DNA of 40,381 nt, taken from IMG/VR virus record IMGVR_UViG_3300021437_000047, positions 1 through 40,381 of that record; one strand, written 5' to 3'. Shown piece after piece: positions 1-40,381 of this stretch (the first letter of the stretch is position 1; each line of letters opens with the position of its first letter). The translations under genes and the position numbers were made by a program. The notes under the pieces are model-generated. The model had not been told where the DNA came from, made no database searches, and saw only the letters and a program-made list of their open reading frames with translations. The DNA comes from a virus.

Positions 1-1
1 T

Positions 2-20
2 GGCGGGGCGTGGGGGCAAG
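2..20. repeat. cos: left cos end (19-bp terminal direct repeat)
   Basis: The 19 bases GGCGGGGCGTGGGGGCAAG are repeated exactly at the right end of the window. P2 has 19-nt cohesive ends that, as I recall, read GGCGAGGCGGGGAAAGCAC; length and purine-rich character agree. Position left of the portal-terminase operon is also as in P2. Base 1 (T) does not match the base before the right copy (A), so it may be a library or assembly residue. The read-out is a virion end whose overhang was filled in. Confidence 0.8.
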
Positions 21-86
21 CGCGGCGCGCGGGGGTCGCGAGCGGTCCTCGGGGGTCTCGGGGCCTGCTGGGGGTAGCAGGGCACG

Positions 87-117
87 GAAAAGGGGCCAGG
101 GATCGCCCCTGGCCCCT
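87..117 (-). terminator. rho-independent terminator of the leftward P-Q-methylase operon
   Basis: A perfect 11-bp stem (91-101 with 107-117) closes a 5-nt loop. On the minus strand the stem is followed by a short T run (TTTT then CC). It lies about 110 bp past the methylase stop and is the first strong terminator that leftward transcription meets before the cos end. Confidence 0.7.
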
Positions 118-227
118 CACTCTGTGCTTGACTGCCTATCTCCCGCTGGTAGACAGGGTGTGCCCTTCAAAACATAGATTTTGCGGGGCCTTTGGCATGT
201 CTGGGGCACAGCGTCAAAAACATCGCG

Positions 228-1049
228 TTACCGCGAAATTATAACCTCGCCCACGTTGCGGGCATTTTGCATGCCTCCGACCGAGTAGGTGACGCGCTCT
301 TCGTCGAAGGTGAAGCCGGCGAAGATCTCGCGGACCTCTGGCCGGTCGTTGAGCGAAAGCAGGAACCGCCCTTTGATCCCGCGCAGCTGCTGCGCCATCA
401 GCTCGAACTGGCCCCGGTCGAACAGGTCGCTGCCGTAATCACCTTCGCAGCCGAAATAGGGCGGATCGAGATAGAACAGCGTGCCCGGCCGATCGTAGCG
501 CGCAATGAAGTCGCTCCAGGGCAGGCGCTCGATCACCACGCCGGCCAGACGTTCATGCACGGCCTCGATCATCGGGCCGACCTTGGTCACGTCGAAGCGC
601 GATGCCGCCGCCGGATTGACGCCAAAGTTTCGCCCGGCGACCTTTCCGCCGAAGGCCAGGCGCTGCAGGTAGAGGAACCGGGCCGATCGCTGCAGATCGG
701 TCAGCGTCGAAGGATCCTGCCGCATCAACTTCTCGAAGCCGGCCCGGCTGCTGATCTGGAAGCGCAGCATGTCGAGGAAGGCCACGTAGTGGTTCTGCAC
801 CACGCGGAAGAAGGTGGCGACATCCTCGGACCAGTCATTGATCACTTCGGACCTCGGCCGCCGGTCGCGGCGCAGAAAAACGCCGCCCATGCCGACGAAG
901 ACCTCGGCATAGGTGACGTGATCGATCGCGTTGATTCGCTTGACCAGGCGACGGGAAAGGTTGCGCTTGCCGCCGATGTAGGGCGCCAGAGGCTTGACCG
1001 GATCGACCAGTTCGAAGGCTGGGGCGATTTCTGGATTTTGGGCATTCAT
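228..1049 (-). CDS. D12-class DNA N6-adenine methyltransferase (Dam-like)
   Basis: The 273-residue protein would methylate adenine in double-stranded DNA using S-adenosylmethionine. The N-terminal PYIGGKRN segment is the D12-class SAM-binding motif, EVFVGMGGVFL follows, and the catalytic motif is LDPPYFGCEGDYG near the C-terminal third. The chosen ATG has GGAG 9 nt upstream; an ATG at 1067 and a GTG at 1115 extend the same frame. It is the last gene of the leftward terminase-portal operon, so it is probably made late. It may protect phage DNA from host restriction. The target site cannot be read from the sequence. Confidence 0.88.
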   Translation of the reverse strand: MNAQNPEIAPAFELVDPVKPLAPYIGGKRNLSRRLVKRINAIDHVTYAEVFVGMGGVFLRRDRRPRSEVINDWSEDVATFFRVVQNHYVAFLDMLRFQISSRAGFEKLMRQDPSTLTDLQRSARFLYLQRLAFGGKVAGRNFGVNPAAASRFDVTKVGPMIEAVHERLAGVVIERLPWSDFIARYDRPGTLFYLDPPYFGCEGDYGSDLFDRGQFELMAQQLRGIKGRFLLSLNDRPEVREIFAGFTFDEERVTYSVGGMQNARNVGEVIISR

Positions 1050-1216
1050 TGCTCTGGACTCCGCCATGTGATTTCCGCACGAGTCACGCCCCCGGACGGG
1101 GAGGCGGGATGGCACCGATTCGGCGCCGAACGGTACATGGCGGGCCCAGACCGCCGGTTCGGGCTGTTAGCGCAGCCCAGCCCCCGCCTTTCAGCGGAGG
1201 AATTTCTCCACTTCGA

Positions 1217-2278
1217 TCAGGCGCCGGCCTTCGGCGCGCTTCCGGCCGAGGCCTTGGGCGTGAAGGGCTGGAATTGCACGGCCGGCAGGCCCAGCCAGTC
1301 GTTCACCTCCAGCATGCGCTGCTGGATCGGCTGGATTTCCTGCTCGAAGAAATTGTTCGCCGCATCGACCATGTTGCCGAAGCCGCCGGTGTTTTTCGGC
1401 ACCACGCCCAGCAGCTGGGGCGGCACGCGGTGGGCGGCCAGCACGTCGTCGCGGGTGACATCCTTGATGTTGAGGAACTCATCCTGCGCGCCCAGCGAGG
1501 CGATCGGCATCAGCTGCACGCCGTCCTTCTTCCCCTTCGGGATGTGCAGGTAGAGGTTGCGGAAATTGCCCGGCCCCTTGGCATCCTTCATCGCCTTGCG
1601 GATGGCGTCGCTATCGGTGGTGTTGAGCCCTTCCTCGCTGATGTAGAGGATGAAGCCCGCGTGGCTGCCGTTCTTGTAATACCGCCGGCGGAAGATCGTC
1701 GCCGCCTCGTTGAGCAGCCCGGCCTGCAGCGCCGAGAGGTATTCCGGCATGCCGTAGATTTCCTGAAGCGGATCCGGCTCGACCAGGTGATGCACCGAAC
1801 CGGGCTTGAATTCGAAGGCCTGCCCCAGCAGCAGGTTCGATCGGACAAACCAGAAGGCATCGGCATTGACGCCGACGCGGGTATAGGCAGCCGGCGAAGG
1901 CTTCAGCGCCAGCGGCCGGTTGGCCATGTTGTCGATGCGCTCCAGATAGGCATTGCCGAAGATCAGCCAGTCGAGCGCCCAGCGCGCAAAATCGGCATTG
2001 GTCAGCCAGCGCGACGGGATGAACGACTTGGCCAGCAGGTTGCGCTTCAGCAGCAGCGCGCTCTGGTGGTGCGACGACATCCGGTAGCAGCGCCCCAGCC
2101 CGATCATCGAGATCGGCGGTTCGTACCACTTCGAATTGTGCGTCGTCTCGAACATGTCGAAGATCTCGCGCCGATCGAGAACGGCCTCCGGATCGCCGAA
2201 GGTGAAGACCTCGGCCTTCGAAATCGCCGTGTCGGCGCCCGCGACCATCGCTTCGGCGGGAAGGTTGGCTTCGTTCAT
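1217..2278 (-). CDS. Q: portal protein (P2 gpQ family)
   Basis: This 353-residue protein forms the portal ring at the capsid vertex through which DNA is packaged and the tail attaches; P2 gpQ has 344 residues. Recognisable PBSX/P2 portal features include EVFTFGDPEAVLDRREI near the start, the YEPPIS segment, DWLIFGNAYLE and the C-terminal FEQEIQPIQQRMLEVNDWL helix. The ATG at 2278 almost touches the terminase stop (2280-2282) and has GGAG about 10 nt upstream. An upstream in-frame extension to 2407 lies inside the terminase gene and is rejected. Confidence 0.93.
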   Translation of the reverse strand: MNEANLPAEAMVAGADTAISKAEVFTFGDPEAVLDRREIFDMFETTHNSKWYEPPISMIGLGRCYRMSSHHQSALLLKRNLLAKSFIPSRWLTNADFARWALDWLIFGNAYLERIDNMANRPLALKPSPAAYTRVGVNADAFWFVRSNLLLGQAFEFKPGSVHHLVEPDPLQEIYGMPEYLSALQAGLLNEAATIFRRRYYKNGSHAGFILYISEEGLNTTDSDAIRKAMKDAKGPGNFRNLYLHIPKGKKDGVQLMPIASLGAQDEFLNIKDVTRDDVLAAHRVPPQLLGVVPKNTGGFGNMVDAANNFFEQEIQPIQQRMLEVNDWLGLPAVQFQPFTPKASAGSAPKAGA

Positions 2279-2279
2279 T

Positions 2280-4160
2280 TCAGCAAAGCTCCACAGTGGA
2301 GCCGCCACCCAGCGGCTCGGTGATATCGAGGGGTTCGAAGAACAGGGCGTGCATGATCGCCCAGGCCAGATCGGCGTGGCCGGTGCCGCCGGAACGACTG
2401 GCGACATAGGTCACCTGGGTACCGCCCTTGGTGATTTCCGGGCGGATCGCCATGAAGCTCTGCATCACGTCCAGCCACCCGGCGTCGAATTCCAGACGGC
2501 CGCTGGAAATGACGTTCTTCGCCTTCAGCACCAGCGCGGTCTTGGTCTGGACCGAGTAATTGTAGGCCTCGGCCATAGGGAAGAATTTGCAGACCAGCTG
2601 GTAAACCGCCTTGCCGACGCCGGTGGTGTCGATGCCGATCTTGCGGACATCGTACTTGGCGCACATCGCCTTGATCGCATCGGACTGGCCGGCGAAATCG
2701 AGGCCCTTGAGGCGCTGCTTTTCCAGCACGCGAAACTTGCCGCCGATCTTCGATGGCGGCGCCAGGGCGACCAGCGCGGCATCGTCGCCGGTGCCGCTTT
2801 CGCTGGCGTTCGGATCGTAGCCCAGCCAGACCTCGCCCTTGTAGGGGCACGGATCGTAGGGCTGGAAATCGCGCCACACGTCCCAGCTGTCGACGCCGCA
2901 TTTGCGCATCATGGCAAAGGGGAACATCGACTGGCTGTCATCGAGGAAGACGCAGCGGAACAGGTTGTCGAATTCGTCGAGCGAATATTCGAGCTGCAAC
3001 TCTTCCACGTCGACCAGGTCAAAGCCCTTGGCGACGGCATCGAACACTGTGACGATCTGCCGCCAGATGCCATCCGGGCCGAGCACGCCGTTCTTCAGCG
3101 CATCGTGGGTCACGTCGATCGAGACGCGGTCACCCTTGGCCCGGCGCCGGTTGAAGCGATCGCCGCACCACATCGGATAGGCTTCGTGGGCCAGCGTGCT
3201 GGGCGTCGAAAACAGCGTGCGGGTGTAGATCTTGTGCGTCGCCATGGCCGAGGCGACCTTGAACAGCTCCTCGAAGCCGTAGATCCAGAAGCACTCATCG
3301 ATGATCACGTCGCCGTGATAGCCCTGCGCCGTGCGGTAATTGGTGCCGAGGAATGACAGCTCGACCGGCTCCAGCGCCTGCTCTTCCTCGCCGTCCTCAT
3401 TTTCGTCGCCGCCGCCGCGCTGGATGACGATCGGGTCACCCTTCAGCGTCACGTCGCAGACCCGCTGCACCCACTGGACGATGTAATTGCGGAAGATGTT
3501 GGCCTGCGCCCGGCTGGCCGAAAGGAAGATCTGGTTCTTGCCATCTTCCAGCGCCACCAGCAGCCGCTCGCGGGCGAAGTACCAGGTCGCGCCGATCTGG
3601 CGGCTCTTGATGATCAGCCGGGTGCGCAGGCTGGTGCTCGATCGCCAGTCGGTCTGGTGCGCGAACAGGCTTTCCTCGAAATCGGCGCGCAGCTTTTCGA
3701 CCATCGCCGCGGTGATGCGGTTCTTGGCCTTTTCCTTCTTCTCCGCCGTGGCCTTGCCAGCCTTCGATCGGTTCGGATTGAGATCGGCCTCGTTGCCGCT
3801 GCCCAGGTATTTCCGCCGCCGGTCGCAGCGCTCCAGCTGGCGGCCGATCATGTCGATTTCCTTGAAATCGTGGCCGCTCTTCTTTTCCTTGCCGACCAGG
3901 GCGATGTAGCGGGCCGTCACCGCATCCTCGGCGCGCTCCAGCGGGCTGGCCTGATCCCACTTGCCGCGCACCTTCCAGCTGGCGACGGTCGAATAGGGCA
4001 GCGCCAGCTCCTCGGCGATCTGGGTCAGCGACCAGCCTTGCCAGTACAGCGAGCGGGCGCGCATCCGCTCTCCGGCGACGCGCGGCAGGCACGTCGCCCC
4101 CTGCGCTTCGGGCGCATCGCTGCCGGTGTCTTCCGGTTCGTCTGGGTCTGCATCGAGCAT
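2280..4160 (-). CDS. P: terminase large subunit, ATPase (P2 gpP family)
   Basis: The 626-residue motor cuts at cos and pumps DNA into the prohead. An HTH lies at residues about 44-63 (SLTQIAEELALPYSTVASWK). The Walker A-like segment KSRQIGAT is at 185-192 and the Walker B VIIDE at 285-289. The C-terminal nuclease domain shows GYDPNASESG, GIDTTGVGK and HADLAWAIMHA. An acidic insert (GDENEDGEEE) at about 251-260 precedes Walker B. P2 gpP is about 590 residues. The ATG has no clear Shine-Dalgarno and lies 57 bp from the centre of the late operator at 4206-4228. Confidence 0.95.
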   Translation of the reverse strand: MLDADPDEPEDTGSDAPEAQGATCLPRVAGERMRARSLYWQGWSLTQIAEELALPYSTVASWKVRGKWDQASPLERAEDAVTARYIALVGKEKKSGHDFKEIDMIGRQLERCDRRRKYLGSGNEADLNPNRSKAGKATAEKKEKAKNRITAAMVEKLRADFEESLFAHQTDWRSSTSLRTRLIIKSRQIGATWYFARERLLVALEDGKNQIFLSASRAQANIFRNYIVQWVQRVCDVTLKGDPIVIQRGGGDENEDGEEEQALEPVELSFLGTNYRTAQGYHGDVIIDECFWIYGFEELFKVASAMATHKIYTRTLFSTPSTLAHEAYPMWCGDRFNRRRAKGDRVSIDVTHDALKNGVLGPDGIWRQIVTVFDAVAKGFDLVDVEELQLEYSLDEFDNLFRCVFLDDSQSMFPFAMMRKCGVDSWDVWRDFQPYDPCPYKGEVWLGYDPNASESGTGDDAALVALAPPSKIGGKFRVLEKQRLKGLDFAGQSDAIKAMCAKYDVRKIGIDTTGVGKAVYQLVCKFFPMAEAYNYSVQTKTALVLKAKNVISSGRLEFDAGWLDVMQSFMAIRPEITKGGTQVTYVASRSGGTGHADLAWAIMHALFFEPLDITEPLGGGSTVELC

Positions 4161-4205
4161 TGCCGCAGGCTATGGACCCTCGCCGCCGCTGCCTAAGCCC
4201 CGCCC

Positions 4206-4228
4206 GTTGTAAGCCGGCACGATACAAC
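4206..4228. promoter_or_regulatory. late operator 1, Ogr-type dyad between P and O
   Basis: The dyad GTTGTA-N11-TACAAC sits in the divergent P/O intergenic region. P2 Ogr and P4 Delta bind a TGT-N12-ACA dyad centred near -55 of late promoters; here the spacing is TGT-N13-ACA. Near-identical copies lie at 18866-18888 and 14058-14080, also upstream of late operons. The centre (4217) is 57 bp from the P start codon and 118 bp from the O start codon. Confidence 0.72.
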
Positions 4229-4334
4229 GCGCCCGCGTTGCCAATTGCCGGCCCGTCCCGTCCTTTCCCGATCGTCAGTCGACCCTCTGCACCGCCCGGC
4301 GGGATGACGTACCAGGATCAGCACGGAGCAAATC

Positions 4335-5228
4335 ATGCCCAAGACCCGTTTTTTCCGCGTTGCCGTCGAAGGCGCAACCATCGATGGCCGCACGCTTGAT
4401 GCCAAGACGCTCCAGGAGATGGCCGATACCTACAACCCGGCCACCTACGGCGCACGGGTCAACCTCGAACACATCCGCGGCGTGACGCCCGATGGCCCGT
4501 TCCAGGCCTACGGCGATGTCCTCGCCGTCAAGACCGAGACCATCGAACTGCCTATCGGCGGCAAGACCGAAAAGCGCCTGGCGCTCTTCGCCGAGCTGGA
4601 TGCCTTCGATCCGCTGATCGCGATGAACAAGAAGCGCCAGAAGGTCTATTCCTCGATCGAGATCCAGCCCAACTTCGCGAACACCGGCAAGGCCTATCTC
4701 GCTGGCCTCGCCGTCACCGACAGCCCGGCCTCGCTCGGCACCGAAATGCTGCAGTTCCGCACCAAGATGGGCGCGGACAAGGCCGCATCGCCGCTCGCCC
4801 TCGATCCCACCCACCTGTTCACCGCCCCGGTTGAGACCGAGATCGAAATGGTTGTCGAAGCCCCGGCCGCCAGTGCCGAGGCCGGCGCCTTCGCCGCGAT
4901 CAAGGCCTTCTTCGACAAGTTCTCCGGCGTGGCGCCGCTGGCCGCTCCGGCTCCGGCCGCACCGGCTGCTCCGGCGATTGCCGAACCGGCTCCCGGCGCT
5001 GCTGCCCCGGCCGTGGGCGATCAGGCCTCCTTCGCCGCGCTCGCCGCGATGATGGGCCAGTTCACCAGCACGGTGCAGGCCTTCGTCACCAAGTCCGAGA
5101 CCGACGCCGCTGCCCTGCGCAGTGAAATGGCCGCGCTCAAGACCTCGATCGACAACACCCCGGCCGCCGGCTTCACCCAGCGCCCTGCTGCCACCGGCGG
5201 AGAAATCGTCGCCCGCACCGACTGCTGA
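4335..5228 (+). CDS. O: capsid scaffold and maturation protease (P2 gpO family)
   Basis: The 297-residue protein should act as a self-cleaving serine protease and internal scaffold during prohead assembly. Candidate catalytic residues match the P2 gpO triad in order and spacing: D17, H46 (NLEHIRG) and S106 or S107 (KVYSSIEI). After residue about 190 comes an Ala/Pro-rich linker and then a helical tail, which fits the scaffold part. GGAG lies 6 nt before the ATG, so unlike its divergent neighbour P this gene has a normal leader. Confidence 0.92.
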   Translation: MPKTRFFRVAVEGATIDGRTLDAKTLQEMADTYNPATYGARVNLEHIRGVTPDGPFQAYGDVLAVKTETIELPIGGKTEKRLALFAELDAFDPLIAMNKKRQKVYSSIEIQPNFANTGKAYLAGLAVTDSPASLGTEMLQFRTKMGADKAASPLALDPTHLFTAPVETEIEMVVEAPAASAEAGAFAAIKAFFDKFSGVAPLAAPAPAAPAAPAIAEPAPGAAAPAVGDQASFAALAAMMGQFTSTVQAFVTKSETDAAALRSEMAALKTSIDNTPAAGFTQRPAATGGEIVARTDC

Positions 5229-5295
5229 TCCTGCCTGACCCCGCCCCATCGTCCGCCTGCCCTGATTTCAGTTTCCGTCTCTAAGGACACCTCCG

Positions 5296-6426
5296 ATGCG
5301 CAACGAAACCCGTATCCTCTTCAACGCCTACGTCAGCCGGATCGCGCTCCTGAACGGCGTTTCTGATGCCACTTCCAAGTTCTCGGTCGATCCGGTTGTC
5401 GAGCAGCGCCTCGAACAGAAGATGACCGAATCGTCGGAGTTTCTCCAGGCGATCAACGTCACTGGCGTCGTCGATCAGACGGCGCAGACGCTTGGCCTCG
5501 GCACCACGCGCACCATGGCCGGTCGTACCGACACCTCGGGTGGCACCAAGCGCAACCCGGGGGATCCCACCGGAAATTCCGAGACCAACACCTATTTGTG
5601 CCTCAAGACGGACTTCGACTGGTCGCGCCGTTATGCCCTGATGGATGCATGGCGCCACAAGCCCGACTTTGAGCTGCTGCTGCGCGATGCCATCGTGAAG
5701 CAGCAGGCGCTCGATCGCATCATGATCGGCTTCAACGGCACTTCGGCTGCCGCCACCACTGATCGCACCGCCAACCCGCTGCTGCAGGACGTGAACATTG
5801 GCTGGCTGGAAAAGATCCGCACCCACGCCCCGGCGCAGGTGTTCGATGACGGCAACCTGACCGTTAAGACCAATGGCACCAACAATGCCGCGCTCAAGGC
5901 GATCTACATCAAGCCCGGCGTGGAACTGTTCGACGCCAATGCGGCCTACAACGCCACTGGCGGTTCGGCCCATGCGGCTGCCGATTACAGCTCGCTCGAC
6001 GCCCTGGTGCTGGATGCCAAGCGGATGCTGCCGGAATGGCATCGCGGCAACACCAAGCTGGTGGTCGTGGTTGGCCACGATCTGGTCGATGACAAGTATT
6101 TCACCATCGCCCAGCAGACCGGCGCCACTGCGACGGAAGTGGAAGCCACCGACCGCATCCTGCGCTCGGACAAGCAGATCGGCGGCCTGCCCGCGGTGCG
6201 CGTGTCGTTCTTCCCGTCCGATGCCCTGCTGATCACCACGCTCGACAACCTCTCTATCTACTATCAGGAAGGCACCCGCCGCCGCTACCTGAAGGATGAG
6301 CCGGAACTTGACCGGGTCGCCAACTATGAGAGCGTCAACGAAGCCTACGTCGTCGAAGATTACGGCCTTGTGGCCCTGGTCGAGAATGTCGTCATCGGCG
6401 CCGCGCCGGCCCGCCCGGCACCGTAA
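5296..6426 (+). CDS. N: major capsid protein (P2 gpN family)
   Basis: This 376-residue protein is the HK97-fold shell subunit; P2 gpN has 357 residues. Family features include the N-terminal MRNETRILFNAYVSRIALLN, the FDWSRRYALMDAWRHKPDF segment, the LMDAWRHK-to-DRIMIGFNGTSAA stretch and a C-terminal VENVVIG strand. It follows O by 67 bp and is followed by a strong hairpin at 6448-6471. P2 gpN is trimmed by gpO at its N-terminus; the same is inferred here. Confidence 0.95.
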   Translation: MRNETRILFNAYVSRIALLNGVSDATSKFSVDPVVEQRLEQKMTESSEFLQAINVTGVVDQTAQTLGLGTTRTMAGRTDTSGGTKRNPGDPTGNSETNTYLCLKTDFDWSRRYALMDAWRHKPDFELLLRDAIVKQQALDRIMIGFNGTSAAATTDRTANPLLQDVNIGWLEKIRTHAPAQVFDDGNLTVKTNGTNNAALKAIYIKPGVELFDANAAYNATGGSAHAAADYSSLDALVLDAKRMLPEWHRGNTKLVVVVGHDLVDDKYFTIAQQTGATATEVEATDRILRSDKQIGGLPAVRVSFFPSDALLITTLDNLSIYYQEGTRRRYLKDEPELDRVANYESVNEAYVVEDYGLVALVENVVIGAAPARPAP

Positions 6427-6447
6427 GCCGACTGCCAATCCGAAAGA

Positions 6448-6471
6448 GTGGGGGGCTGATCGGCCCCCCAC
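6448..6471 (+). other. GC-rich intercistronic hairpin after N
   Basis: GTGGGGGGC pairs perfectly with GCCCCCCAC across a 6-nt loop in the 75-bp N-M gap. There is no T run, so it is more likely an mRNA-stabilising or partial-termination element than a full terminator. Similar hairpins follow FI and FII. Confidence 0.55.
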
Positions 6472-6501
6472 CTTGATAACCCGCCAATCAGGATATCAGC
6501 C

Positions 6502-7239
6502 ATGGTCTACAGCCCCGCCCTTGCCCATCGCCAGCGCAAGCTCGCCGCCAGCCTCACCGGCACTGCCGCCCCCGCAAAGGGCGCCGCGCCCATGCCGGAG
6601 ACCGGCGCCGTCGCCGGCGAATATGCCAATCTGCTGATGGCCCTCGGGCAGGACCTGCGCCGGCTCCACGATATCCAGTCGGTCGAAAAGAAGATCGAGA
6701 CCAAGCGCGGCATGATTGCCGCCTATCTGCCGTGGATCGAAGGCGCGCTGGAATCCGATGCCGGCACCCAGGATGAGATCGTCTCGACCATGCTGGTCTG
6801 GGCCATCGACATCGCCGACTGGGCGCTCGCCCTGCGCCTCGCCGCCTACGTTCTCGAGCATGGCATCGCCCTGCCCGAACGTTACAAGCGCCAGCCCGCC
6901 GTGCTGGTGGCCGAGGAAATGGCCGAAGCCGGCCTCGGCAAGACCCCGAACATCCCGCTCGAATCGCTGACCGAGGTTGCCTCGCTCACCGCCGCTGCCG
7001 ACATGCCCGATCAGGTCCGCGCCAAGCTGGCCAAGGCCACCGGCATCGCGCTGAAGGCCAAGGCCGACGCATTCGACCCCACCGCCGAGAGCGCCGTCGC
7101 CGGCGGCAAGTCCGCCCTGCTCGACGCCGCCCTCGCCCAGCTGACCCGCGCGCTCGATCTCGACAAGACCTGCGGTGTCAAGAAGATCATCGAAGGCCTT
7201 GAACGCGAGCGGAAAAAGCTGGCGGAAGAGAAGCCTTAA
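6502..7239 (+). CDS. M: terminase small subunit (P2 gpM family)
   Basis: The 245-residue protein is the DNA-recognition subunit that partners the P ATPase at cos; P2 gpM has 247 residues. Recognisable family segments are SPALAHRQRKLAA at the N-terminus, IETKRGMIAAYLPWIEGAL in the middle, and DWALALRLAAYVLEHG. AGGA precedes the ATG. Its place between N and L is as in P2. Confidence 0.92.
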   Translation: MVYSPALAHRQRKLAASLTGTAAPAKGAAPMPETGAVAGEYANLLMALGQDLRRLHDIQSVEKKIETKRGMIAAYLPWIEGALESDAGTQDEIVSTMLVWAIDIADWALALRLAAYVLEHGIALPERYKRQPAVLVAEEMAEAGLGKTPNIPLESLTEVASLTAAADMPDQVRAKLAKATGIALKAKADAFDPTAESAVAGGKSALLDAALAQLTRALDLDKTCGVKKIIEGLERERKKLAEEKP

Positions 7240-7334
7240 TAGAGCTGCGCCACCCGCGCCGGGGGGCGGGAATGGACCGGAGCCGCAAGCGAAGGCCCTG
7301 AACCTCACCCCCCACATTTTGAGGAGCCGGTTTG

Positions 7335-7811
7335 ATGTCATCGCTGATCGCCGTGCCGCCCGCGCCCCAGTCGCCGGAAAACACGGTTGTCGCGGCAGAT
7401 GGCTGGTATCCCGAGATCGACTGCAACGAGACCCGCAACGTCCTGCGCCTGGGCGACGTGATCACCCACGATCGCCTGGTCGAGGCCCTGCGCGGCGGCA
7501 TGCTCGCCATCTCCGGTGAACTGCGCGACTGGCGGCAGGTGCAGGAAGCCGCCGGCAAGACCTCGCTCGACGATGTCGCCCCGGAAGAATCGGTCGATGG
7601 CCTCACCCGCCTGCGCCTGCTCTGGATCCGCGCCGTGCGCTATGCCGCCGCTGCCGAGCTGGCCGAAACCCACCGCGACATCACGGCCACCACCGAAGGC
7701 CAGATCCGCGCCGACGCCCAGGTGCAGACCGCCGCCGATTTCCGCCGCCAGATGACCTGGGCCGTGCGCGACATCCTCGGCACAAGCCGCACTGCGGTGG
7801 AGCTGATCTGA
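7335..7811 (+). CDS. L: head completion/stabilisation protein (P2 gpL family)
   Basis: This 158-residue protein seals the filled head at the portal connector. The family signature DGWYPEIDCNETRNVLRLG is near the N-terminus and an all-helical RLRLLWIRAVRYAAAAELAE region follows. GAGGAG lies 8 nt before the ATG; the TTG one codon upstream is not needed. Its stop overlaps the start of X (TGATG). Confidence 0.9.
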   Translation: MSSLIAVPPAPQSPENTVVAADGWYPEIDCNETRNVLRLGDVITHDRLVEALRGGMLAISGELRDWRQVQEAAGKTSLDDVAPEESVDGLTRLRLLWIRAVRYAAAAELAETHRDITATTEGQIRADAQVQTAADFRRQMTWAVRDILGTSRTAVELI

Positions 7812-8020
7812 TGCAGGTTTCCGCCCTCCAGGGCGACACGCTCGATCTGATCTGCTGGCGCCACCTTGGCGCCACGGCGGAGGTCACCGAGCAGGCCCTC
7901 GAACTCAACCGCGATCTCGCTGCCCTTGGCCCGGTGCTGCCCGAAGGCCGCATCGTGATCCTGCCCGACGCCGCCCCCGCCGCCTCTGCCACCCGCGAAA
8001 CTGTGAACCTGTGGGATTGA
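7811..8020 (+). CDS. X: tail protein X (LysM-like)
   Basis: The 69-residue protein matches P2 gpX (67 residues), a small LysM-like tail component. The pattern runs GDTLDLICWRHLG, then the LELNRDLAALGPVLPEG loop, then the strand RIVILPD. It is translationally coupled to L. Confidence 0.88.
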   Translation: MQVSALQGDTLDLICWRHLGATAEVTEQALELNRDLAALGPVLPEGRIVILPDAAPAASATRETVNLWD

Positions 8021-8022
8021 CG

Positions 8023-8430
8023 ATGGAAGATCCGAACGACTGGCGTGCATTCTTCTTCTGGTGGGCAGCGGCGCTGTTCTCCAGCACCGTCGTCGTCGTC
8101 GCGCGGCTTGGCCTGAAACTTTACGGCGAGGCTGCCGATCCGCCGGCCGACCCCATCATGGCCAGCCACTGGGAACGCCGCCGCCGCTGGCTGGCGATCT
8201 CGGAAATCTCCGCGCTGCCGGCCTTTGCGACCGTTTCTGTCGTGCTGGTCAGCTATTATCACCTCGATCCGGTGGCCGGCGTGCTGATCGCCATGGCCCA
8301 GGGCTTCATCGGCTTCCCCCTGCTGCTCGATGGCGCCGCCTGGCTGTTCCGCCGCCGCATCGGCATGGTCGCCGCCGCTCCGCCCGCACCACCGGGGAGC
8401 GACGCCCAGGGAGGGCCTTCCGGTGCTTGA
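8023..8430 (+). CDS. membrane protein, candidate holin
   Basis: This 135-residue protein has three likely membrane segments: about 11-33 (FFFWWAAALFSSTVVVVARL), 58-78 (ALPAFATVSVVLVSYY) and 86-112 (AGVLIAMAQGFIGFPLLLDG). It occupies the place of the P2 holin gene Y, between X and R. The location and topology suggest a holin that would time release of the amidase at 13583-14014, but no family motif was recognised. Confidence 0.6.
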   Translation: MEDPNDWRAFFFWWAAALFSSTVVVVARLGLKLYGEAADPPADPIMASHWERRRRWLAISEISALPAFATVSVVLVSYYHLDPVAGVLIAMAQGFIGFPLLLDGAAWLFRRRIGMVAAAPPAPPGSDAQGGPSGA

Positions 8431-8569
8431 GAAAATCATCATCGGCGCAACCCTGATCAGCCTGCTGGTGACGGTCCCGGCGATGGCGAAGGCCGGCTAT
8501 CACGCCTTCAAGATCGAGTGGAACCGCCAGCACGGCCGCCCCTCCGAACCTGATCGGCCCGCCCCATGA
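8423..8569 (+). CDS. small single-span membrane protein
   Basis: A GTG start, preceded by a strong GGGAGGG, overlaps the end of the upstream gene. The 48-residue product begins with a hydrophobic helix (IIIGATLISLLVTVPAM) and ends in a charged tail. It lies where P2 carries its lysis accessory genes, so a holin partner, antiholin or pinholin role is plausible but unproven. Its stop overlaps the start of R. Confidence 0.55.
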   Translation: MLEKIIIGATLISLLVTVPAMAKAGYHAFKIEWNRQHGRPSEPDRPAP

Positions 8570-9051
8570 ACAAGCACGATTCCCTCCGCGCGGCCATCGT
8601 CGCACTGGCGCCCGATCTCGCCCGCGATCCCGACAACCTGCGGATGTGGATCGACAAGGGCAAGGTGCGCTGCACCCAGACCCCATCGCTCAATTTCTTC
8701 TACGAGTACAAGCTCAGCGTGCTGCTGGTCGATTTCACCGGCCACCCCTCGGTGGTCTGCCTTGCGATCAATGAATGGCTGCGCGCCAACCAGCCCGATC
8801 TGCTGCGCCCCGATCGCGAAGCCGGCTACACCTTCGAGGCCGACATCGTCGACAGCCGCACCTTCGATCTGCTGTTCGAGCTGGATCTGACCGAGACTGC
8901 CATCGTCACCCCACGCCAGGGCGGCGGGTGGAACATCGATCACCCGGGTGAGCCGGTGCCGCTGCTGCCCGACGATCTGCCGCTGGCGGGCGGAGCAACA
9001 CTGCAACAGGGCTGGGTGCCCGGCGCGGAGCTGGTGCCCGATCCGCAATAG
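8566..9051 (+). CDS. R: tail completion protein R
   Basis: The 161-residue protein matches P2 gpR (155 residues), which acts at the head-proximal end of the tail. Features are the FFYEYKLSVLLVDFTGHP segment, the LAINEWLRANQPDLL helix and the FEADIVDSRTFDLLFELDL strands. Start overlaps the preceding stop; S follows 12 bp later, the same pairing as in P2. Confidence 0.9.
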   Translation: MNKHDSLRAAIVALAPDLARDPDNLRMWIDKGKVRCTQTPSLNFFYEYKLSVLLVDFTGHPSVVCLAINEWLRANQPDLLRPDREAGYTFEADIVDSRTFDLLFELDLTETAIVTPRQGGGWNIDHPGEPVPLLPDDLPLAGGATLQQGWVPGAELVPDPQ

Positions 9052-9063
9052 GGAACGGCTGGC

Positions 9064-9531
9064 ATGAGCAGCAACGAACTGGACGCCATAGAGCCGTGGA
9101 TTGCCGGCTATCTGGCCAAGCTGGAACCGGGCGAGCGCGTCCGCGTTGCCCGCAAGATCGGCGCCAACCTGCGCAAATCGAACGCCGCGCGCATCGGCCA
9201 GAACATCGAGCCGGACGGCGCGCCGATGGAACCGAGAAAGCCGAAAAAGGAGCGCAAGGGCCGCCTGCGCAAACGCCGCGGCAAGATGTTTCCCCGCACC
9301 CGCCTCATCCGCAACATGCGCGTCCGCCCCGATCAGGACGGCGTGACGGTCGATTTCCGCCAGCCGGTGGCCGGCACGGCAGCGGTCCACCACTTCGGCC
9401 TGGTCGACAAGGTCGATCGCCGGATCCCGAACTCGATCTCCGTCCGCTACCCCCGCCGCCGCCTGCTGGGCTTCAGCCCGGAAGACCGGGAGCTGATCAT
9501 GGATACCGTGGTGGAGTGGATCGGGAAGTAG
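9064..9531 (+). CDS. S: tail completion protein S (phage virion morphogenesis family)
   Basis: This 155-residue protein belongs to the gpS/Mu gpG family of tail terminator-like proteins. A basic middle (KPKKERKGRLRKRRGKMF) is followed by the VTVDFRQPVAGTAAVHHFG motif and the C-terminal LLGFSPEDRELIMDTV. It closes the rightward O-to-S operon, 15 bp from the convergent end of the fibre operon. I see no clear terminator in that gap. Confidence 0.9.
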   Translation: MSSNELDAIEPWIAGYLAKLEPGERVRVARKIGANLRKSNAARIGQNIEPDGAPMEPRKPKKERKGRLRKRRGKMFPRTRLIRNMRVRPDQDGVTVDFRQPVAGTAAVHHFGLVDKVDRRIPNSISVRYPRRRLLGFSPEDRELIMDTVVEWIGK

Positions 9532-9546
9532 GGCTCCAGGCCGCTC

Positions 9547-9756
9547 TCAGCTGCCGATCGAAGACCGGCAATGGCCACGCTGGCCGAACACGCGCCAGGC
9601 GATGAAGTCGATCACCTTTTCCGCCACCAGCGCCCACCACTTGCCGGCCACGGCATTGCGGCCAACCCGGCTTGAGATCGTCTCATCCGGGTCGCCATCC
9701 GCCAGCGTGTTGCCGAGCTGGTCGATCGAGATCAGCACGCGCTTGATGTAGCTCAT
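9547..9756 (-). CDS. small phage protein, unknown function
   Basis: The 69-residue product contains ISIDQLGNTLADGDPDETIS and a C-terminal FGQRGHC. From memory, proteins with a similar LDQL..GGDPDET pattern are scattered through phages without a known role. The ATG overlaps the stop of the upstream gene; a GTG two codons earlier is an alternative. It is the last gene of the leftward fibre operon. Confidence 0.65.
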   Translation of the reverse strand: MSYIKRVLISIDQLGNTLADGDPDETISSRVGRNAVAGKWWALVAEKVIDFIAWRVFGQRGHCRSSIGS

Positions 9757-10058
9757 GACCACACCTCGATCGCCGACCCCGCCGGGATCAGCCCCATCTG
9801 CTCCATCTGGATCAGCGCGGGGAAGCTCTCGGTGATGTGGATCGTCTCGGCCGCGAAGCCGCGAAACACGGTGAAGGCAAGGTCATGGTTGACCAGCATC
9901 GCCTCGAATATCGCCTTGAACCGCGCTGGGCCGAAGCGGTCGAAGAATTCGAGGCGGGTGACGTTGTCCGGCGCATTGTCTGGCCGCAGCCAATAGCCCG
10001 CAGGCGGGTCACCGTCGAAGTTGCCGCAGCAGATGCCGTGCATGTCCATCAGCTGCAT
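9753..10058 (-). CDS. hypothetical protein next to the glycine-rich adhesin
   Basis: The 101-residue protein begins MQLMDMHGICCGNFDGDP and is coupled to both neighbours by overlapping stop and start codons. It has no recognised domain. Its position directly after the adhesin gene is where fibre chaperones often lie, so a folding or attachment role is one option. A longer frame to 10151 lies inside the adhesin gene and is rejected. Confidence 0.6.
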   Translation of the reverse strand: MQLMDMHGICCGNFDGDPPAGYWLRPDNAPDNVTRLEFFDRFGPARFKAIFEAMLVNHDLAFTVFRGFAAETIHITESFPALIQMEQMGLIPAGSAIEVWS

Positions 10059-11005
10059 CAGAACGCCCCTATGATGATGAAGCCATCGCCGCCCTTGCCG
10101 CCAGCGCCGCCAGTGACACCAGCGCCGCCACCGGAACCACCGCAGCCCCACGCGCCATCGGCCCCCTTGCCACCAGTCCCAGACGCACCGGAAGAACCGC
10201 CTCCAGTGCCGCCACCGAAAAAGAGCGGGCCGCCGCGTGCAAGGGCGATATCAATGTGCTTGCCGAAGTTCTGGCCCAATAGCCCGGCACCGCCACCGGC
10301 CGCCCCGCCAGCGAGTGCTGTAAAGGGCGCTTGGGCGGTAGCGCCGCCGCCTGCAGAGTCAGTGTTGGAAGTACCGACACCAGCGCCTCCGGCTCCGCCT
10401 GTGACCCAACCGTTAGCAGCGTTTTGCGTCGCAGCTCCGCCCGGCCCGCCTGTATGAGCACCACCTGCCCCGCCGCCGCTTCCTTGGGCCACGGAAGTGA
10501 TGAACTGCCTATAAATACCCGTAGCAACGGATGCGCCCGATCCGCCAGCTGCTCCCCCACCGGAGGAAGTTCCCGCCGCACCACCGGGGCCGCAGCCGCT
10601 GCCGCCCCCGCTAGAGCTTAGCCAGTTCACGCCGCTTAGCGAGGTATCAAAACCAATTCCGAAAGTCCCCGAGCTCGTAGTGCCGCCAGCACTATCTGCT
10701 GCGCCGCCCGCGCCACCCCTGCCGGGGTTCAAATACAGCGTTTCAGGCAATAGAAACGCCGGGATCAGAAATGTCTTTGATGCTCCGGCACCGCCACCGG
10801 CACCACCCCCGCGAGTAGTACCCGCCGCACCGGAAGCCCCACCGGCCCCACCACCACCGGGGTATTGCTGGAGAATCCAGACGAACGAACACCCGGCCGG
10901 CTTTTGCCAAGCCGACCAGAGGGCTTGGGTTGGTCCTGAGGAGCGCGGCAAGATCACCTGAACGTTTGTGATCCCATCGGTTGGGAAGCCTACCGATGGA
11001 AACAT
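10058..11005 (-). CDS. glycine-rich tail-tip adhesin candidate
   Basis: The 315-residue protein has a non-repetitive N-terminus (about 1-48, ending FVWILQQY). Then come many Gly/Ala/Ser runs such as GGGGAGGASGAAG, interrupted by short hydrophobic stretches (TFLIPAFLLPETLYLNP, IYRQFITSVAQ). It ends GGDGFIIIGAF, a typical terminus of glycine-rich phage fibre proteins. In T4-like phage S16 such runs pack as polyglycine-II helices and the loops bind the receptor. By analogy this is a receptor-binding candidate. Confidence 0.72.
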   Translation of the reverse strand: MFPSVGFPTDGITNVQVILPRSSGPTQALWSAWQKPAGCSFVWILQQYPGGGGAGGASGAAGTTRGGGAGGGAGASKTFLIPAFLLPETLYLNPGRGGAGGAADSAGGTTSSGTFGIGFDTSLSGVNWLSSSGGGSGCGPGGAAGTSSGGGAAGGSGASVATGIYRQFITSVAQGSGGGAGGAHTGGPGGAATQNAANGWVTGGAGGAGVGTSNTDSAGGGATAQAPFTALAGGAAGGGAGLLGQNFGKHIDIALARGGPLFFGGGTGGGSSGASGTGGKGADGAWGCGGSGGGAGVTGGAGGKGGDGFIIIGAF

Positions 11006-11445
11006 CAGCTATCTCCGCCAAATGTGGCTACGGCATATCCTGTACCCGCTGCCCCGGTCGAAGTCGCGAAGCCCATCAGCAGCTTGGTATTGGGGCCAAG
11101 CCAGCGGCGAACCGGGATGACAATATCGTTGGTCGGATTGAGGTTGCTCGAAGTGATCGCCGGAAGGCCGGTTTCACCGGGGATCTGCGCTGTATTGGCG
11201 GCGGTATTGGTAGTGCCGGAAACAAATGCACCAGTGGCGGTGCAAAGAAACAAGCGCGCCAGCGACTGCGCCGGCGAGCCAACCGGCTTGAGCGTCACGC
11301 TGTCGACATAAGACCCATTCGCGCCTGCCTGATAGATCAGTGACAGAGAGCCGGTGCCATCCTGCGCCGTGACCGCCGTCGGACCAAGAACCGCGCCGCC
11401 GACCTGATTGTTCGGCGTTCCGCTGAAAAGGGGAGTGACTGCCAT
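11005..11445 (-). CDS. probable fibre/adhesin-associated structural protein
   Basis: This 146-residue protein is rich in Gly, Thr, Ala and Val, with predicted beta strands (GSYVDSVTLKPVG, KLLMGFATSTGAAGTGYAV) and no signal peptide or known motif. It is coupled to the adhesin by a TGATG overlap. A structural role in the same fibre is inferred from context only. Confidence 0.6.
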   Translation of the reverse strand: MAVTPLFSGTPNNQVGGAVLGPTAVTAQDGTGSLSLIYQAGANGSYVDSVTLKPVGSPAQSLARLFLCTATGAFVSGTTNTAANTAQIPGETGLPAITSSNLNPTNDIVIPVRRWLGPNTKLLMGFATSTGAAGTGYAVATFGGDS

Positions 11446-11456
11446 GATGAGCTACC

Positions 11457-11807
11457 TCAAAGAGTGAAAGCGCCGCGCGCCAGGACGAGGGTGAGGCCCT
11501 TCGTCGGACCATCGAATTTGTAGGTGTTCGTGCCGGTGGCGATCGCGGATTCGCAGATGTCGGAAATGAAGTAGGAAACGCCCGAGGTCAGGCCGGATGC
11601 CGCGACCAGCGCCTGAAATGCTGCCCAGGTGACGGTCACGCCGCCAGCAGCAGGGTCCGCCCAGTGCGTGTCGTAATCCGTCCCCGAAACCTTGGTCAGC
11701 ACCTGCCCCGTAGCCCCGCCTGCCGGCGCCAGCGCCGCCTTGATCGCGTTGAACTTCGTCGCGACGGCGGTGGCGAGGTCTGAAATGCGGGTCTGCAGGG
11801 TGGCCAT
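11457..11807 (-). CDS. short fibre protein, paralogous N-terminus with the next gene upstream
   Basis: The 116-residue product starts MATLQTRISDLATAVATKFN, closely resembling MATLESRLRDLATAIGTNAK of the gene at 11809-12366. The helical N-terminus probably forms a trimeric coiled coil. The middle (GGATGQVLTKVSGTDYDTHW) is a motif common in phage fibres. It begins 2 bp after the neighbour's stop. Confidence 0.65.
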   Translation of the reverse strand: MATLQTRISDLATAVATKFNAIKAALAPAGGATGQVLTKVSGTDYDTHWADPAAGGVTVTWAAFQALVAASGLTSGVSYFISDICESAIATGTNTYKFDGPTKGLTLVLARGAFTL

Positions 11808-11808
11808 G

Positions 11809-12366
11809 TCAGGTCAGCGCCCCGGTGAAGACCCCCGCGAAGTCGGTGTCGACCGTGCCCAGCGAGGTCGAAAGGGCGGCCACCGCGCGGGCATTGGTGA
11901 AATAGAGGTTGGTGCTGCCCTCGGTCACCGCATCGGTGCTGCCGGGCGATGCCGAGATCTCGACATAGGCCGAACCGGACCAGCGCCAGGTCTTGTTGTT
12001 GTCGATGGTGACATAGATGATGCCGCTGCTGCCGCTGCCGGGCAGGGCGGCGAAATTGGCATATTCCAGCACGTCATCGACGAAAGCCGGCAGCTGCGCA
12101 CTCGGCACCTTGCCGCCGCTGTCCAGGCTGGCGACGCCATTGGCCGCGCCCTTGGTCGCCGCATCGATCGGCGTGAAGCCCAGCGCGTCCTGTTTGCCGG
12201 CCGCCAGCGTGCGGACCTCGTTGATTGCCGCGACCAGGTTGCTTTTCGCCGTGGTCGCCAGCCCGGAAAGATCGGCGACATTGCCGTTGATCAGCGTCTT
12301 CAGCGCCTTGGCATTGGTGCCGATCGCGGTGGCAAGATCGCGGAGCCGGGATTCGAGAGTGGCCAT
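11809..12366 (-). CDS. tail fibre protein with coiled-coil N-terminus
   Basis: The 185-residue protein has a helical start and then fibre repeats typical of phage stalks: GFTPIDAATKGAANGVASL, VPSAQLPAFVDDVLEY and EGSTNLYFTNARAVAAL. AGGAG lies before the ATG. It is a likely shaft component of the second fibre cassette. A partial duplication with the gene at 11457-11807 is visible in the first 20 residues. Confidence 0.75.
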   Translation of the reverse strand: MATLESRLRDLATAIGTNAKALKTLINGNVADLSGLATTAKSNLVAAINEVRTLAAGKQDALGFTPIDAATKGAANGVASLDSGGKVPSAQLPAFVDDVLEYANFAALPGSGSSGIIYVTIDNNKTWRWSGSAYVEISASPGSTDAVTEGSTNLYFTNARAVAALSTSLGTVDTDFAGVFTGALT

Positions 12367-12375
12367 GGGGTGCTC

Positions 12376-12606
12376 CTAGGTAAGCCCGTTCTGGAAATAG
12401 AGGATCAGGTCGCCGGGATCGGGAACTTCGCCCGGCGCGCCGGTATCGCCCTTGTCTCCCTTTCGCCCCCTCGGCCCGAAGACCACCGGCAGCGCATCGG
12501 GATCGCGGCGGGCCTCCAGCACGGTATCGATGCGGCCGTCCGGCCCGATCCACGCGGTGACCAGCGCGGGCGGCGGATCCAGCCACTGGGTGACCAGCGC
12601 GGCCAT
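12376..12606 (-). CDS. small protein with collagen-like repeat
   Basis: The 76-residue product carries a short run of Gly-X-Y triplets (GPRGRKGDKGDTGAPGEV) at about 44-61, after a helical N-terminus. Such triplets drive trimer formation in phage fibres. It lies between the BppU-like protein and the fibre shaft, so it probably acts as an oligomerising connector. Confidence 0.68.
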   Translation of the reverse strand: MAALVTQWLDPPPALVTAWIGPDGRIDTVLEARRDPDALPVVFGPRGRKGDKGDTGAPGEVPDPGDLILYFQNGLT

Positions 12607-12607
12607 G

Positions 12608-12955
12608 TCAGCCGCTCACGCTCTGGTCGATGATGATGAAGCAGGGGTCGGTGATCTCCACCACTTCACCATCCAGTTCGAACTTGGCATCGGCGCAATA
12701 CTGGCCGGGGTGCAGACCGGCGGTGATCTCTGCCCCGACGATCAGCGACCAGCGCGCCGGTTCGTCACCAGTGGCCGGTTCGAACTCGACCTCGAACTCT
12801 GCCGCCACGGCCACTTCCGGCCCCGGAACCACCTGCCCGTCGCACTTCTTCAGCACCGCCGAAACGGTATAGCCGCTCGGATCGCCTGACAGCACGCGCC
12901 GGGCAATCACGATCGGCTCGCCGCGCTGGCGGCGGAAGATGGCGCGGACGGTCAT
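12608..12955 (-). CDS. beta-rich baseplate/fibre adaptor candidate
   Basis: The 115-residue protein begins TVRAIFRRQRGEPIVIARRV and continues as alternating strands (GYTVSAVLKKCDG, ARWSLIVGAEITAGLHPGQY). The layout resembles the N-terminal adaptor domain of siphophage upper-baseplate proteins, but the similarity is loose. Position just upstream of the collagen-like and fibre genes supports an adaptor role. Confidence 0.55.
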   Translation of the reverse strand: MTVRAIFRRQRGEPIVIARRVLSGDPSGYTVSAVLKKCDGQVVPGPEVAVAAEFEVEFEPATGDEPARWSLIVGAEITAGLHPGQYCADAKFELDGEVVEITDPCFIIIDQSVSG

Positions 12956-13173
12956 CGATCGGCAGACGGCCAGGCAGCCTGCGCCAGCTTGGCCTGCAGG
13001 CGGGCGTGGCCTTCGTCATTGTCGGCCTGGATATCGGCGAGCGCGGCCTTGGCCGTCTCCTGGTTGGCCGGGTGCAGCGCGGCGGAGACCTCGTTCCACC
13101 AGCCGACGAATTCCTCGGTGCGGGCGACCGCCGGGCCGACAACCGGCAGCAGCTTGAGCAGGTTCTCGAACAT
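12952..13173 (-). CDS. small helical protein, unknown function
   Basis: The 73-residue protein reads as two amphipathic helices (FENLLKLLPVVGPAVARTEEF and NQETAKAALADIQAD). The ATG at 13173 overlaps the stop of the lipoprotein gene; the GTG codon before it is an alternative start. It sits between lysis and fibre genes; no function is assigned. Confidence 0.6.
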   Translation of the reverse strand: MFENLLKLLPVVGPAVARTEEFVGWWNEVSAALHPANQETAKAALADIQADNDEGHARLQAKLAQAAWPSADR

Positions 13174-13568
13174 CACTTCGCCCCCTTCACGGCCATCAGA
13201 TCGGAAATCGCCCCGCGCGCCTCGGTCAGCGCCTGCCGGTAACTGTCGGCATTGCCGGCGGCATAGGCCTGCCGCACCGTCGCGACGGCGAGGAAGGCGC
13301 GGTTGTCCAGCTCGGCCGCGCGGCGGGCGGTCTCGCCCTTGATCAACCCGGCATCGACGCCCGTCTCCATCGCCAGTCGCGCCGCCTTGTAGGCCAGCTC
13401 GACACCCAGCGCGGCCTGCTCATCCAGCACGGTGCGATCGGCAAAGCTGGCCGGCGCGGAGGCGTGGACGGCATCGGCGGCGCTGGCCCCGGCATCGAGC
13501 ACCTGACTGGCCTTGCAGCCGGAAAGGGCGAGGACGGCAGCGGCGAAGAGAAGCATGTTTCTGATCAT
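13173..13568 (-). CDS. phage lipoprotein, possible outer-membrane lysis component
   Basis: The 131-residue product has a lipoprotein signal: MIRNM, a hydrophobic core and the lipobox LALSGC with Cys near residue 18. The mature part is Ala-rich and helical. GGAGG lies 4 nt before the chosen ATG; an ATG at 13586 would spoil the signal peptide. It directly follows the amidase gene, so an o-spanin-like role is possible, although it is longer than usual Rz1 proteins. Surface exclusion is the other option. Confidence 0.68.
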   Translation of the reverse strand: MIRNMLLFAAAVLALSGCKASQVLDAGASAADAVHASAPASFADRTVLDEQAALGVELAYKAARLAMETGVDAGLIKGETARRAAELDNRAFLAVATVRQAYAAGNADSYRQALTEARGAISDLMAVKGAK

Positions 13569-13582
13569 GGGGCCTCCGGGGG

Positions 13583-14014
13583 TCATGCGGGCATGCCGGC
13601 TGCGATCCAGCCGGAAACGTCGAAACTGGGGCAGGCCTTGGCCACGCCGGGCCAATCGCGATGGCCGCGCACGATCAGGCCGGGGTGCGCCGCCTGATAA
13701 TCGCGGATGATCTTCGCCAGGGCGGCCTTCTGCGCCGGGGTGCGGGTGTCCTTCGGCGCCTTGTTGTCAGCCGTGACCCCGCCGACGTAGCAGACGCCGA
13801 CGTTGCCGGTGTTGTGCCCGCCGGTATGCGCGCCCTTGGCGCTATCGGGGAGAGTGCGGACGGCGGTGCCATCCAGCTCGATCACCCAGTGATAGGACAC
13901 CTGGCCGAACCGGCCGATATCCCACTGGCTGATCGTTTCCGCCGGAACGGGACGCCCTTCCGGGGTCGCGGCGCAGTGAACGGTGAGGAACTGGATGGGG
14001 CCAAGCGGTTGCAT
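13583..14014 (-). CDS. endolysin, T7-lysozyme-type N-acetylmuramoyl-L-alanine amidase
   Basis: The 143-residue enzyme cleaves the amide bond between muramic acid and peptide in peptidoglycan. Zinc and catalytic residues match T7 lysozyme in spacing: H13 (TVHCAATPEG), Y41, H118 (GHRDWPG), K126 and C128 (KACPSFDV). No signal peptide is seen, so export through a holin is expected. The ATG at 14014 has no clear Shine-Dalgarno and lies 55 bp from late operator 3, while an extension to 14041 is less likely. Confidence 0.9.
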   Translation of the reverse strand: MQPLGPIQFLTVHCAATPEGRPVPAETISQWDIGRFGQVSYHWVIELDGTAVRTLPDSAKGAHTGGHNTGNVGVCYVGGVTADNKAPKDTRTPAQKAALAKIIRDYQAAHPGLIVRGHRDWPGVAKACPSFDVSGWIAAGMPA

Positions 14015-14057
14015 GGCCAGACCATGCCGCCCCCCGCGCACGGTTCAATGAAGCCAC

Positions 14058-14080
14058 GTTGTTGCCGGGCGTGTTACAAC
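14058..14080 (-). promoter_or_regulatory. late operator 3, Ogr-type dyad upstream of the amidase
   Basis: Read on the minus strand this is CCC-GTTGTA-N11-AACAAC, one mismatch from the dyad found at 4206 and 18866. It lies in the 78-bp gap between the propeller-like protein and the amidase. Its centre is 55 bp from the amidase ATG, so it should let the lysis/second-fibre operon start its own late transcript. Confidence 0.65.
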
Positions 14081-14092
14081 GGGAGGGGCGGC

Positions 14093-15256
14093 TCAGGCGG
14101 GGAACAGGAACGCCAGATCGGGCTGGAAAGCATACTCGTCGTGCCCGCTGACCGTCACCGAAGCGGTATCGGTTGTCGCCATCGCGGCATACCCGCCAAG
14201 ACCGTTCACCCAATACGAAAAATAAGGATAGCCCCAGGTCGCAGCAGACGGCGGCTCTGCTGAAAGTGACGAAATCAACACGGTCGAATCGAGCGCATGC
14301 GTCGCAAGGTTCACCCGGTGCAGTTTGGTCGTGAAGAATGTGCCTGGATCGTATTCGTCGATCACCATCTGGTTCGCAGCCGTATCGATCCGGTCGAAAT
14401 ACCAGTTCGATGTGCCGATCAGCGCCGTGACATCGACCGCCGCATCGAGCGTGAACGTGCTGGCATCGATCACCAGCATGTGGGTGCCATCCCAGCCCAT
14501 GGCGAACTTGCCGCCGTGATAATCCATGTAGTCAGCTGGGGTGTTGAAACTTCCTGCCGCCAGCGATGGCAGCCCGGTGACATGGTGCACCGTCCCGCCT
14601 GCAATTTCCCAGAAGTAGAAATCGGAAATCGTGCCCCCCGATACGGGCGGTGCCACTCCGAAAACTGCGCCGCCCGGCCCCTGAATGAATTGTTCGGTCT
14701 TCAGATAGGCAGCACTGACAACTGGCGGAACAATTGCCGTCACCACTCCGGTCACGGTGCTGCGGGAATAGACTGGATTGGTCGCACCACCTGCTGTTCG
14801 GTAAAACAGTGTCTGCACCCCGCCCACATCGAACAGCTTCACCAGTTCCGGCGGCGATCCCGATGCCATTGGGATATCGCCGGCTGTGCCGAGCGTCGTC
14901 ACCACTCCAGCCCGCGTTACCTTGCGCGTGGTATCGTCGGAAGTGGCGTAGCCGTAGATCGCGCCGCTGTTGTCGATCGGTGTGATGCTGTCGAACTGGG
15001 TTTCCGATGATATGCCAACGGCCGGTGCAGTCTGCTCGATGATGTTGTAGCTGCCGCGTACCGTGTTGAAGGTCAAAAACCGTCCGGTGTTATTGGCATA
15101 AGGTCCGGTCAGAACGCACCAAGAGCCATTCGGGCTTTCGATTGCGAGATCATAACCCGGGCCATCAGCAAAGACCGTGCCGCCGAGCAAGCCGGTGATG
15201 ATATCGGCATCCGGAAGGCCAAGGCTGCCAAGGTGCTGATTGACCAGAAAGGTCAT
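14093..15256 (-). CDS. large beta-repeat fibre/tail protein, unknown fold
   Basis: The 387-residue protein starts MTFLVNQHLGSLGLPDADII and consists of repeated short beta blades, each with patterns such as GAIYGYATSDD, GAVFGVAPPVSGG and GGKFAMGWDGTHMLVIDAS. This suggests a beta-propeller or similar repeat fold. It lies downstream of the H fibre and chaperone genes and overlaps the next gene by 4 bp. A host-recognition or virion decoration role is inferred from position. Confidence 0.65.
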   Translation of the reverse strand: MTFLVNQHLGSLGLPDADIITGLLGGTVFADGPGYDLAIESPNGSWCVLTGPYANNTGRFLTFNTVRGSYNIIEQTAPAVGISSETQFDSITPIDNSGAIYGYATSDDTTRKVTRAGVVTTLGTAGDIPMASGSPPELVKLFDVGGVQTLFYRTAGGATNPVYSRSTVTGVVTAIVPPVVSAAYLKTEQFIQGPGGAVFGVAPPVSGGTISDFYFWEIAGGTVHHVTGLPSLAAGSFNTPADYMDYHGGKFAMGWDGTHMLVIDASTFTLDAAVDVTALIGTSNWYFDRIDTAANQMVIDEYDPGTFFTTKLHRVNLATHALDSTVLISSLSAEPPSAATWGYPYFSYWVNGLGGYAAMATTDTASVTVSGHDEYAFQPDLAFLFPA

Positions 15257-15738
15257 GCTGGGGTCACCTCAATCGTCGCGATCAGGCCGCGCGCGCCAGT
15301 GCCGGCAGCGATGATCGAGAAGGTCAGCACCTGCCCCTTCGTCGCTGCCGTGGTCGAAAGCACCGCCGCCGTTCCGGTCAGGCTGGTATCGTCACCATCG
15401 GCAATCGACGGCATGGTCGAAAAGATCGTGGCGCCAGACAGCAGCGCATCGACCGTCACTGGTCCGCTGCTCGACCGCGCGGCAGCAAGGCCGATGAACA
15501 CCTCGCCGATGGTGCAGTCGAACGGCACGATCCACCCGGCAGAGAGTGCCCCGGTAGCCAGATCAGTGACCATGTCGGAAAGCGCAAACTGGAAGGTCTG
15601 GGCCGGATTGATAGCGCTGGCCACATAGGCGGCCAGATCATCGGTCCCTGCCTGCTTCGTCACCCCTCCCTGATCGAGAGCGAAGATTTCAGAGCCGGTC
15701 AGCCCACCGGCAATGGGAAGTTCGGAAATCCGGGGCAT
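15253..15738 (-). CDS. fibre protein with virion-attachment N-terminus
   Basis: The N-terminus ISELPIAGGLTGSEIFALDQ and the following GGVTKQAGTDDLAAYV form a pattern common at the start of phage fibre and spike proteins, where it anchors them to the tail. The remaining part of the 161 residues is beta-rich. It is coupled to both neighbours by short overlaps. Confidence 0.7.
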   Translation of the reverse strand: MPRISELPIAGGLTGSEIFALDQGGVTKQAGTDDLAAYVASAINPAQTFQFALSDMVTDLATGALSAGWIVPFDCTIGEVFIGLAAARSSSGPVTVDALLSGATIFSTMPSIADGDDTSLTGTAAVLSTTAATKGQVLTFSIIAAGTGARGLIATIEVTPA

Positions 15739-16214
15739 CAGCGGGCGCTCCAGTGGCTGTCATCGGAAGGATCGAAGGCGGCGAGGTCGGCGGCGCTCAT
15801 GGCCGGCAGCGCGGCTTCCAGCTGGTTGCTGCGCGCCCGGATGGCATCGATCTTCGTCCGGCGGTTGATCGCGCTCACCGCGTCGATGGTCGAGCTGCCG
15901 CCGTGGGCGATCTGCAGCGCGTGCAGGGCGATCTGGGCGTTGTCGTTCGACTGCTGCTCAAGGCTGGCCAGGGCAAGGATGCGGCGGCGGGCTTCCATCC
16001 GGATCACGGCCCCGGCGCTTTCCGGGGTATGGGCGAACGGCGTCGCCACCGGCTTGCCGGTCTTGGCGTGGGTGGAGATCCGCGCGCCCTTGCCCTGCGC
16101 CGCCATCAGCTGGGCGTGCTTGGCCTCGCTGACCTTGGCCGCGCCCTTCGGAATTTCCATCGAGCCATCATCGGGGATGAAGCCGCCGCGTTCCGAGCAC
16201 CAGAAATAGTCCAT
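15738..16214 (-). CDS. tail fibre assembly chaperone candidate (position of P2 gpG)
   Basis: The 158-residue protein directly follows the H fibre gene, as G follows H in P2. It starts MDYFWCSERGGFIPDD, has a middle AHTPESAGAVIRMEARRRIL, and ends DLAAFDPSDDSHWSAR, a helical C-terminus like that of fibre assembly proteins. The chosen ATG lies just after the H stop; a frame extension to 16274 overlaps H and is rejected. Confidence 0.7.
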   Translation of the reverse strand: MDYFWCSERGGFIPDDGSMEIPKGAAKVSEAKHAQLMAAQGKGARISTHAKTGKPVATPFAHTPESAGAVIRMEARRRILALASLEQQSNDNAQIALHALQIAHGGSSTIDAVSAINRRTKIDAIRARSNQLEAALPAMSAADLAAFDPSDDSHWSAR

Positions 16215-16215
16215 G

Positions 16216-17280
16216 TCAGTAGCCCCATGCTTCAAAGGTGTGATCGAACAGATCGACGGCGCTGAAGCGGACATCGAACCCGGATGTCGTCTGGCTGCCC
16301 GTCACGGCGAAGGCCCCGGTCGGCGCGATCGGCGCTGCCGGGCCGCTGCACACCTCCACCAGGTCGCAGGCGTTCGGGAACAGGCGCGGGAAAGTGACGG
16401 TCTGCGGCGATGATCCACTGCCGGTAAACGTGCCCCACTGGCGCAGCCGCATGCCGCTGCTGGTCGGCACCCATTCCCAGCCCGAAGCGCCGCCGCGCGA
16501 TCCGCCCATGCCGGTGAACGAAGTGAGGGTCAGCGCCTTGCCGTTGTCTGCACTGCCCGCCAGCAGCGTGGTGCCGCTGGCCGCGACCACGTCGATCGTG
16601 CGGTCCGCCGTCAGATCGCCGCCGCCGCTGGCAAGGCCGGTGCCGGTGATCGTGCGCGTCATCGGCACCTTGGTTGCCAGCGCCGTCGCCACAGAGCTTT
16701 CCAGCGAAGCCAGCGCCGCCGTGATCGTGGAAATCAGCGCGGCCAGCCGGTGCCGCAGGGTCTTGGGCGTCACCACGGTGGTGGCATCGTCCTCGCCATC
16801 GGTCTCGGCATCGACGCGGGCCTGTGTCGCCAGCTTGACGATGCCGCGTACCGTCTCGGTCGCCGGCGGTTCATCGAAGATCGGATCACCGAAGGAAATC
16901 AGCGCGGAAATATCGGCGTTGAAGGCGATGTCGAAAGACAGCAGCGCGAAAGCCGCCGCCGCCTTGGTCATGATCGGATCGGCATCCGAAGAGTAGCAGG
17001 CGAACAGCGTGCCATCGTCCAGGAACAGGCCGAAGCCGGTGGCGCTCCACACGTCAGAGGTCGTGTCATAGGCGCTCATGTGGGTGATGTTCGCCGCCAC
17101 CTCGCCCCCGGCCACTGCCGCGATGCGCTTGAATTCGCCGGGCAGCGTGGTCAGCGACGCATCGGCGGTGAACGGGGTGTCGCTCAGCGCCACTTCGGCG
17201 ATGGTGGCCGTGTCGCTGCCGGAAAGGCCCTCGACGGCGGCAAGCCCGGCATCGGTCAGACGAAGGACGAAAGCGGTCAT
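16216..17280 (-). CDS. H: tail fibre protein H
   Basis: The 354-residue protein has the P2-H type N-terminal domain that binds the baseplate (VLRLTDAGLAAVEGL to FGLFLDDGTLFACY). A linker VRGIVKLATQARVDAETDG and VVTPKTLRHRL follows. The C-terminal receptor domain contains MRLRQWGTFTGSGSSPQTVT and FPRLFPNACDLV, a motif widespread in fibre tips. P2 H is longer (669 residues), so the shaft is short here. It overlaps I by 4 bp. Confidence 0.9.
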   Translation of the reverse strand: MTAFVLRLTDAGLAAVEGLSGSDTATIAEVALSDTPFTADASLTTLPGEFKRIAAVAGGEVAANITHMSAYDTTSDVWSATGFGLFLDDGTLFACYSSDADPIMTKAAAAFALLSFDIAFNADISALISFGDPIFDEPPATETVRGIVKLATQARVDAETDGEDDATTVVTPKTLRHRLAALISTITAALASLESSVATALATKVPMTRTITGTGLASGGGDLTADRTIDVVAASGTTLLAGSADNGKALTLTSFTGMGGSRGGASGWEWVPTSSGMRLRQWGTFTGSGSSPQTVTFPRLFPNACDLVEVCSGPAAPIAPTGAFAVTGSQTTSGFDVRFSAVDLFDHTFEAWGY

Positions 17281-17915
17281 GTTTCAGTCTCCAGCGGATC
17301 CCCCGCGAGGTTGATCAGGATCGGTGCGCCATCCTCGGTCAGCAGGACGTGCGACCAGTCTGCCGGGGCATCGTGCACGGCGGTGAAATCCATTCGCAGC
17401 ATGGTGCCGACGATCGAGCCGCCGGCCATCCACAGCCGCGCCTGCGCTTCCAGCACCTGGACGAAATCGAAGTGGCTGCGCAGCGGCTTGGTGGCGTTGA
17501 CATCGCGGATGATCGCCGCTGCCGTCTCTGCCGTGAGGAAATCGGCGCCGATCTCTGCCGGGGCGCGCACCTCGAAGGTGTGCGGCGTGCGGCGCGGCGT
17601 CGCCTGCCACCACTCGGTGATCTGCAGCAGCGGGTGAAAGCGCGCGAGCACTTCCTCGACCGCCCCGCGCGTCCCCTTGCGGCGGTGGAACGGGATCGCC
17701 CCGGCCACGGCGGTGCGCTTTTGCGCCACGCTCCAGTCCGGGTCCCAGTAGGTGATCGCCAGCCCCCAGCCGAGGAACGGCAGCACTTCCGGCGGGCATG
17801 TGGCCGGGTCCCACAGCGTGCCGACGGCGGCAAGATCGATATCCGCCAGCATCGCCGCCTCGATCGCGCGCTCGCCCGCTGTCGAATTCGGCGGCAGCAG
17901 CGAGGGGCGGGTCAC
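17277..17915 (-). CDS. I: tail/baseplate protein I
   Basis: The 212-residue protein belongs to the P2 gpI family (176 residues) that links baseplate wedge to fibre. The signature is PPEVLPFLGWGLAITYWDPD followed by KRTAVAGAIPFHRRKGTRGA and VEEVLARF. It overlaps J and H at its ends, keeping the J-I-H order of P2, though the operon runs leftward. Confidence 0.93.
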   Translation of the reverse strand: MTRPSLLPPNSTAGERAIEAAMLADIDLAAVGTLWDPATCPPEVLPFLGWGLAITYWDPDWSVAQKRTAVAGAIPFHRRKGTRGAVEEVLARFHPLLQITEWWQATPRRTPHTFEVRAPAEIGADFLTAETAAAIIRDVNATKPLRSHFDFVQVLEAQARLWMAGGSIVGTMLRMDFTAVHDAPADWSHVLLTEDGAPILINLAGDPLETET

Positions 17916-18820
17916 AGCTCGGTCCCGGCCACGGTCACGGCGACGGCAGTCGGGTGGCCGATCTGCGCCTGGGTGATGACGATATCGGAGGCCGGGTGGA
18001 TCAGCTCGACGCGGGCGACATTGCCGACGTGCAGCGCGGCAGTGATCGCCGACCGAACCACGTCACGGCCAAGCCGCCGCGCCTTCGCCAGATAGGCGGC
18101 CAGCGATTCCTGCGCGGTCTGGAGGATCAGCTGCTGGTCAGGCCCGGCGAAGACGTAGAGGTGCGCCTCGATCGTGTAATCGATCAGCGCCGCCGGGTTC
18201 ACCGTCACTTCGTCGGTCAGCGGGCGCACCGCGCTGTCCAGCCGGTCGCGCACGGCATCGAGCACTTCCGAACCGGGCACGCCGTCACCGCTGACCGAAA
18301 GCACCGTCACCACCACTTCACCGGGATCGGGGCTTTCCGCCGTGGCATCGGCCACGTCGCCGTGGGCAGAGCGGGCGTGATAGACGTAGGCCAGCGCCGG
18401 GCCGGCCACCGAGAAGGCATGCGGGGCAAGCTGGATGCGCTGCCGGAAGGCGGTGTCGCTTTCCATCACGGCGGGCGTGCCGGTTTCGGGTACCGCCGGG
18501 GTCACCACCATCCGCTCCACCTCGAACAGCGCCGCCAGCTGGTCCAGCCGGGCGCCGGTGGCAAAGGCCAGCAGCATGCCGCGCGCCGCATCGTTGAACG
18601 CCTGGGCAAGCACCAGCTCGTCGTAGGAATCGGATTCCAGCAGCTTGATCGCCGGATCGCTTTCGACCAGGGCGTCAAAGGCCGGGTGCAGCGTGATCAG
18701 CCGCGAAAGCTTGGCCGCAAGCCGCGCCTCGAAGCTCGGCTGCTCGACGATGTCCGGCGGCGGCAGGCCCGACAGGTCGATAAGCGTCGATGAGGCGGTG
18801 GAGGTAGGGCTGTCCGGCAT
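17912..18820 (-). CDS. J: baseplate assembly protein J
   Basis: The 302-residue protein has the same length as P2 gpJ and is a baseplate wedge component. Typical segments are TLIDLSGLPPPDIVEQPSFE at the N-terminus, GARLDQLAALFEVERMV, DTAFRQRIQLAPHAFSVAGP and RSAHGDVADATAESPDPGEV. The ATG at 18820 lacks a clear Shine-Dalgarno and lies 57 bp from the centre of late operator 2. The preceding in-frame extension to 19105 is shadow sequence of gene V. Confidence 0.94.
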   Translation of the reverse strand: MPDSPTSTASSTLIDLSGLPPPDIVEQPSFEARLAAKLSRLITLHPAFDALVESDPAIKLLESDSYDELVLAQAFNDAARGMLLAFATGARLDQLAALFEVERMVVTPAVPETGTPAVMESDTAFRQRIQLAPHAFSVAGPALAYVYHARSAHGDVADATAESPDPGEVVVTVLSVSGDGVPGSEVLDAVRDRLDSAVRPLTDEVTVNPAALIDYTIEAHLYVFAGPDQQLILQTAQESLAAYLAKARRLGRDVVRSAITAALHVGNVARVELIHPASDIVITQAQIGHPTAVAVTVAGTEL

Positions 18821-18865
18821 GGCTGCGGTATCTGCCCAGCCAGCGGCAATGTGCCACCCGCGCCC

Positions 18866-18888
18866 GTTGTAAGGCGTGGCGATACAAC
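18866..18888. promoter_or_regulatory. late operator 2, Ogr-type dyad between J and V
   Basis: This copy reads CCC-GTTGTA-N11-TACAAC-G and shares the flanking bases with operator 1. Its centre (18877) is 57 bp from the ATG of J on the left and 57 bp from the ATG of V on the right. One dyad could therefore serve both divergent promoters. Confidence 0.72.
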
Positions 18889-18933
18889 GGCCACCGCTGG
18901 CCCCTTGCCGCCGGGGTGCGCATTGCTCTGGCC

Positions 18934-19488
18934 ATGCGTACTCCCGAAGACATCGAGACCGATCCCGATGGCCTGATCCGCCTTGGCGCCGTGGCGTCGG
19001 TGGATCTGGCGGCTGCGCGCTGCACCGTGAAATTCGACGATGAGACCGAAACCCCGCCGCTGCGCTGGATCGAACCGCGCATGGGCAAGACCCGCTGCTG
19101 GTCACCGCCGAGCGAGGGTGAGCAGGTCGTGCTGCTCTGCCCGGCCGGCGAGCTGGGCGGCGCGGTGGTCCTGCGCGGCCTGGTCTGCGATGCCTTCGCC
19201 GCCCCCGATGACCGCAAGATCGATCTGGTGAAGTTCGAGGACGGCGCGACGATCAGCTACGATGCCGATGCGCACGAACTCTCGATCACCCTGCCCGCCG
19301 GCGCTACCACCCAGCTGGTTTCCGACGGCGGCATCACGATCCCCGGCGACATCACGCTGGAGGGCGATGTCGACATGACCGGCACGCTCACCGCCAGCGG
19401 CGACGTGGTCGCCAGCGGCATCAGCCTCAATTCCCACACCCACGGCAGCGTGCGCTCCGGTTCCGACAGTTCGGGAGGCCCCCAATGA
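18934..19488 (+). CDS. V: baseplate spike protein V
   Basis: The 184-residue protein is the membrane-piercing spike at the tail tip; P2 gpV has 211 residues. An OB-fold N-terminal domain (LGAVASVDLAAARCTVKF, WWSPPSEGEQV-like WSPPSEGEQVVLLCP) leads to a repeat beta-helix (GGITIPGDITLEGDVDMTGT). The C-terminal HTHGSV supplies the HxH iron site of the needle. The start at 18934 fits the operator spacing; an ATG at 18916 gives six more residues. Confidence 0.92.
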   Translation: MRTPEDIETDPDGLIRLGAVASVDLAAARCTVKFDDETETPPLRWIEPRMGKTRCWSPPSEGEQVVLLCPAGELGGAVVLRGLVCDAFAAPDDRKIDLVKFEDGATISYDADAHELSITLPAGATTQLVSDGGITIPGDITLEGDVDMTGTLTASGDVVASGISLNSHTHGSVRSGSDSSGGPQ

Positions 19489-19501
19489 TCGGTGAAAAGC
19501 C

Positions 19502-19849
19502 ATGAAAGGGATGAGCCGCATCCAGGGCGTCGATCTGGCGGGTGACGATCACCTCGCCCAGTCGATCGGCGATATCATCACCACGCCGCTCGGCAGCCGG
19601 GTGATGCGCCGCGATTACGGCTCGCTGCTGTTCGATCTGGTCGATCGCCCGCTCAACGGCGCCACCCGCCTGCTGTGCATCATGGCCGTGGCCATGGCCA
19701 TCGCCCGCTGGGAACCGCGCATCGATGTGCGCCAGATCCTGTTCGATGGCGAATTCGCCAGTGGCAACGCCGTCCTGACCATCATCGGCGCCCGCACCGA
19801 CGATCCCGCCCCGAATTCGCTTGTCCGTCTGACCATCCCGATCATCTGA
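19502..19849 (+). CDS. W: baseplate wedge protein W (gp25-like)
   Basis: This 115-residue protein has the gp25-like fold that nucleates sheath polymerisation. The segment DDHLAQSIGDIITTPLGSRV and the motif RRDYGSLLFDLVDRPLN are diagnostic. V precedes it by 13 bp, as in P2. An alternative ATG lies at 19511. Confidence 0.93.
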   Translation: MKGMSRIQGVDLAGDDHLAQSIGDIITTPLGSRVMRRDYGSLLFDLVDRPLNGATRLLCIMAVAMAIARWEPRIDVRQILFDGEFASGNAVLTIIGARTDDPAPNSLVRLTIPII

Positions 19850-19862
19850 AGGAGCCGCTACC

Positions 19863-21005
19863 ATGCACGGCATCAAGACCAACGTCCTCACCACCGGCAC
19901 CCGCCCGATCAACCCGGTGAACACCGCGATCATCGGCCTGGTCGCCACGGCCAGCGCTGCTGCCGGCGCCGCCACCACCGCGCTCAATGCCGCCTTCCCG
20001 CTGGATACCCCGGTGCTGGTCACCGATATCCGCAAGGCGATCGGCGATGCCGGCACCGGCGGCACGCTGAAGGGCGCGCTGGAGGCAATTGCCGATCAGG
20101 GCAGCCCCTTCGTCGTCGTCGTCCGCGTCGATATCGATGAGGATGCCGAGGCGCAGGAAAACCTTGTCATCGGCGGCAACACCGCTGGCCGCTACACCGG
20201 CATGCAGGCGCTGCTCGCTGCCGAACTGCAGACCGGCAGCCGCCCGCGCATCATCGGTGCGCCGGGTCTCGACAGCCAGGGCGCCGTCACCGAGCTGGTC
20301 GTGGTCGCCCAGAAGCTGCGCGGCATGGTCTATGCCGCCGCCCAGGGCGCCACGATTGCCGAGGCCGTCACCTATGCCGGGGACTTCAACGCTCGCGAGC
20401 TGATGCTGCTCTGGCCCGATTTCACCTCTGGCGATGCGGTTGCCCGCGCGCTCGGCCTGCGCGCCGCGATCGATGAGGCGCAGGGCTGGCACAAGACCCT
20501 GTCGAACGTCGCGGTGAACGGCGTCACCGGCCTGTCGAAGGACGTTACCTTCGATATCCAGGACGAAAGCACCGATGCCAGCGCGCTCAACGATGGCCTG
20601 ATCACCACCATGGTGCGCTCCAACGGCTTCCGCTTCTGGGGCAACCGCACCCTTTCGGATGAGCCGCTGTTCTCGTTCGAATCGGCCACCCGCACGTCGC
20701 AGGTGCTGCAGGACGAAATCGCCGATGGCCTGCGCTGGGCAGTCGACAAGCCGCTCACTGTCTCGCTGATCAAGGACGTGATCGAGACGATCAACGCCCG
20801 CTTCCGTTCGCTGGTCGCGCAGGGCCGCCTGATCGGCGCCAAGGCCTGGTACGATCCCGCGCTCAACAACCAGACCGATCTGGCCAACGGCAAGCTGGTA
20901 ATCGATTACGATTTCACCCCGGCCGCCCCGCTCGAAGGCCTCACCCTCAACCAGCGCATCACCGACCGCTTCTACGCCGATTTCGGCGCGCAGCTGGCCG
21001 CCTGA
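19863..21005 (+). CDS. FI: contractile tail sheath protein FI
   Basis: The 380-residue subunit forms the contractile sheath; P2 FI has 396 residues. The N-terminal TTGTRPINPVNTAIIGLVAT and DTPVLVTDIRKAIGDAG, the central RELMLLWPDF and the C-terminal AAPLEGLTLNQRITDRFYAD are family patterns. AAGGAG precedes the ATG. In P2 the J-I-H-G block separates W from FI; here W and FI are adjacent. Confidence 0.95.
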   Translation: MHGIKTNVLTTGTRPINPVNTAIIGLVATASAAAGAATTALNAAFPLDTPVLVTDIRKAIGDAGTGGTLKGALEAIADQGSPFVVVVRVDIDEDAEAQENLVIGGNTAGRYTGMQALLAAELQTGSRPRIIGAPGLDSQGAVTELVVVAQKLRGMVYAAAQGATIAEAVTYAGDFNARELMLLWPDFTSGDAVARALGLRAAIDEAQGWHKTLSNVAVNGVTGLSKDVTFDIQDESTDASALNDGLITTMVRSNGFRFWGNRTLSDEPLFSFESATRTSQVLQDEIADGLRWAVDKPLTVSLIKDVIETINARFRSLVAQGRLIGAKAWYDPALNNQTDLANGKLVIDYDFTPAAPLEGLTLNQRITDRFYADFGAQLAA

Positions 21006-21021
21006 TCGCCAAGCCAACCCC

Positions 21022-21048
21022 CCGGTGAGGCCAGCCCGGCCTCACCGG
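21022..21048 (+). other. intercistronic hairpin between sheath and tube genes
   Basis: CCGGTGAGGCC pairs with GGCCTCACCGG (11 bp, 5-nt loop) in the 74-bp FI-FII gap. No T run follows, so transcription probably continues. It may protect the 3' end of the sheath message. Confidence 0.5.
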
Positions 21049-21079
21049 CACCCCAACCCCCAAGGCAGGAGCCGGTATC

Positions 21080-21589
21080 ATGGGCATCCCCTCCAAACTC
21101 AAGAACATGAATGTCTTCGGCGATGGCGTCAGCTATCTCGGCCAGGTCTCCGAAGTGACGCTGCCCAAGCTGGCGCTGAAGACCGAAGGCTATCGCGGTG
21201 GCGGCATGATCGGCGAAGTCGAGCTCGACATGGGTCTCGACAAGCTGGAGCTGGAATTCAACGCCGGCGGCATCATCACCGATCTGATCGGCAAGTTCGG
21301 CGCATCGGCGCACGATGCCACCATGCTGCGCTTTGCCGGCGCCTTCCAGTCGGACCAGACCGGTCGCGTCCAGGCCGTCGAAGCCGTCTGCCGTGGCCGC
21401 TACACCGAGATCGACATGGGTAAGGGCAAGCCCGGCGATGACACCGAGCACAAGTTCAAGATGAGCTGCTCCTACTTCCGCCTGATCGTCGACGGCGCCG
21501 ATCTGGTCGAAGTCGACGTGATCGCCGGTGTCTTCGTCGTCGACGGCATCGACCGCTACGCCGAGATCCGCGCCGCCATCGGCGCATAA
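21080..21589 (+). CDS. FII: tail tube protein FII
   Basis: This 169-residue protein builds the inner tube; P2 FII has 172 residues. Family patterns are PSKLKNMNVFGDGVSYLGQV at the start, GYRGGGMIGEVELDMGLDKL and RGRYTEIDMGKGKPGDDTEH. A GGAG Shine-Dalgarno precedes the ATG. Confidence 0.95.
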   Translation: MGIPSKLKNMNVFGDGVSYLGQVSEVTLPKLALKTEGYRGGGMIGEVELDMGLDKLELEFNAGGIITDLIGKFGASAHDATMLRFAGAFQSDQTGRVQAVEAVCRGRYTEIDMGKGKPGDDTEHKFKMSCSYFRLIVDGADLVEVDVIAGVFVVDGIDRYAEIRAAIGA

Positions 21590-21617
21590 CACCTTACCGC
21601 TTCCGGCCGGTGTCTTC

Positions 21618-21648
21618 AGGCGGGGGACATCGGTCGGGAGACCCGCCT
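21618..21648 (+). other. intercistronic hairpin after the tube gene
   Basis: AGGCGGG (21618-21624) can pair with CCCGCCT (21642-21648) across a 17-nt loop. It is weaker than the hairpins after N and FI but in the matching place after an abundant structural gene. Confidence 0.35.
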
Positions 21649-21669
21649 ATTCCCGCCCGGAGCAAGACC

Positions 21670-21987
21670 ATGAGTGAACCCGCCGATCCCAAGATGGTGA
21701 ACATCGAACTCGAATGCCCGATCGAGCGCGAAAGTGGCGCCATCACCAGCCTTTCGGTTCGCAAGCCCGGTGCAGGGGAACTGCGCGGCCTGAAGATCCA
21801 GGACATCATGGGCGCAGACGTCAACACGATGATCGTGCTCATTCCGCGCATCAGCTCGCCGTTTCTGACTGCACCTGAGGTGGAATCGCTCGATCCCGCT
21901 GACTTCGCCGAAATCAGCGGGACAATCGTCAATTTTTTTTACGGCCGGACGACGCGGGAGAGCATCGCGAAGATAACGGGGGGCTGA
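21670..21987 (+). CDS. E: tail assembly chaperone E
   Basis: The 105-residue protein matches P2 gpE (91 residues), which binds the tape measure during tail assembly. It contains LSVRKPGAGELRGLKIQDIM, typical of tail chaperones, and ends IVNFFYGRTTRESIAKITGG. GGAG lies 7 nt before the ATG. Near its end lies an 8-T run that permits a -1 frameshift. Confidence 0.9.
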   Translation: MSEPADPKMVNIELECPIERESGAITSLSVRKPGAGELRGLKIQDIMGADVNTMIVLIPRISSPFLTAPEVESLDPADFAEISGTIVNFFYGRTTRESIAKITGG

Positions 21988-22130
21988 CGGTCGAAGATGC
22001 CATGGCCGACATCGCCGCAGTCTTTCACTGGTCACTGGCCGATCTGCTGGCGATGGATGTGATGGAACTCTTCGCCTGGCGTGATCGCGCTGTTGCCCGC
22101 TGGAACCGGATGCAGGGAGCAGAAGAATGA
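21670..22130 (+). CDS. E': E-E' frameshift fusion (GpE family extension)
   Basis: A -1 slip at the T run joins E to the overlapping frame, which stays open from 21939 to the stop at 22128-22130. The fusion would have about 153 residues; P2 E+E' has 142. The extension carries the GpE pattern MADIAAVFHWSLADLLAMD and ELFAWRDRAVARWNRM. A start at 22002 could also give a free 42-residue E'. In P2 the same ratio-controlled frameshift is conserved for tail length control. Confidence 0.78.
21933..21940 (+). promoter_or_regulatory. -1 frameshift slippery site in E
   Basis: Eight consecutive T residues are read as TTT TTT in the E frame. A one-base backward slip places the ribosome in the E' frame with no intervening stop codon. 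P2 uses a T-rich slippery heptamer at the same place. Confidence 0.75.
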
Positions 22131-24439
22131 GCGACAGTAAGCTCAATCTGATCGTCCAGTTCTCCGCGCTCGACAAGCTGTCGGGCGCGCTGAAAAGCAT
22201 CGTCGGCCTTGGCCGGACCGGCGACCAGGCGATGCGCCTGCTGCGCAAGGATTCGAAGCTGCTCAAGGGCGAGCTGGCCGATGTGCGGCAGGAACTGTCG
22301 AAGGCCACCGGCAACGTCTCCGGCCTGCTCGACAAGGAACGCCAGCTCGAAGCCGCGATTGCCGGGGTCAACCGGCAGATGGAGCGGCAGAAGGCGCTCA
22401 ACAAGATCGACGGCGACGTGATGAAAATGCGCAGCCGCGCCAGCCAGCTGAAGGACAGCGGCAGCAGCAATGTCTGGGGCGGCGTCGGCCTGATCACCCC
22501 GTTCATCATGGCCAGCAAGGCGGCGATGGACTTCTCCAGCGGCATGGTCGACATCCAGCAGAAGGCCGAGCTGACCAACGCCGAAACGGCGGGCATGGCG
22601 CGCAATATCATCGCCGCCGCCCGCGCCGCGCACCAGATGCCGGAGGAAATGCGCAAGGGCGTCGATACCCTTGCCGGCTTCGGCCTCGACCCCCGCGTGG
22701 CCATGCAGATGATCGCCCCGATCGGGCGGCTAGGCACTGCCTTCAAGGTCGAGATTGCCGACGGGGCGGCAGCGGCCTTCGCCAACCTCAACAACCTCAA
22801 GATCGCGGCCACGGACACCGCCCGCGCGCTCGACATCATGGCTGCCGGCGGCAATTACGGCGCCTTCGAGGTCAAGGACATGGCGCGCTACTTCCCGGCG
22901 CTGACTGCTCAGATGCACGCGCTCGGCCAGGGCGGCCTCTCTGCCGCTGCCGATCTCACCTCCGCGCTGGAAATCGCCCGGCGGGCAACCGGCGATTCCG
23001 AAAGCGCCGCGACCAACGTCCAGGACCTGCTGGCCAAGATCAACGCCCCGGTGACCATCGCCGCGTTCAAGAAGAACTTCGGCATCGATCTGCCGGCTGC
23101 GCTGAAGCAGGCCTATGCCCAGGGCAAGACCCCGCTGGAGGCCATCGCCGAACTGACCAAAAAGGCGACCGGCGGCGATCTGTCGAAGATCGGCTTCGCC
23201 TTCCGCAACATGGAAGCGGCCAGCGCCGTGCGCGCCCTGATCCAGAACATGGATGACTATCGCCGGATCCGCGACGATCTCGGCAAGGGGGGCGGCACGG
23301 TCGATCGCGCCTTCCGCCAGCGCGAGCTGCAGGACGCCAGCATCCAGTGGAAGAGCTTCACCGGCAACGTCAGCACGCTGGCGATCACACTGGGGGCAAC
23401 CTTCCTGCCGGCGGCGAACCGCTTCCTCGAAAAAGCCAGCAGCATCGCCTCGACCATTTCCAGCTGGGCGCAGGCTCACCCGCGCCTGTTCGGTGCGATC
23501 ACCAGCCTGATCGCCTATGTCGCTGTCGCCAAGATCGGGATCGGTGCGCTGCAGTTTGCCTTCGGATCGATTCTTGGTCCGATGGCATCAGTTTATGGTC
23601 TGACTGCAAAGCTCTACACGCTCGGCAAGCTGGCGCCTGTGATTTCCTACCTAGGTATGGCGTTCAATGTTCTGGCCGGCCCGGTTGGAATTGCAGTCGC
23701 AGTCATCGCAGGCGGGGCTTACCTGATCTATCGGAATTGGGGGCCGATCAGTGGATTTTTTCATCGGCACGGAACCAAAATCAGGAATGTGCTGCTCGGC
23801 CTGCTGGTGATCTTTGCACCTTTCGTTGCCGGGGTAATCTGGGTGGCGGCGGCAATATATCGCAACTGGGACAAGATTAAATCAGCCACGCTCCACATGC
23901 TCTCTGTGGTCGGCGGCATTGTTGCTCCATTCTTGAGGCCGCTAGTCATAATCGGAGGGTATCTCGCCAATCTTGGCGTGAAATTCTTCGGTTATGGAGT
24001 TTCTATCGTCCAAGGATTGATCAATGGAATCGCCTCGATGACGTGGAGCGTCATCAAGGCTGTTCTAGATCTCGCATCAAAGGTCGGAGGGACCTTTGCC
24101 AATAGCTTGGGCGTCAAGAGTCCGTCTCGCGTATTCATTGCTATGGGTGGGCATATTACTGACGGCTTGGCGCTCGGTCTTGATCAAGGGCATCGACGGC
24201 CACTCGGATCGATGCACCGGCTCGCAAAAGGCATCGTTGGTGCAGGCTCCCCAGCTTTTGCTGTGGGGCGTGGTCAGCAGCGTTCCTCTGCCCGCGCAGG
24301 TACTGCCATGCGCCCGATCGAGATCCACATCCACCAGCAGCCGGGTGAAGATGCCCAGGCGCTGGCCCGCCGGGTTGCCGAAGCGCTCGAAGCCCGCGAA
24401 CGCAAGGCCCGCCGTTCCTCTTACCGGGATGATTTCTGA
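22127..24439 (+). CDS. T: tape measure protein T
   Basis: The 770-residue protein sets tail length and fills the tube; P2 gpT has 815 residues. It starts with coiled-coil (RQELSKATGNVSGLLDKERQ) and continues with TP901-type core ALEIARRATGDSESAATNVQ. Hydrophobic segments follow around residues 455-560 (ITSLIAYVAVAKIGIGALQF, FVAGVIWVAAAIY). The ATG overlaps the E' stop. From about 23560 to 24290 the GC content and codon choice fall clearly below the flanks, which suggests a recombined C-terminal third. Confidence 0.93.
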   Translation: MSDSKLNLIVQFSALDKLSGALKSIVGLGRTGDQAMRLLRKDSKLLKGELADVRQELSKATGNVSGLLDKERQLEAAIAGVNRQMERQKALNKIDGDVMKMRSRASQLKDSGSSNVWGGVGLITPFIMASKAAMDFSSGMVDIQQKAELTNAETAGMARNIIAAARAAHQMPEEMRKGVDTLAGFGLDPRVAMQMIAPIGRLGTAFKVEIADGAAAAFANLNNLKIAATDTARALDIMAAGGNYGAFEVKDMARYFPALTAQMHALGQGGLSAAADLTSALEIARRATGDSESAATNVQDLLAKINAPVTIAAFKKNFGIDLPAALKQAYAQGKTPLEAIAELTKKATGGDLSKIGFAFRNMEAASAVRALIQNMDDYRRIRDDLGKGGGTVDRAFRQRELQDASIQWKSFTGNVSTLAITLGATFLPAANRFLEKASSIASTISSWAQAHPRLFGAITSLIAYVAVAKIGIGALQFAFGSILGPMASVYGLTAKLYTLGKLAPVISYLGMAFNVLAGPVGIAVAVIAGGAYLIYRNWGPISGFFHRHGTKIRNVLLGLLVIFAPFVAGVIWVAAAIYRNWDKIKSATLHMLSVVGGIVAPFLRPLVIIGGYLANLGVKFFGYGVSIVQGLINGIASMTWSVIKAVLDLASKVGGTFANSLGVKSPSRVFIAMGGHITDGLALGLDQGHRRPLGSMHRLAKGIVGAGSPAFAVGRGQQRSSARAGTAMRPIEIHIHQQPGEDAQALARRVAEALEARERKARRSSYRDDF

Positions 24440-24455
24440 TGCCGGAAACCTTCTC

Positions 24456-24830
24456 ATGCTAGCGGCGCTCGGCATGTTCGTCTTCGATGCGGACAACACC
24501 CTGTTCGAGGAGTTGCAGCGTTCGCGCTCATGGCGCCACGGCCGCACCGATCGCTTCGGCGTGCTGCCGGCCAGCCAGTTCCTCGGCCCCGGGGAAGACA
24601 AGATCACCCTCACCGGCCGTCTGGTGCCCGAACTTGCCGGCTCCTACTCCGCGATCGAGAAGCTGGTTGCCATGGCCGATACCGGCGAAGCGCACCAGCT
24701 GGCCGATGGCGAGGGCAAGATTTTCGGCGCCTTCACCATCGAGGGCATCGATGAAACCCACCAGTCGCTGCTCGACAATGGCCGCGCCCGGCTGATCGAT
24801 TTCACCATCACGCTGCAGCGGGTGAAGTGA
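24456..24830 (+). CDS. U: tail protein U
   Basis: The 124-residue protein matches P2 gpU; the start MLAALGMFVFDADNTLFEEL resembles P2 MMMALGMFVF, which decided the ATG at 24456 over the one at 24429. Other family motifs are GEDKITLTGRLVPELAGS and LIDFTITLQRV. It follows T and is coupled to D by TGATG. Confidence 0.9.
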   Translation: MLAALGMFVFDADNTLFEELQRSRSWRHGRTDRFGVLPASQFLGPGEDKITLTGRLVPELAGSYSAIEKLVAMADTGEAHQLADGEGKIFGAFTIEGIDETHQSLLDNGRARLIDFTITLQRVK

Positions 24831-25849
24831 TGGGTGCCGATGCCGGCTATATCCAGCCACTGGCCAGCTGGCGGGTGACACTGGACGGGACCGATATCAC
24901 CGATCGCTTCAATCCCCGGCTGGTCAGCCTGCGCCTGTCCGAAAAGCGCGGCGAAAGCGCCGACCAGCTGGAAATCGTCGTCACCGATCACGATGGCAAT
25001 CTCGCCCTGCCGCCCGAAGGCGCAACCCTTTCGGTCGAACTGGGCTGGGAACGCGGCACCGGCGTTGCCACCGGGCTGGTCGCCAAGGGCAGCTTCCGGG
25101 TGGATGAGGTGACATGGGAAGGCCCGCCCGATCAGGTGACGATCACCGCGCGCTCCGCCGATCTCAAGGACTCCTTCCGCACCCGCAAGACCCGGCTGTG
25201 GAAGGACAAGACGCTCGGCGCGATCATCGGCCAGCTTGCCGCCGACAACAGCCTCACCCCGCGCTGCCACGGCGATCTTGCCGGAAAGCGGGTCACCCTG
25301 GCCGAGCAGCACAACAAGTCCGACATGCAATTCGTCCGCGATCTCGGCCGGCGCTACGATGCCGTCGCCACGGTCAAGGACGGCTGCCTGATCTTCGCCC
25401 CGGTCGGCGCCGCCACGACATCGAGCGGCAAGGCCCTGCCCGCGCTGACCGTCACCCGCCAGTCCGGCGATCGCTACAGCTACAAGCGCGCCGCGCGGGA
25501 AAACGCGCAGGACGGGGCAGAGGCCAACTGGCACGATCAGGGCGCGGCCAAGCGCAAGACCGCCACCCACGGCGGCAGCAAACGCCGCCGGCTGAAGCGC
25601 GTCTATGCCAGCGAGGGCGACGCCAGCGCCGCCGCCAGCGCCGAGACCAACCGCCTCCAGCGCGCCGCCGCCTCGATGGAGATCACCCTCGCCCTCGGCG
25701 ACGCCACCCTCGCCCCCGGCGTGCGCATCACCGCGCAGGGCTTCAAGAGCGAGGTCGATGGTCGCCAGTGGCAGGCCTCCGGCGTCGAGCACTCGATGGA
25801 CGGCTCCGGCGGATTTCAAACCCGGCTCGAAATGGAAGTGGCCGTCTGA
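24830..25849 (+). CDS. D: tail protein D, baseplate hub
   Basis: The 339-residue hub protein connects tube and spike; P2 gpD has 387 residues. Family features are WRVTLDGTDITDRFNPRLVS and LSEKRGESADQLEIVVTDHD at the N-terminus and LAEQHNKSDMQFVRDLGRRY in the middle. A C-terminal MEITLALGDATLAPGVRI strand region follows. It is the last P2-type morphogenesis gene of the rightward tail operon. Confidence 0.93.
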   Translation: MGADAGYIQPLASWRVTLDGTDITDRFNPRLVSLRLSEKRGESADQLEIVVTDHDGNLALPPEGATLSVELGWERGTGVATGLVAKGSFRVDEVTWEGPPDQVTITARSADLKDSFRTRKTRLWKDKTLGAIIGQLAADNSLTPRCHGDLAGKRVTLAEQHNKSDMQFVRDLGRRYDAVATVKDGCLIFAPVGAATTSSGKALPALTVTRQSGDRYSYKRAARENAQDGAEANWHDQGAAKRKTATHGGSKRRRLKRVYASEGDASAAASAETNRLQRAAASMEITLALGDATLAPGVRITAQGFKSEVDGRQWQASGVEHSMDGSGGFQTRLEMEVAV

Positions 25850-25887
25850 CCGCTAACCGATCACAACACCCCCGAAAGGAACCGACC

Positions 25888-26283
25888 ATGCCTTTTCTCC
25901 CCCTGATCCTCGCCGCCGCCCTTTCCTGCACCGCCATCGACGGCGACACGCTGCGCTGTGGGCCAGCGGGCAAGGAACACGTCCGCCTGCTCGGCATCGA
26001 TGCCCCGGAAATGCCGGGCCACTGCCGCGCCGGCCGCGATTGCGCCCCCGGCGATCCCTTCGCCAGCAAGGCCTCGCTGCAGCAGCTCGTACAGGGCAAG
26101 CTGGTCCGCCTCCAGCGCTACAAGAAGGACCTCTACGGCCGCACTCTCGCCATCGCCACGGCGGGCGGCATCAACCTCTCCTGCGCCCAACTGAAGGCAG
26201 GCATGGCGATCTACAAGCCGAACTGGGACTGGGCCGGGCGGATCAGCCGCTGCCAACAGTTCAGCCTGAAATCCACCCGCTGA
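25888..26283 (+). CDS. thermonuclease-like (SNase family) nuclease with N-terminal signal
   Basis: The 131-residue enzyme is a micrococcal nuclease homologue. Catalytic and calcium-binding residues are present with near-identical spacing to staphylococcal nuclease: D18 (IDGDT), R33 (VRLLG), D38 and E41 (IDAPE), R85 (YGRTLA). The N-terminus MPFLPLILAAALSC looks like a short signal peptide. It lies 38 bp after D and is probably a late product, made for the envelope or the virion. Extra cysteines (C14, C24, C46, C52, C99, C122) suggest disulfides and export. Confidence 0.87.
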   Translation: MPFLPLILAAALSCTAIDGDTLRCGPAGKEHVRLLGIDAPEMPGHCRAGRDCAPGDPFASKASLQQLVQGKLVRLQRYKKDLYGRTLAIATAGGINLSCAQLKAGMAIYKPNWDWAGRISRCQQFSLKSTR

Positions 26284-26635
26284 TGCGATCCTGCCGGAAG
26301 GTCCGCTCTTCCTTCCGGCTGCGATCATAGCCGACGATGTAGATTCCGCGTCGCTCCCACATCGTGACCGAGCGCTTGCTCGAATTGCCGTTGTGATCTG
26401 AATATTCGAAGCGTGCCCATTTGCCTTTTTCGGCAAAGCCGGGCCGCGAATATTCGGCAAGATAATCATCTCTGGTCTTCCAACCGTCGCCATCAAGATC
26501 TTCGTCATCGTCACCGTCATCATCGTCAAAATCGAATTCATTGGCAGATGAGCCGGTAACTTCAGAGACCACGACGAAGAAGGCGATGACGAACCCGATG
26601 ATCAGCGCAACGATGATAAGAAAAACCCACAACAT
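26261..26635 (-). CDS. membrane-anchored protein with acidic linker and WYL-like C-terminus
   Basis: The 124-residue protein has one N-terminal membrane helix (LWVFLIIVALIIGFVIAFFV). A very acidic calcium-loop-like stretch follows (DFDDDDGDDDEDLDGDGW). The C-terminal domain (KWARFEYSDHNGNSSKRSV to RTFRQDRISGW) resembles ligand-sensing WYL-type domains. Its lower GC than the phage body points to recent acquisition. It converges with the nuclease gene, overlapping it by 23 bp. Likely a lysogenic conversion gene, with unknown function. Confidence 0.68.
   Translation of the reverse strand: MLWVFLIIVALIIGFVIAFFVVVSEVTGSSANEFDFDDDDGDDDEDLDGDGWKTRDDYLAEYSRPGFAEKGKWARFEYSDHNGNSSKRSVTMWERRGIYIVGYDRSRKEERTFRQDRISGWISG
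26293..26319. other. inverted repeat at the converging gene ends
   Basis: GCCGGAAGG pairs with CCTTCCGGC (9 bp, 9-nt loop) just past the nuclease stop. No T run follows on either strand, so it is only a candidate bidirectional terminator; it also lies within the end of the minus-strand gene. Confidence 0.35.
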
Positions 26636-26722
26636 GCCGATCCCCTGCACGCTTAGACTATAAGCACCGCACCTCTGACACGATGCGACCCACCGGATTC
26701 AATGCCCTGGGCAAGAATGAAT

Positions 26723-27250
26723 TCATTCGTTCGACATGCCGCCTTCGGGCATCTCGATATCGACTAATCTCCAGCCGAGACCATCCCTCTTGAAGAGTAG
26801 TTTGGGAGCCTTCTCACCGGGCTGGGTCGCTGCAATTGCAGTGAACTTGTCGAAGCCATCCCTCTCAACGTTCCACTTCTGCTCCGGCCGAGCTTGAACC
26901 TCGGCATCTGACTTGAAGCGGGCATGCTGCACCACTGCCTTGAGGCCATCTGGCGTCACAATGCCATCAATCATCGGGCCGACCATCGCAGTCGCCAGCA
27001 TTCCTCCCAGAGCCGCAAAGGCATTCCCTTCGTCCTTTTTCTTGGCCATTTCAGCCACCATCATGGCAGACATTTGGCTCTTGAGAGACTCTCTGATCGC
27101 CGGAAAGTCGATTCGTTCGGCCAGCTCAGATCGATCTCCCTTGACCAAGGCATTGCGCAAGTTGTTCATCGCAAGTGCGGGAGATGCCCAATACCATGTA
27201 CCTGCCAGCGCAAGTGCTGCTGCAACTGCAGCGATAACCCACTTCTTCAT
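26723..27250 (-). CDS. DUF2939-type exported/membrane protein
   Basis: The 175-residue protein starts with an uncleaved or cleaved signal (MKKWVIAAVAAALALAGTWY). It has the DUF2939 pattern YWASPALAMNNLRNALVKGD and IDFPAIRESLKSQM. GGGGA precedes the ATG. Only 21 bp separate it from the repressor stop, so it is probably co-transcribed with the repressor in lysogens. GC is lower than in the neighbouring tail genes. Function unknown; a lysogen phenotype such as superinfection or stress effect is possible. Confidence 0.78.
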   Translation of the reverse strand: MKKWVIAAVAAALALAGTWYWASPALAMNNLRNALVKGDRSELAERIDFPAIRESLKSQMSAMMVAEMAKKKDEGNAFAALGGMLATAMVGPMIDGIVTPDGLKAVVQHARFKSDAEVQARPEQKWNVERDGFDKFTAIAATQPGEKAPKLLFKRDGLGWRLVDIEMPEGGMSNE

Positions 27251-27271
27251 GTTCGATCCCCCAGTTGCCGG

Positions 27272-27946
27272 TTAAAGTCTCCGCACCACTGCCACGACAC
27301 GCCCGATCACGTGCAACTCACCATCGGCAGCAAAGGCCGGGGAGACGTGCGGATTGTCGCTGTGGATCTCGATCGTGCCCGAAGGCAGCGCGCGCAGGCG
27401 CTTGATCATGCCGATATCGCCAATCGTGATCGCCCAGATCTTGTCATCCATCCCCGGGGTCAGCTTCGAACGGTCGATCAGCACGATTTCCCCGGTGCGG
27501 ATCGTCGGCTCCATCGAATCGCCATCGCCGCGCGTCCAGGCGAGGTTGGCCGGGTCGGAATGGGTGATCTGGCGCAGCCAGGAGCGCGAGAACGTCCGCC
27601 GCGATACCTCGACATGGCCGTCGATGAACGCCCCGCCCATCCCCAGCTGCAGGTCGATGTGATCGATCTCGACCGCATCAGGATCGCGCTCCGGCGCCGG
27701 GCCGCGAAAGCCGAGGCGCTTGTCGGACATTCCGGCAGCGGCGCCGGCATCATCGCTTTCGCCGGTCAGATACTCCGGCGTGGTCTCAAGGAAACGAGCG
27801 ATCTGGTAGAGCTTGGCAGTCTCATTCGTTCCGCCGATGATCAGCTTGCTCACCGCCTGCGGCGATACCTTGATCTCTCGGGCAAGCTCTGCCTGCGACT
27901 TGCCGCAGGCAATCAACCTTTCCCGAATCCGGTCACCCTTGATCAT
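27272..27946 (-). CDS. CI-like repressor with S24 autocleavage domain
   Basis: The 224-residue protein keeps the lysogenic state. An N-terminal HTH (SQAELAREIKVSPQAVSKLI, about 17-36) is joined to a LexA-type S24 domain with S144 (GDGDSMEPTI) and K182 (GMIKRLR) as the catalytic dyad. Presence of the dyad implies induction by RecA after DNA damage. It is divergent from the Cro-like gene across an 83-bp operator region. P2 C repressor lacks such a domain, so this control module is lambda-like. Confidence 0.92.
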   Translation of the reverse strand: MIKGDRIRERLIACGKSQAELAREIKVSPQAVSKLIIGGTNETAKLYQIARFLETTPEYLTGESDDAGAAAGMSDKRLGFRGPAPERDPDAVEIDHIDLQLGMGGAFIDGHVEVSRRTFSRSWLRQITHSDPANLAWTRGDGDSMEPTIRTGEIVLIDRSKLTPGMDDKIWAITIGDIGMIKRLRALPSGTIEIHSDNPHVSPAFAADGELHVIGRVVAVVRRL

Positions 27947-27966
27947 GACGCCTTCTCACAACTTCG

Positions 27967-28022
27967 GTTGACGGGTGACAGTCAAATTTGGTTATTGACA
28001 CCCATCAACTCTGGTTTATACC
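27967..28022. promoter_or_regulatory. early switch: operator pair and rightward early promoter
   Basis: Two 13-bp sites face each other: GTTGACGGGTGAC at 27967-27979 and its near inverse GACACCCATCAAC at 27997-28009 (11 of 13 match). The rightward promoter reads TTGACA (27995-28000), 16 bp, TATACC (28017-28022), so the right site overlaps -35 and spacer. A leftward TTGACT (complement of 27980-27985) is a weak candidate for the repressor promoter. The layout lets repressor or Cro binding shut both. Confidence 0.72.
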
Positions 28023-28029
28023 AACAGCC

Positions 28030-28341
28030 ATGGATGATACGCCCTCCCGCTACGAAGCCCTTCTCCGCGCGATCGATGCTCTCGGTTCGCAGGCAGCCCT
28101 TGCCCGCCTTTGCGGCGTCACGCCGACGGCCGTGTGGAAGTGGGTCCAGTCCTCGAAGCAGCTTCCGCCCGAATTCGTTCTTCGCGTCGAAACTGAAACC
28201 GGCATCCCCCGGCATCACCTGCGCCCCGATCTTTATCCTGCCGATCTGCCGGGCAGTGGGGAGCGGTTTCACGGGGTAGACCTCCGCGCGGGCCGTGTCC
28301 CCTTCCAAAATTCCGGCATTTCGAAGGCGCACACCGCATGA
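28030..28341 (+). CDS. Cro-like HTH regulator (YdaS type)
   Basis: The 103-residue protein has an N-terminal HTH (GSQAALARLCGVTPTAVWKW, about 19-38) followed by QLPPEFVLRVETETGIPRHH, the YdaS/Cro pattern. The -10 element ends 7 bp before the ATG and there is no Shine-Dalgarno, so the message is probably leaderless. It is the first gene of the early operon and overlaps the next gene (ATGA). Confidence 0.82.
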   Translation: MDDTPSRYEALLRAIDALGSQAALARLCGVTPTAVWKWVQSSKQLPPEFVLRVETETGIPRHHLRPDLYPADLPGSGERFHGVDLRAGRVPFQNSGISKAHTA

Positions 28342-28793
28342 CGAAGCGCCGCGAACCGCTGACCTATCACCGCGCGCTTACCCAGGTGGCCGCGCGCATC
28401 GGCTGGGATCGCTGCGGTGCGATCTGCGGCGTGACCGAGCGCGCCGTGCGCTACTGGTCCGATCCCGATGCCGAAACGGAAATCCGCCTGATCGACGCCG
28501 AACGGCTCGACAAGGCCTACCTCGCTTCCGGAGGCACCCATGCTCCGTTCAACCAGCTGTTCACCCTGCGCCTCGATCTGGCATCGCATCGCGGGGACTG
28601 CGCCGATCTCGCCCACTCCGCCGCCCGCTCTGCCAAGGAAACCGGCGAGGCCGTCTCTGCCCTGGTCATGGCCTCCACCCCCGGCGCCGACCGTGCAGTG
28701 ATCCGCAAGGCGCGCAAAGAGATCGAGGAAGCGATCGAGACGCTGACCGACAGCCTGACCGCGCTCGACCAGCACACCGGCACAGAGGGATAA
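28338..28793 (+). CDS. CII-like phage regulatory protein
   Basis: The 151-residue product starts TKRREPLTYHRALTQVAARI, then an HTH (GAICGVTERAVRYWSDPD, about 28-45) and a helical C-terminal part (KEIEEAIETLTDSLTAL). Size, HTH position and location after a cro-like gene fit the P2/186-type CII regulator family. The role in the lysis-lysogeny choice is inferred. Confidence 0.68.
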   Translation: MTKRREPLTYHRALTQVAARIGWDRCGAICGVTERAVRYWSDPDAETEIRLIDAERLDKAYLASGGTHAPFNQLFTLRLDLASHRGDCADLAHSAARSAKETGEAVSALVMASTPGADRAVIRKARKEIEEAIETLTDSLTALDQHTGTEG

Positions 28794-28797
28794 GGCG

Positions 28798-29160
28798 ATG
28801 GGCGGGGCAACGGATATGCGTCAGGATGGCCAGCAGGATGGCGCGCAGGAGGCCTTCGTCCCCAGCGACCGCAAGCGCTTCACCATCCGCTGCCCGCACT
28901 GCCTGTGTGACGGCATCCGCCGCTCCAGCCGGGAAATCACCCCGACCTTCCGCGAAATTTTCTACATCTGCCCGAACGTAACCTGCGGTCACACCTGGGT
29001 CGCCAGCCTCAATTACGAATACGGCCTCTCGCCCAGCGCGATCCCCGATCCCGCCGTCAACCTGCCGCTGCGCCCGATGGAGCGCATCCCCGGCGTGACG
29101 ATCCGCGCCGCGACCGATCCGCCACCCGAAGACACCCGCCAGATCAACCTCTTCGACTGA
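28798..29160 (+). CDS. ogr: Ogr/Delta-type zinc-finger late transcription activator
   Basis: The 120-residue protein carries C32-x2-C35-x22-C58-x4-C63, exactly the cysteine spacing of P2 Ogr and P4 Delta. Also conserved are SSREITPTFREIFYIC and the following GHTWVASLNYEYGLSPSAI, which matches the Ogr pattern ending in a P-G/S-A-I turn. It is expected to bind the dyads at 4206, 14058 and 18866 and recruit RNA polymerase to late promoters. It is longer than Ogr (72 residues) by N- and C-terminal tails. The gene lies in the early operon, not after D as in P2. An internal ATG at 28816 is an alternative start. Confidence 0.88.
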   Translation: MGGATDMRQDGQQDGAQEAFVPSDRKRFTIRCPHCLCDGIRRSSREITPTFREIFYICPNVTCGHTWVASLNYEYGLSPSAIPDPAVNLPLRPMERIPGVTIRAATDPPPEDTRQINLFD

Positions 29161-29255
29161 TTTCCGACCCCCGCCTGCGACCCAGCCGGACGCGATTCCG
29201 GCGACGCCATTCCTTTGCCTGCCAAACCCGCTTTTACGGAAAGAACCACAATCCG

Positions 29256-31967
29256 ATGGATGCCCACAGCGCCACTACCTTCAAGTCCAAGATCCTGGAC
29301 GAACTGAAGCGCAAATACCGCTTTAGGAAGATTTCCGGGAAGTGGCTGCAGGAAGGCCAGTGCCCCGAGTGCAACGAGTGGGAGCTTTACGCCGCCGCCG
29401 AGGACCCCAAGGTGGTCACCTGCGGCCGGTCGAACAATTGCGGCTATCAGGCATCGGTCCGCGACGTGCTGTCGGACCTGTTCGAGGACTGGTCGGAGCG
29501 CTTCAAGCCCACCCCCGAAGATCCCAACGCCACCGCCGACGCCTATCTGCGCGGCCGTGGCCTCGATCTTACCGGCCTGCGCGGGCACTTCTTCCAGGAG
29601 AACTATTTCGACCGCGAACGCAACGCCGGCACCGCCACCGTGCGCTTTCCGCTGCCCGGCGGATCATGGTGGGAACGCCTGATCGATCGCCCCGGTCGCT
29701 TCGACAAGAAGGCCCGGTTCAAATACGGCGGCAGCTGGGCGGGCCACTGCTGGGCGCACCCGGACGACGGTTTCGACCAGCTCGCCACGATGGACGAAAT
29801 CTGGATCGCCGAGGGCATCTTCGATTGCCTCGCCCTGCGGCAGAACTTCCAGCGGCTCGAAAAGGGCGGACGCAAGACCCGGGCCACCGCCGTTTCGGCG
29901 ATGACGGTCAACGTCTGGCCCGAACACTTTCTCGGCGCGCTCCGGCAGGCCATCGCCGCCAGCAAGGACCCCAAGCACCGCCCGAAACTGGTCTTTGCCT
30001 TCGATGTCGGCGCCGCCGGGGTCAAATTCACCCGCAAATTCGTCGACCAGGCGCAGCGCGAAGGCTGGGATGCCGCCGCCGCCCAGGTGCGCCCCGATGG
30101 TGAGGGCACCAAGCTTGACTGGAACGATCTGTGGCTGCGCCAGCAGGACCACAAGGGCGATGAGGGCAAAGGCCCGCTCTCCGCCGAAAGCCTCGATGAC
30201 TATCTGTGGAACGGCGACATCACCTGCGCGAAAACCGCGCAGCAGAAGGCCCGCCTGATCTACAAGCGCAAGGCGCTGGCCTCTTTCGACTTCCGCTTCG
30301 AAAACCGGCTCTACTTCGCCCGGTCAAAGCCCGATGAGGACGGCGGCAGCGAGCTGATCGTCGATGAAGTCGCCAACTGCGCCTTCCGGGTGCTCTACCG
30401 CGAACGCGACGACGCGACGGATGAGACCAACTATTTCCTCGAGATCGCTTTCCCCAATGCGATCCCCACCGCCAAGGCCCGCTTTTCCGCCTCCTGCTGC
30501 GCCACCAGCGGCGAATTCAAGAAGCGCCTCTTCGCCTTCGGCGGCATCTGGGCCGGATCGCAGGAGCAGCTTGACCGCCTGATGCGCGGCCAGACCCGCT
30601 ACCTCAAGACCGTCGAGCCGATCCACTTCACCGGATACAGCCAGGCCCATGATGCCTGGGTGCTGGGCGATCTGGCGGTGCGCGATGGCCGCGTGATCAA
30701 GATCGGCAGCGAGAAGTATTTCGACTTCGGCAAATCGGGTGTGAAGCTACGCACCGAAGAACGGCTGCTGAACATCGACTGGAATCCGGACGCAGTCGAC
30801 CTGTCATGGATCCGCGACGTCTGGCTGGCCTGGGGGGAGCGCGGGGTGATTAGCCTCGCCTATTTCACCATGAGCCTGTTCGCGGTCCAGATCCGCTGGA
30901 AGCAGGGATCGCTCGGTTTCCTCGAAATCTACGGCGAGCCTGGGTCGGGCAAGTCGACAATGACCGAGTTCCTCTGGCACCTGCTCGGCCGGCCAAAGCA
31001 CGAAGGCTTCGATCCCAACAAGGCGACCAACGCCGGCATCGCCCGCAATTTCCTCAAGGTATCAGGCCTGCCGATCGGCCTGATTGAAAGTGGCCGCGAT
31101 CAGGACCGGCAGAGCCACCAAGGCAAGTTCGACATGACCGAGTTGCTGACCCTCTTCAATGGTCGCTCGCCGCGTGTCTTGGGCGTCAAATCAGGTGGCA
31201 CGGAAACCTTCGAACCGCCGTTCCTCGGCACGGTCTACCTGATGCAGAACAACCCGATCGATGCGATGCCAGCGGTGCTCGAGCGCATCATGAGCCTGCG
31301 GATTGACAAGAAGAACTGGGGTCCGGATTCACAGCCCGCCGCCAGGCGCCTGCACCAGATCGACCGGGCCGTTGCCTCACGCTGGATCGTCCACGTCACC
31401 CGGAAGGCGTCGAGCTGGCTCACCTGCTATTTCGATCGCTTCGCCCACCATGAAGAGGCGATGCCAGCGCGGGTCTTCGAAGCGACGAAGGCCACTCTGA
31501 CCAATGATCGCATTATCCTGTGCCACAGCCAGCTGGCCGCTGCCGTCGATACCCTTCGCGACCTGTTCCCCAAATCGGTGCTGCCCGACGAATGGATCGA
31601 CAAGGCTATTCAGGCGGTCGACCGCATGGCGCTGGAGCGCCAGCAGGCCAGTGCGACCGAACACCCGGTGGTCGAGAAGTTCTGGGGCATCTTCGATTAC
31701 CTCTGCGCCATCGAGCAGGACGATCCGCAGTACCCGGTCAACCTGCACCGCTCCAGCACTGACCTGATCGCCGTCAACATGCCGCGCTTCATGGAAGCGT
31801 GCCGGGCGCGCGGCCAGCAGCCGCCGACCGAAGACGAACTGCGCAAGCATCTGAAGGGCTCGAAGGGCCGGAAATACATCGGCCAGCGCACCGTCAATTC
31901 GCCCTCCGGCAAGGGCTTCCACTGCTGGGTCTTCCAGCGCCCGCTTTCCGAACAAACGATCATCTGA
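29256..31967 (+). CDS. P4-alpha-like primase-helicase
   Basis: The 903-residue protein has a zinc finger (C36, C39, C56, C62), a Toprim-like primase domain (E186 in WIAEGIFD, FAFDVGAAG around 250, KLDWNDL at 287-292), and a superfamily-3-like helicase domain. Walker A is GEPGSGKST at about 559-567; IGLIESGRDQDRQSHQGKF and VYLMQNNPIDAMPAVLERIM follow. P4 alpha combines primase, helicase and origin binding in one chain, and this architecture matches. The second Toprim acidic residue of the DxD motif appears to be G252. It probably acts at the iteron array at 39936-40180. Confidence 0.87.
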   Translation: MDAHSATTFKSKILDELKRKYRFRKISGKWLQEGQCPECNEWELYAAAEDPKVVTCGRSNNCGYQASVRDVLSDLFEDWSERFKPTPEDPNATADAYLRGRGLDLTGLRGHFFQENYFDRERNAGTATVRFPLPGGSWWERLIDRPGRFDKKARFKYGGSWAGHCWAHPDDGFDQLATMDEIWIAEGIFDCLALRQNFQRLEKGGRKTRATAVSAMTVNVWPEHFLGALRQAIAASKDPKHRPKLVFAFDVGAAGVKFTRKFVDQAQREGWDAAAAQVRPDGEGTKLDWNDLWLRQQDHKGDEGKGPLSAESLDDYLWNGDITCAKTAQQKARLIYKRKALASFDFRFENRLYFARSKPDEDGGSELIVDEVANCAFRVLYRERDDATDETNYFLEIAFPNAIPTAKARFSASCCATSGEFKKRLFAFGGIWAGSQEQLDRLMRGQTRYLKTVEPIHFTGYSQAHDAWVLGDLAVRDGRVIKIGSEKYFDFGKSGVKLRTEERLLNIDWNPDAVDLSWIRDVWLAWGERGVISLAYFTMSLFAVQIRWKQGSLGFLEIYGEPGSGKSTMTEFLWHLLGRPKHEGFDPNKATNAGIARNFLKVSGLPIGLIESGRDQDRQSHQGKFDMTELLTLFNGRSPRVLGVKSGGTETFEPPFLGTVYLMQNNPIDAMPAVLERIMSLRIDKKNWGPDSQPAARRLHQIDRAVASRWIVHVTRKASSWLTCYFDRFAHHEEAMPARVFEATKATLTNDRIILCHSQLAAAVDTLRDLFPKSVLPDEWIDKAIQAVDRMALERQQASATEHPVVEKFWGIFDYLCAIEQDDPQYPVNLHRSSTDLIAVNMPRFMEACRARGQQPPTEDELRKHLKGSKGRKYIGQRTVNSPSGKGFHCWVFQRPLSEQTII

Positions 31968-31978
31968 AGGAGGCCGTG

Positions 31979-32161
31979 ATGTCGCACCTGCGCAAGCCCC
32001 GCATCCACACCGCCGATTGCACCTGTTTCGCCTGCAGCGACCAGCCGGAAATCCGCTTTCGCCGGCACGGCCGCGCCAGTGCCTGGGATGCCGCCCTCGT
32101 CACCCTCGCCCTGCTCTGGCTGCCGGCGATGGTCGCCCTCGCCCTCTTCTTCCCCCGCTGA
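31979..32161 (+). CDS. small membrane protein with cysteine-rich N-terminus
   Basis: AGGAGG lies 6 nt before the ATG, 11 bp after the primase stop. The 60-residue product has CTCFAC near residues 14-19 and a C-terminal membrane helix (LVTLALLWLPAMVALALFF). Function unknown. Confidence 0.65.
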   Translation: MSHLRKPRIHTADCTCFACSDQPEIRFRRHGRASAWDAALVTLALLWLPAMVALALFFPR

Positions 32162-32178
32162 CCCGAAAGGAAAGCCCA

Positions 32179-32367
32179 ATGGTCAAGCCCGATATCCGCA
32201 TTTTCGAGTGCAGCAGCTGCGGCGCGCAGCACAACACCGGCAGCGGTGATCTTCCCCTCGGCTGGAGCTCGATCCCCCGGCAGGGCCTCGTCTGGTGTAC
32301 CGATTGCACCGTGGCCAGCCAGCCTGCCCGCCACCTGCAGCAGCGCCGCTCGCGGAAGGCAGCCTGA
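32179..32367 (+). CDS. small zinc-ribbon-like protein
   Basis: The 62-residue protein has two CxxC knuckles, CSSC at about 11-14 and CTDC near residue 41, with IPRQGLVWCTDC between. It looks like a compact zinc ribbon. Its stop overlaps the next start. It may bind nucleic acid or a host protein; the target is unknown. Confidence 0.65.
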   Translation: MVKPDIRIFECSSCGAQHNTGSGDLPLGWSSIPRQGLVWCTDCTVASQPARHLQQRRSRKAA

Positions 32368-32954
32368 TGCGCCGCCGCAAAAGCGAACCGACGATCGCCG
32401 ACCCGTGGTCGCACGGCAATGACGATCCCTGGCAGCGCCGCGTGGTGTTCTGCGGTCCCGATACCTCGGCCGAAGACCTCGGCTGGGACGTGCCGATCTA
32501 CGCTTACCAGTACGAGGAACTGCTCGAGCAGGCCCGCACCGCGCTCGATCGCCGCAAGCAGGCCTATCCGGACATGGTCACCCGGCGGATGATCACCCAG
32601 GACCTCGCCACCCGCGATATCCGCGCCTGGGAGCTGATCGTCGCCGAATGGACGTGGATCTGCACCGGGAAAGGCGCCCTGCCCCCGGCCAGCACGCTCC
32701 CCGATCGCATCGCCGCCGTTGACCTCGCCCTGCAGCGCATCCGGCAGGAACTGGATCGCGGCAATCGCGGGCATGACCTGCTGCGCCAGAGCCACCTCAA
32801 CCAGGCGCTGCACTGGCACCTCCACCGCCTGCGCCACGGCGAACCCACCATCCACCACCTGATCGATCTCACCCGCCGGATGCGCCGGGAGATCGGCGGC
32901 ATGGAGCCGCAGGCGACATTAGCCCGATCGACCCAAGAAGGAGTAGCAGCATGA
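32367..32954 (+). CDS. hypothetical helical protein
   Basis: The 195-residue product starts MRRRKSEPTIADPWSHGNDD and is then mainly helical (IYAYQYEELLEQARTALDRR, DLALQRIRQELDRGN). No known motif is recognised. ATG overlaps the preceding TGA, so it is coupled within the early operon. Confidence 0.65.
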   Translation: MRRRKSEPTIADPWSHGNDDPWQRRVVFCGPDTSAEDLGWDVPIYAYQYEELLEQARTALDRRKQAYPDMVTRRMITQDLATRDIRAWELIVAEWTWICTGKGALPPASTLPDRIAAVDLALQRIRQELDRGNRGHDLLRQSHLNQALHWHLHRLRHGEPTIHHLIDLTRRMRREIGGMEPQATLARSTQEGVAA

Positions 32955-33106
32955 TCATTTCCAGAGAAGAACGCGAAGCCGGGCTGCAATTCGCCCGCAA
33001 CTGGCGCGAGGCCAACAAGGCAGAGTTCGACCGGCTCTATCCCCCCAAGCCGAAGGCCCAGAAGCTGCGCATCAAGCTCGTGCCGGTTCTGGGAAAGGTC
33101 AGCTGA
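32951..33106 (+). CDS. small basic protein, unknown
   Basis: The 51-residue ORF starts with MIISREEREAGLQFARNW and has a basic C-terminus (KPKAQKLRIKL). AAGGAG lies 8 nt upstream and both ends overlap neighbouring genes. The dense coupling supports it as real. Confidence 0.6.
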   Translation: MIISREEREAGLQFARNWREANKAEFDRLYPPKPKAQKLRIKLVPVLGKVS

Positions 33107-33249
33107 TGATCGCCCTCGGCCCGCGCGATATCGCCAAGGCTGCCTTCTGGGCAGTCGTTTCCGGCGCGATCATCCACATCGTCCAGCAGTGCATCGCCGG
33201 CTACGTCCAGTGCGCCGCGCTGGGCTGCCTGCCGAATGGTGGCCTGTGA
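33106..33249 (+). CDS. small hydrophobic protein, unknown
   Basis: The 47-residue product has one hydrophobic helix (AAFWAVVSGAIIHIV) and three cysteines (QQC, VQC, LGC). Start and stop overlap the neighbouring genes (TGATG at both ends). A membrane role is likely; function unknown. Confidence 0.58.
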   Translation: MIALGPRDIAKAAFWAVVSGAIIHIVQQCIAGYVQCAALGCLPNGGL

Positions 33250-33455
33250 TGCCCCGCGCCCTCTCCACCCGCGAGCAGACCAGCATCGCCCGCCAGCGCC
33301 AGCGCTCCGCCGAACTCGACCAGCTGCGCCTCCAGCGCCGCCTGACCGAATTCGAACAGGCAGAGGCCGACCGGCTCACCCAGGCGCTCTACATGCGCGA
33401 ATGGCGCCGCGAACAGGCCGAGCGCTGGAGCAAAGGCCGGAGCATCGGCCGGTGA
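33249..33455 (+). CDS. small Arg/Gln-rich helical protein
   Basis: The 68-residue product (PRALSTREQTSIARQRQRSA onward) is a strongly charged helix and probable coiled coil or nucleic-acid binder. It is coupled to both neighbours. Confidence 0.6.
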   Translation: MPRALSTREQTSIARQRQRSAELDQLRLQRRLTEFEQAEADRLTQALYMREWRREQAERWSKGRSIGR

Positions 33456-33769
33456 AGCTGATCGTCACCACCCACGCCGTCCAGCGCTGGATGGAGCGCA
33501 TCGGCGCCGAGAATGAGGGCGCCGCCCTGGCGATCCTCACCGGCCCCGGCGTGCGCCATGCCATCGCCTTTGGCGCGCAGGTGGTGAGGATCGGCAAGGC
33601 CCGCATCATCATCGATTACCGCCCCGACGAAACCGAGCAAGGCGCCGCCGTCATCAAGACCGTGCTGCTGGCCGACCTCTTCGTCATCCCCGCGCAGCTG
33701 CGCCCCGTCTCGATGGGCGGCGTCCCGCCCGTCTCTGCCCGATTTTCCAGCAAGGGAGACCCGCGATGA
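33452..33769 (+). CDS. hypothetical protein, DUF4258-like pattern
   Basis: A GTG start overlaps the preceding stop. The 105-residue protein starts KLIVTTHAVQRWMERIGAEN, then strands VRIGKARIIIDYRP and IKTVLLADLFVIP. The S/T-HA-x2-R-x2-R beginning resembles the DUF4258 family, some members of which are toxin-like nucleases, but the match is short. Confidence 0.6.
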   Translation: MKLIVTTHAVQRWMERIGAENEGAALAILTGPGVRHAIAFGAQVVRIGKARIIIDYRPDETEQGAAVIKTVLLADLFVIPAQLRPVSMGGVPPVSARFSSKGDPR

Positions 33770-34074
33770 TCAATCTCGATTCCCGGTCAGTCCGCCTGAT
33801 GATCGAAGCCCGCCGCGAACAGATCGAGCGCTTCGGCCACACCCCGGAGGCCGATCTGCGCTGCACCCCCGCCTTCCTGCCGAAACAGGCCCAGCGCTAC
33901 CTGACCCACGCGATCGAGGACCTGCACTTCGATCCCGCCGGCCCCGAAGGCCGCAAACGCGCCATCCGCCACCTCGCCCAGTCCGCCGCCCTGATCATGG
34001 CCGCCATCGACCGCCTGGACGCCGAGGACATGCCCGCCCCGATCACTGCAACCGCTGAAGGAGACCCGCTGTGA
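33766..34074 (+). CDS. hypothetical phage protein with EARREQIERFGHTPEAD motif
   Basis: The 102-residue protein contains EARREQIERFGHTPEAD followed by helices (AQRYLTHAIEDL, RHLAQSAALIMAAIDRL). The R-x2-QI-x2-G-x-TPE-D pattern recurs in phage proteins and in the N-terminus of MazG-like nucleotide hydrolase relatives, so nucleotide metabolism is one option. Coupled on both sides. Confidence 0.6.
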   Translation: MINLDSRSVRLMIEARREQIERFGHTPEADLRCTPAFLPKQAQRYLTHAIEDLHFDPAGPEGRKRAIRHLAQSAALIMAAIDRLDAEDMPAPITATAEGDPL

Positions 34075-34550
34075 ATTATCCGCCCTATGCCACCATCGAT
34101 GAACTGCGAACATGGGCCGAAGGCATCATGAGCCGCGCGCCCGATTTCGTGATCGGTGATGACTATCTGCGCCGCTGGTGGGTGATGCCCCGCAACGCCT
34201 TCGCCAATGTCTACCTGCACCAGATACTCAAGAGCGACGATGACCGGGCGCTCCACGATCATCCATGGGCCAATTCGAGCTACATCCTTTCCGGCGGATA
34301 CATCGAGCACACCCCGGAAGGCAGCTTTCTTCGCAAGCCCGGTGATTTCATCGAGCGCGGAGCCGATGCCCTGCACCGCCTCGAAGTCCTCCCGGGCATG
34401 GACTGCATTTCCCTGTTCACTACCGGCCCCAAGGTCCGCGAGTGGGGCTTCCAGTGCCCACAAGGCTGGGTGCCGTGGCAGCTCTTCACCGACCCAAACG
34501 ACAGCAGCCGCACCGGCCGTGGTTGCGGCGAGCATGGAGGGGATGCGTGA
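34071..34550 (+). CDS. cupin-fold protein
   Basis: The 159-residue protein has a cupin core: ALHDHPWANSSYILSGGYIE (metal-type HDH) and the second motif FLRKPGDFIERGADALHRLE. A conserved tail FTTGPKVREWGFQCPQGWVP follows, which I associate with phage-borne cupins. It could bind a metal and act as an oxygenase or sugar-modifying enzyme; the substrate cannot be inferred. Coupled to both neighbours. Confidence 0.72.
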   Translation: MNYPPYATIDELRTWAEGIMSRAPDFVIGDDYLRRWWVMPRNAFANVYLHQILKSDDDRALHDHPWANSSYILSGGYIEHTPEGSFLRKPGDFIERGADALHRLEVLPGMDCISLFTTGPKVREWGFQCPQGWVPWQLFTDPNDSSRTGRGCGEHGGDA

Positions 34551-34867
34551 TGAACTATCCCATCATTTTCCCAGCCACGACACCAAAGGTCGAAGAGCCG
34601 CACCCGGACTTCCCCAACTGGTGCGCCGCCCGCATCTGCGAAGCCTTCATGCTCGATCCGCGCGGATATCAGCCGGCGGACGACGAATTCGCCCTGACGC
34701 TCAAGATCAATGCCAACCACCCGCCGGTGCCGTTCGACCTCGGCCCGCTGCTGGATGAGATCGACTTGACGCCGCCACCCGCGCCGACCGTCGTGAAATT
34801 CCCGCGCCCGGTTCCCCAGCCAAACTACGCCGCCCTCGGCATCGATGACCCGGAGGGCCACAACTGA
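34550..34867 (+). CDS. hypothetical protein
   Basis: The 105-residue product starts MNYPIIFPATTPKVEEPHPD and contains WCAARICEAFMLDPRGYQPA, with a Pro-rich C-terminus. No known domain. The ATG overlaps the cupin stop. Confidence 0.6.
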   Translation: MNYPIIFPATTPKVEEPHPDFPNWCAARICEAFMLDPRGYQPADDEFALTLKINANHPPVPFDLGPLLDEIDLTPPPAPTVVKFPRPVPQPNYAALGIDDPEGHN

Positions 34868-35073
34868 TGGCCAGCAAACTCACCCCCCGCGATGAACAGG
34901 TGATGCACCGGGTCTGCCTCGGCTTCACCTCGCGAGAGATCGCCGAAGACCTCGGCATGTCCCCCCGCACCGTCGAATTCCGCCTCTGGAAGATCAACGG
35001 AAAGCTGGGTGCCACCACCGGCGCCCAGGCCGCCGTCATCTTCGACCGCATGGAACGGGAGCGCGCGGCATGA
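34867..35073 (+). CDS. LuxR/GerE-type HTH protein
   Basis: The 68-residue protein is a single GerE domain: LTPRDEQVMHRVCLGFTSRE, then EIAEDLGMSPRTVEFRLWKI and NGKLGATTGAQAAV. Without a receiver or ligand domain it should bind DNA constitutively. It may adjust phage or host promoters; target unknown. Confidence 0.8.
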   Translation: MASKLTPRDEQVMHRVCLGFTSREIAEDLGMSPRTVEFRLWKINGKLGATTGAQAAVIFDRMERERAA

Positions 35074-35169
35074 TCTTGACATTCGGCAAACTCCGGAGCA
35101 GCTATCGCCCCGTCACCGTGAAAACGGCGGTGATGCGGTTTGGAAGCTGCAACGGACGTCGCCGATCAG

Positions 35170-35200
35170 GCGCGCTCAGGGGAATTCCCGGCGCGCTTTT
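35170..35200 (+). terminator. possible terminator hairpin in the 35074-35327 leader
   Basis: GCGCGC at 35170-35175 and 35191-35196 can pair, with an inner GGG/CCC step, and TTTT follows at 35197-35200. The 254-bp stretch around it is the longest gap in the accessory operon. It also contains TTGACA at 35077, a possible new promoter. The frame from 35070 stays open through the whole gap, so it could instead encode an 86-residue extension of the next gene. Confidence 0.35.
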
Positions 35201-35327
35201 CTATGGTCGGGTGTGGTCGGAGGCGCTTGCGCCTGCCGGTCCCGCGAGGTCCGCCGGCCTTCCAACCGGTCATGCCCGGCCACCAGAATGGAAGCTGTTG
35301 GTCGGTCCATACAAGAGGACCTTGACC

Positions 35328-35609
35328 ATGAGCGATCATGCTTTTGGCGCAGCCAATCCGCGCGCCTTCGATCCCAATACAAGCACCCATTACGCCCTGT
35401 CTGAATTTGCCCAGTTCGAGCTGACACAACTCTTCAGGGCGATGGCTGCCGTTGCGCAGGTAATGGATACCCAACCCGGCCAGATCGCACCCGAGATAGA
35501 GCCGCACAACATCGCACCTATCTTCGCCACCTTTGCCAGCCACGGCGAGCGCATTCTTGGCGAGGCTCCGTGCCTGTTCCCGAGGGTCAGCCGGAGGGCA
35601 GCGGCATGA
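35328..35609 (+). CDS. hypothetical protein
   Basis: The 93-residue product starts MSDHAFGAANPRAFDPNTST and has a helical middle (SEFAQFELTQLFRAMAAVAQ). AGAGG lies upstream of the chosen ATG. An in-frame ATG at 35070 overlapping the LuxR-type stop would give 179 residues, with FYGRVWSEALAPAGPA and PPEWKLLVGPYK in the added part. Function unknown. Confidence 0.58.
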   Translation: MSDHAFGAANPRAFDPNTSTHYALSEFAQFELTQLFRAMAAVAQVMDTQPGQIAPEIEPHNIAPIFATFASHGERILGEAPCLFPRVSRRAAA

Positions 35610-36001
35610 GCAGTCCCAATTCCGGCAGCTTCAAGCCCGGTCAGACCCCTTGGAATAAAGGTGTGAAGGGACTGCACCATAGCCCGGCGACCGAATGGAA
35701 GAAGGGGCAGCCGTCAAATCGCAAGATGCCGGTGGGATCGGTGACGATCCGACACCGGAAGCGTGACAGCCACCCACGCGCCTTCATCAAAATAGCCGAG
35801 CCATCGCTTTGGGTGCCGCGTGCAAACTACGTCTGGGAACAGGCTTTCGGAGAAATCCCGCGCGGGATGGTCATCCACCACCGAGACCGCGATCCCCTCA
35901 ACGATGATCTGGGCAACCTGCGGCTGCTCACCCGTGCTGAACACGCCGCAGAGCACAACCACGAGATGCACCATGCCCGCTACCACCGAGGAGCGAAGTA
36001 A
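35606..36001 (+). CDS. HNH homing-type endonuclease
   Basis: The 131-residue protein starts with a NUMOD-like GSFKPGQTPWNKGVKG, common in phage HNH nucleases. The HNH core follows: VIHHRDRDPLNDDLGNLRLL and EHAAEHNH. It probably nicks or cuts DNA and may be a selfish element. The next frame begins inside a conserved methyltransferase motif, which suggests insertion or replacement at that gene. Confidence 0.82.
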   Translation: MSSPNSGSFKPGQTPWNKGVKGLHHSPATEWKKGQPSNRKMPVGSVTIRHRKRDSHPRAFIKIAEPSLWVPRANYVWEQAFGEIPRGMVIHHRDRDPLNDDLGNLRLLTRAEHAAEHNHEMHHARYHRGAK

Positions 36002-36141
36002 TGGGCACCGGCAGCACCGGCATCGCCGCCCTGCGCGCCGGCAAGCGCTTCACCGGCATCGAGCACAACCCGAAGCATTTCAACACCGCCGTGCAGCGCC
36101 TCCGCGCGGTCTGGGCGGAAATCGAAGGAGCAGCAGCATGA
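36001..36141 (+). pseudogene. C-terminal remnant of a site-specific DNA methyltransferase
   Basis: The 46-residue frame MGTGSTGIAALRAGKRFTGI-E-HNPKHFNTAVQRL corresponds to the motif I region (usually DPFMGTGSTG) and following helix of beta-class DNA methyltransferases. The DPF residues, the catalytic (D/S)PPY and the target-recognition domain are missing. It begins on the last base of the HNH gene. Probably decayed, though a short product may still be translated by coupling. Confidence 0.72.
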
Positions 36142-36389
36142 CACACGACCTAATTCATTCCGACACCCACCAATTGATGAACGCAATCGCCGTGTCGCTT
36201 GATGATGGGTTCAACCCCAGCGGGACCCACAAGGTCGCCTTTGTCCTTCTGACCGCCAATTTTGGCGACATTGAAGGCGGGCGGGTAAATTACGTGAGCA
36301 ATGGCAATCGCGAAGACATCATCGCCATGATGAAGGAAACCGTCGCCCGCTTCGAAGGTCGCTACAGCGATCAGGCAGGTGCCGCATGA
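36138..36389 (+). CDS. hypothetical protein
   Basis: The 83-residue product (THDLIHSDTHQLMNAIAVSL onward) contains HKVAFVLLTANFGDIEGGRV and VNYVSNGNREDIIAMMKE, patterns I recall from hypothetical proteins of other phages. Start and stop overlap neighbours (ATGA). Function unknown. Confidence 0.62.
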   Translation: MTHDLIHSDTHQLMNAIAVSLDDGFNPSGTHKVAFVLLTANFGDIEGGRVNYVSNGNREDIIAMMKETVARFEGRYSDQAGAA

Positions 36390-36640
36390 ACTACGATCTC
36401 CGCCAGGGCGTGACGCTCACCCAGCACCAGGTGCTCGACCTGATCGCGCAAAAAGCCGCCGAATGGTCGGAGAAGCATGATTTCGATGACCGCCTCAAGC
36501 TTGGCCTCTCCGCTGCCCGGCAGGCCAACAGCCAGATCCTGTTCCTCGAAGTCCGGAGACGGGCTGCAATCACCGCCGCCGCCCTGCTGATCGATGCTGC
36601 AGATGAGATTGGACGCCTGATCGGCACGGGTGCGGCATGA
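36386..36640 (+). CDS. hypothetical helical protein
   Basis: The 84-residue protein starts MNYDLRQGVTLTQHQVLDLI and contains helices AAEWSEKHDFDDRLKLGLSA and ITAAALLIDAADEIGRLI. No recognised domain. Coupled to the ASCH gene by a 4-bp overlap. Confidence 0.6.
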   Translation: MNYDLRQGVTLTQHQVLDLIAQKAAEWSEKHDFDDRLKLGLSAARQANSQILFLEVRRRAAITAAALLIDAADEIGRLIGTGAA

Positions 36641-37131
36641 AGGCCCTGACCATCTGGCAGCCATGGGCATCGCTGATCATGGCCGGCGCCAAGCCCTATG
36701 AATTCAGAGGCTGGCGCCCGCCGCGCTCGATTATCGGCCAGCGCATCGTGATCCACGCTGGAGCGCGGCGCATGCGGCGCGAAGAATGGCTGGATCTCTG
36801 CTATCGCACAGTCAGGGAAAAGGATGGGATTTATGAGGGCGATTTCACCTGCCTGCATGCCTCGCTAGCGCACCACCACCTCGGCGAACTGAAGTACGAC
36901 AGCGACAGCGTCGTCTATTCTGCAGGCCTTGGCACCGCCATCGTCGGCGAACCGCGCCTCGGAACCGACATCGCTGCTGAATTCTGCACCGATCTGGTCA
37001 ATGACAGCGACCGCGATGACCATGCCAACTGGGGCTGGCCGATGCTCGACATCGAAGTCTGGCCCGAACCTATCCCGATGAGCGGGAAACAGGGCCTGTG
37101 GAACTGGCCGACGCCGGAGGATGTGCTGTGA
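36637..37131 (+). CDS. ASCH-domain protein
   Basis: The 164-residue protein shows the ASCH signature LTIWQPWASLIMAGAKPYEF, then RGWRPPRSIIGQRIVIHAGA. ASCH domains bind or process RNA and modified nucleosides; several related enzymes are ribonucleases or cytidine amidohydrolases. In phages they often sit in early accessory blocks. The exact substrate is unknown. Confidence 0.83.
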   Translation: MKALTIWQPWASLIMAGAKPYEFRGWRPPRSIIGQRIVIHAGARRMRREEWLDLCYRTVREKDGIYEGDFTCLHASLAHHHLGELKYDSDSVVYSAGLGTAIVGEPRLGTDIAAEFCTDLVNDSDRDDHANWGWPMLDIEVWPEPIPMSGKQGLWNWPTPEDVL

Positions 37132-37397
37132 AGCGCTGGTTTCTCACCATCCGCCGTGGCCCCCCCTTCACCCATGTTCGGGGAAAACTCCGGCTTGCCC
37201 AAATCGCGAAGAAGCAAGCCATGGCGCTCCGCTTCAACCGCCGCGCCATCGGCCAAGAACGGCGTGAACTGCGCAAATGGCTGGGTGAAGACTACCCCTG
37301 GCACTGCCGCAGCAAGCGCCGCGGCAAGGTCTGCCTGTTCCAAAAACGACCCAATCTCGCCCGCCAGCGGGATCAAGAACGGGAGTTACCCTTCTGA
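37128..37397 (+). CDS. small basic protein, unknown
   Basis: A GTG start overlaps the ASCH stop. The 89-residue product is highly basic (KRWFLTIRRGPPFTHVRGKL, RFNRRAIGQERRELRKWLGE) and may bind nucleic acid. It is coupled to the next gene by TGATG. Confidence 0.58.
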   Translation: MKRWFLTIRRGPPFTHVRGKLRLAQIAKKQAMALRFNRRAIGQERRELRKWLGEDYPWHCRSKRRGKVCLFQKRPNLARQRDQERELPF

Positions 37398-37852
37398 TGT
37401 CCGAATATCTCCAATCCGCCCGCGCAGCTCTCGCCATGGATCGAAAAGGGAAGACCGTCGCAGAGATCAAGGCCAATCTCGGCCTCCGCTACGCCCACGA
37501 AGTTCACAACCGGCTATTGGTCGCCCGCAAGGAAGAGACCTTCCACGAACCGAACATCACCGTCGATGAGCTTGCCCTGATCATGGGCATCGGAAAGGCC
37601 CAACTACGCCAGCTTGATCACGGTGAAACCTGTAATCCCAAGCTAAAGTACTGCGGCGGGCGCTTCTGGTTACGCGGCAAAGCAGAGCGGATCGCTCGGA
37701 AGCGCCTTGCCAGACACCGGAAGGGTGAAGACCCGAATGGACGCGGAACGGGCTTCAACCTGCTGCATCCCTACAATGGCTATGTCTGCCTGACCCCTGC
37801 CGGGTGGGCGCTCTTCTGGAGCACGCTTTCCGAACAGGAAAGGGATGACTGA
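37397..37852 (+). CDS. hypothetical protein with HTH-like segment
   Basis: The 151-residue product has a possible HTH in the N-terminal part (KTVAEIKANLGLRYAHEVHN). A second (ITVDELALIMGIGKAQLRQL) precedes a basic stretch. No family is assigned; a DNA-binding role is possible. Confidence 0.6.
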   Translation: MSEYLQSARAALAMDRKGKTVAEIKANLGLRYAHEVHNRLLVARKEETFHEPNITVDELALIMGIGKAQLRQLDHGETCNPKLKYCGGRFWLRGKAERIARKRLARHRKGEDPNGRGTGFNLLHPYNGYVCLTPAGWALFWSTLSEQERDD

Positions 37853-38277
37853 TGCCGATCCGCCCCGAAAATCGCGCCCGCTACCCGAAGAACTGGCCAG
37901 AGATCAGCCGGCGCATCCGGTTCGAGCGCGCTGGCAATCGCTGTGAGCAGTGCGGCGTGCCCAATCATGAGCTGGGCGGCCGCACCCGCGACGGCCAGTG
38001 GCACAAGGCCCGGCCGACCGGCGATGATGGCCTGAAGCTGACCTGGCCGGAGCCGGGATCGCACTGGTGGTGCGATGGCCCGCACGGCGTCCATCAGCTG
38101 CGCATCGTCCGCATCGTGCTGACCGTCGCCCACCTCGATCACACCCCGGAAAACTGCGAAGATGCCAACCTGAAGGCATGGTGCCAGCGCTGCCACAACC
38201 TCTACGACGCCGCCAATCGCCGCGCCGGCACCCGAGAACGCGCCTTTGCTGGCCAATTCACCCTGTTCGATTCGTGA
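37852..38277 (+). CDS. HNH endonuclease
   Basis: The 141-residue protein has a zinc knuckle CEQC near residue 31, an HNH core VAHLDHTPENCEDANLKAWC and CQRCHNLYDAANR. The second CxxC pairs with the first to hold the beta-beta-alpha-metal fold. Many P2- and HK97-type phages carry a packaging-linked HNH next to terminase; this one instead lies next to the excisionase, so a nuclease of other purpose is likely. Confidence 0.85.
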   Translation: MPIRPENRARYPKNWPEISRRIRFERAGNRCEQCGVPNHELGGRTRDGQWHKARPTGDDGLKLTWPEPGSHWWCDGPHGVHQLRIVRIVLTVAHLDHTPENCEDANLKAWCQRCHNLYDAANRRAGTRERAFAGQFTLFDS

Positions 38278-38549
38278 CAAGCACATCGGCTCCTCTGCTC
38301 CTCACTGAAACCGAAGCTGCCGAGCTGCTCCGCCTGTGCCCGCGCACCCTGCGCAAGGCGCGGGCGGACGGCCATTTGCGCTATATCTTGATCGGCCGGG
38401 CAATCCGCTACACCCTCCGCGACCTCGAAGCGTTCGTCGATTCGAACAGCCGGAAGGAAGCCACATGCCCGCCAGCAGACCATTCCGCGCCAAAGATCAG
38501 GAAGCGCCGATCAGGCGAGATCGTGCCGTTCACCGCGCGCCCGCGCTGA
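38274..38549 (+). CDS. excisionase-like HTH protein
   Basis: A GTG start overlaps the HNH stop. The 91-residue protein has a winged HTH of the excisionase/MerR type: LLTETEAAELLRLCPRTLRK followed by GHLRYILIGRAIRYTLRDLE. A basic tail follows. Position 15 bp before the integrase fits an Xis role, bending DNA at attP for excision. Confidence 0.82.
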   Translation: MTSTSAPLLLTETEAAELLRLCPRTLRKARADGHLRYILIGRAIRYTLRDLEAFVDSNSRKEATCPPADHSAPKIRKRRSGEIVPFTARPR

Positions 38550-38564
38550 CCCGCCGCGGCTGAA

Positions 38565-39638
38565 ATGACTGTCTGGAAAAGCCCGAAGTCGCCCTATTTC
38601 CAATTCGACTTCCAGTTTCGTGGTCGCCGGTTTCACGGATCCACCGGCTGCACATCGCGCCGCGCGGCAGAGGCGTTCGAGGCGCGCGAACGGCACAAGG
38701 CCGCGCTGCCGGATCCCGCACGCCCGCCGATCACGATGGACGAAGCCGCCGGCCTCTATGCCGAACACGCCGAGCGCCTGCCGAGCTGGCCGACGATCGA
38801 TTACATCACCCGCGCCCTGGTCAAGGGCATCGGCGCCGGTATGCTGCTCTCTGCCGTCACCCAGCGCGACCTGCAGGTCTACTTCGCCCGCCGCCGGAAT
38901 GGGCGCAGCAATGCCACCGTCAATCGCGAGATCGAGAACGCCCGCGCCATCTGGCGCCGCGCCGATCGCACGCGCTTCGACATCGGCGAGATGCCGGACT
39001 GGGCGGCTCTGCGGCTGAAGGTGGCGGAAAAGCCGCCGCGCGAACTATCCGCCACCGATGAGGAAGAGGCGCTGTTCGAGGCGATGAGCGAAGACGTGCG
39101 GCCGGCCTTCCGCTTCCTGCTGCTGTCGGGATGGCGGCGCGGTGAGGTTGCCGGCCTGCGCTGGTCGGACCTCGATCTGCCGAACCGCGAAGCCGTGACC
39201 CTGATCAAGGGCGGCAACACCGTGCGCCGGCCGTTGACCACGGCGATGGTCGCCATGATCGCCAACCAGCCGAAGGTCGGCCCTTTCGTCTTCACCTATA
39301 TCTGCCGCCAGTCGCGCGCCAAGCGCCGGAAGGGCCAGCGCTACCCGCTCACGCCCAGCCTGCTGCGCGATCGCTGGCAGGAAGCGCTGGCGGCGGCCGA
39401 GATCACCGATCTGCGGATCCACGACATCCGCCACACCACCGGCACCCGCATCGTCCGCGCGACCGGCAATCTCGCCGCCGCGAAGGAAGCCCTGCGCCAC
39501 ACCAACCTGAAAACGACCCTGCGCTATGCCCACGTCCTGGGCGATGATGTGCGGAATGCGCTGGAGGCCGCCGCCCAAAGTGCATCGGAGTCCCGGAATA
39601 GTCCCGGACGGAAATCCCGCACCACCCGGAAACCCTAG
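38565..39638 (+). CDS. int: tyrosine integrase
   Basis: The 357-residue recombinase has an N-terminal arm-binding part (WKSPKSPYFQFDFQFRGRRF), a core-binding domain (GLYAEHAERLPSWPTIDYIT) and the catalytic domain. Catalytic residues are R191 (SGWRRGEV), K215 (LIKGGN), H286 and R289 (IHDIRHT), H312 (LRHTN) and Y321 (LRYAH). It ends 35 bp from the tRNA-derived attP core, and the left arm repeat lies inside its last codons. Probably expressed from the end of the early operon with the excisionase. Confidence 0.94.
   Translation: MTVWKSPKSPYFQFDFQFRGRRFHGSTGCTSRRAAEAFEARERHKAALPDPARPPITMDEAAGLYAEHAERLPSWPTIDYITRALVKGIGAGMLLSAVTQRDLQVYFARRRNGRSNATVNREIENARAIWRRADRTRFDIGEMPDWAALRLKVAEKPPRELSATDEEEALFEAMSEDVRPAFRFLLLSGWRRGEVAGLRWSDLDLPNREAVTLIKGGNTVRRPLTTAMVAMIANQPKVGPFVFTYICRQSRAKRRKGQRYPLTPSLLRDRWQEALAAAEITDLRIHDIRHTTGTRIVRATGNLAAAKEALRHTNLKTTLRYAHVLGDDVRNALEAAAQSASESRNSPGRKSRTTRKP
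39588..39608. repeat. attP arm: integrase arm site, left copy
   Basis: Two tandem copies of AGTCCCGGAAT/AGTCCCGGA (11-bp period) lie inside the 3' end of int. The same 21 bases recur at 39809-39829 on the other side of the attP core. Paired direct repeats flanking a core are the usual layout for integrase arm-type sites. Confidence 0.7.
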
Positions 39639-39673
39639 CATTTCCGCCGCCGACAGGCCCCTAGCCATCCGCC

Positions 39674-39711
39674 GTGTAAACGAGATGCTCTACCAACTGA
39701 GCTAACCGCCC
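39674..39711 (-). other. attP: attP core: 5' half of tRNA-Val(UAC)
   Basis: Read on the minus strand, the 38 nt run from the acceptor GGGCGGTTAGCTCAG through the D loop (GTTGGTAGAGCA) to the anticodon loop (TTTACAC, anticodon UAC). After position 38 the sequence no longer matches a tRNA, so no 3' half or T arm follows. A tRNA fragment ending in the anticodon loop between the arm repeats is the expected crossover region. It is not a functional tRNA on its own. Confidence 0.78.
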
Positions 39712-39729
39712 CGACCATGGGAAGCCGCG

Positions 39730-39757
39730 CATTTACGGGGTTTTCGGGCTTGGTCAA
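39730..39757 (-). promoter_or_regulatory. candidate promoter facing the tRNA half
   Basis: On the minus strand TTGACC (complement of 39752-39757) is followed after 16 bp by TAAATG (complement of 39730-39735). It is 18 bp upstream of the tRNA first base. It would drive the reconstituted tRNA-Val after integration. Confidence 0.45.
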
Positions 39758-39808
39758 CCTCTCTGTTCGCGGAACAGAACGGCATCAAATGGAACAAATC
39801 GGCACCTC

Positions 39809-39829
39809 GAGTCCCGGAATAGTCCCGGA
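39809..39829. repeat. attP arm: integrase arm site, right copy
   Basis: An exact second copy of the paired 11-bp AGTCCCGGAAT repeat, 221 bp from the first and on the opposite side of the tRNA-derived core. The stretch 39640-40381 has no convincing gene; it holds attP, the iteron origin and the cos end. Confidence 0.7.
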
Positions 39830-39935
39830 ATGAATTTGCGCGCCCTGAGATCACAGAGTGATGACCAGGGCGAATTTTTCGTGCGTGCGCACCACGCGTA
39901 GGGCGACATTTCAGGAAGCCACCATGCGTGGGAAC

Positions 39936-40180
39936 TTCCTAACATTCCTAACATTGGCGGTTTTCTGCGGGTTTCGGGCCTAACATCCGACCTAACATTG
40001 ACCTTACATCCTCATGCACATCGAGCCTTACCAATGTGATAATTAAAAACGTTATAATTCAATAATGTAAGGTTAGAGGGTGTGTTGATGTTAGGTTCGA
40101 TAAGGAACAGAGCCTGATATTTTTGCATCGTGTTTTCAATGCTTTGCTACCGATCCGGGCACCAGATTAGGAATGTTAGA
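39936..40180. other. ori: putative replication origin with iterons and AT-rich core
   Basis: Direct copies of CCTAACATT or close variants lie at 39938, 39947, 39979, 39991 and 40002. Inverted copies lie at 40064-40072, 40087-40095 and 40172-40180. Between the two groups is a strongly AT-rich segment (about 40038-40066, containing AATTAAAAACGTTATAATT), unusual in this GC-rich genome and suited to strand opening. Iterons plus an AT-rich core in a gene-free region match an origin for the alpha-like primase-helicase. The alternative is a regulatory region. Confidence 0.68.
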
Positions 40181-40362
40181 CACTTCCCATGGGCACCCTA
40201 CGCCTGGAGTTTCAGGGCGGCGCGAAATCATGCCTGTCCCGATCAGCGATAGATCGCGTCAGCAGTTCGCCATTGTGAATCGAGGCCGCATGGCCGTTCG
40301 CCGAGGCATCTGGGTGCGTCAGGCTGGCCGGGGATGCGAAAAAAAGAGGCACGAAGCGGGCA

Positions 40363-40381
40363 GGCGGGGCGTGGGGGCAAG
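40363..40381. repeat. cos: right cos end (19-bp terminal direct repeat)
   Basis: Exact second copy of the 19-bp sequence at 2-20. In the circular phage there would be a single copy, joining the origin region to the methylase end of the terminase operon. Confidence 0.8.

Follow-up and report, generated by a model that had tools for sequence, protein, structure and literature searches.

The window, an IMG/VR virus record that we analyzed over its whole length of 40,381 bp, is by Pfam gene content a P2-like (Peduoviridae-type) phage. Pfam recognized the terminase P, the portal, the scaffold O, the capsid N, the small terminase and the tail proteins R and S, as well as the baseplate proteins J, I and V, the sheath, an integrase and an Ogr/Delta zinc finger. 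The nearest relatives of J among named genomes come from Novosphingobium and Sphingomonas; therefore, the host is probably a sphingomonad, a Novosphingobium-type bacterium. An earlier note on this sequence had pointed to the product of the gene at 28798, and this gene does encode an Ogr zinc finger. Its cysteine pattern, C-X2-C-X22-C-X4-C, is common to the Smp131 and P2 Ogr proteins (PMC3931495). The features considered here are collected in Table 1.

Table 1. Predicted promoter elements, operon heads and activator gene in the window
Feature	Position	Strand	Basis or remark
P, terminase large subunit, 626 aa; heads P-Q operon, predicted leaderless	2280..4160	-	Pfam
Predicted -10 TAGCCT of P promoter, 6 nt before P ATG (+1 = 4160)	4167..4172	-	matches A/T peaks
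Ogr-type dyad GTTGTAAGCCGGCACGATACAAC, common to divergent P (left) and O (right) promoters	4206..4228	.	centre 4217
GGAG Shine-Dalgarno sequence of O (contrast gene)	4325..4328	+	
O, capsid scaffold/protease; leadered head of rightward head operon	4335..5228	+	Pfam
Amidase_2 endolysin-like gene, 143 aa; predicted leaderless	13583..14014	-	Pfam match from residue 5
Predicted -10 CATGGT of amidase promoter, 6 nt before ATG	14021..14026	-	read from sequence
Ogr-type dyad GTTGTTGCCGGGCGTGTTACAAC, amidase promoter	14058..14080	.	centre 14069
J, baseplate protein, 302 aa; heads leftward J-I-tail fibre operon, predicted leaderless	17912..18820	-	
Predicted -10 GATACC of J promoter	18827..18832	-	read from sequence
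Ogr-type dyad GTTGTAAGGCGTGGCGATACAAC, midway between divergent J and V ATGs	18866..18888	.	centre 18877
Predicted -10 ATTGCT of V promoter	18922..18927	+	read from sequence
V, baseplate spike protein, 184 aa; heads V-W-sheath tail operon, predicted leaderless	18934..19488	+	
Ogr/Delta zinc-finger activator, 120 aa; presumed to bind the three dyads	28798..29160	+	PF04606, E=9.5e-12

The dyad GTTGT-N13-ACAAC occurs in three copies in the 40,381 bp, compared with 0.003 copies per dinucleotide-shuffled window (300 shuffles), and none of the other gaps from 5 to 20 between GTTGT and ACAAC is represented in the window. The three copies lie where the earlier note had placed them and precede virion or lysis operons, namely, the divergent P/O and J/V pairs and the amidase gene. 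Among ORFs of at least 50 codons, the only starts located 54 to 61 bp from a full 10/10 dyad were the ATGs at 4160 (-), 14014 (-), 18820 (-) and 18934 (+). All four heads begin with ATG, and their distances from the dyad (P, 57 bp; amidase, 55 bp; J, 57 bp; V, 57 bp) agree exactly with those first claimed, the gene identities being given by Pfam. No Shine-Dalgarno (SD) core lies at a usable spacing before any of the four, again as claimed. An abundance of dyads outside late operons was found neither in the window nor in two host genomes (4.6 to 5.5 Mb), which hold 3 to 4 copies of the N14 dyad, two of them true late-operon sites in each. The proposal that the spacing TGT-N13-ACA differs by one base from that of P2 stands with respect to the consensus TGT-N12-ACA but not with respect to the P2 V site, which is TGT-N11-ACA; moreover, N13, although different from the P2 consensus, has already been published for RSA1/RSY1 (PMC5694545). 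The pairing of a dyad with an amidase gene was found in no relative, and the amidase case is a single sequence. Its CATGGT hexamer is identical to that of V in two relatives, L089 and L093.

The geometry of these sites can be read against the annotated late promoters of P2. In the P2 record, one activator site serves both pP and pO, whose starts (3016 and 3127) lie about 55.5 bp to the left and right of a centre near 3071.5, as read from the sequence. The P2 V start at 10308 is the A of the V ATG and, by annotation and sequence, lies 57 bp from the centre of a TTGT-N11-ACAA dyad; the annotated late starts of P2 lie about 55.5 to 58.5 bp from dyads. Therefore, an Ogr dyad 55 to 57 bp from an ATG predicts a transcription start on that ATG.

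Relatives were gathered by capsid N and baseplate J, and P, O, V and J were located in them by tblastn. Near-duplicates were removed, and distance was measured from the dyad to the first in-frame ATG after TTGT-N11..14-ACAA. In the deduplicated relatives, an ATG was found 55 to 61 bp from the dyad for P in 21/24, for V in 14/16 and for J in 9/11. In contrast, O, which shares the dyad of P, had an ATG at this distance in 0/25, most O starts being 75 to 128 bp away. The V heads cluster at 55.5 to 57 bp, and some P and J heads lie at 58 to 61 bp. Every counted head begins with ATG, and none of the relatives listed had solely GTG or TTG at 55 to 61 bp; among close relatives (L084, L092, L094 and L096), GTG is often the start codon of V where no dyad precedes it. 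A subclade with the half-site GGTA-N11-TACC had its ATGs at 57 to 60 bp for P, 56 to 58 bp for J and 98 to 124 bp for O. In the depositors' annotation of Burkholderia phage KS5, the P and V starts both lie 56.0 bp from the dyad, and those of O and FI lie at 94 and 78 bp. A scan of Sphingomonas sp. IC081 and Novosphingobium silvae with the dyad only (N14) returned new sites 56.5 bp before an ATG. The ORFs behind them are terminase-like (628 and 620 aa), with O opposite at 106.5 and 119.5 bp, so that a prediction made from the dyad alone was borne out. Phages 186, HP1, Smp131 and Mannheimia 1127AP1 and a Zymomonas plasmid-prophage have no strict TTGT/ACAA dyad at their annotated starts and speak neither for nor against the leaderless geometry. 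A model-free palindrome profile anchored on the longest-ORF start gave 36 P loci at 54 to 61 bp, compared with 5 to 9 in control bands. The V and J signal in this profile was weaker than that of P owing to variation in the dyad arms and in the choice of start, and our conclusions were drawn from the motif-based and dyad-anchored analyses rather than from the profile.

When 48 heads were aligned on the ATG, the base was A or T at -12 in 62%, at -11 in 79% and at -7 in 58%; the flanks in GC-rich heads (-17 to -14 and -6 to -1) have 8 to 23% A/T. If +1 is placed on the A of the ATG, the three peaks coincide with the best-conserved bases of a -10 hexamer. Alignment on the dyad arm gave A/T peaks at arm+35 (35/47, p=4e-14) and arm+39 (29/47, p=7e-9), and the arm+39 base recurs on the O side (21/22, p=5e-9); because the loci are related by descent, the p-values given here are indicative and overstate independence, even with near-duplicates removed. 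On the O side, a TTG was also seen by eye about 17 bp further up. The -10-like signal thus sits at the distance that matches a dyad centre near -55 of the predicted transcription start. Since it falls at arm+39 on both the head and the O sides, the dyad appears to set promoter geometry in both directions, and the two sides would differ in the position of the ATG, that of O being further off and behind an SD sequence. SD core four-mers precede 5/49 heads compared with 74/88 O genes and 90/92 N genes, and the SD duplex energies of the heads differ from those of O (p=5e-9) and N (p=3e-13; Mann-Whitney). For ribosome sites, the heads were no better than shuffled sequence.

These observations make it very likely that the late promoters are Ogr activated and that +1 falls on the ATG of V, J, the amidase and probably P, giving leaderless mRNAs. 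The earlier note had argued from an Ogr position near -55 to the same conclusion, which every available sequence test supports: the P2 starts, the conserved distances of P, V and J, the -10 signal and the missing SD sequences all point to it. The dyads, their distances and conservation, the -10 signal and the SD contrast are what the sequences show, and from these we infer that Ogr binds, where exactly +1 lies and that translation is leaderless.

Among the predicted leaderless heads, the weakest case is P, because the P gene in the window contains an SD-bearing internal methionine. Its in-frame ATG at codon 33 is preceded by GGAGAGCGG, with GGAG 5 nt before ATG33. For P only, Met33 might therefore be the true start, on an mRNA with a leader of about 96 nt, and this would suit a terminase domain match that begins at residue 31 and an alignment with most relatives that begins at residue 32. 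However, an SD-bearing internal start is present in just 2/29 P heads and missing from the other 27, and many P proteins have just 12 to 16 residues ahead of the conserved motif when read from the ATG 55 to 61 bp off the dyad. We consider a start at Met33 unlikely, though not far-fetched; the sequence evidence favors Met1, which is not certain.

It is distinctly unlikely that the Ogr promoters instead give very short leaders, with transcription starting 2 to 6 nt before the ATG and mRNAs that are near-leaderless rather than strictly leaderless. The several P and J heads with an ATG at 58 to 61 bp and the scatter of the P2 starts are in keeping with such leaders, but the narrow placement of the V heads and the fall of the -10 peaks exactly at -12, -11 and -7 argue for +1 on the ATG itself. 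Leaders this short could not hold an SD sequence, so translation would run alike, and for the heads at 58 to 61 bp we allow a leader of 2 to 5 nt. That ordinary leadered promoters lie further upstream, with the dyads serving as operators of another protein or as terminators, is very improbable. Nothing specific suggests it except that dyads can be operators, whereas both promoters of the divergent V/J pair would have to fit in the 113 bp between the ATGs, and known P2-type phages have the same dyad at P/O and V as the Ogr site; a terminator is further opposed by the short arms, the non-palindromic centre and the lack of a T-run after the dyad. Coincidence, or an artefact of start picking, has next to no probability, since, although starts were picked by rule and ATGs occur at a background of about 1.4 per 100 bp, chance would put an ATG on one of three positions with a probability of about 0.04 per side, the same rule gave no O gene, and the annotated KS5 starts and the two dyad-only sites concur. 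Misassigned starts, a terminator and chance were rejected on the relatives, the dyad shape and the low chance of the ATG spacing.

With +1 on the start codon, the phage's own Ogr would bind at about -56, the centre of the GTTGT-N13-ACAAC dyad, and recruit the host RNA polymerase, which would melt a weak -10 (TAGCCT, ATTGCT, GATACC or CATGGT) at -12 to -7 and start at the A of the ATG in V, J, the amidase and probably P. The late mRNAs produced in this way, carrying 0 to a few nt of leader, would be translated without an SD sequence, presumably with 70S ribosomes initiating at the 5'-terminal AUG. The symmetric J/V dyad would drive both directions and render both V and J leaderless, their ATGs being 114 bp apart. 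From the P/O dyad, P would be leaderless one way and O would be transcribed the other way from a start predicted near 4273-4274, so that its leader of about 60 nt would include the GGAG.

The principle is old: a leaderless V has been described for P2, and N13 for RSA1/RSY1. Leaderless heads that reach P, J and the amidase and recur in alpha- and betaproteobacterial P2-like phages, as our predictions suggest, seem to be unreported, as does a single dyad from which two divergent operons would both be leaderless. Our literature search found no paper joining leaderless mRNAs with P2-like late operons generally, save a remark on P2 in PMC4633059. Many P2-like relatives have the same predicted layout, which has been shown experimentally for P2 V alone. 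It is possible, and we raise it tentatively, that in many non-enterobacterial P2-like phages P, V and J are leaderless by design and O, on the dyad of P, is deliberately leadered. If this is true, one activator would control late mRNAs that fall into two classes by mode of translation. Such a split could serve to set protein ratios, or it could let leaderless messages stay in translation when normal initiation is impaired late in infection. Phage leaderless mRNAs have mostly been regarded as oddities (lambda and P2 V); here, several essential virion operons would have +1 set on their start codons by the fixed geometry of one activator. Leaderless P and leadered O on one dyad would form a natural matched pair for testing leaderless translation in bacteria that often use it. 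For gene-start correction in P2-like phages, the rule would be to seek an ATG 55 to 61 bp from the dyad.

P2 resembles the window phage in its Ogr dyad at about -56, its single dyad for divergent P and O and its V transcript starting on the ATG, and leaderless genes in P2 are acknowledged in a passage of PMC4633059 that cites Christie and Calendar 1985. P2 differs in that only V is leaderless, the leaders of P, O and FI being 23, 40 and about 24 nt, in that V and J lie within one operon and in its spacing of N11 to N12 rather than N13. The 23-nt leader of P2 P means that leaderless P is not universal. The Ralstonia phages RSA1 and RSY1 carry the motif TGTTGT-N13-ACAACA, whose centre is placed at around -50 to -90 relative to start codons (PMC5694545). 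They share N13 with the window phage, as KS5 shares its 56-bp P and V distances, whereas their hosts and operon order, like those of KS5, are different. The published RSY1 text mentions no leaderless mRNAs and does not split P/V at -56 from O at about -94 (PMC5694545); we infer that the range of -50 to -90 may reflect P/V on the one hand and O/FI on the other. For Smp131, late promoters of P, O, J and V have been proposed (PMC3931495). Phage 186 likewise has one B site between the divergent p12 and pV promoters, but its B-site genes are leadered and no separate promoter is annotated for its V homologue. In Zymomonas mobilis, which belongs to the order of the presumed host, 119 leaderless transcripts were found among 2,675 TSS-gene pairs (PMC7566282); therefore, leaderless transcripts are not rare in Sphingomonadales. 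Leaderless mRNAs from lambda, Tn1721, P2, the Thermus phage YS40 and alphaproteobacteria have a 5'-terminal AUG and no SD sequence (PMC4633059, PMC3594737, PMC7566282). Unlike leaderless mRNAs in general, those predicted for the window phage would arise together, at several operon heads, from a single phage activator.

The half-sites of the dyad are separated by N14 rather than N13 in several sphingomonad prophages (loci L089, L090, L093, L099 and L100), and in these the ATG is still 55.5 to 57.5 bp from the dyad. An additional N14 dyad was found close to the prophage of Sphingomonas sp. IC081. No late gene lies 55 to 61 bp from this dyad, which may be a chance occurrence or alternatively a host or satellite site.

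In a sub-clade of relatives (L084, L087, L088, L091, L094, L101 and L005), GTTGT-N13-ACAAC is replaced by GGTA-N11-TACC at unchanged positions, and GGTG/CACC variants are also present. This replacement in place suggests that the specificity of Ogr changed while the geometry was held constant. Where V is not preceded by a dyad (L084, L092, L094 and L096), GTG is frequently the start codon of the gene, and a clear Shine-Dalgarno site is lacking.

On the O side of P/O dyads, a TTG element recurs as GTTG/TTGA, approximately 10 bp past the dyad and 17 bp upstream of the -10; V and J have a weak upstream counterpart, CTGG/TGG. These elements may represent a -35, although for RSY1 the authors reported that a sigma-70 promoter is absent at the corresponding late-promoter site (PMC5694545).

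Coordinates of the sequence features
Feature	Source	Position	Strand
O side of P/O dyad	window	4229-4275	
Ogr homologue	window	28798-29160	+
Additional N14 dyad	L119 (Sphingomonas sp. IC081, 3661206)	2707	

An Ogr gene is also carried, together with partition ATPase and RelB/YafQ-type toxin-antitoxin genes, by a circular 36.9-kb P2-like element of Zymomonas mobilis CP4 that is labelled a plasmid (L109, CP006891). The Ogr homologue of the window is a protein of 120 amino acids, whereas P2 Ogr has 72; its zinc finger is preceded by approximately 30 additional residues, and its C-terminal part is long.

What the first reader, a model, noticed from the sequence alone, without database searches (positions are those of the whole stretch)
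39936..40180. Iteron array flanking an AT-rich core near the cos end
At least five direct and three inverted copies of CCTAACATT-like 9-mers bracket a short AT-rich stretch in an otherwise GC-rich, gene-free region. Two of the copies are exactly tandem. The arrangement resembles origins where a replication protein binds repeats and opens the adjacent AT DNA.
Basis: seen in the sequence. Interest (0 to 1): 0.68.

Follow-up and report, generated by a model that had tools for sequence, protein, structure and literature searches.

The report
Satellite-type replication origin in P2-like phage
A short stretch of inward-pointing 9-letter repeats around an AT-rich core in this P2-like phage of (probably) sphingomonad bacteria looks like the place where the phage starts copying its DNA, and it is built on the same plan as the origins of phage satellites (PICIs/SaPIs) rather than like phage P2's own origin.

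Summary
Five direct and three inverted CCTAACATT-like 9-mers (39938-40180) flank an AT-rich core. All five exact CCTAACAT copies in the record lie in this array, and it is the record's strongest repeat cluster (log10p -15.2; next -5.4; best of 100 shuffles -6.3). It sits between attP (a tRNA-Val fragment behind int) and a P2-type 19-nt cos.

Phages with the same primase (phrog_1139) carry the same anatomy with other iteron sequences. In phi3 and PaBSM the array lies directly downstream of the primase gene. Over 31 phages iteron similarity follows primase identity (Mantel rho 0.63), not integrase (-0.01), and not terminase once primase is controlled (-0.14). The phages examined that have the P2 A protein lack such arrays. 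The predicted primase is a DnaG-type Toprim domain joined to a half that aligns with SaPIbov1 Rep and SCCmec Cch (Z 16.6 and 15.3). The same scan, run on the functionally tested origin of E. coli PICI EcCICFT073, finds the same layout.

[quoted passage not shown] No binding or replication was tested.

The parts
39938..39955 (+). left outer iteron pair: CCTAACATT CCTAACATT, exactly tandem (9 bp)
   Evidence: 9-bp tandem outer pairs recur at array ends in relatives
39956..39976 (+). spacer block GGCGGTTTTCTGCGGGTTTC, nearly unchanged in records G005 and G008 although the iterons around it differ
39979..40010 (+). left inner iterons: CCTAACATC (39979), CCTAACATT (39991), CCTTACATC (40002), 11-12 bp apart
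40034..40066 (.). AT-rich core, proposed melting site (AT 0.87 at 40040-40069)
40064..40095 (-). right inner iterons, inverted: CCTTACATT (40064-40072) and CCTAACATC (40087-40095)
40134..40146 (+). IHF-like site TTTCAATGCTTTG (1 mismatch to WATCAANNNNTTR, consensus recalled) between right inner and right outer iterons
   Evidence: perfect matches enriched across the 33 arrays
40163..40180 (-). right outer pair, inverted: TCTAACATT (40172-40180) and a degenerate tandem unit CCTAATCTG (40163-40171)
39929..40189 (.). whole array; its two ends form a 23-nt inverted repeat (39929-39951 / 40167-40189, 87%)
29256..31967 (+). proposed initiator, phrog_1139 primase, 903 aa: cysteine-rich N-terminus, DnaG-like Toprim domain (about 83-350), SaPIbov1-Rep/Cch-like half (343-903) ending in a predicted winged-helix-like domain
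38565..39638 (+). tyrosine integrase gene (context)
39588..39608 (+). paired AGTCCCGGA units, proposed left integrase arm site (a different repeat from the iterons)
   Evidence: same arrangement in L018
39671..39716 (-). attP core: tRNA-Val fragment
   Evidence: complete tRNA-Val at the same place in relative L033
39809..39829 (+). paired AGTCCCGGA units, proposed right integrase arm site
40363..40381 (+). cos: 19-nt GGCGGGGCGTGGGGGCAAG, repeated at 2-20
   Evidence: P2-type 19-nt ends quoted in PMC3931495

Best explanation
39929-40189 is the phage's replication origin. The phage's fused primase-helicase (29256-31967) binds the 9-bp iterons through its C-terminal domain. Two inverted groups of iterons (each an outer 9-bp tandem pair plus inner units one helical turn apart) place two initiator rings head to head over the AT-rich core, possibly helped by an IHF bend between inner and outer units. 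The rings melt the core and self-load as helicases, and the Toprim domain primes, giving theta-type replication. SHOWN by computation: the array, its conserved anatomy, its linkage to the primase and not to int or terminase, its absence in the phages examined that have the P2 A protein, and the initiator's predicted fold. INFERRED: binding by this protein, melting, helicase loading, direction of replication, IHF.
For: (1) Significance: log10p -15.2 against -6.3 for the best of 100 shuffles. (2) Conserved in kind, not letters: of 10 other named phages with this primase that I fetched (of 21 records), 8 have a cluster below log10p -9. (3) Position follows the primase: directly downstream of it in phi3 and PaBSM, between the attP side and cos in the window, Dobby, Halomonas 4908 and others. 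(4) Mantel over 31 phages: iteron~primase 0.632 (p 0.0005), ~terminase 0.215, ~integrase -0.005; primase given terminase 0.618; terminase given primase -0.135. (5) Controls with the A protein: 0 of 80 loci below -9; P2 -5.4, 186 -7.5, Mannheimia -6.1, Shewanella -5.5. (6) 0 of 40 primase records, and not the window, have Phage_GPA. (7) Model residues 343-903 align with SaPIbov1 Rep (Z 16.6, 420 aligned) and Cch (Z 15.3), residues 83-350 with DnaG (Z about 13). (8) Positive control: the functionally tested EcCICFT073 ori scores -18.0 with the same outer 9-bp pairs, gaps and inner spacing. (9) Perfect IHF-like sites in 11 of 33 arrays against 0.77 expected, shuffle maximum 4.
Against: No binding or replication experiment. 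In the window the array is 8 kb from the primase gene, whereas PICI origins lie directly 3' of rep. GC skew does not point to the arrays once detrended (10 genomes). No DnaA box in the 7 arrays checked. Some relatives gave no clear array: PfPro -6.5 and BpuM-ZY1 -5.5; 21 of 38 prophage far ends were not below -7, of which 13 stop under 2 kb past the portal gene, 5 had no portal match and 3 had 2 kb or more. The helicase stretch 590-680 is modelled badly. The C-terminal domain alone has only weak fold matches, and iterons do not track it better than the whole protein (partial 0.064, p 0.27). Another gene that travels with the primase could be the binder. The 80 A-protein loci are all close relatives of 186, so they count as few independent controls. 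Sequence alone links the protein to EcCICFT073 Pri-Rep only at the P-loop.
Confidence: 0.88

Rival explanations
1. The repeats are terminase binding sites beside cos (like lambda cosB) and serve packaging.
For: In the window the array lies about 180 bp from cos, and in several relatives it also lies next to a cos-like sequence.
Against: In phi3, PaBSM and ESSI2 the array lies kilobases from the portal-terminase end. Phages with related terminases but the A protein lack it. Iteron similarity given primase does not follow terminase (-0.135).
Confidence: 0.03
2. The repeats are integrase arm sites or excisionase (Cox/Apl-like) sites belonging to attP.
For: The array starts about 220 bp from the attP core; phage 186 has clustered Int and Apl sites there (annotation).
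Against: A separate repeat (paired AGTCCCGGA) already flanks the attP core in the window and in L018. Integrase identity is unrelated to iteron similarity (-0.005). In phi3 and PaBSM the array is on the far side of the primase gene from int.
Confidence: 0.03
3. The array is a regulatory or maintenance site bound by the same initiator or by a linked protein (copy-control locus like P4 crr, handcuffing site, partition site), with the origin elsewhere.
For: All the linkage evidence fits any site bound by a protein of the replication module; P4 (recalled) has both ori and crr.
Against: No second iteron cluster is found in the window; the AT-rich core flanked by inverted groups is what an origin needs; the same layout in EcCICFT073 is functionally an origin.
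Confidence: 0.05
4. Operator array of a repressor, or chance repeats.
For: Clustered inverted repeats can be operators (general knowledge); no call gave specific support.
Against: It lies between two convergent gene ends, not upstream of a gene; chance is excluded by shuffles.
Confidence: 0.01

Closest known systems
PICI/SaPI replication origin with (sometimes fused) Pri-Rep, e.g. EcCICFT073, SaPIbov1
   Same: [quoted passage not shown] in EcCICFT073 outer 9-bp tandem pairs and 9-11 bp inner spacing as here; initiator half aligns in fold with SaPIbov1 Rep.
   Different: Carried by a P2-like tailed phage with its own virion genes, not a satellite; in the window 8 kb from the initiator gene, next to attP and cos; primase domain is DnaG-type Toprim, whereas SaPIbov1 and SaPI5 primases are AEP (PMC7581432 passage); iteron sequence differs.
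SCCmec Cch / Cch2 helicases and the repeats downstream of cch2
   Same: Cch aligns with residues 343-902 (Z 15.3); Cch2 binds direct repeats downstream of its gene through its C-terminal domain (PMC7581432).
   Different: Fewer repeats; different element; no fused Toprim.
Phage P2 / 186 origin in gene A (rolling circle)
   Same: Related terminase and cos type.
   Different: No Phage_GPA gene in the window; an iteron array rather than an origin inside the replication gene (186 annotation).
Satellite P4 alpha with ori and crr (recalled)
   Same: Primase-helicase initiator with Toprim and iterons (recalled).
   Different: P4-type iterons are not clustered in the window; P4 alpha itself was not compared here.

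Membership tests
[quoted passage not shown]
   same scan on EcCICFT073
PICI/SaPI-type replication origin | located directly 3' of the rep gene | tested here: not met
   window array is 8 kb from the primase gene; the feature is met in phi3 and PaBSM
PICI/SaPI-type replication origin | cognate Rep is a self-loading helicase of SaPI Rep/Cch fold | tested here: met
   (predicted fold only; helicase core partly poorly modelled; helicase activity untested)
PICI/SaPI-type replication origin | Rep binds the iterons and drives autonomous replication | not testable with these tools
   needs binding and plasmid assays
PICI (the element) | satellite without its own full set of virion genes, helper dependent | tested here: not met
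   the record encodes a P2-type terminase, a GPD-type tail protein and cos, so it is not filed as a PICI
P2 rolling-circle replicon | Phage_GPA replication protein | tested here: not met
   (0 of 1); 0 of 40 related records
P4 ori/crr | clusters of GGTGAACA-type iterons (recalled) | tested here: not met
   4 scattered copies, none in the array
integrase attP arm sites | repeat tracks the integrase | tested here: not met
   rho -0.005; 378 pairs
cosB terminase sites | repeat tracks terminase and stays beside cos | tested here: not met
   partial -0.135; array away from portal-terminase in phi3, PaBSM and ESSI2

The most novel reading that the evidence does not exclude
A large part of the P2-like phage family has given up rolling-circle replication for a satellite-type replicon: a DnaG-type Toprim primase fused to a SaPIbov1-Rep-like self-loading helicase, with a dyad iteron origin of fixed anatomy (outer 9-bp tandem pairs, 32- or 65-bp gaps, helical-phase inner units, IHF-like bend) whose iteron letters co-evolve with the initiator and whose place in the genome is mobile (beside the gene, or between attP and cos). 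The origin plan reported as found in PICIs and in no other known bacterial replicon would then be shared by full phages and satellites, pointing to exchange of whole replicons between them.
Probability: 0.6. Interest if true: 0.72.

Novelty: new variant of a known kind. Interest (0 to 1): 0.6.

Why it matters
It assigns an origin and an initiator to a widespread set of P2-like phages for which I found neither described (paper searches; open-access library only). It links phage and satellite replicons directly, and it offers a natural series of about 30 cognate initiator-iteron pairs from which DNA recognition by self-loading helicases could be worked out.

Tried and rejected
GC skew: the raw cumulative minimum at 40032 looked like support, but the whole record drifts one way with coding strand; after detrending, 10 genomes show no link to the array. 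Not used.

The array near the primase in prophage loci: of 80 primase loci only 1 had a cluster below -9. I take this to be because in prophages the array lies at the other end of the element; 38 far ends were then fetched. 17 of 38 are below -7 and 9 of 38 below -9. By space beyond the portal gene: 2 kb or more, 7 of 10 below -7; less, 1 of 14; portal not found, 9 of 14. Of the IMG records fetched whole, G007, G009, G010 and G017 end 0-1.1 kb past the portal gene and cannot show the array. G016 (-5.4, no better than its background) and G018 (-6.6 elsewhere) have an AT-rich island in the right place with degenerate copies seen by eye.

The two phages with a different primase family (phrog_5629 for AP3; AP3 -9.7, KS5 -6.2) also have repeats downstream of the primase; they were left out of the 31-phage comparison. 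L227 and G016 were kept in it although their motifs are poorly defined.

DnaA boxes: none in 7 arrays. C-terminal domain alone: no strong fold match; the weak rows include oriT-binding TcpK (pCW3) and iteron-binding RepE54. SaPI Rep did not appear there, which proves nothing. Pfam DUF927 did not appear for 6 primases even at E 5.

Full report
THE THING. The window is a 40,381-bp virus record in which bases 2-20 and the last 19 bases are the same, GGCGGGGCGTGGGGGCAAG. That matches in kind the 19-nt GC-rich cohesive ends of P2-type phages quoted in the Smp131 paper (PMC3931495, passages). Before cos lie an integrase gene (38565-39638), a tRNA-Val fragment that marks attP (full tRNA-Val in relative L033), flanked on each side by a pair of AGTCCCGGA units that look like integrase arms, and then the array. 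It holds five direct and three inverted copies of CCTAACATT or a near form, 39938-40180, with an AT-rich core at 40034-40066. Its outermost parts form a 23-nt inverted repeat.

IS IT MORE THAN CHANCE. Yes. A scan for 9-mers (one mismatch, both strands, 300-bp windows, order-2 background) gives log10p -15.2 for the array and -5.4 for the runner-up. The best value in 100 block-shuffled windows is -6.3. All five exact CCTAACAT are in the array; one-mismatch copies over the whole window are not more than chance.

RELATIVES. The only replication protein I recognise is a 903-aa primase (29256-31967), phrog_1139 at E 3.7e-253. 21 phage records carry a relative. I scanned 10 named ones whole: Mae-JY29 -15.1, Dobby -16.5, Halomonas 4908 -10.8, Smp131 -9.9, ESSI2 -15.5, phi3 -18.9, 2F_1 -10.8, PaBSM -13.5; PfPro -6.5 and BpuM-ZY1 -5.5 gave nothing clear, the latter record ending at its integrase gene. 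The repeats differ in letters (for instance GGTAATT, TGGAATATT, ACCGGAACA, ACCTTCCAC, TGTGATGGT). In phi3 and PaBSM the array is directly downstream of the primase gene; in ESSI2 it is 8 kb from the portal gene; in the window, Dobby, Mae-JY29, Halomonas 4908, G005 and G008 it lies on the cos side of attP or int.

ANATOMY. Motif extraction shows a repeated plan: a tandem pair of iterons exactly 9 bp apart at the outer ends, pointing inward; a gap of 32 bp (window group) or 65-66 bp (many others); inner units 10-12 bp apart; an AT-rich centre. Of 31 phage arrays counted, 11 show the 9-bp pair at both ends in inverted orientation and 13 at one end; the EcCICFT073 control also shows both (12 and 13 of 32 including the control; AP3 and KS5 left out). 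In the window the left pair is perfect and the right pair has one good and one degenerate unit. IHF-like sites (perfect WATCAANNNNTTR, recalled) occur in 11 of 33 arrays against 0.77 in shuffles, maximum 4 over 200 shuffles; related arrays are not independent. The window has only one-mismatch sites.

WHAT IT BELONGS TO. Over 31 phages (465 pairs), iteron similarity follows primase identity (0.632, p 0.0005), weakly terminase (0.215) and not integrase (-0.005; 378 pairs); with primase held constant the terminase link is gone (-0.135). 114 pairs share a primase (over 55%) but not an integrase (under 35%), and their iterons are alike (median 9.2 against 4.6 for 223 pairs with primase under 42%). 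Phages with the P2 A protein are controls: P2, 186, Mannheimia 2256AP1 and Shewanella M16-3 have no cluster beyond -7.5, and 0 of 80 loci around A genes pass -9 (1 passes -8, 4 pass -7; all are relatives of 186). None of 40 primase records, nor the window, has Phage_GPA.

THE INITIATOR. The AlphaFold model (pLDDT 76.8, residues 590-680 poor) matches in the PDB first SaPIbov1 Rep (E 3.2e-7) and then DnaG. In the second look, residues 343-903 align with SaPIbov1 Rep (Z 16.6, rmsd 8.0, 420 aligned) and SCCmec Cch (Z 15.3, rmsd 7.8, 422 aligned), and residues 83-350 with DnaG RNA polymerase domains (Z about 13). The last 60 residues are predicted as strand-helix-helix-strand-strand, like a winged helix; the C-terminal domain alone has only weak fold matches.

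KNOWN SYSTEMS. [quoted passage not shown] Cch is related to SaPIbov1 Rep; SaPIbov1 and SaPI5 primases are of the AEP type. [quoted passage not shown] I ran the same scan on EcCICFT073: log10p -18.0 directly after pri-rep, with 9-bp outer pairs at 19010/19019 and 19219/19228 and inner units at 9-11 bp spacing. This is the plan of the phage arrays. The proteins are remote: only a P-loop match by BLASTP, and EcCICFT073 Pri-Rep is phrog_864 with a weak phrog_1139 match.

VERDICT. An origin of replication bound by the fused primase-helicase, working like a PICI/SaPI origin, is the best explanation (0.88). I do not call the phage a PICI: it has virion genes and cos. Prior print: the passages I saw of the Smp131 and Burkholderia KS5/KS14/KL3 papers note only a primase-like or zinc-finger CHC2 protein, and that replication genes differ from P2; none of the ten paper searches listed an origin for these phages, but the library is open access only. 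Hosts of the nearest prophages found in named genomes are Novosphingobium and a sphingomonad bin, 52-54% primase identity.

Noticed in passing
window 39588-39608 and 39809-39829; L018 21023-21042 and 21244-21263: Paired AGTCCCGGA / AGTCCCGAC units on either side of the tRNA-Val attP core, conserved between phages with related integrases: likely integrase arm sites.
   Followed up: partly
L022 12269-12310: Microcystis phage Mae-JY29 record holds the 19-nt cos-like sequence twice in tandem in its middle, probably an assembly product of end-repaired cohesive ends.
   Followed up: no
L056 34418-34655 and L055 1604-1805: Burkholderia phages AP3 and KS5, with a different Toprim primase family, also have short repeat clusters (TTTTGCCCC; GACTAGTGG) downstream of the primase: perhaps a second such origin type.
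   Followed up: partly
window 39956-39976; L033, L038: Spacer GGCGGTTTTCTGCGGGTTTC inside the array is better conserved than the iterons around it in the window, G005 and G008.
   Followed up: partly
L054 21179-21338 (phage 186): TAAGTTCCA repeated with about 39-bp period in orf69 near attP of phage 186, the strongest cluster among the whole A-protein control genomes.
   Followed up: no
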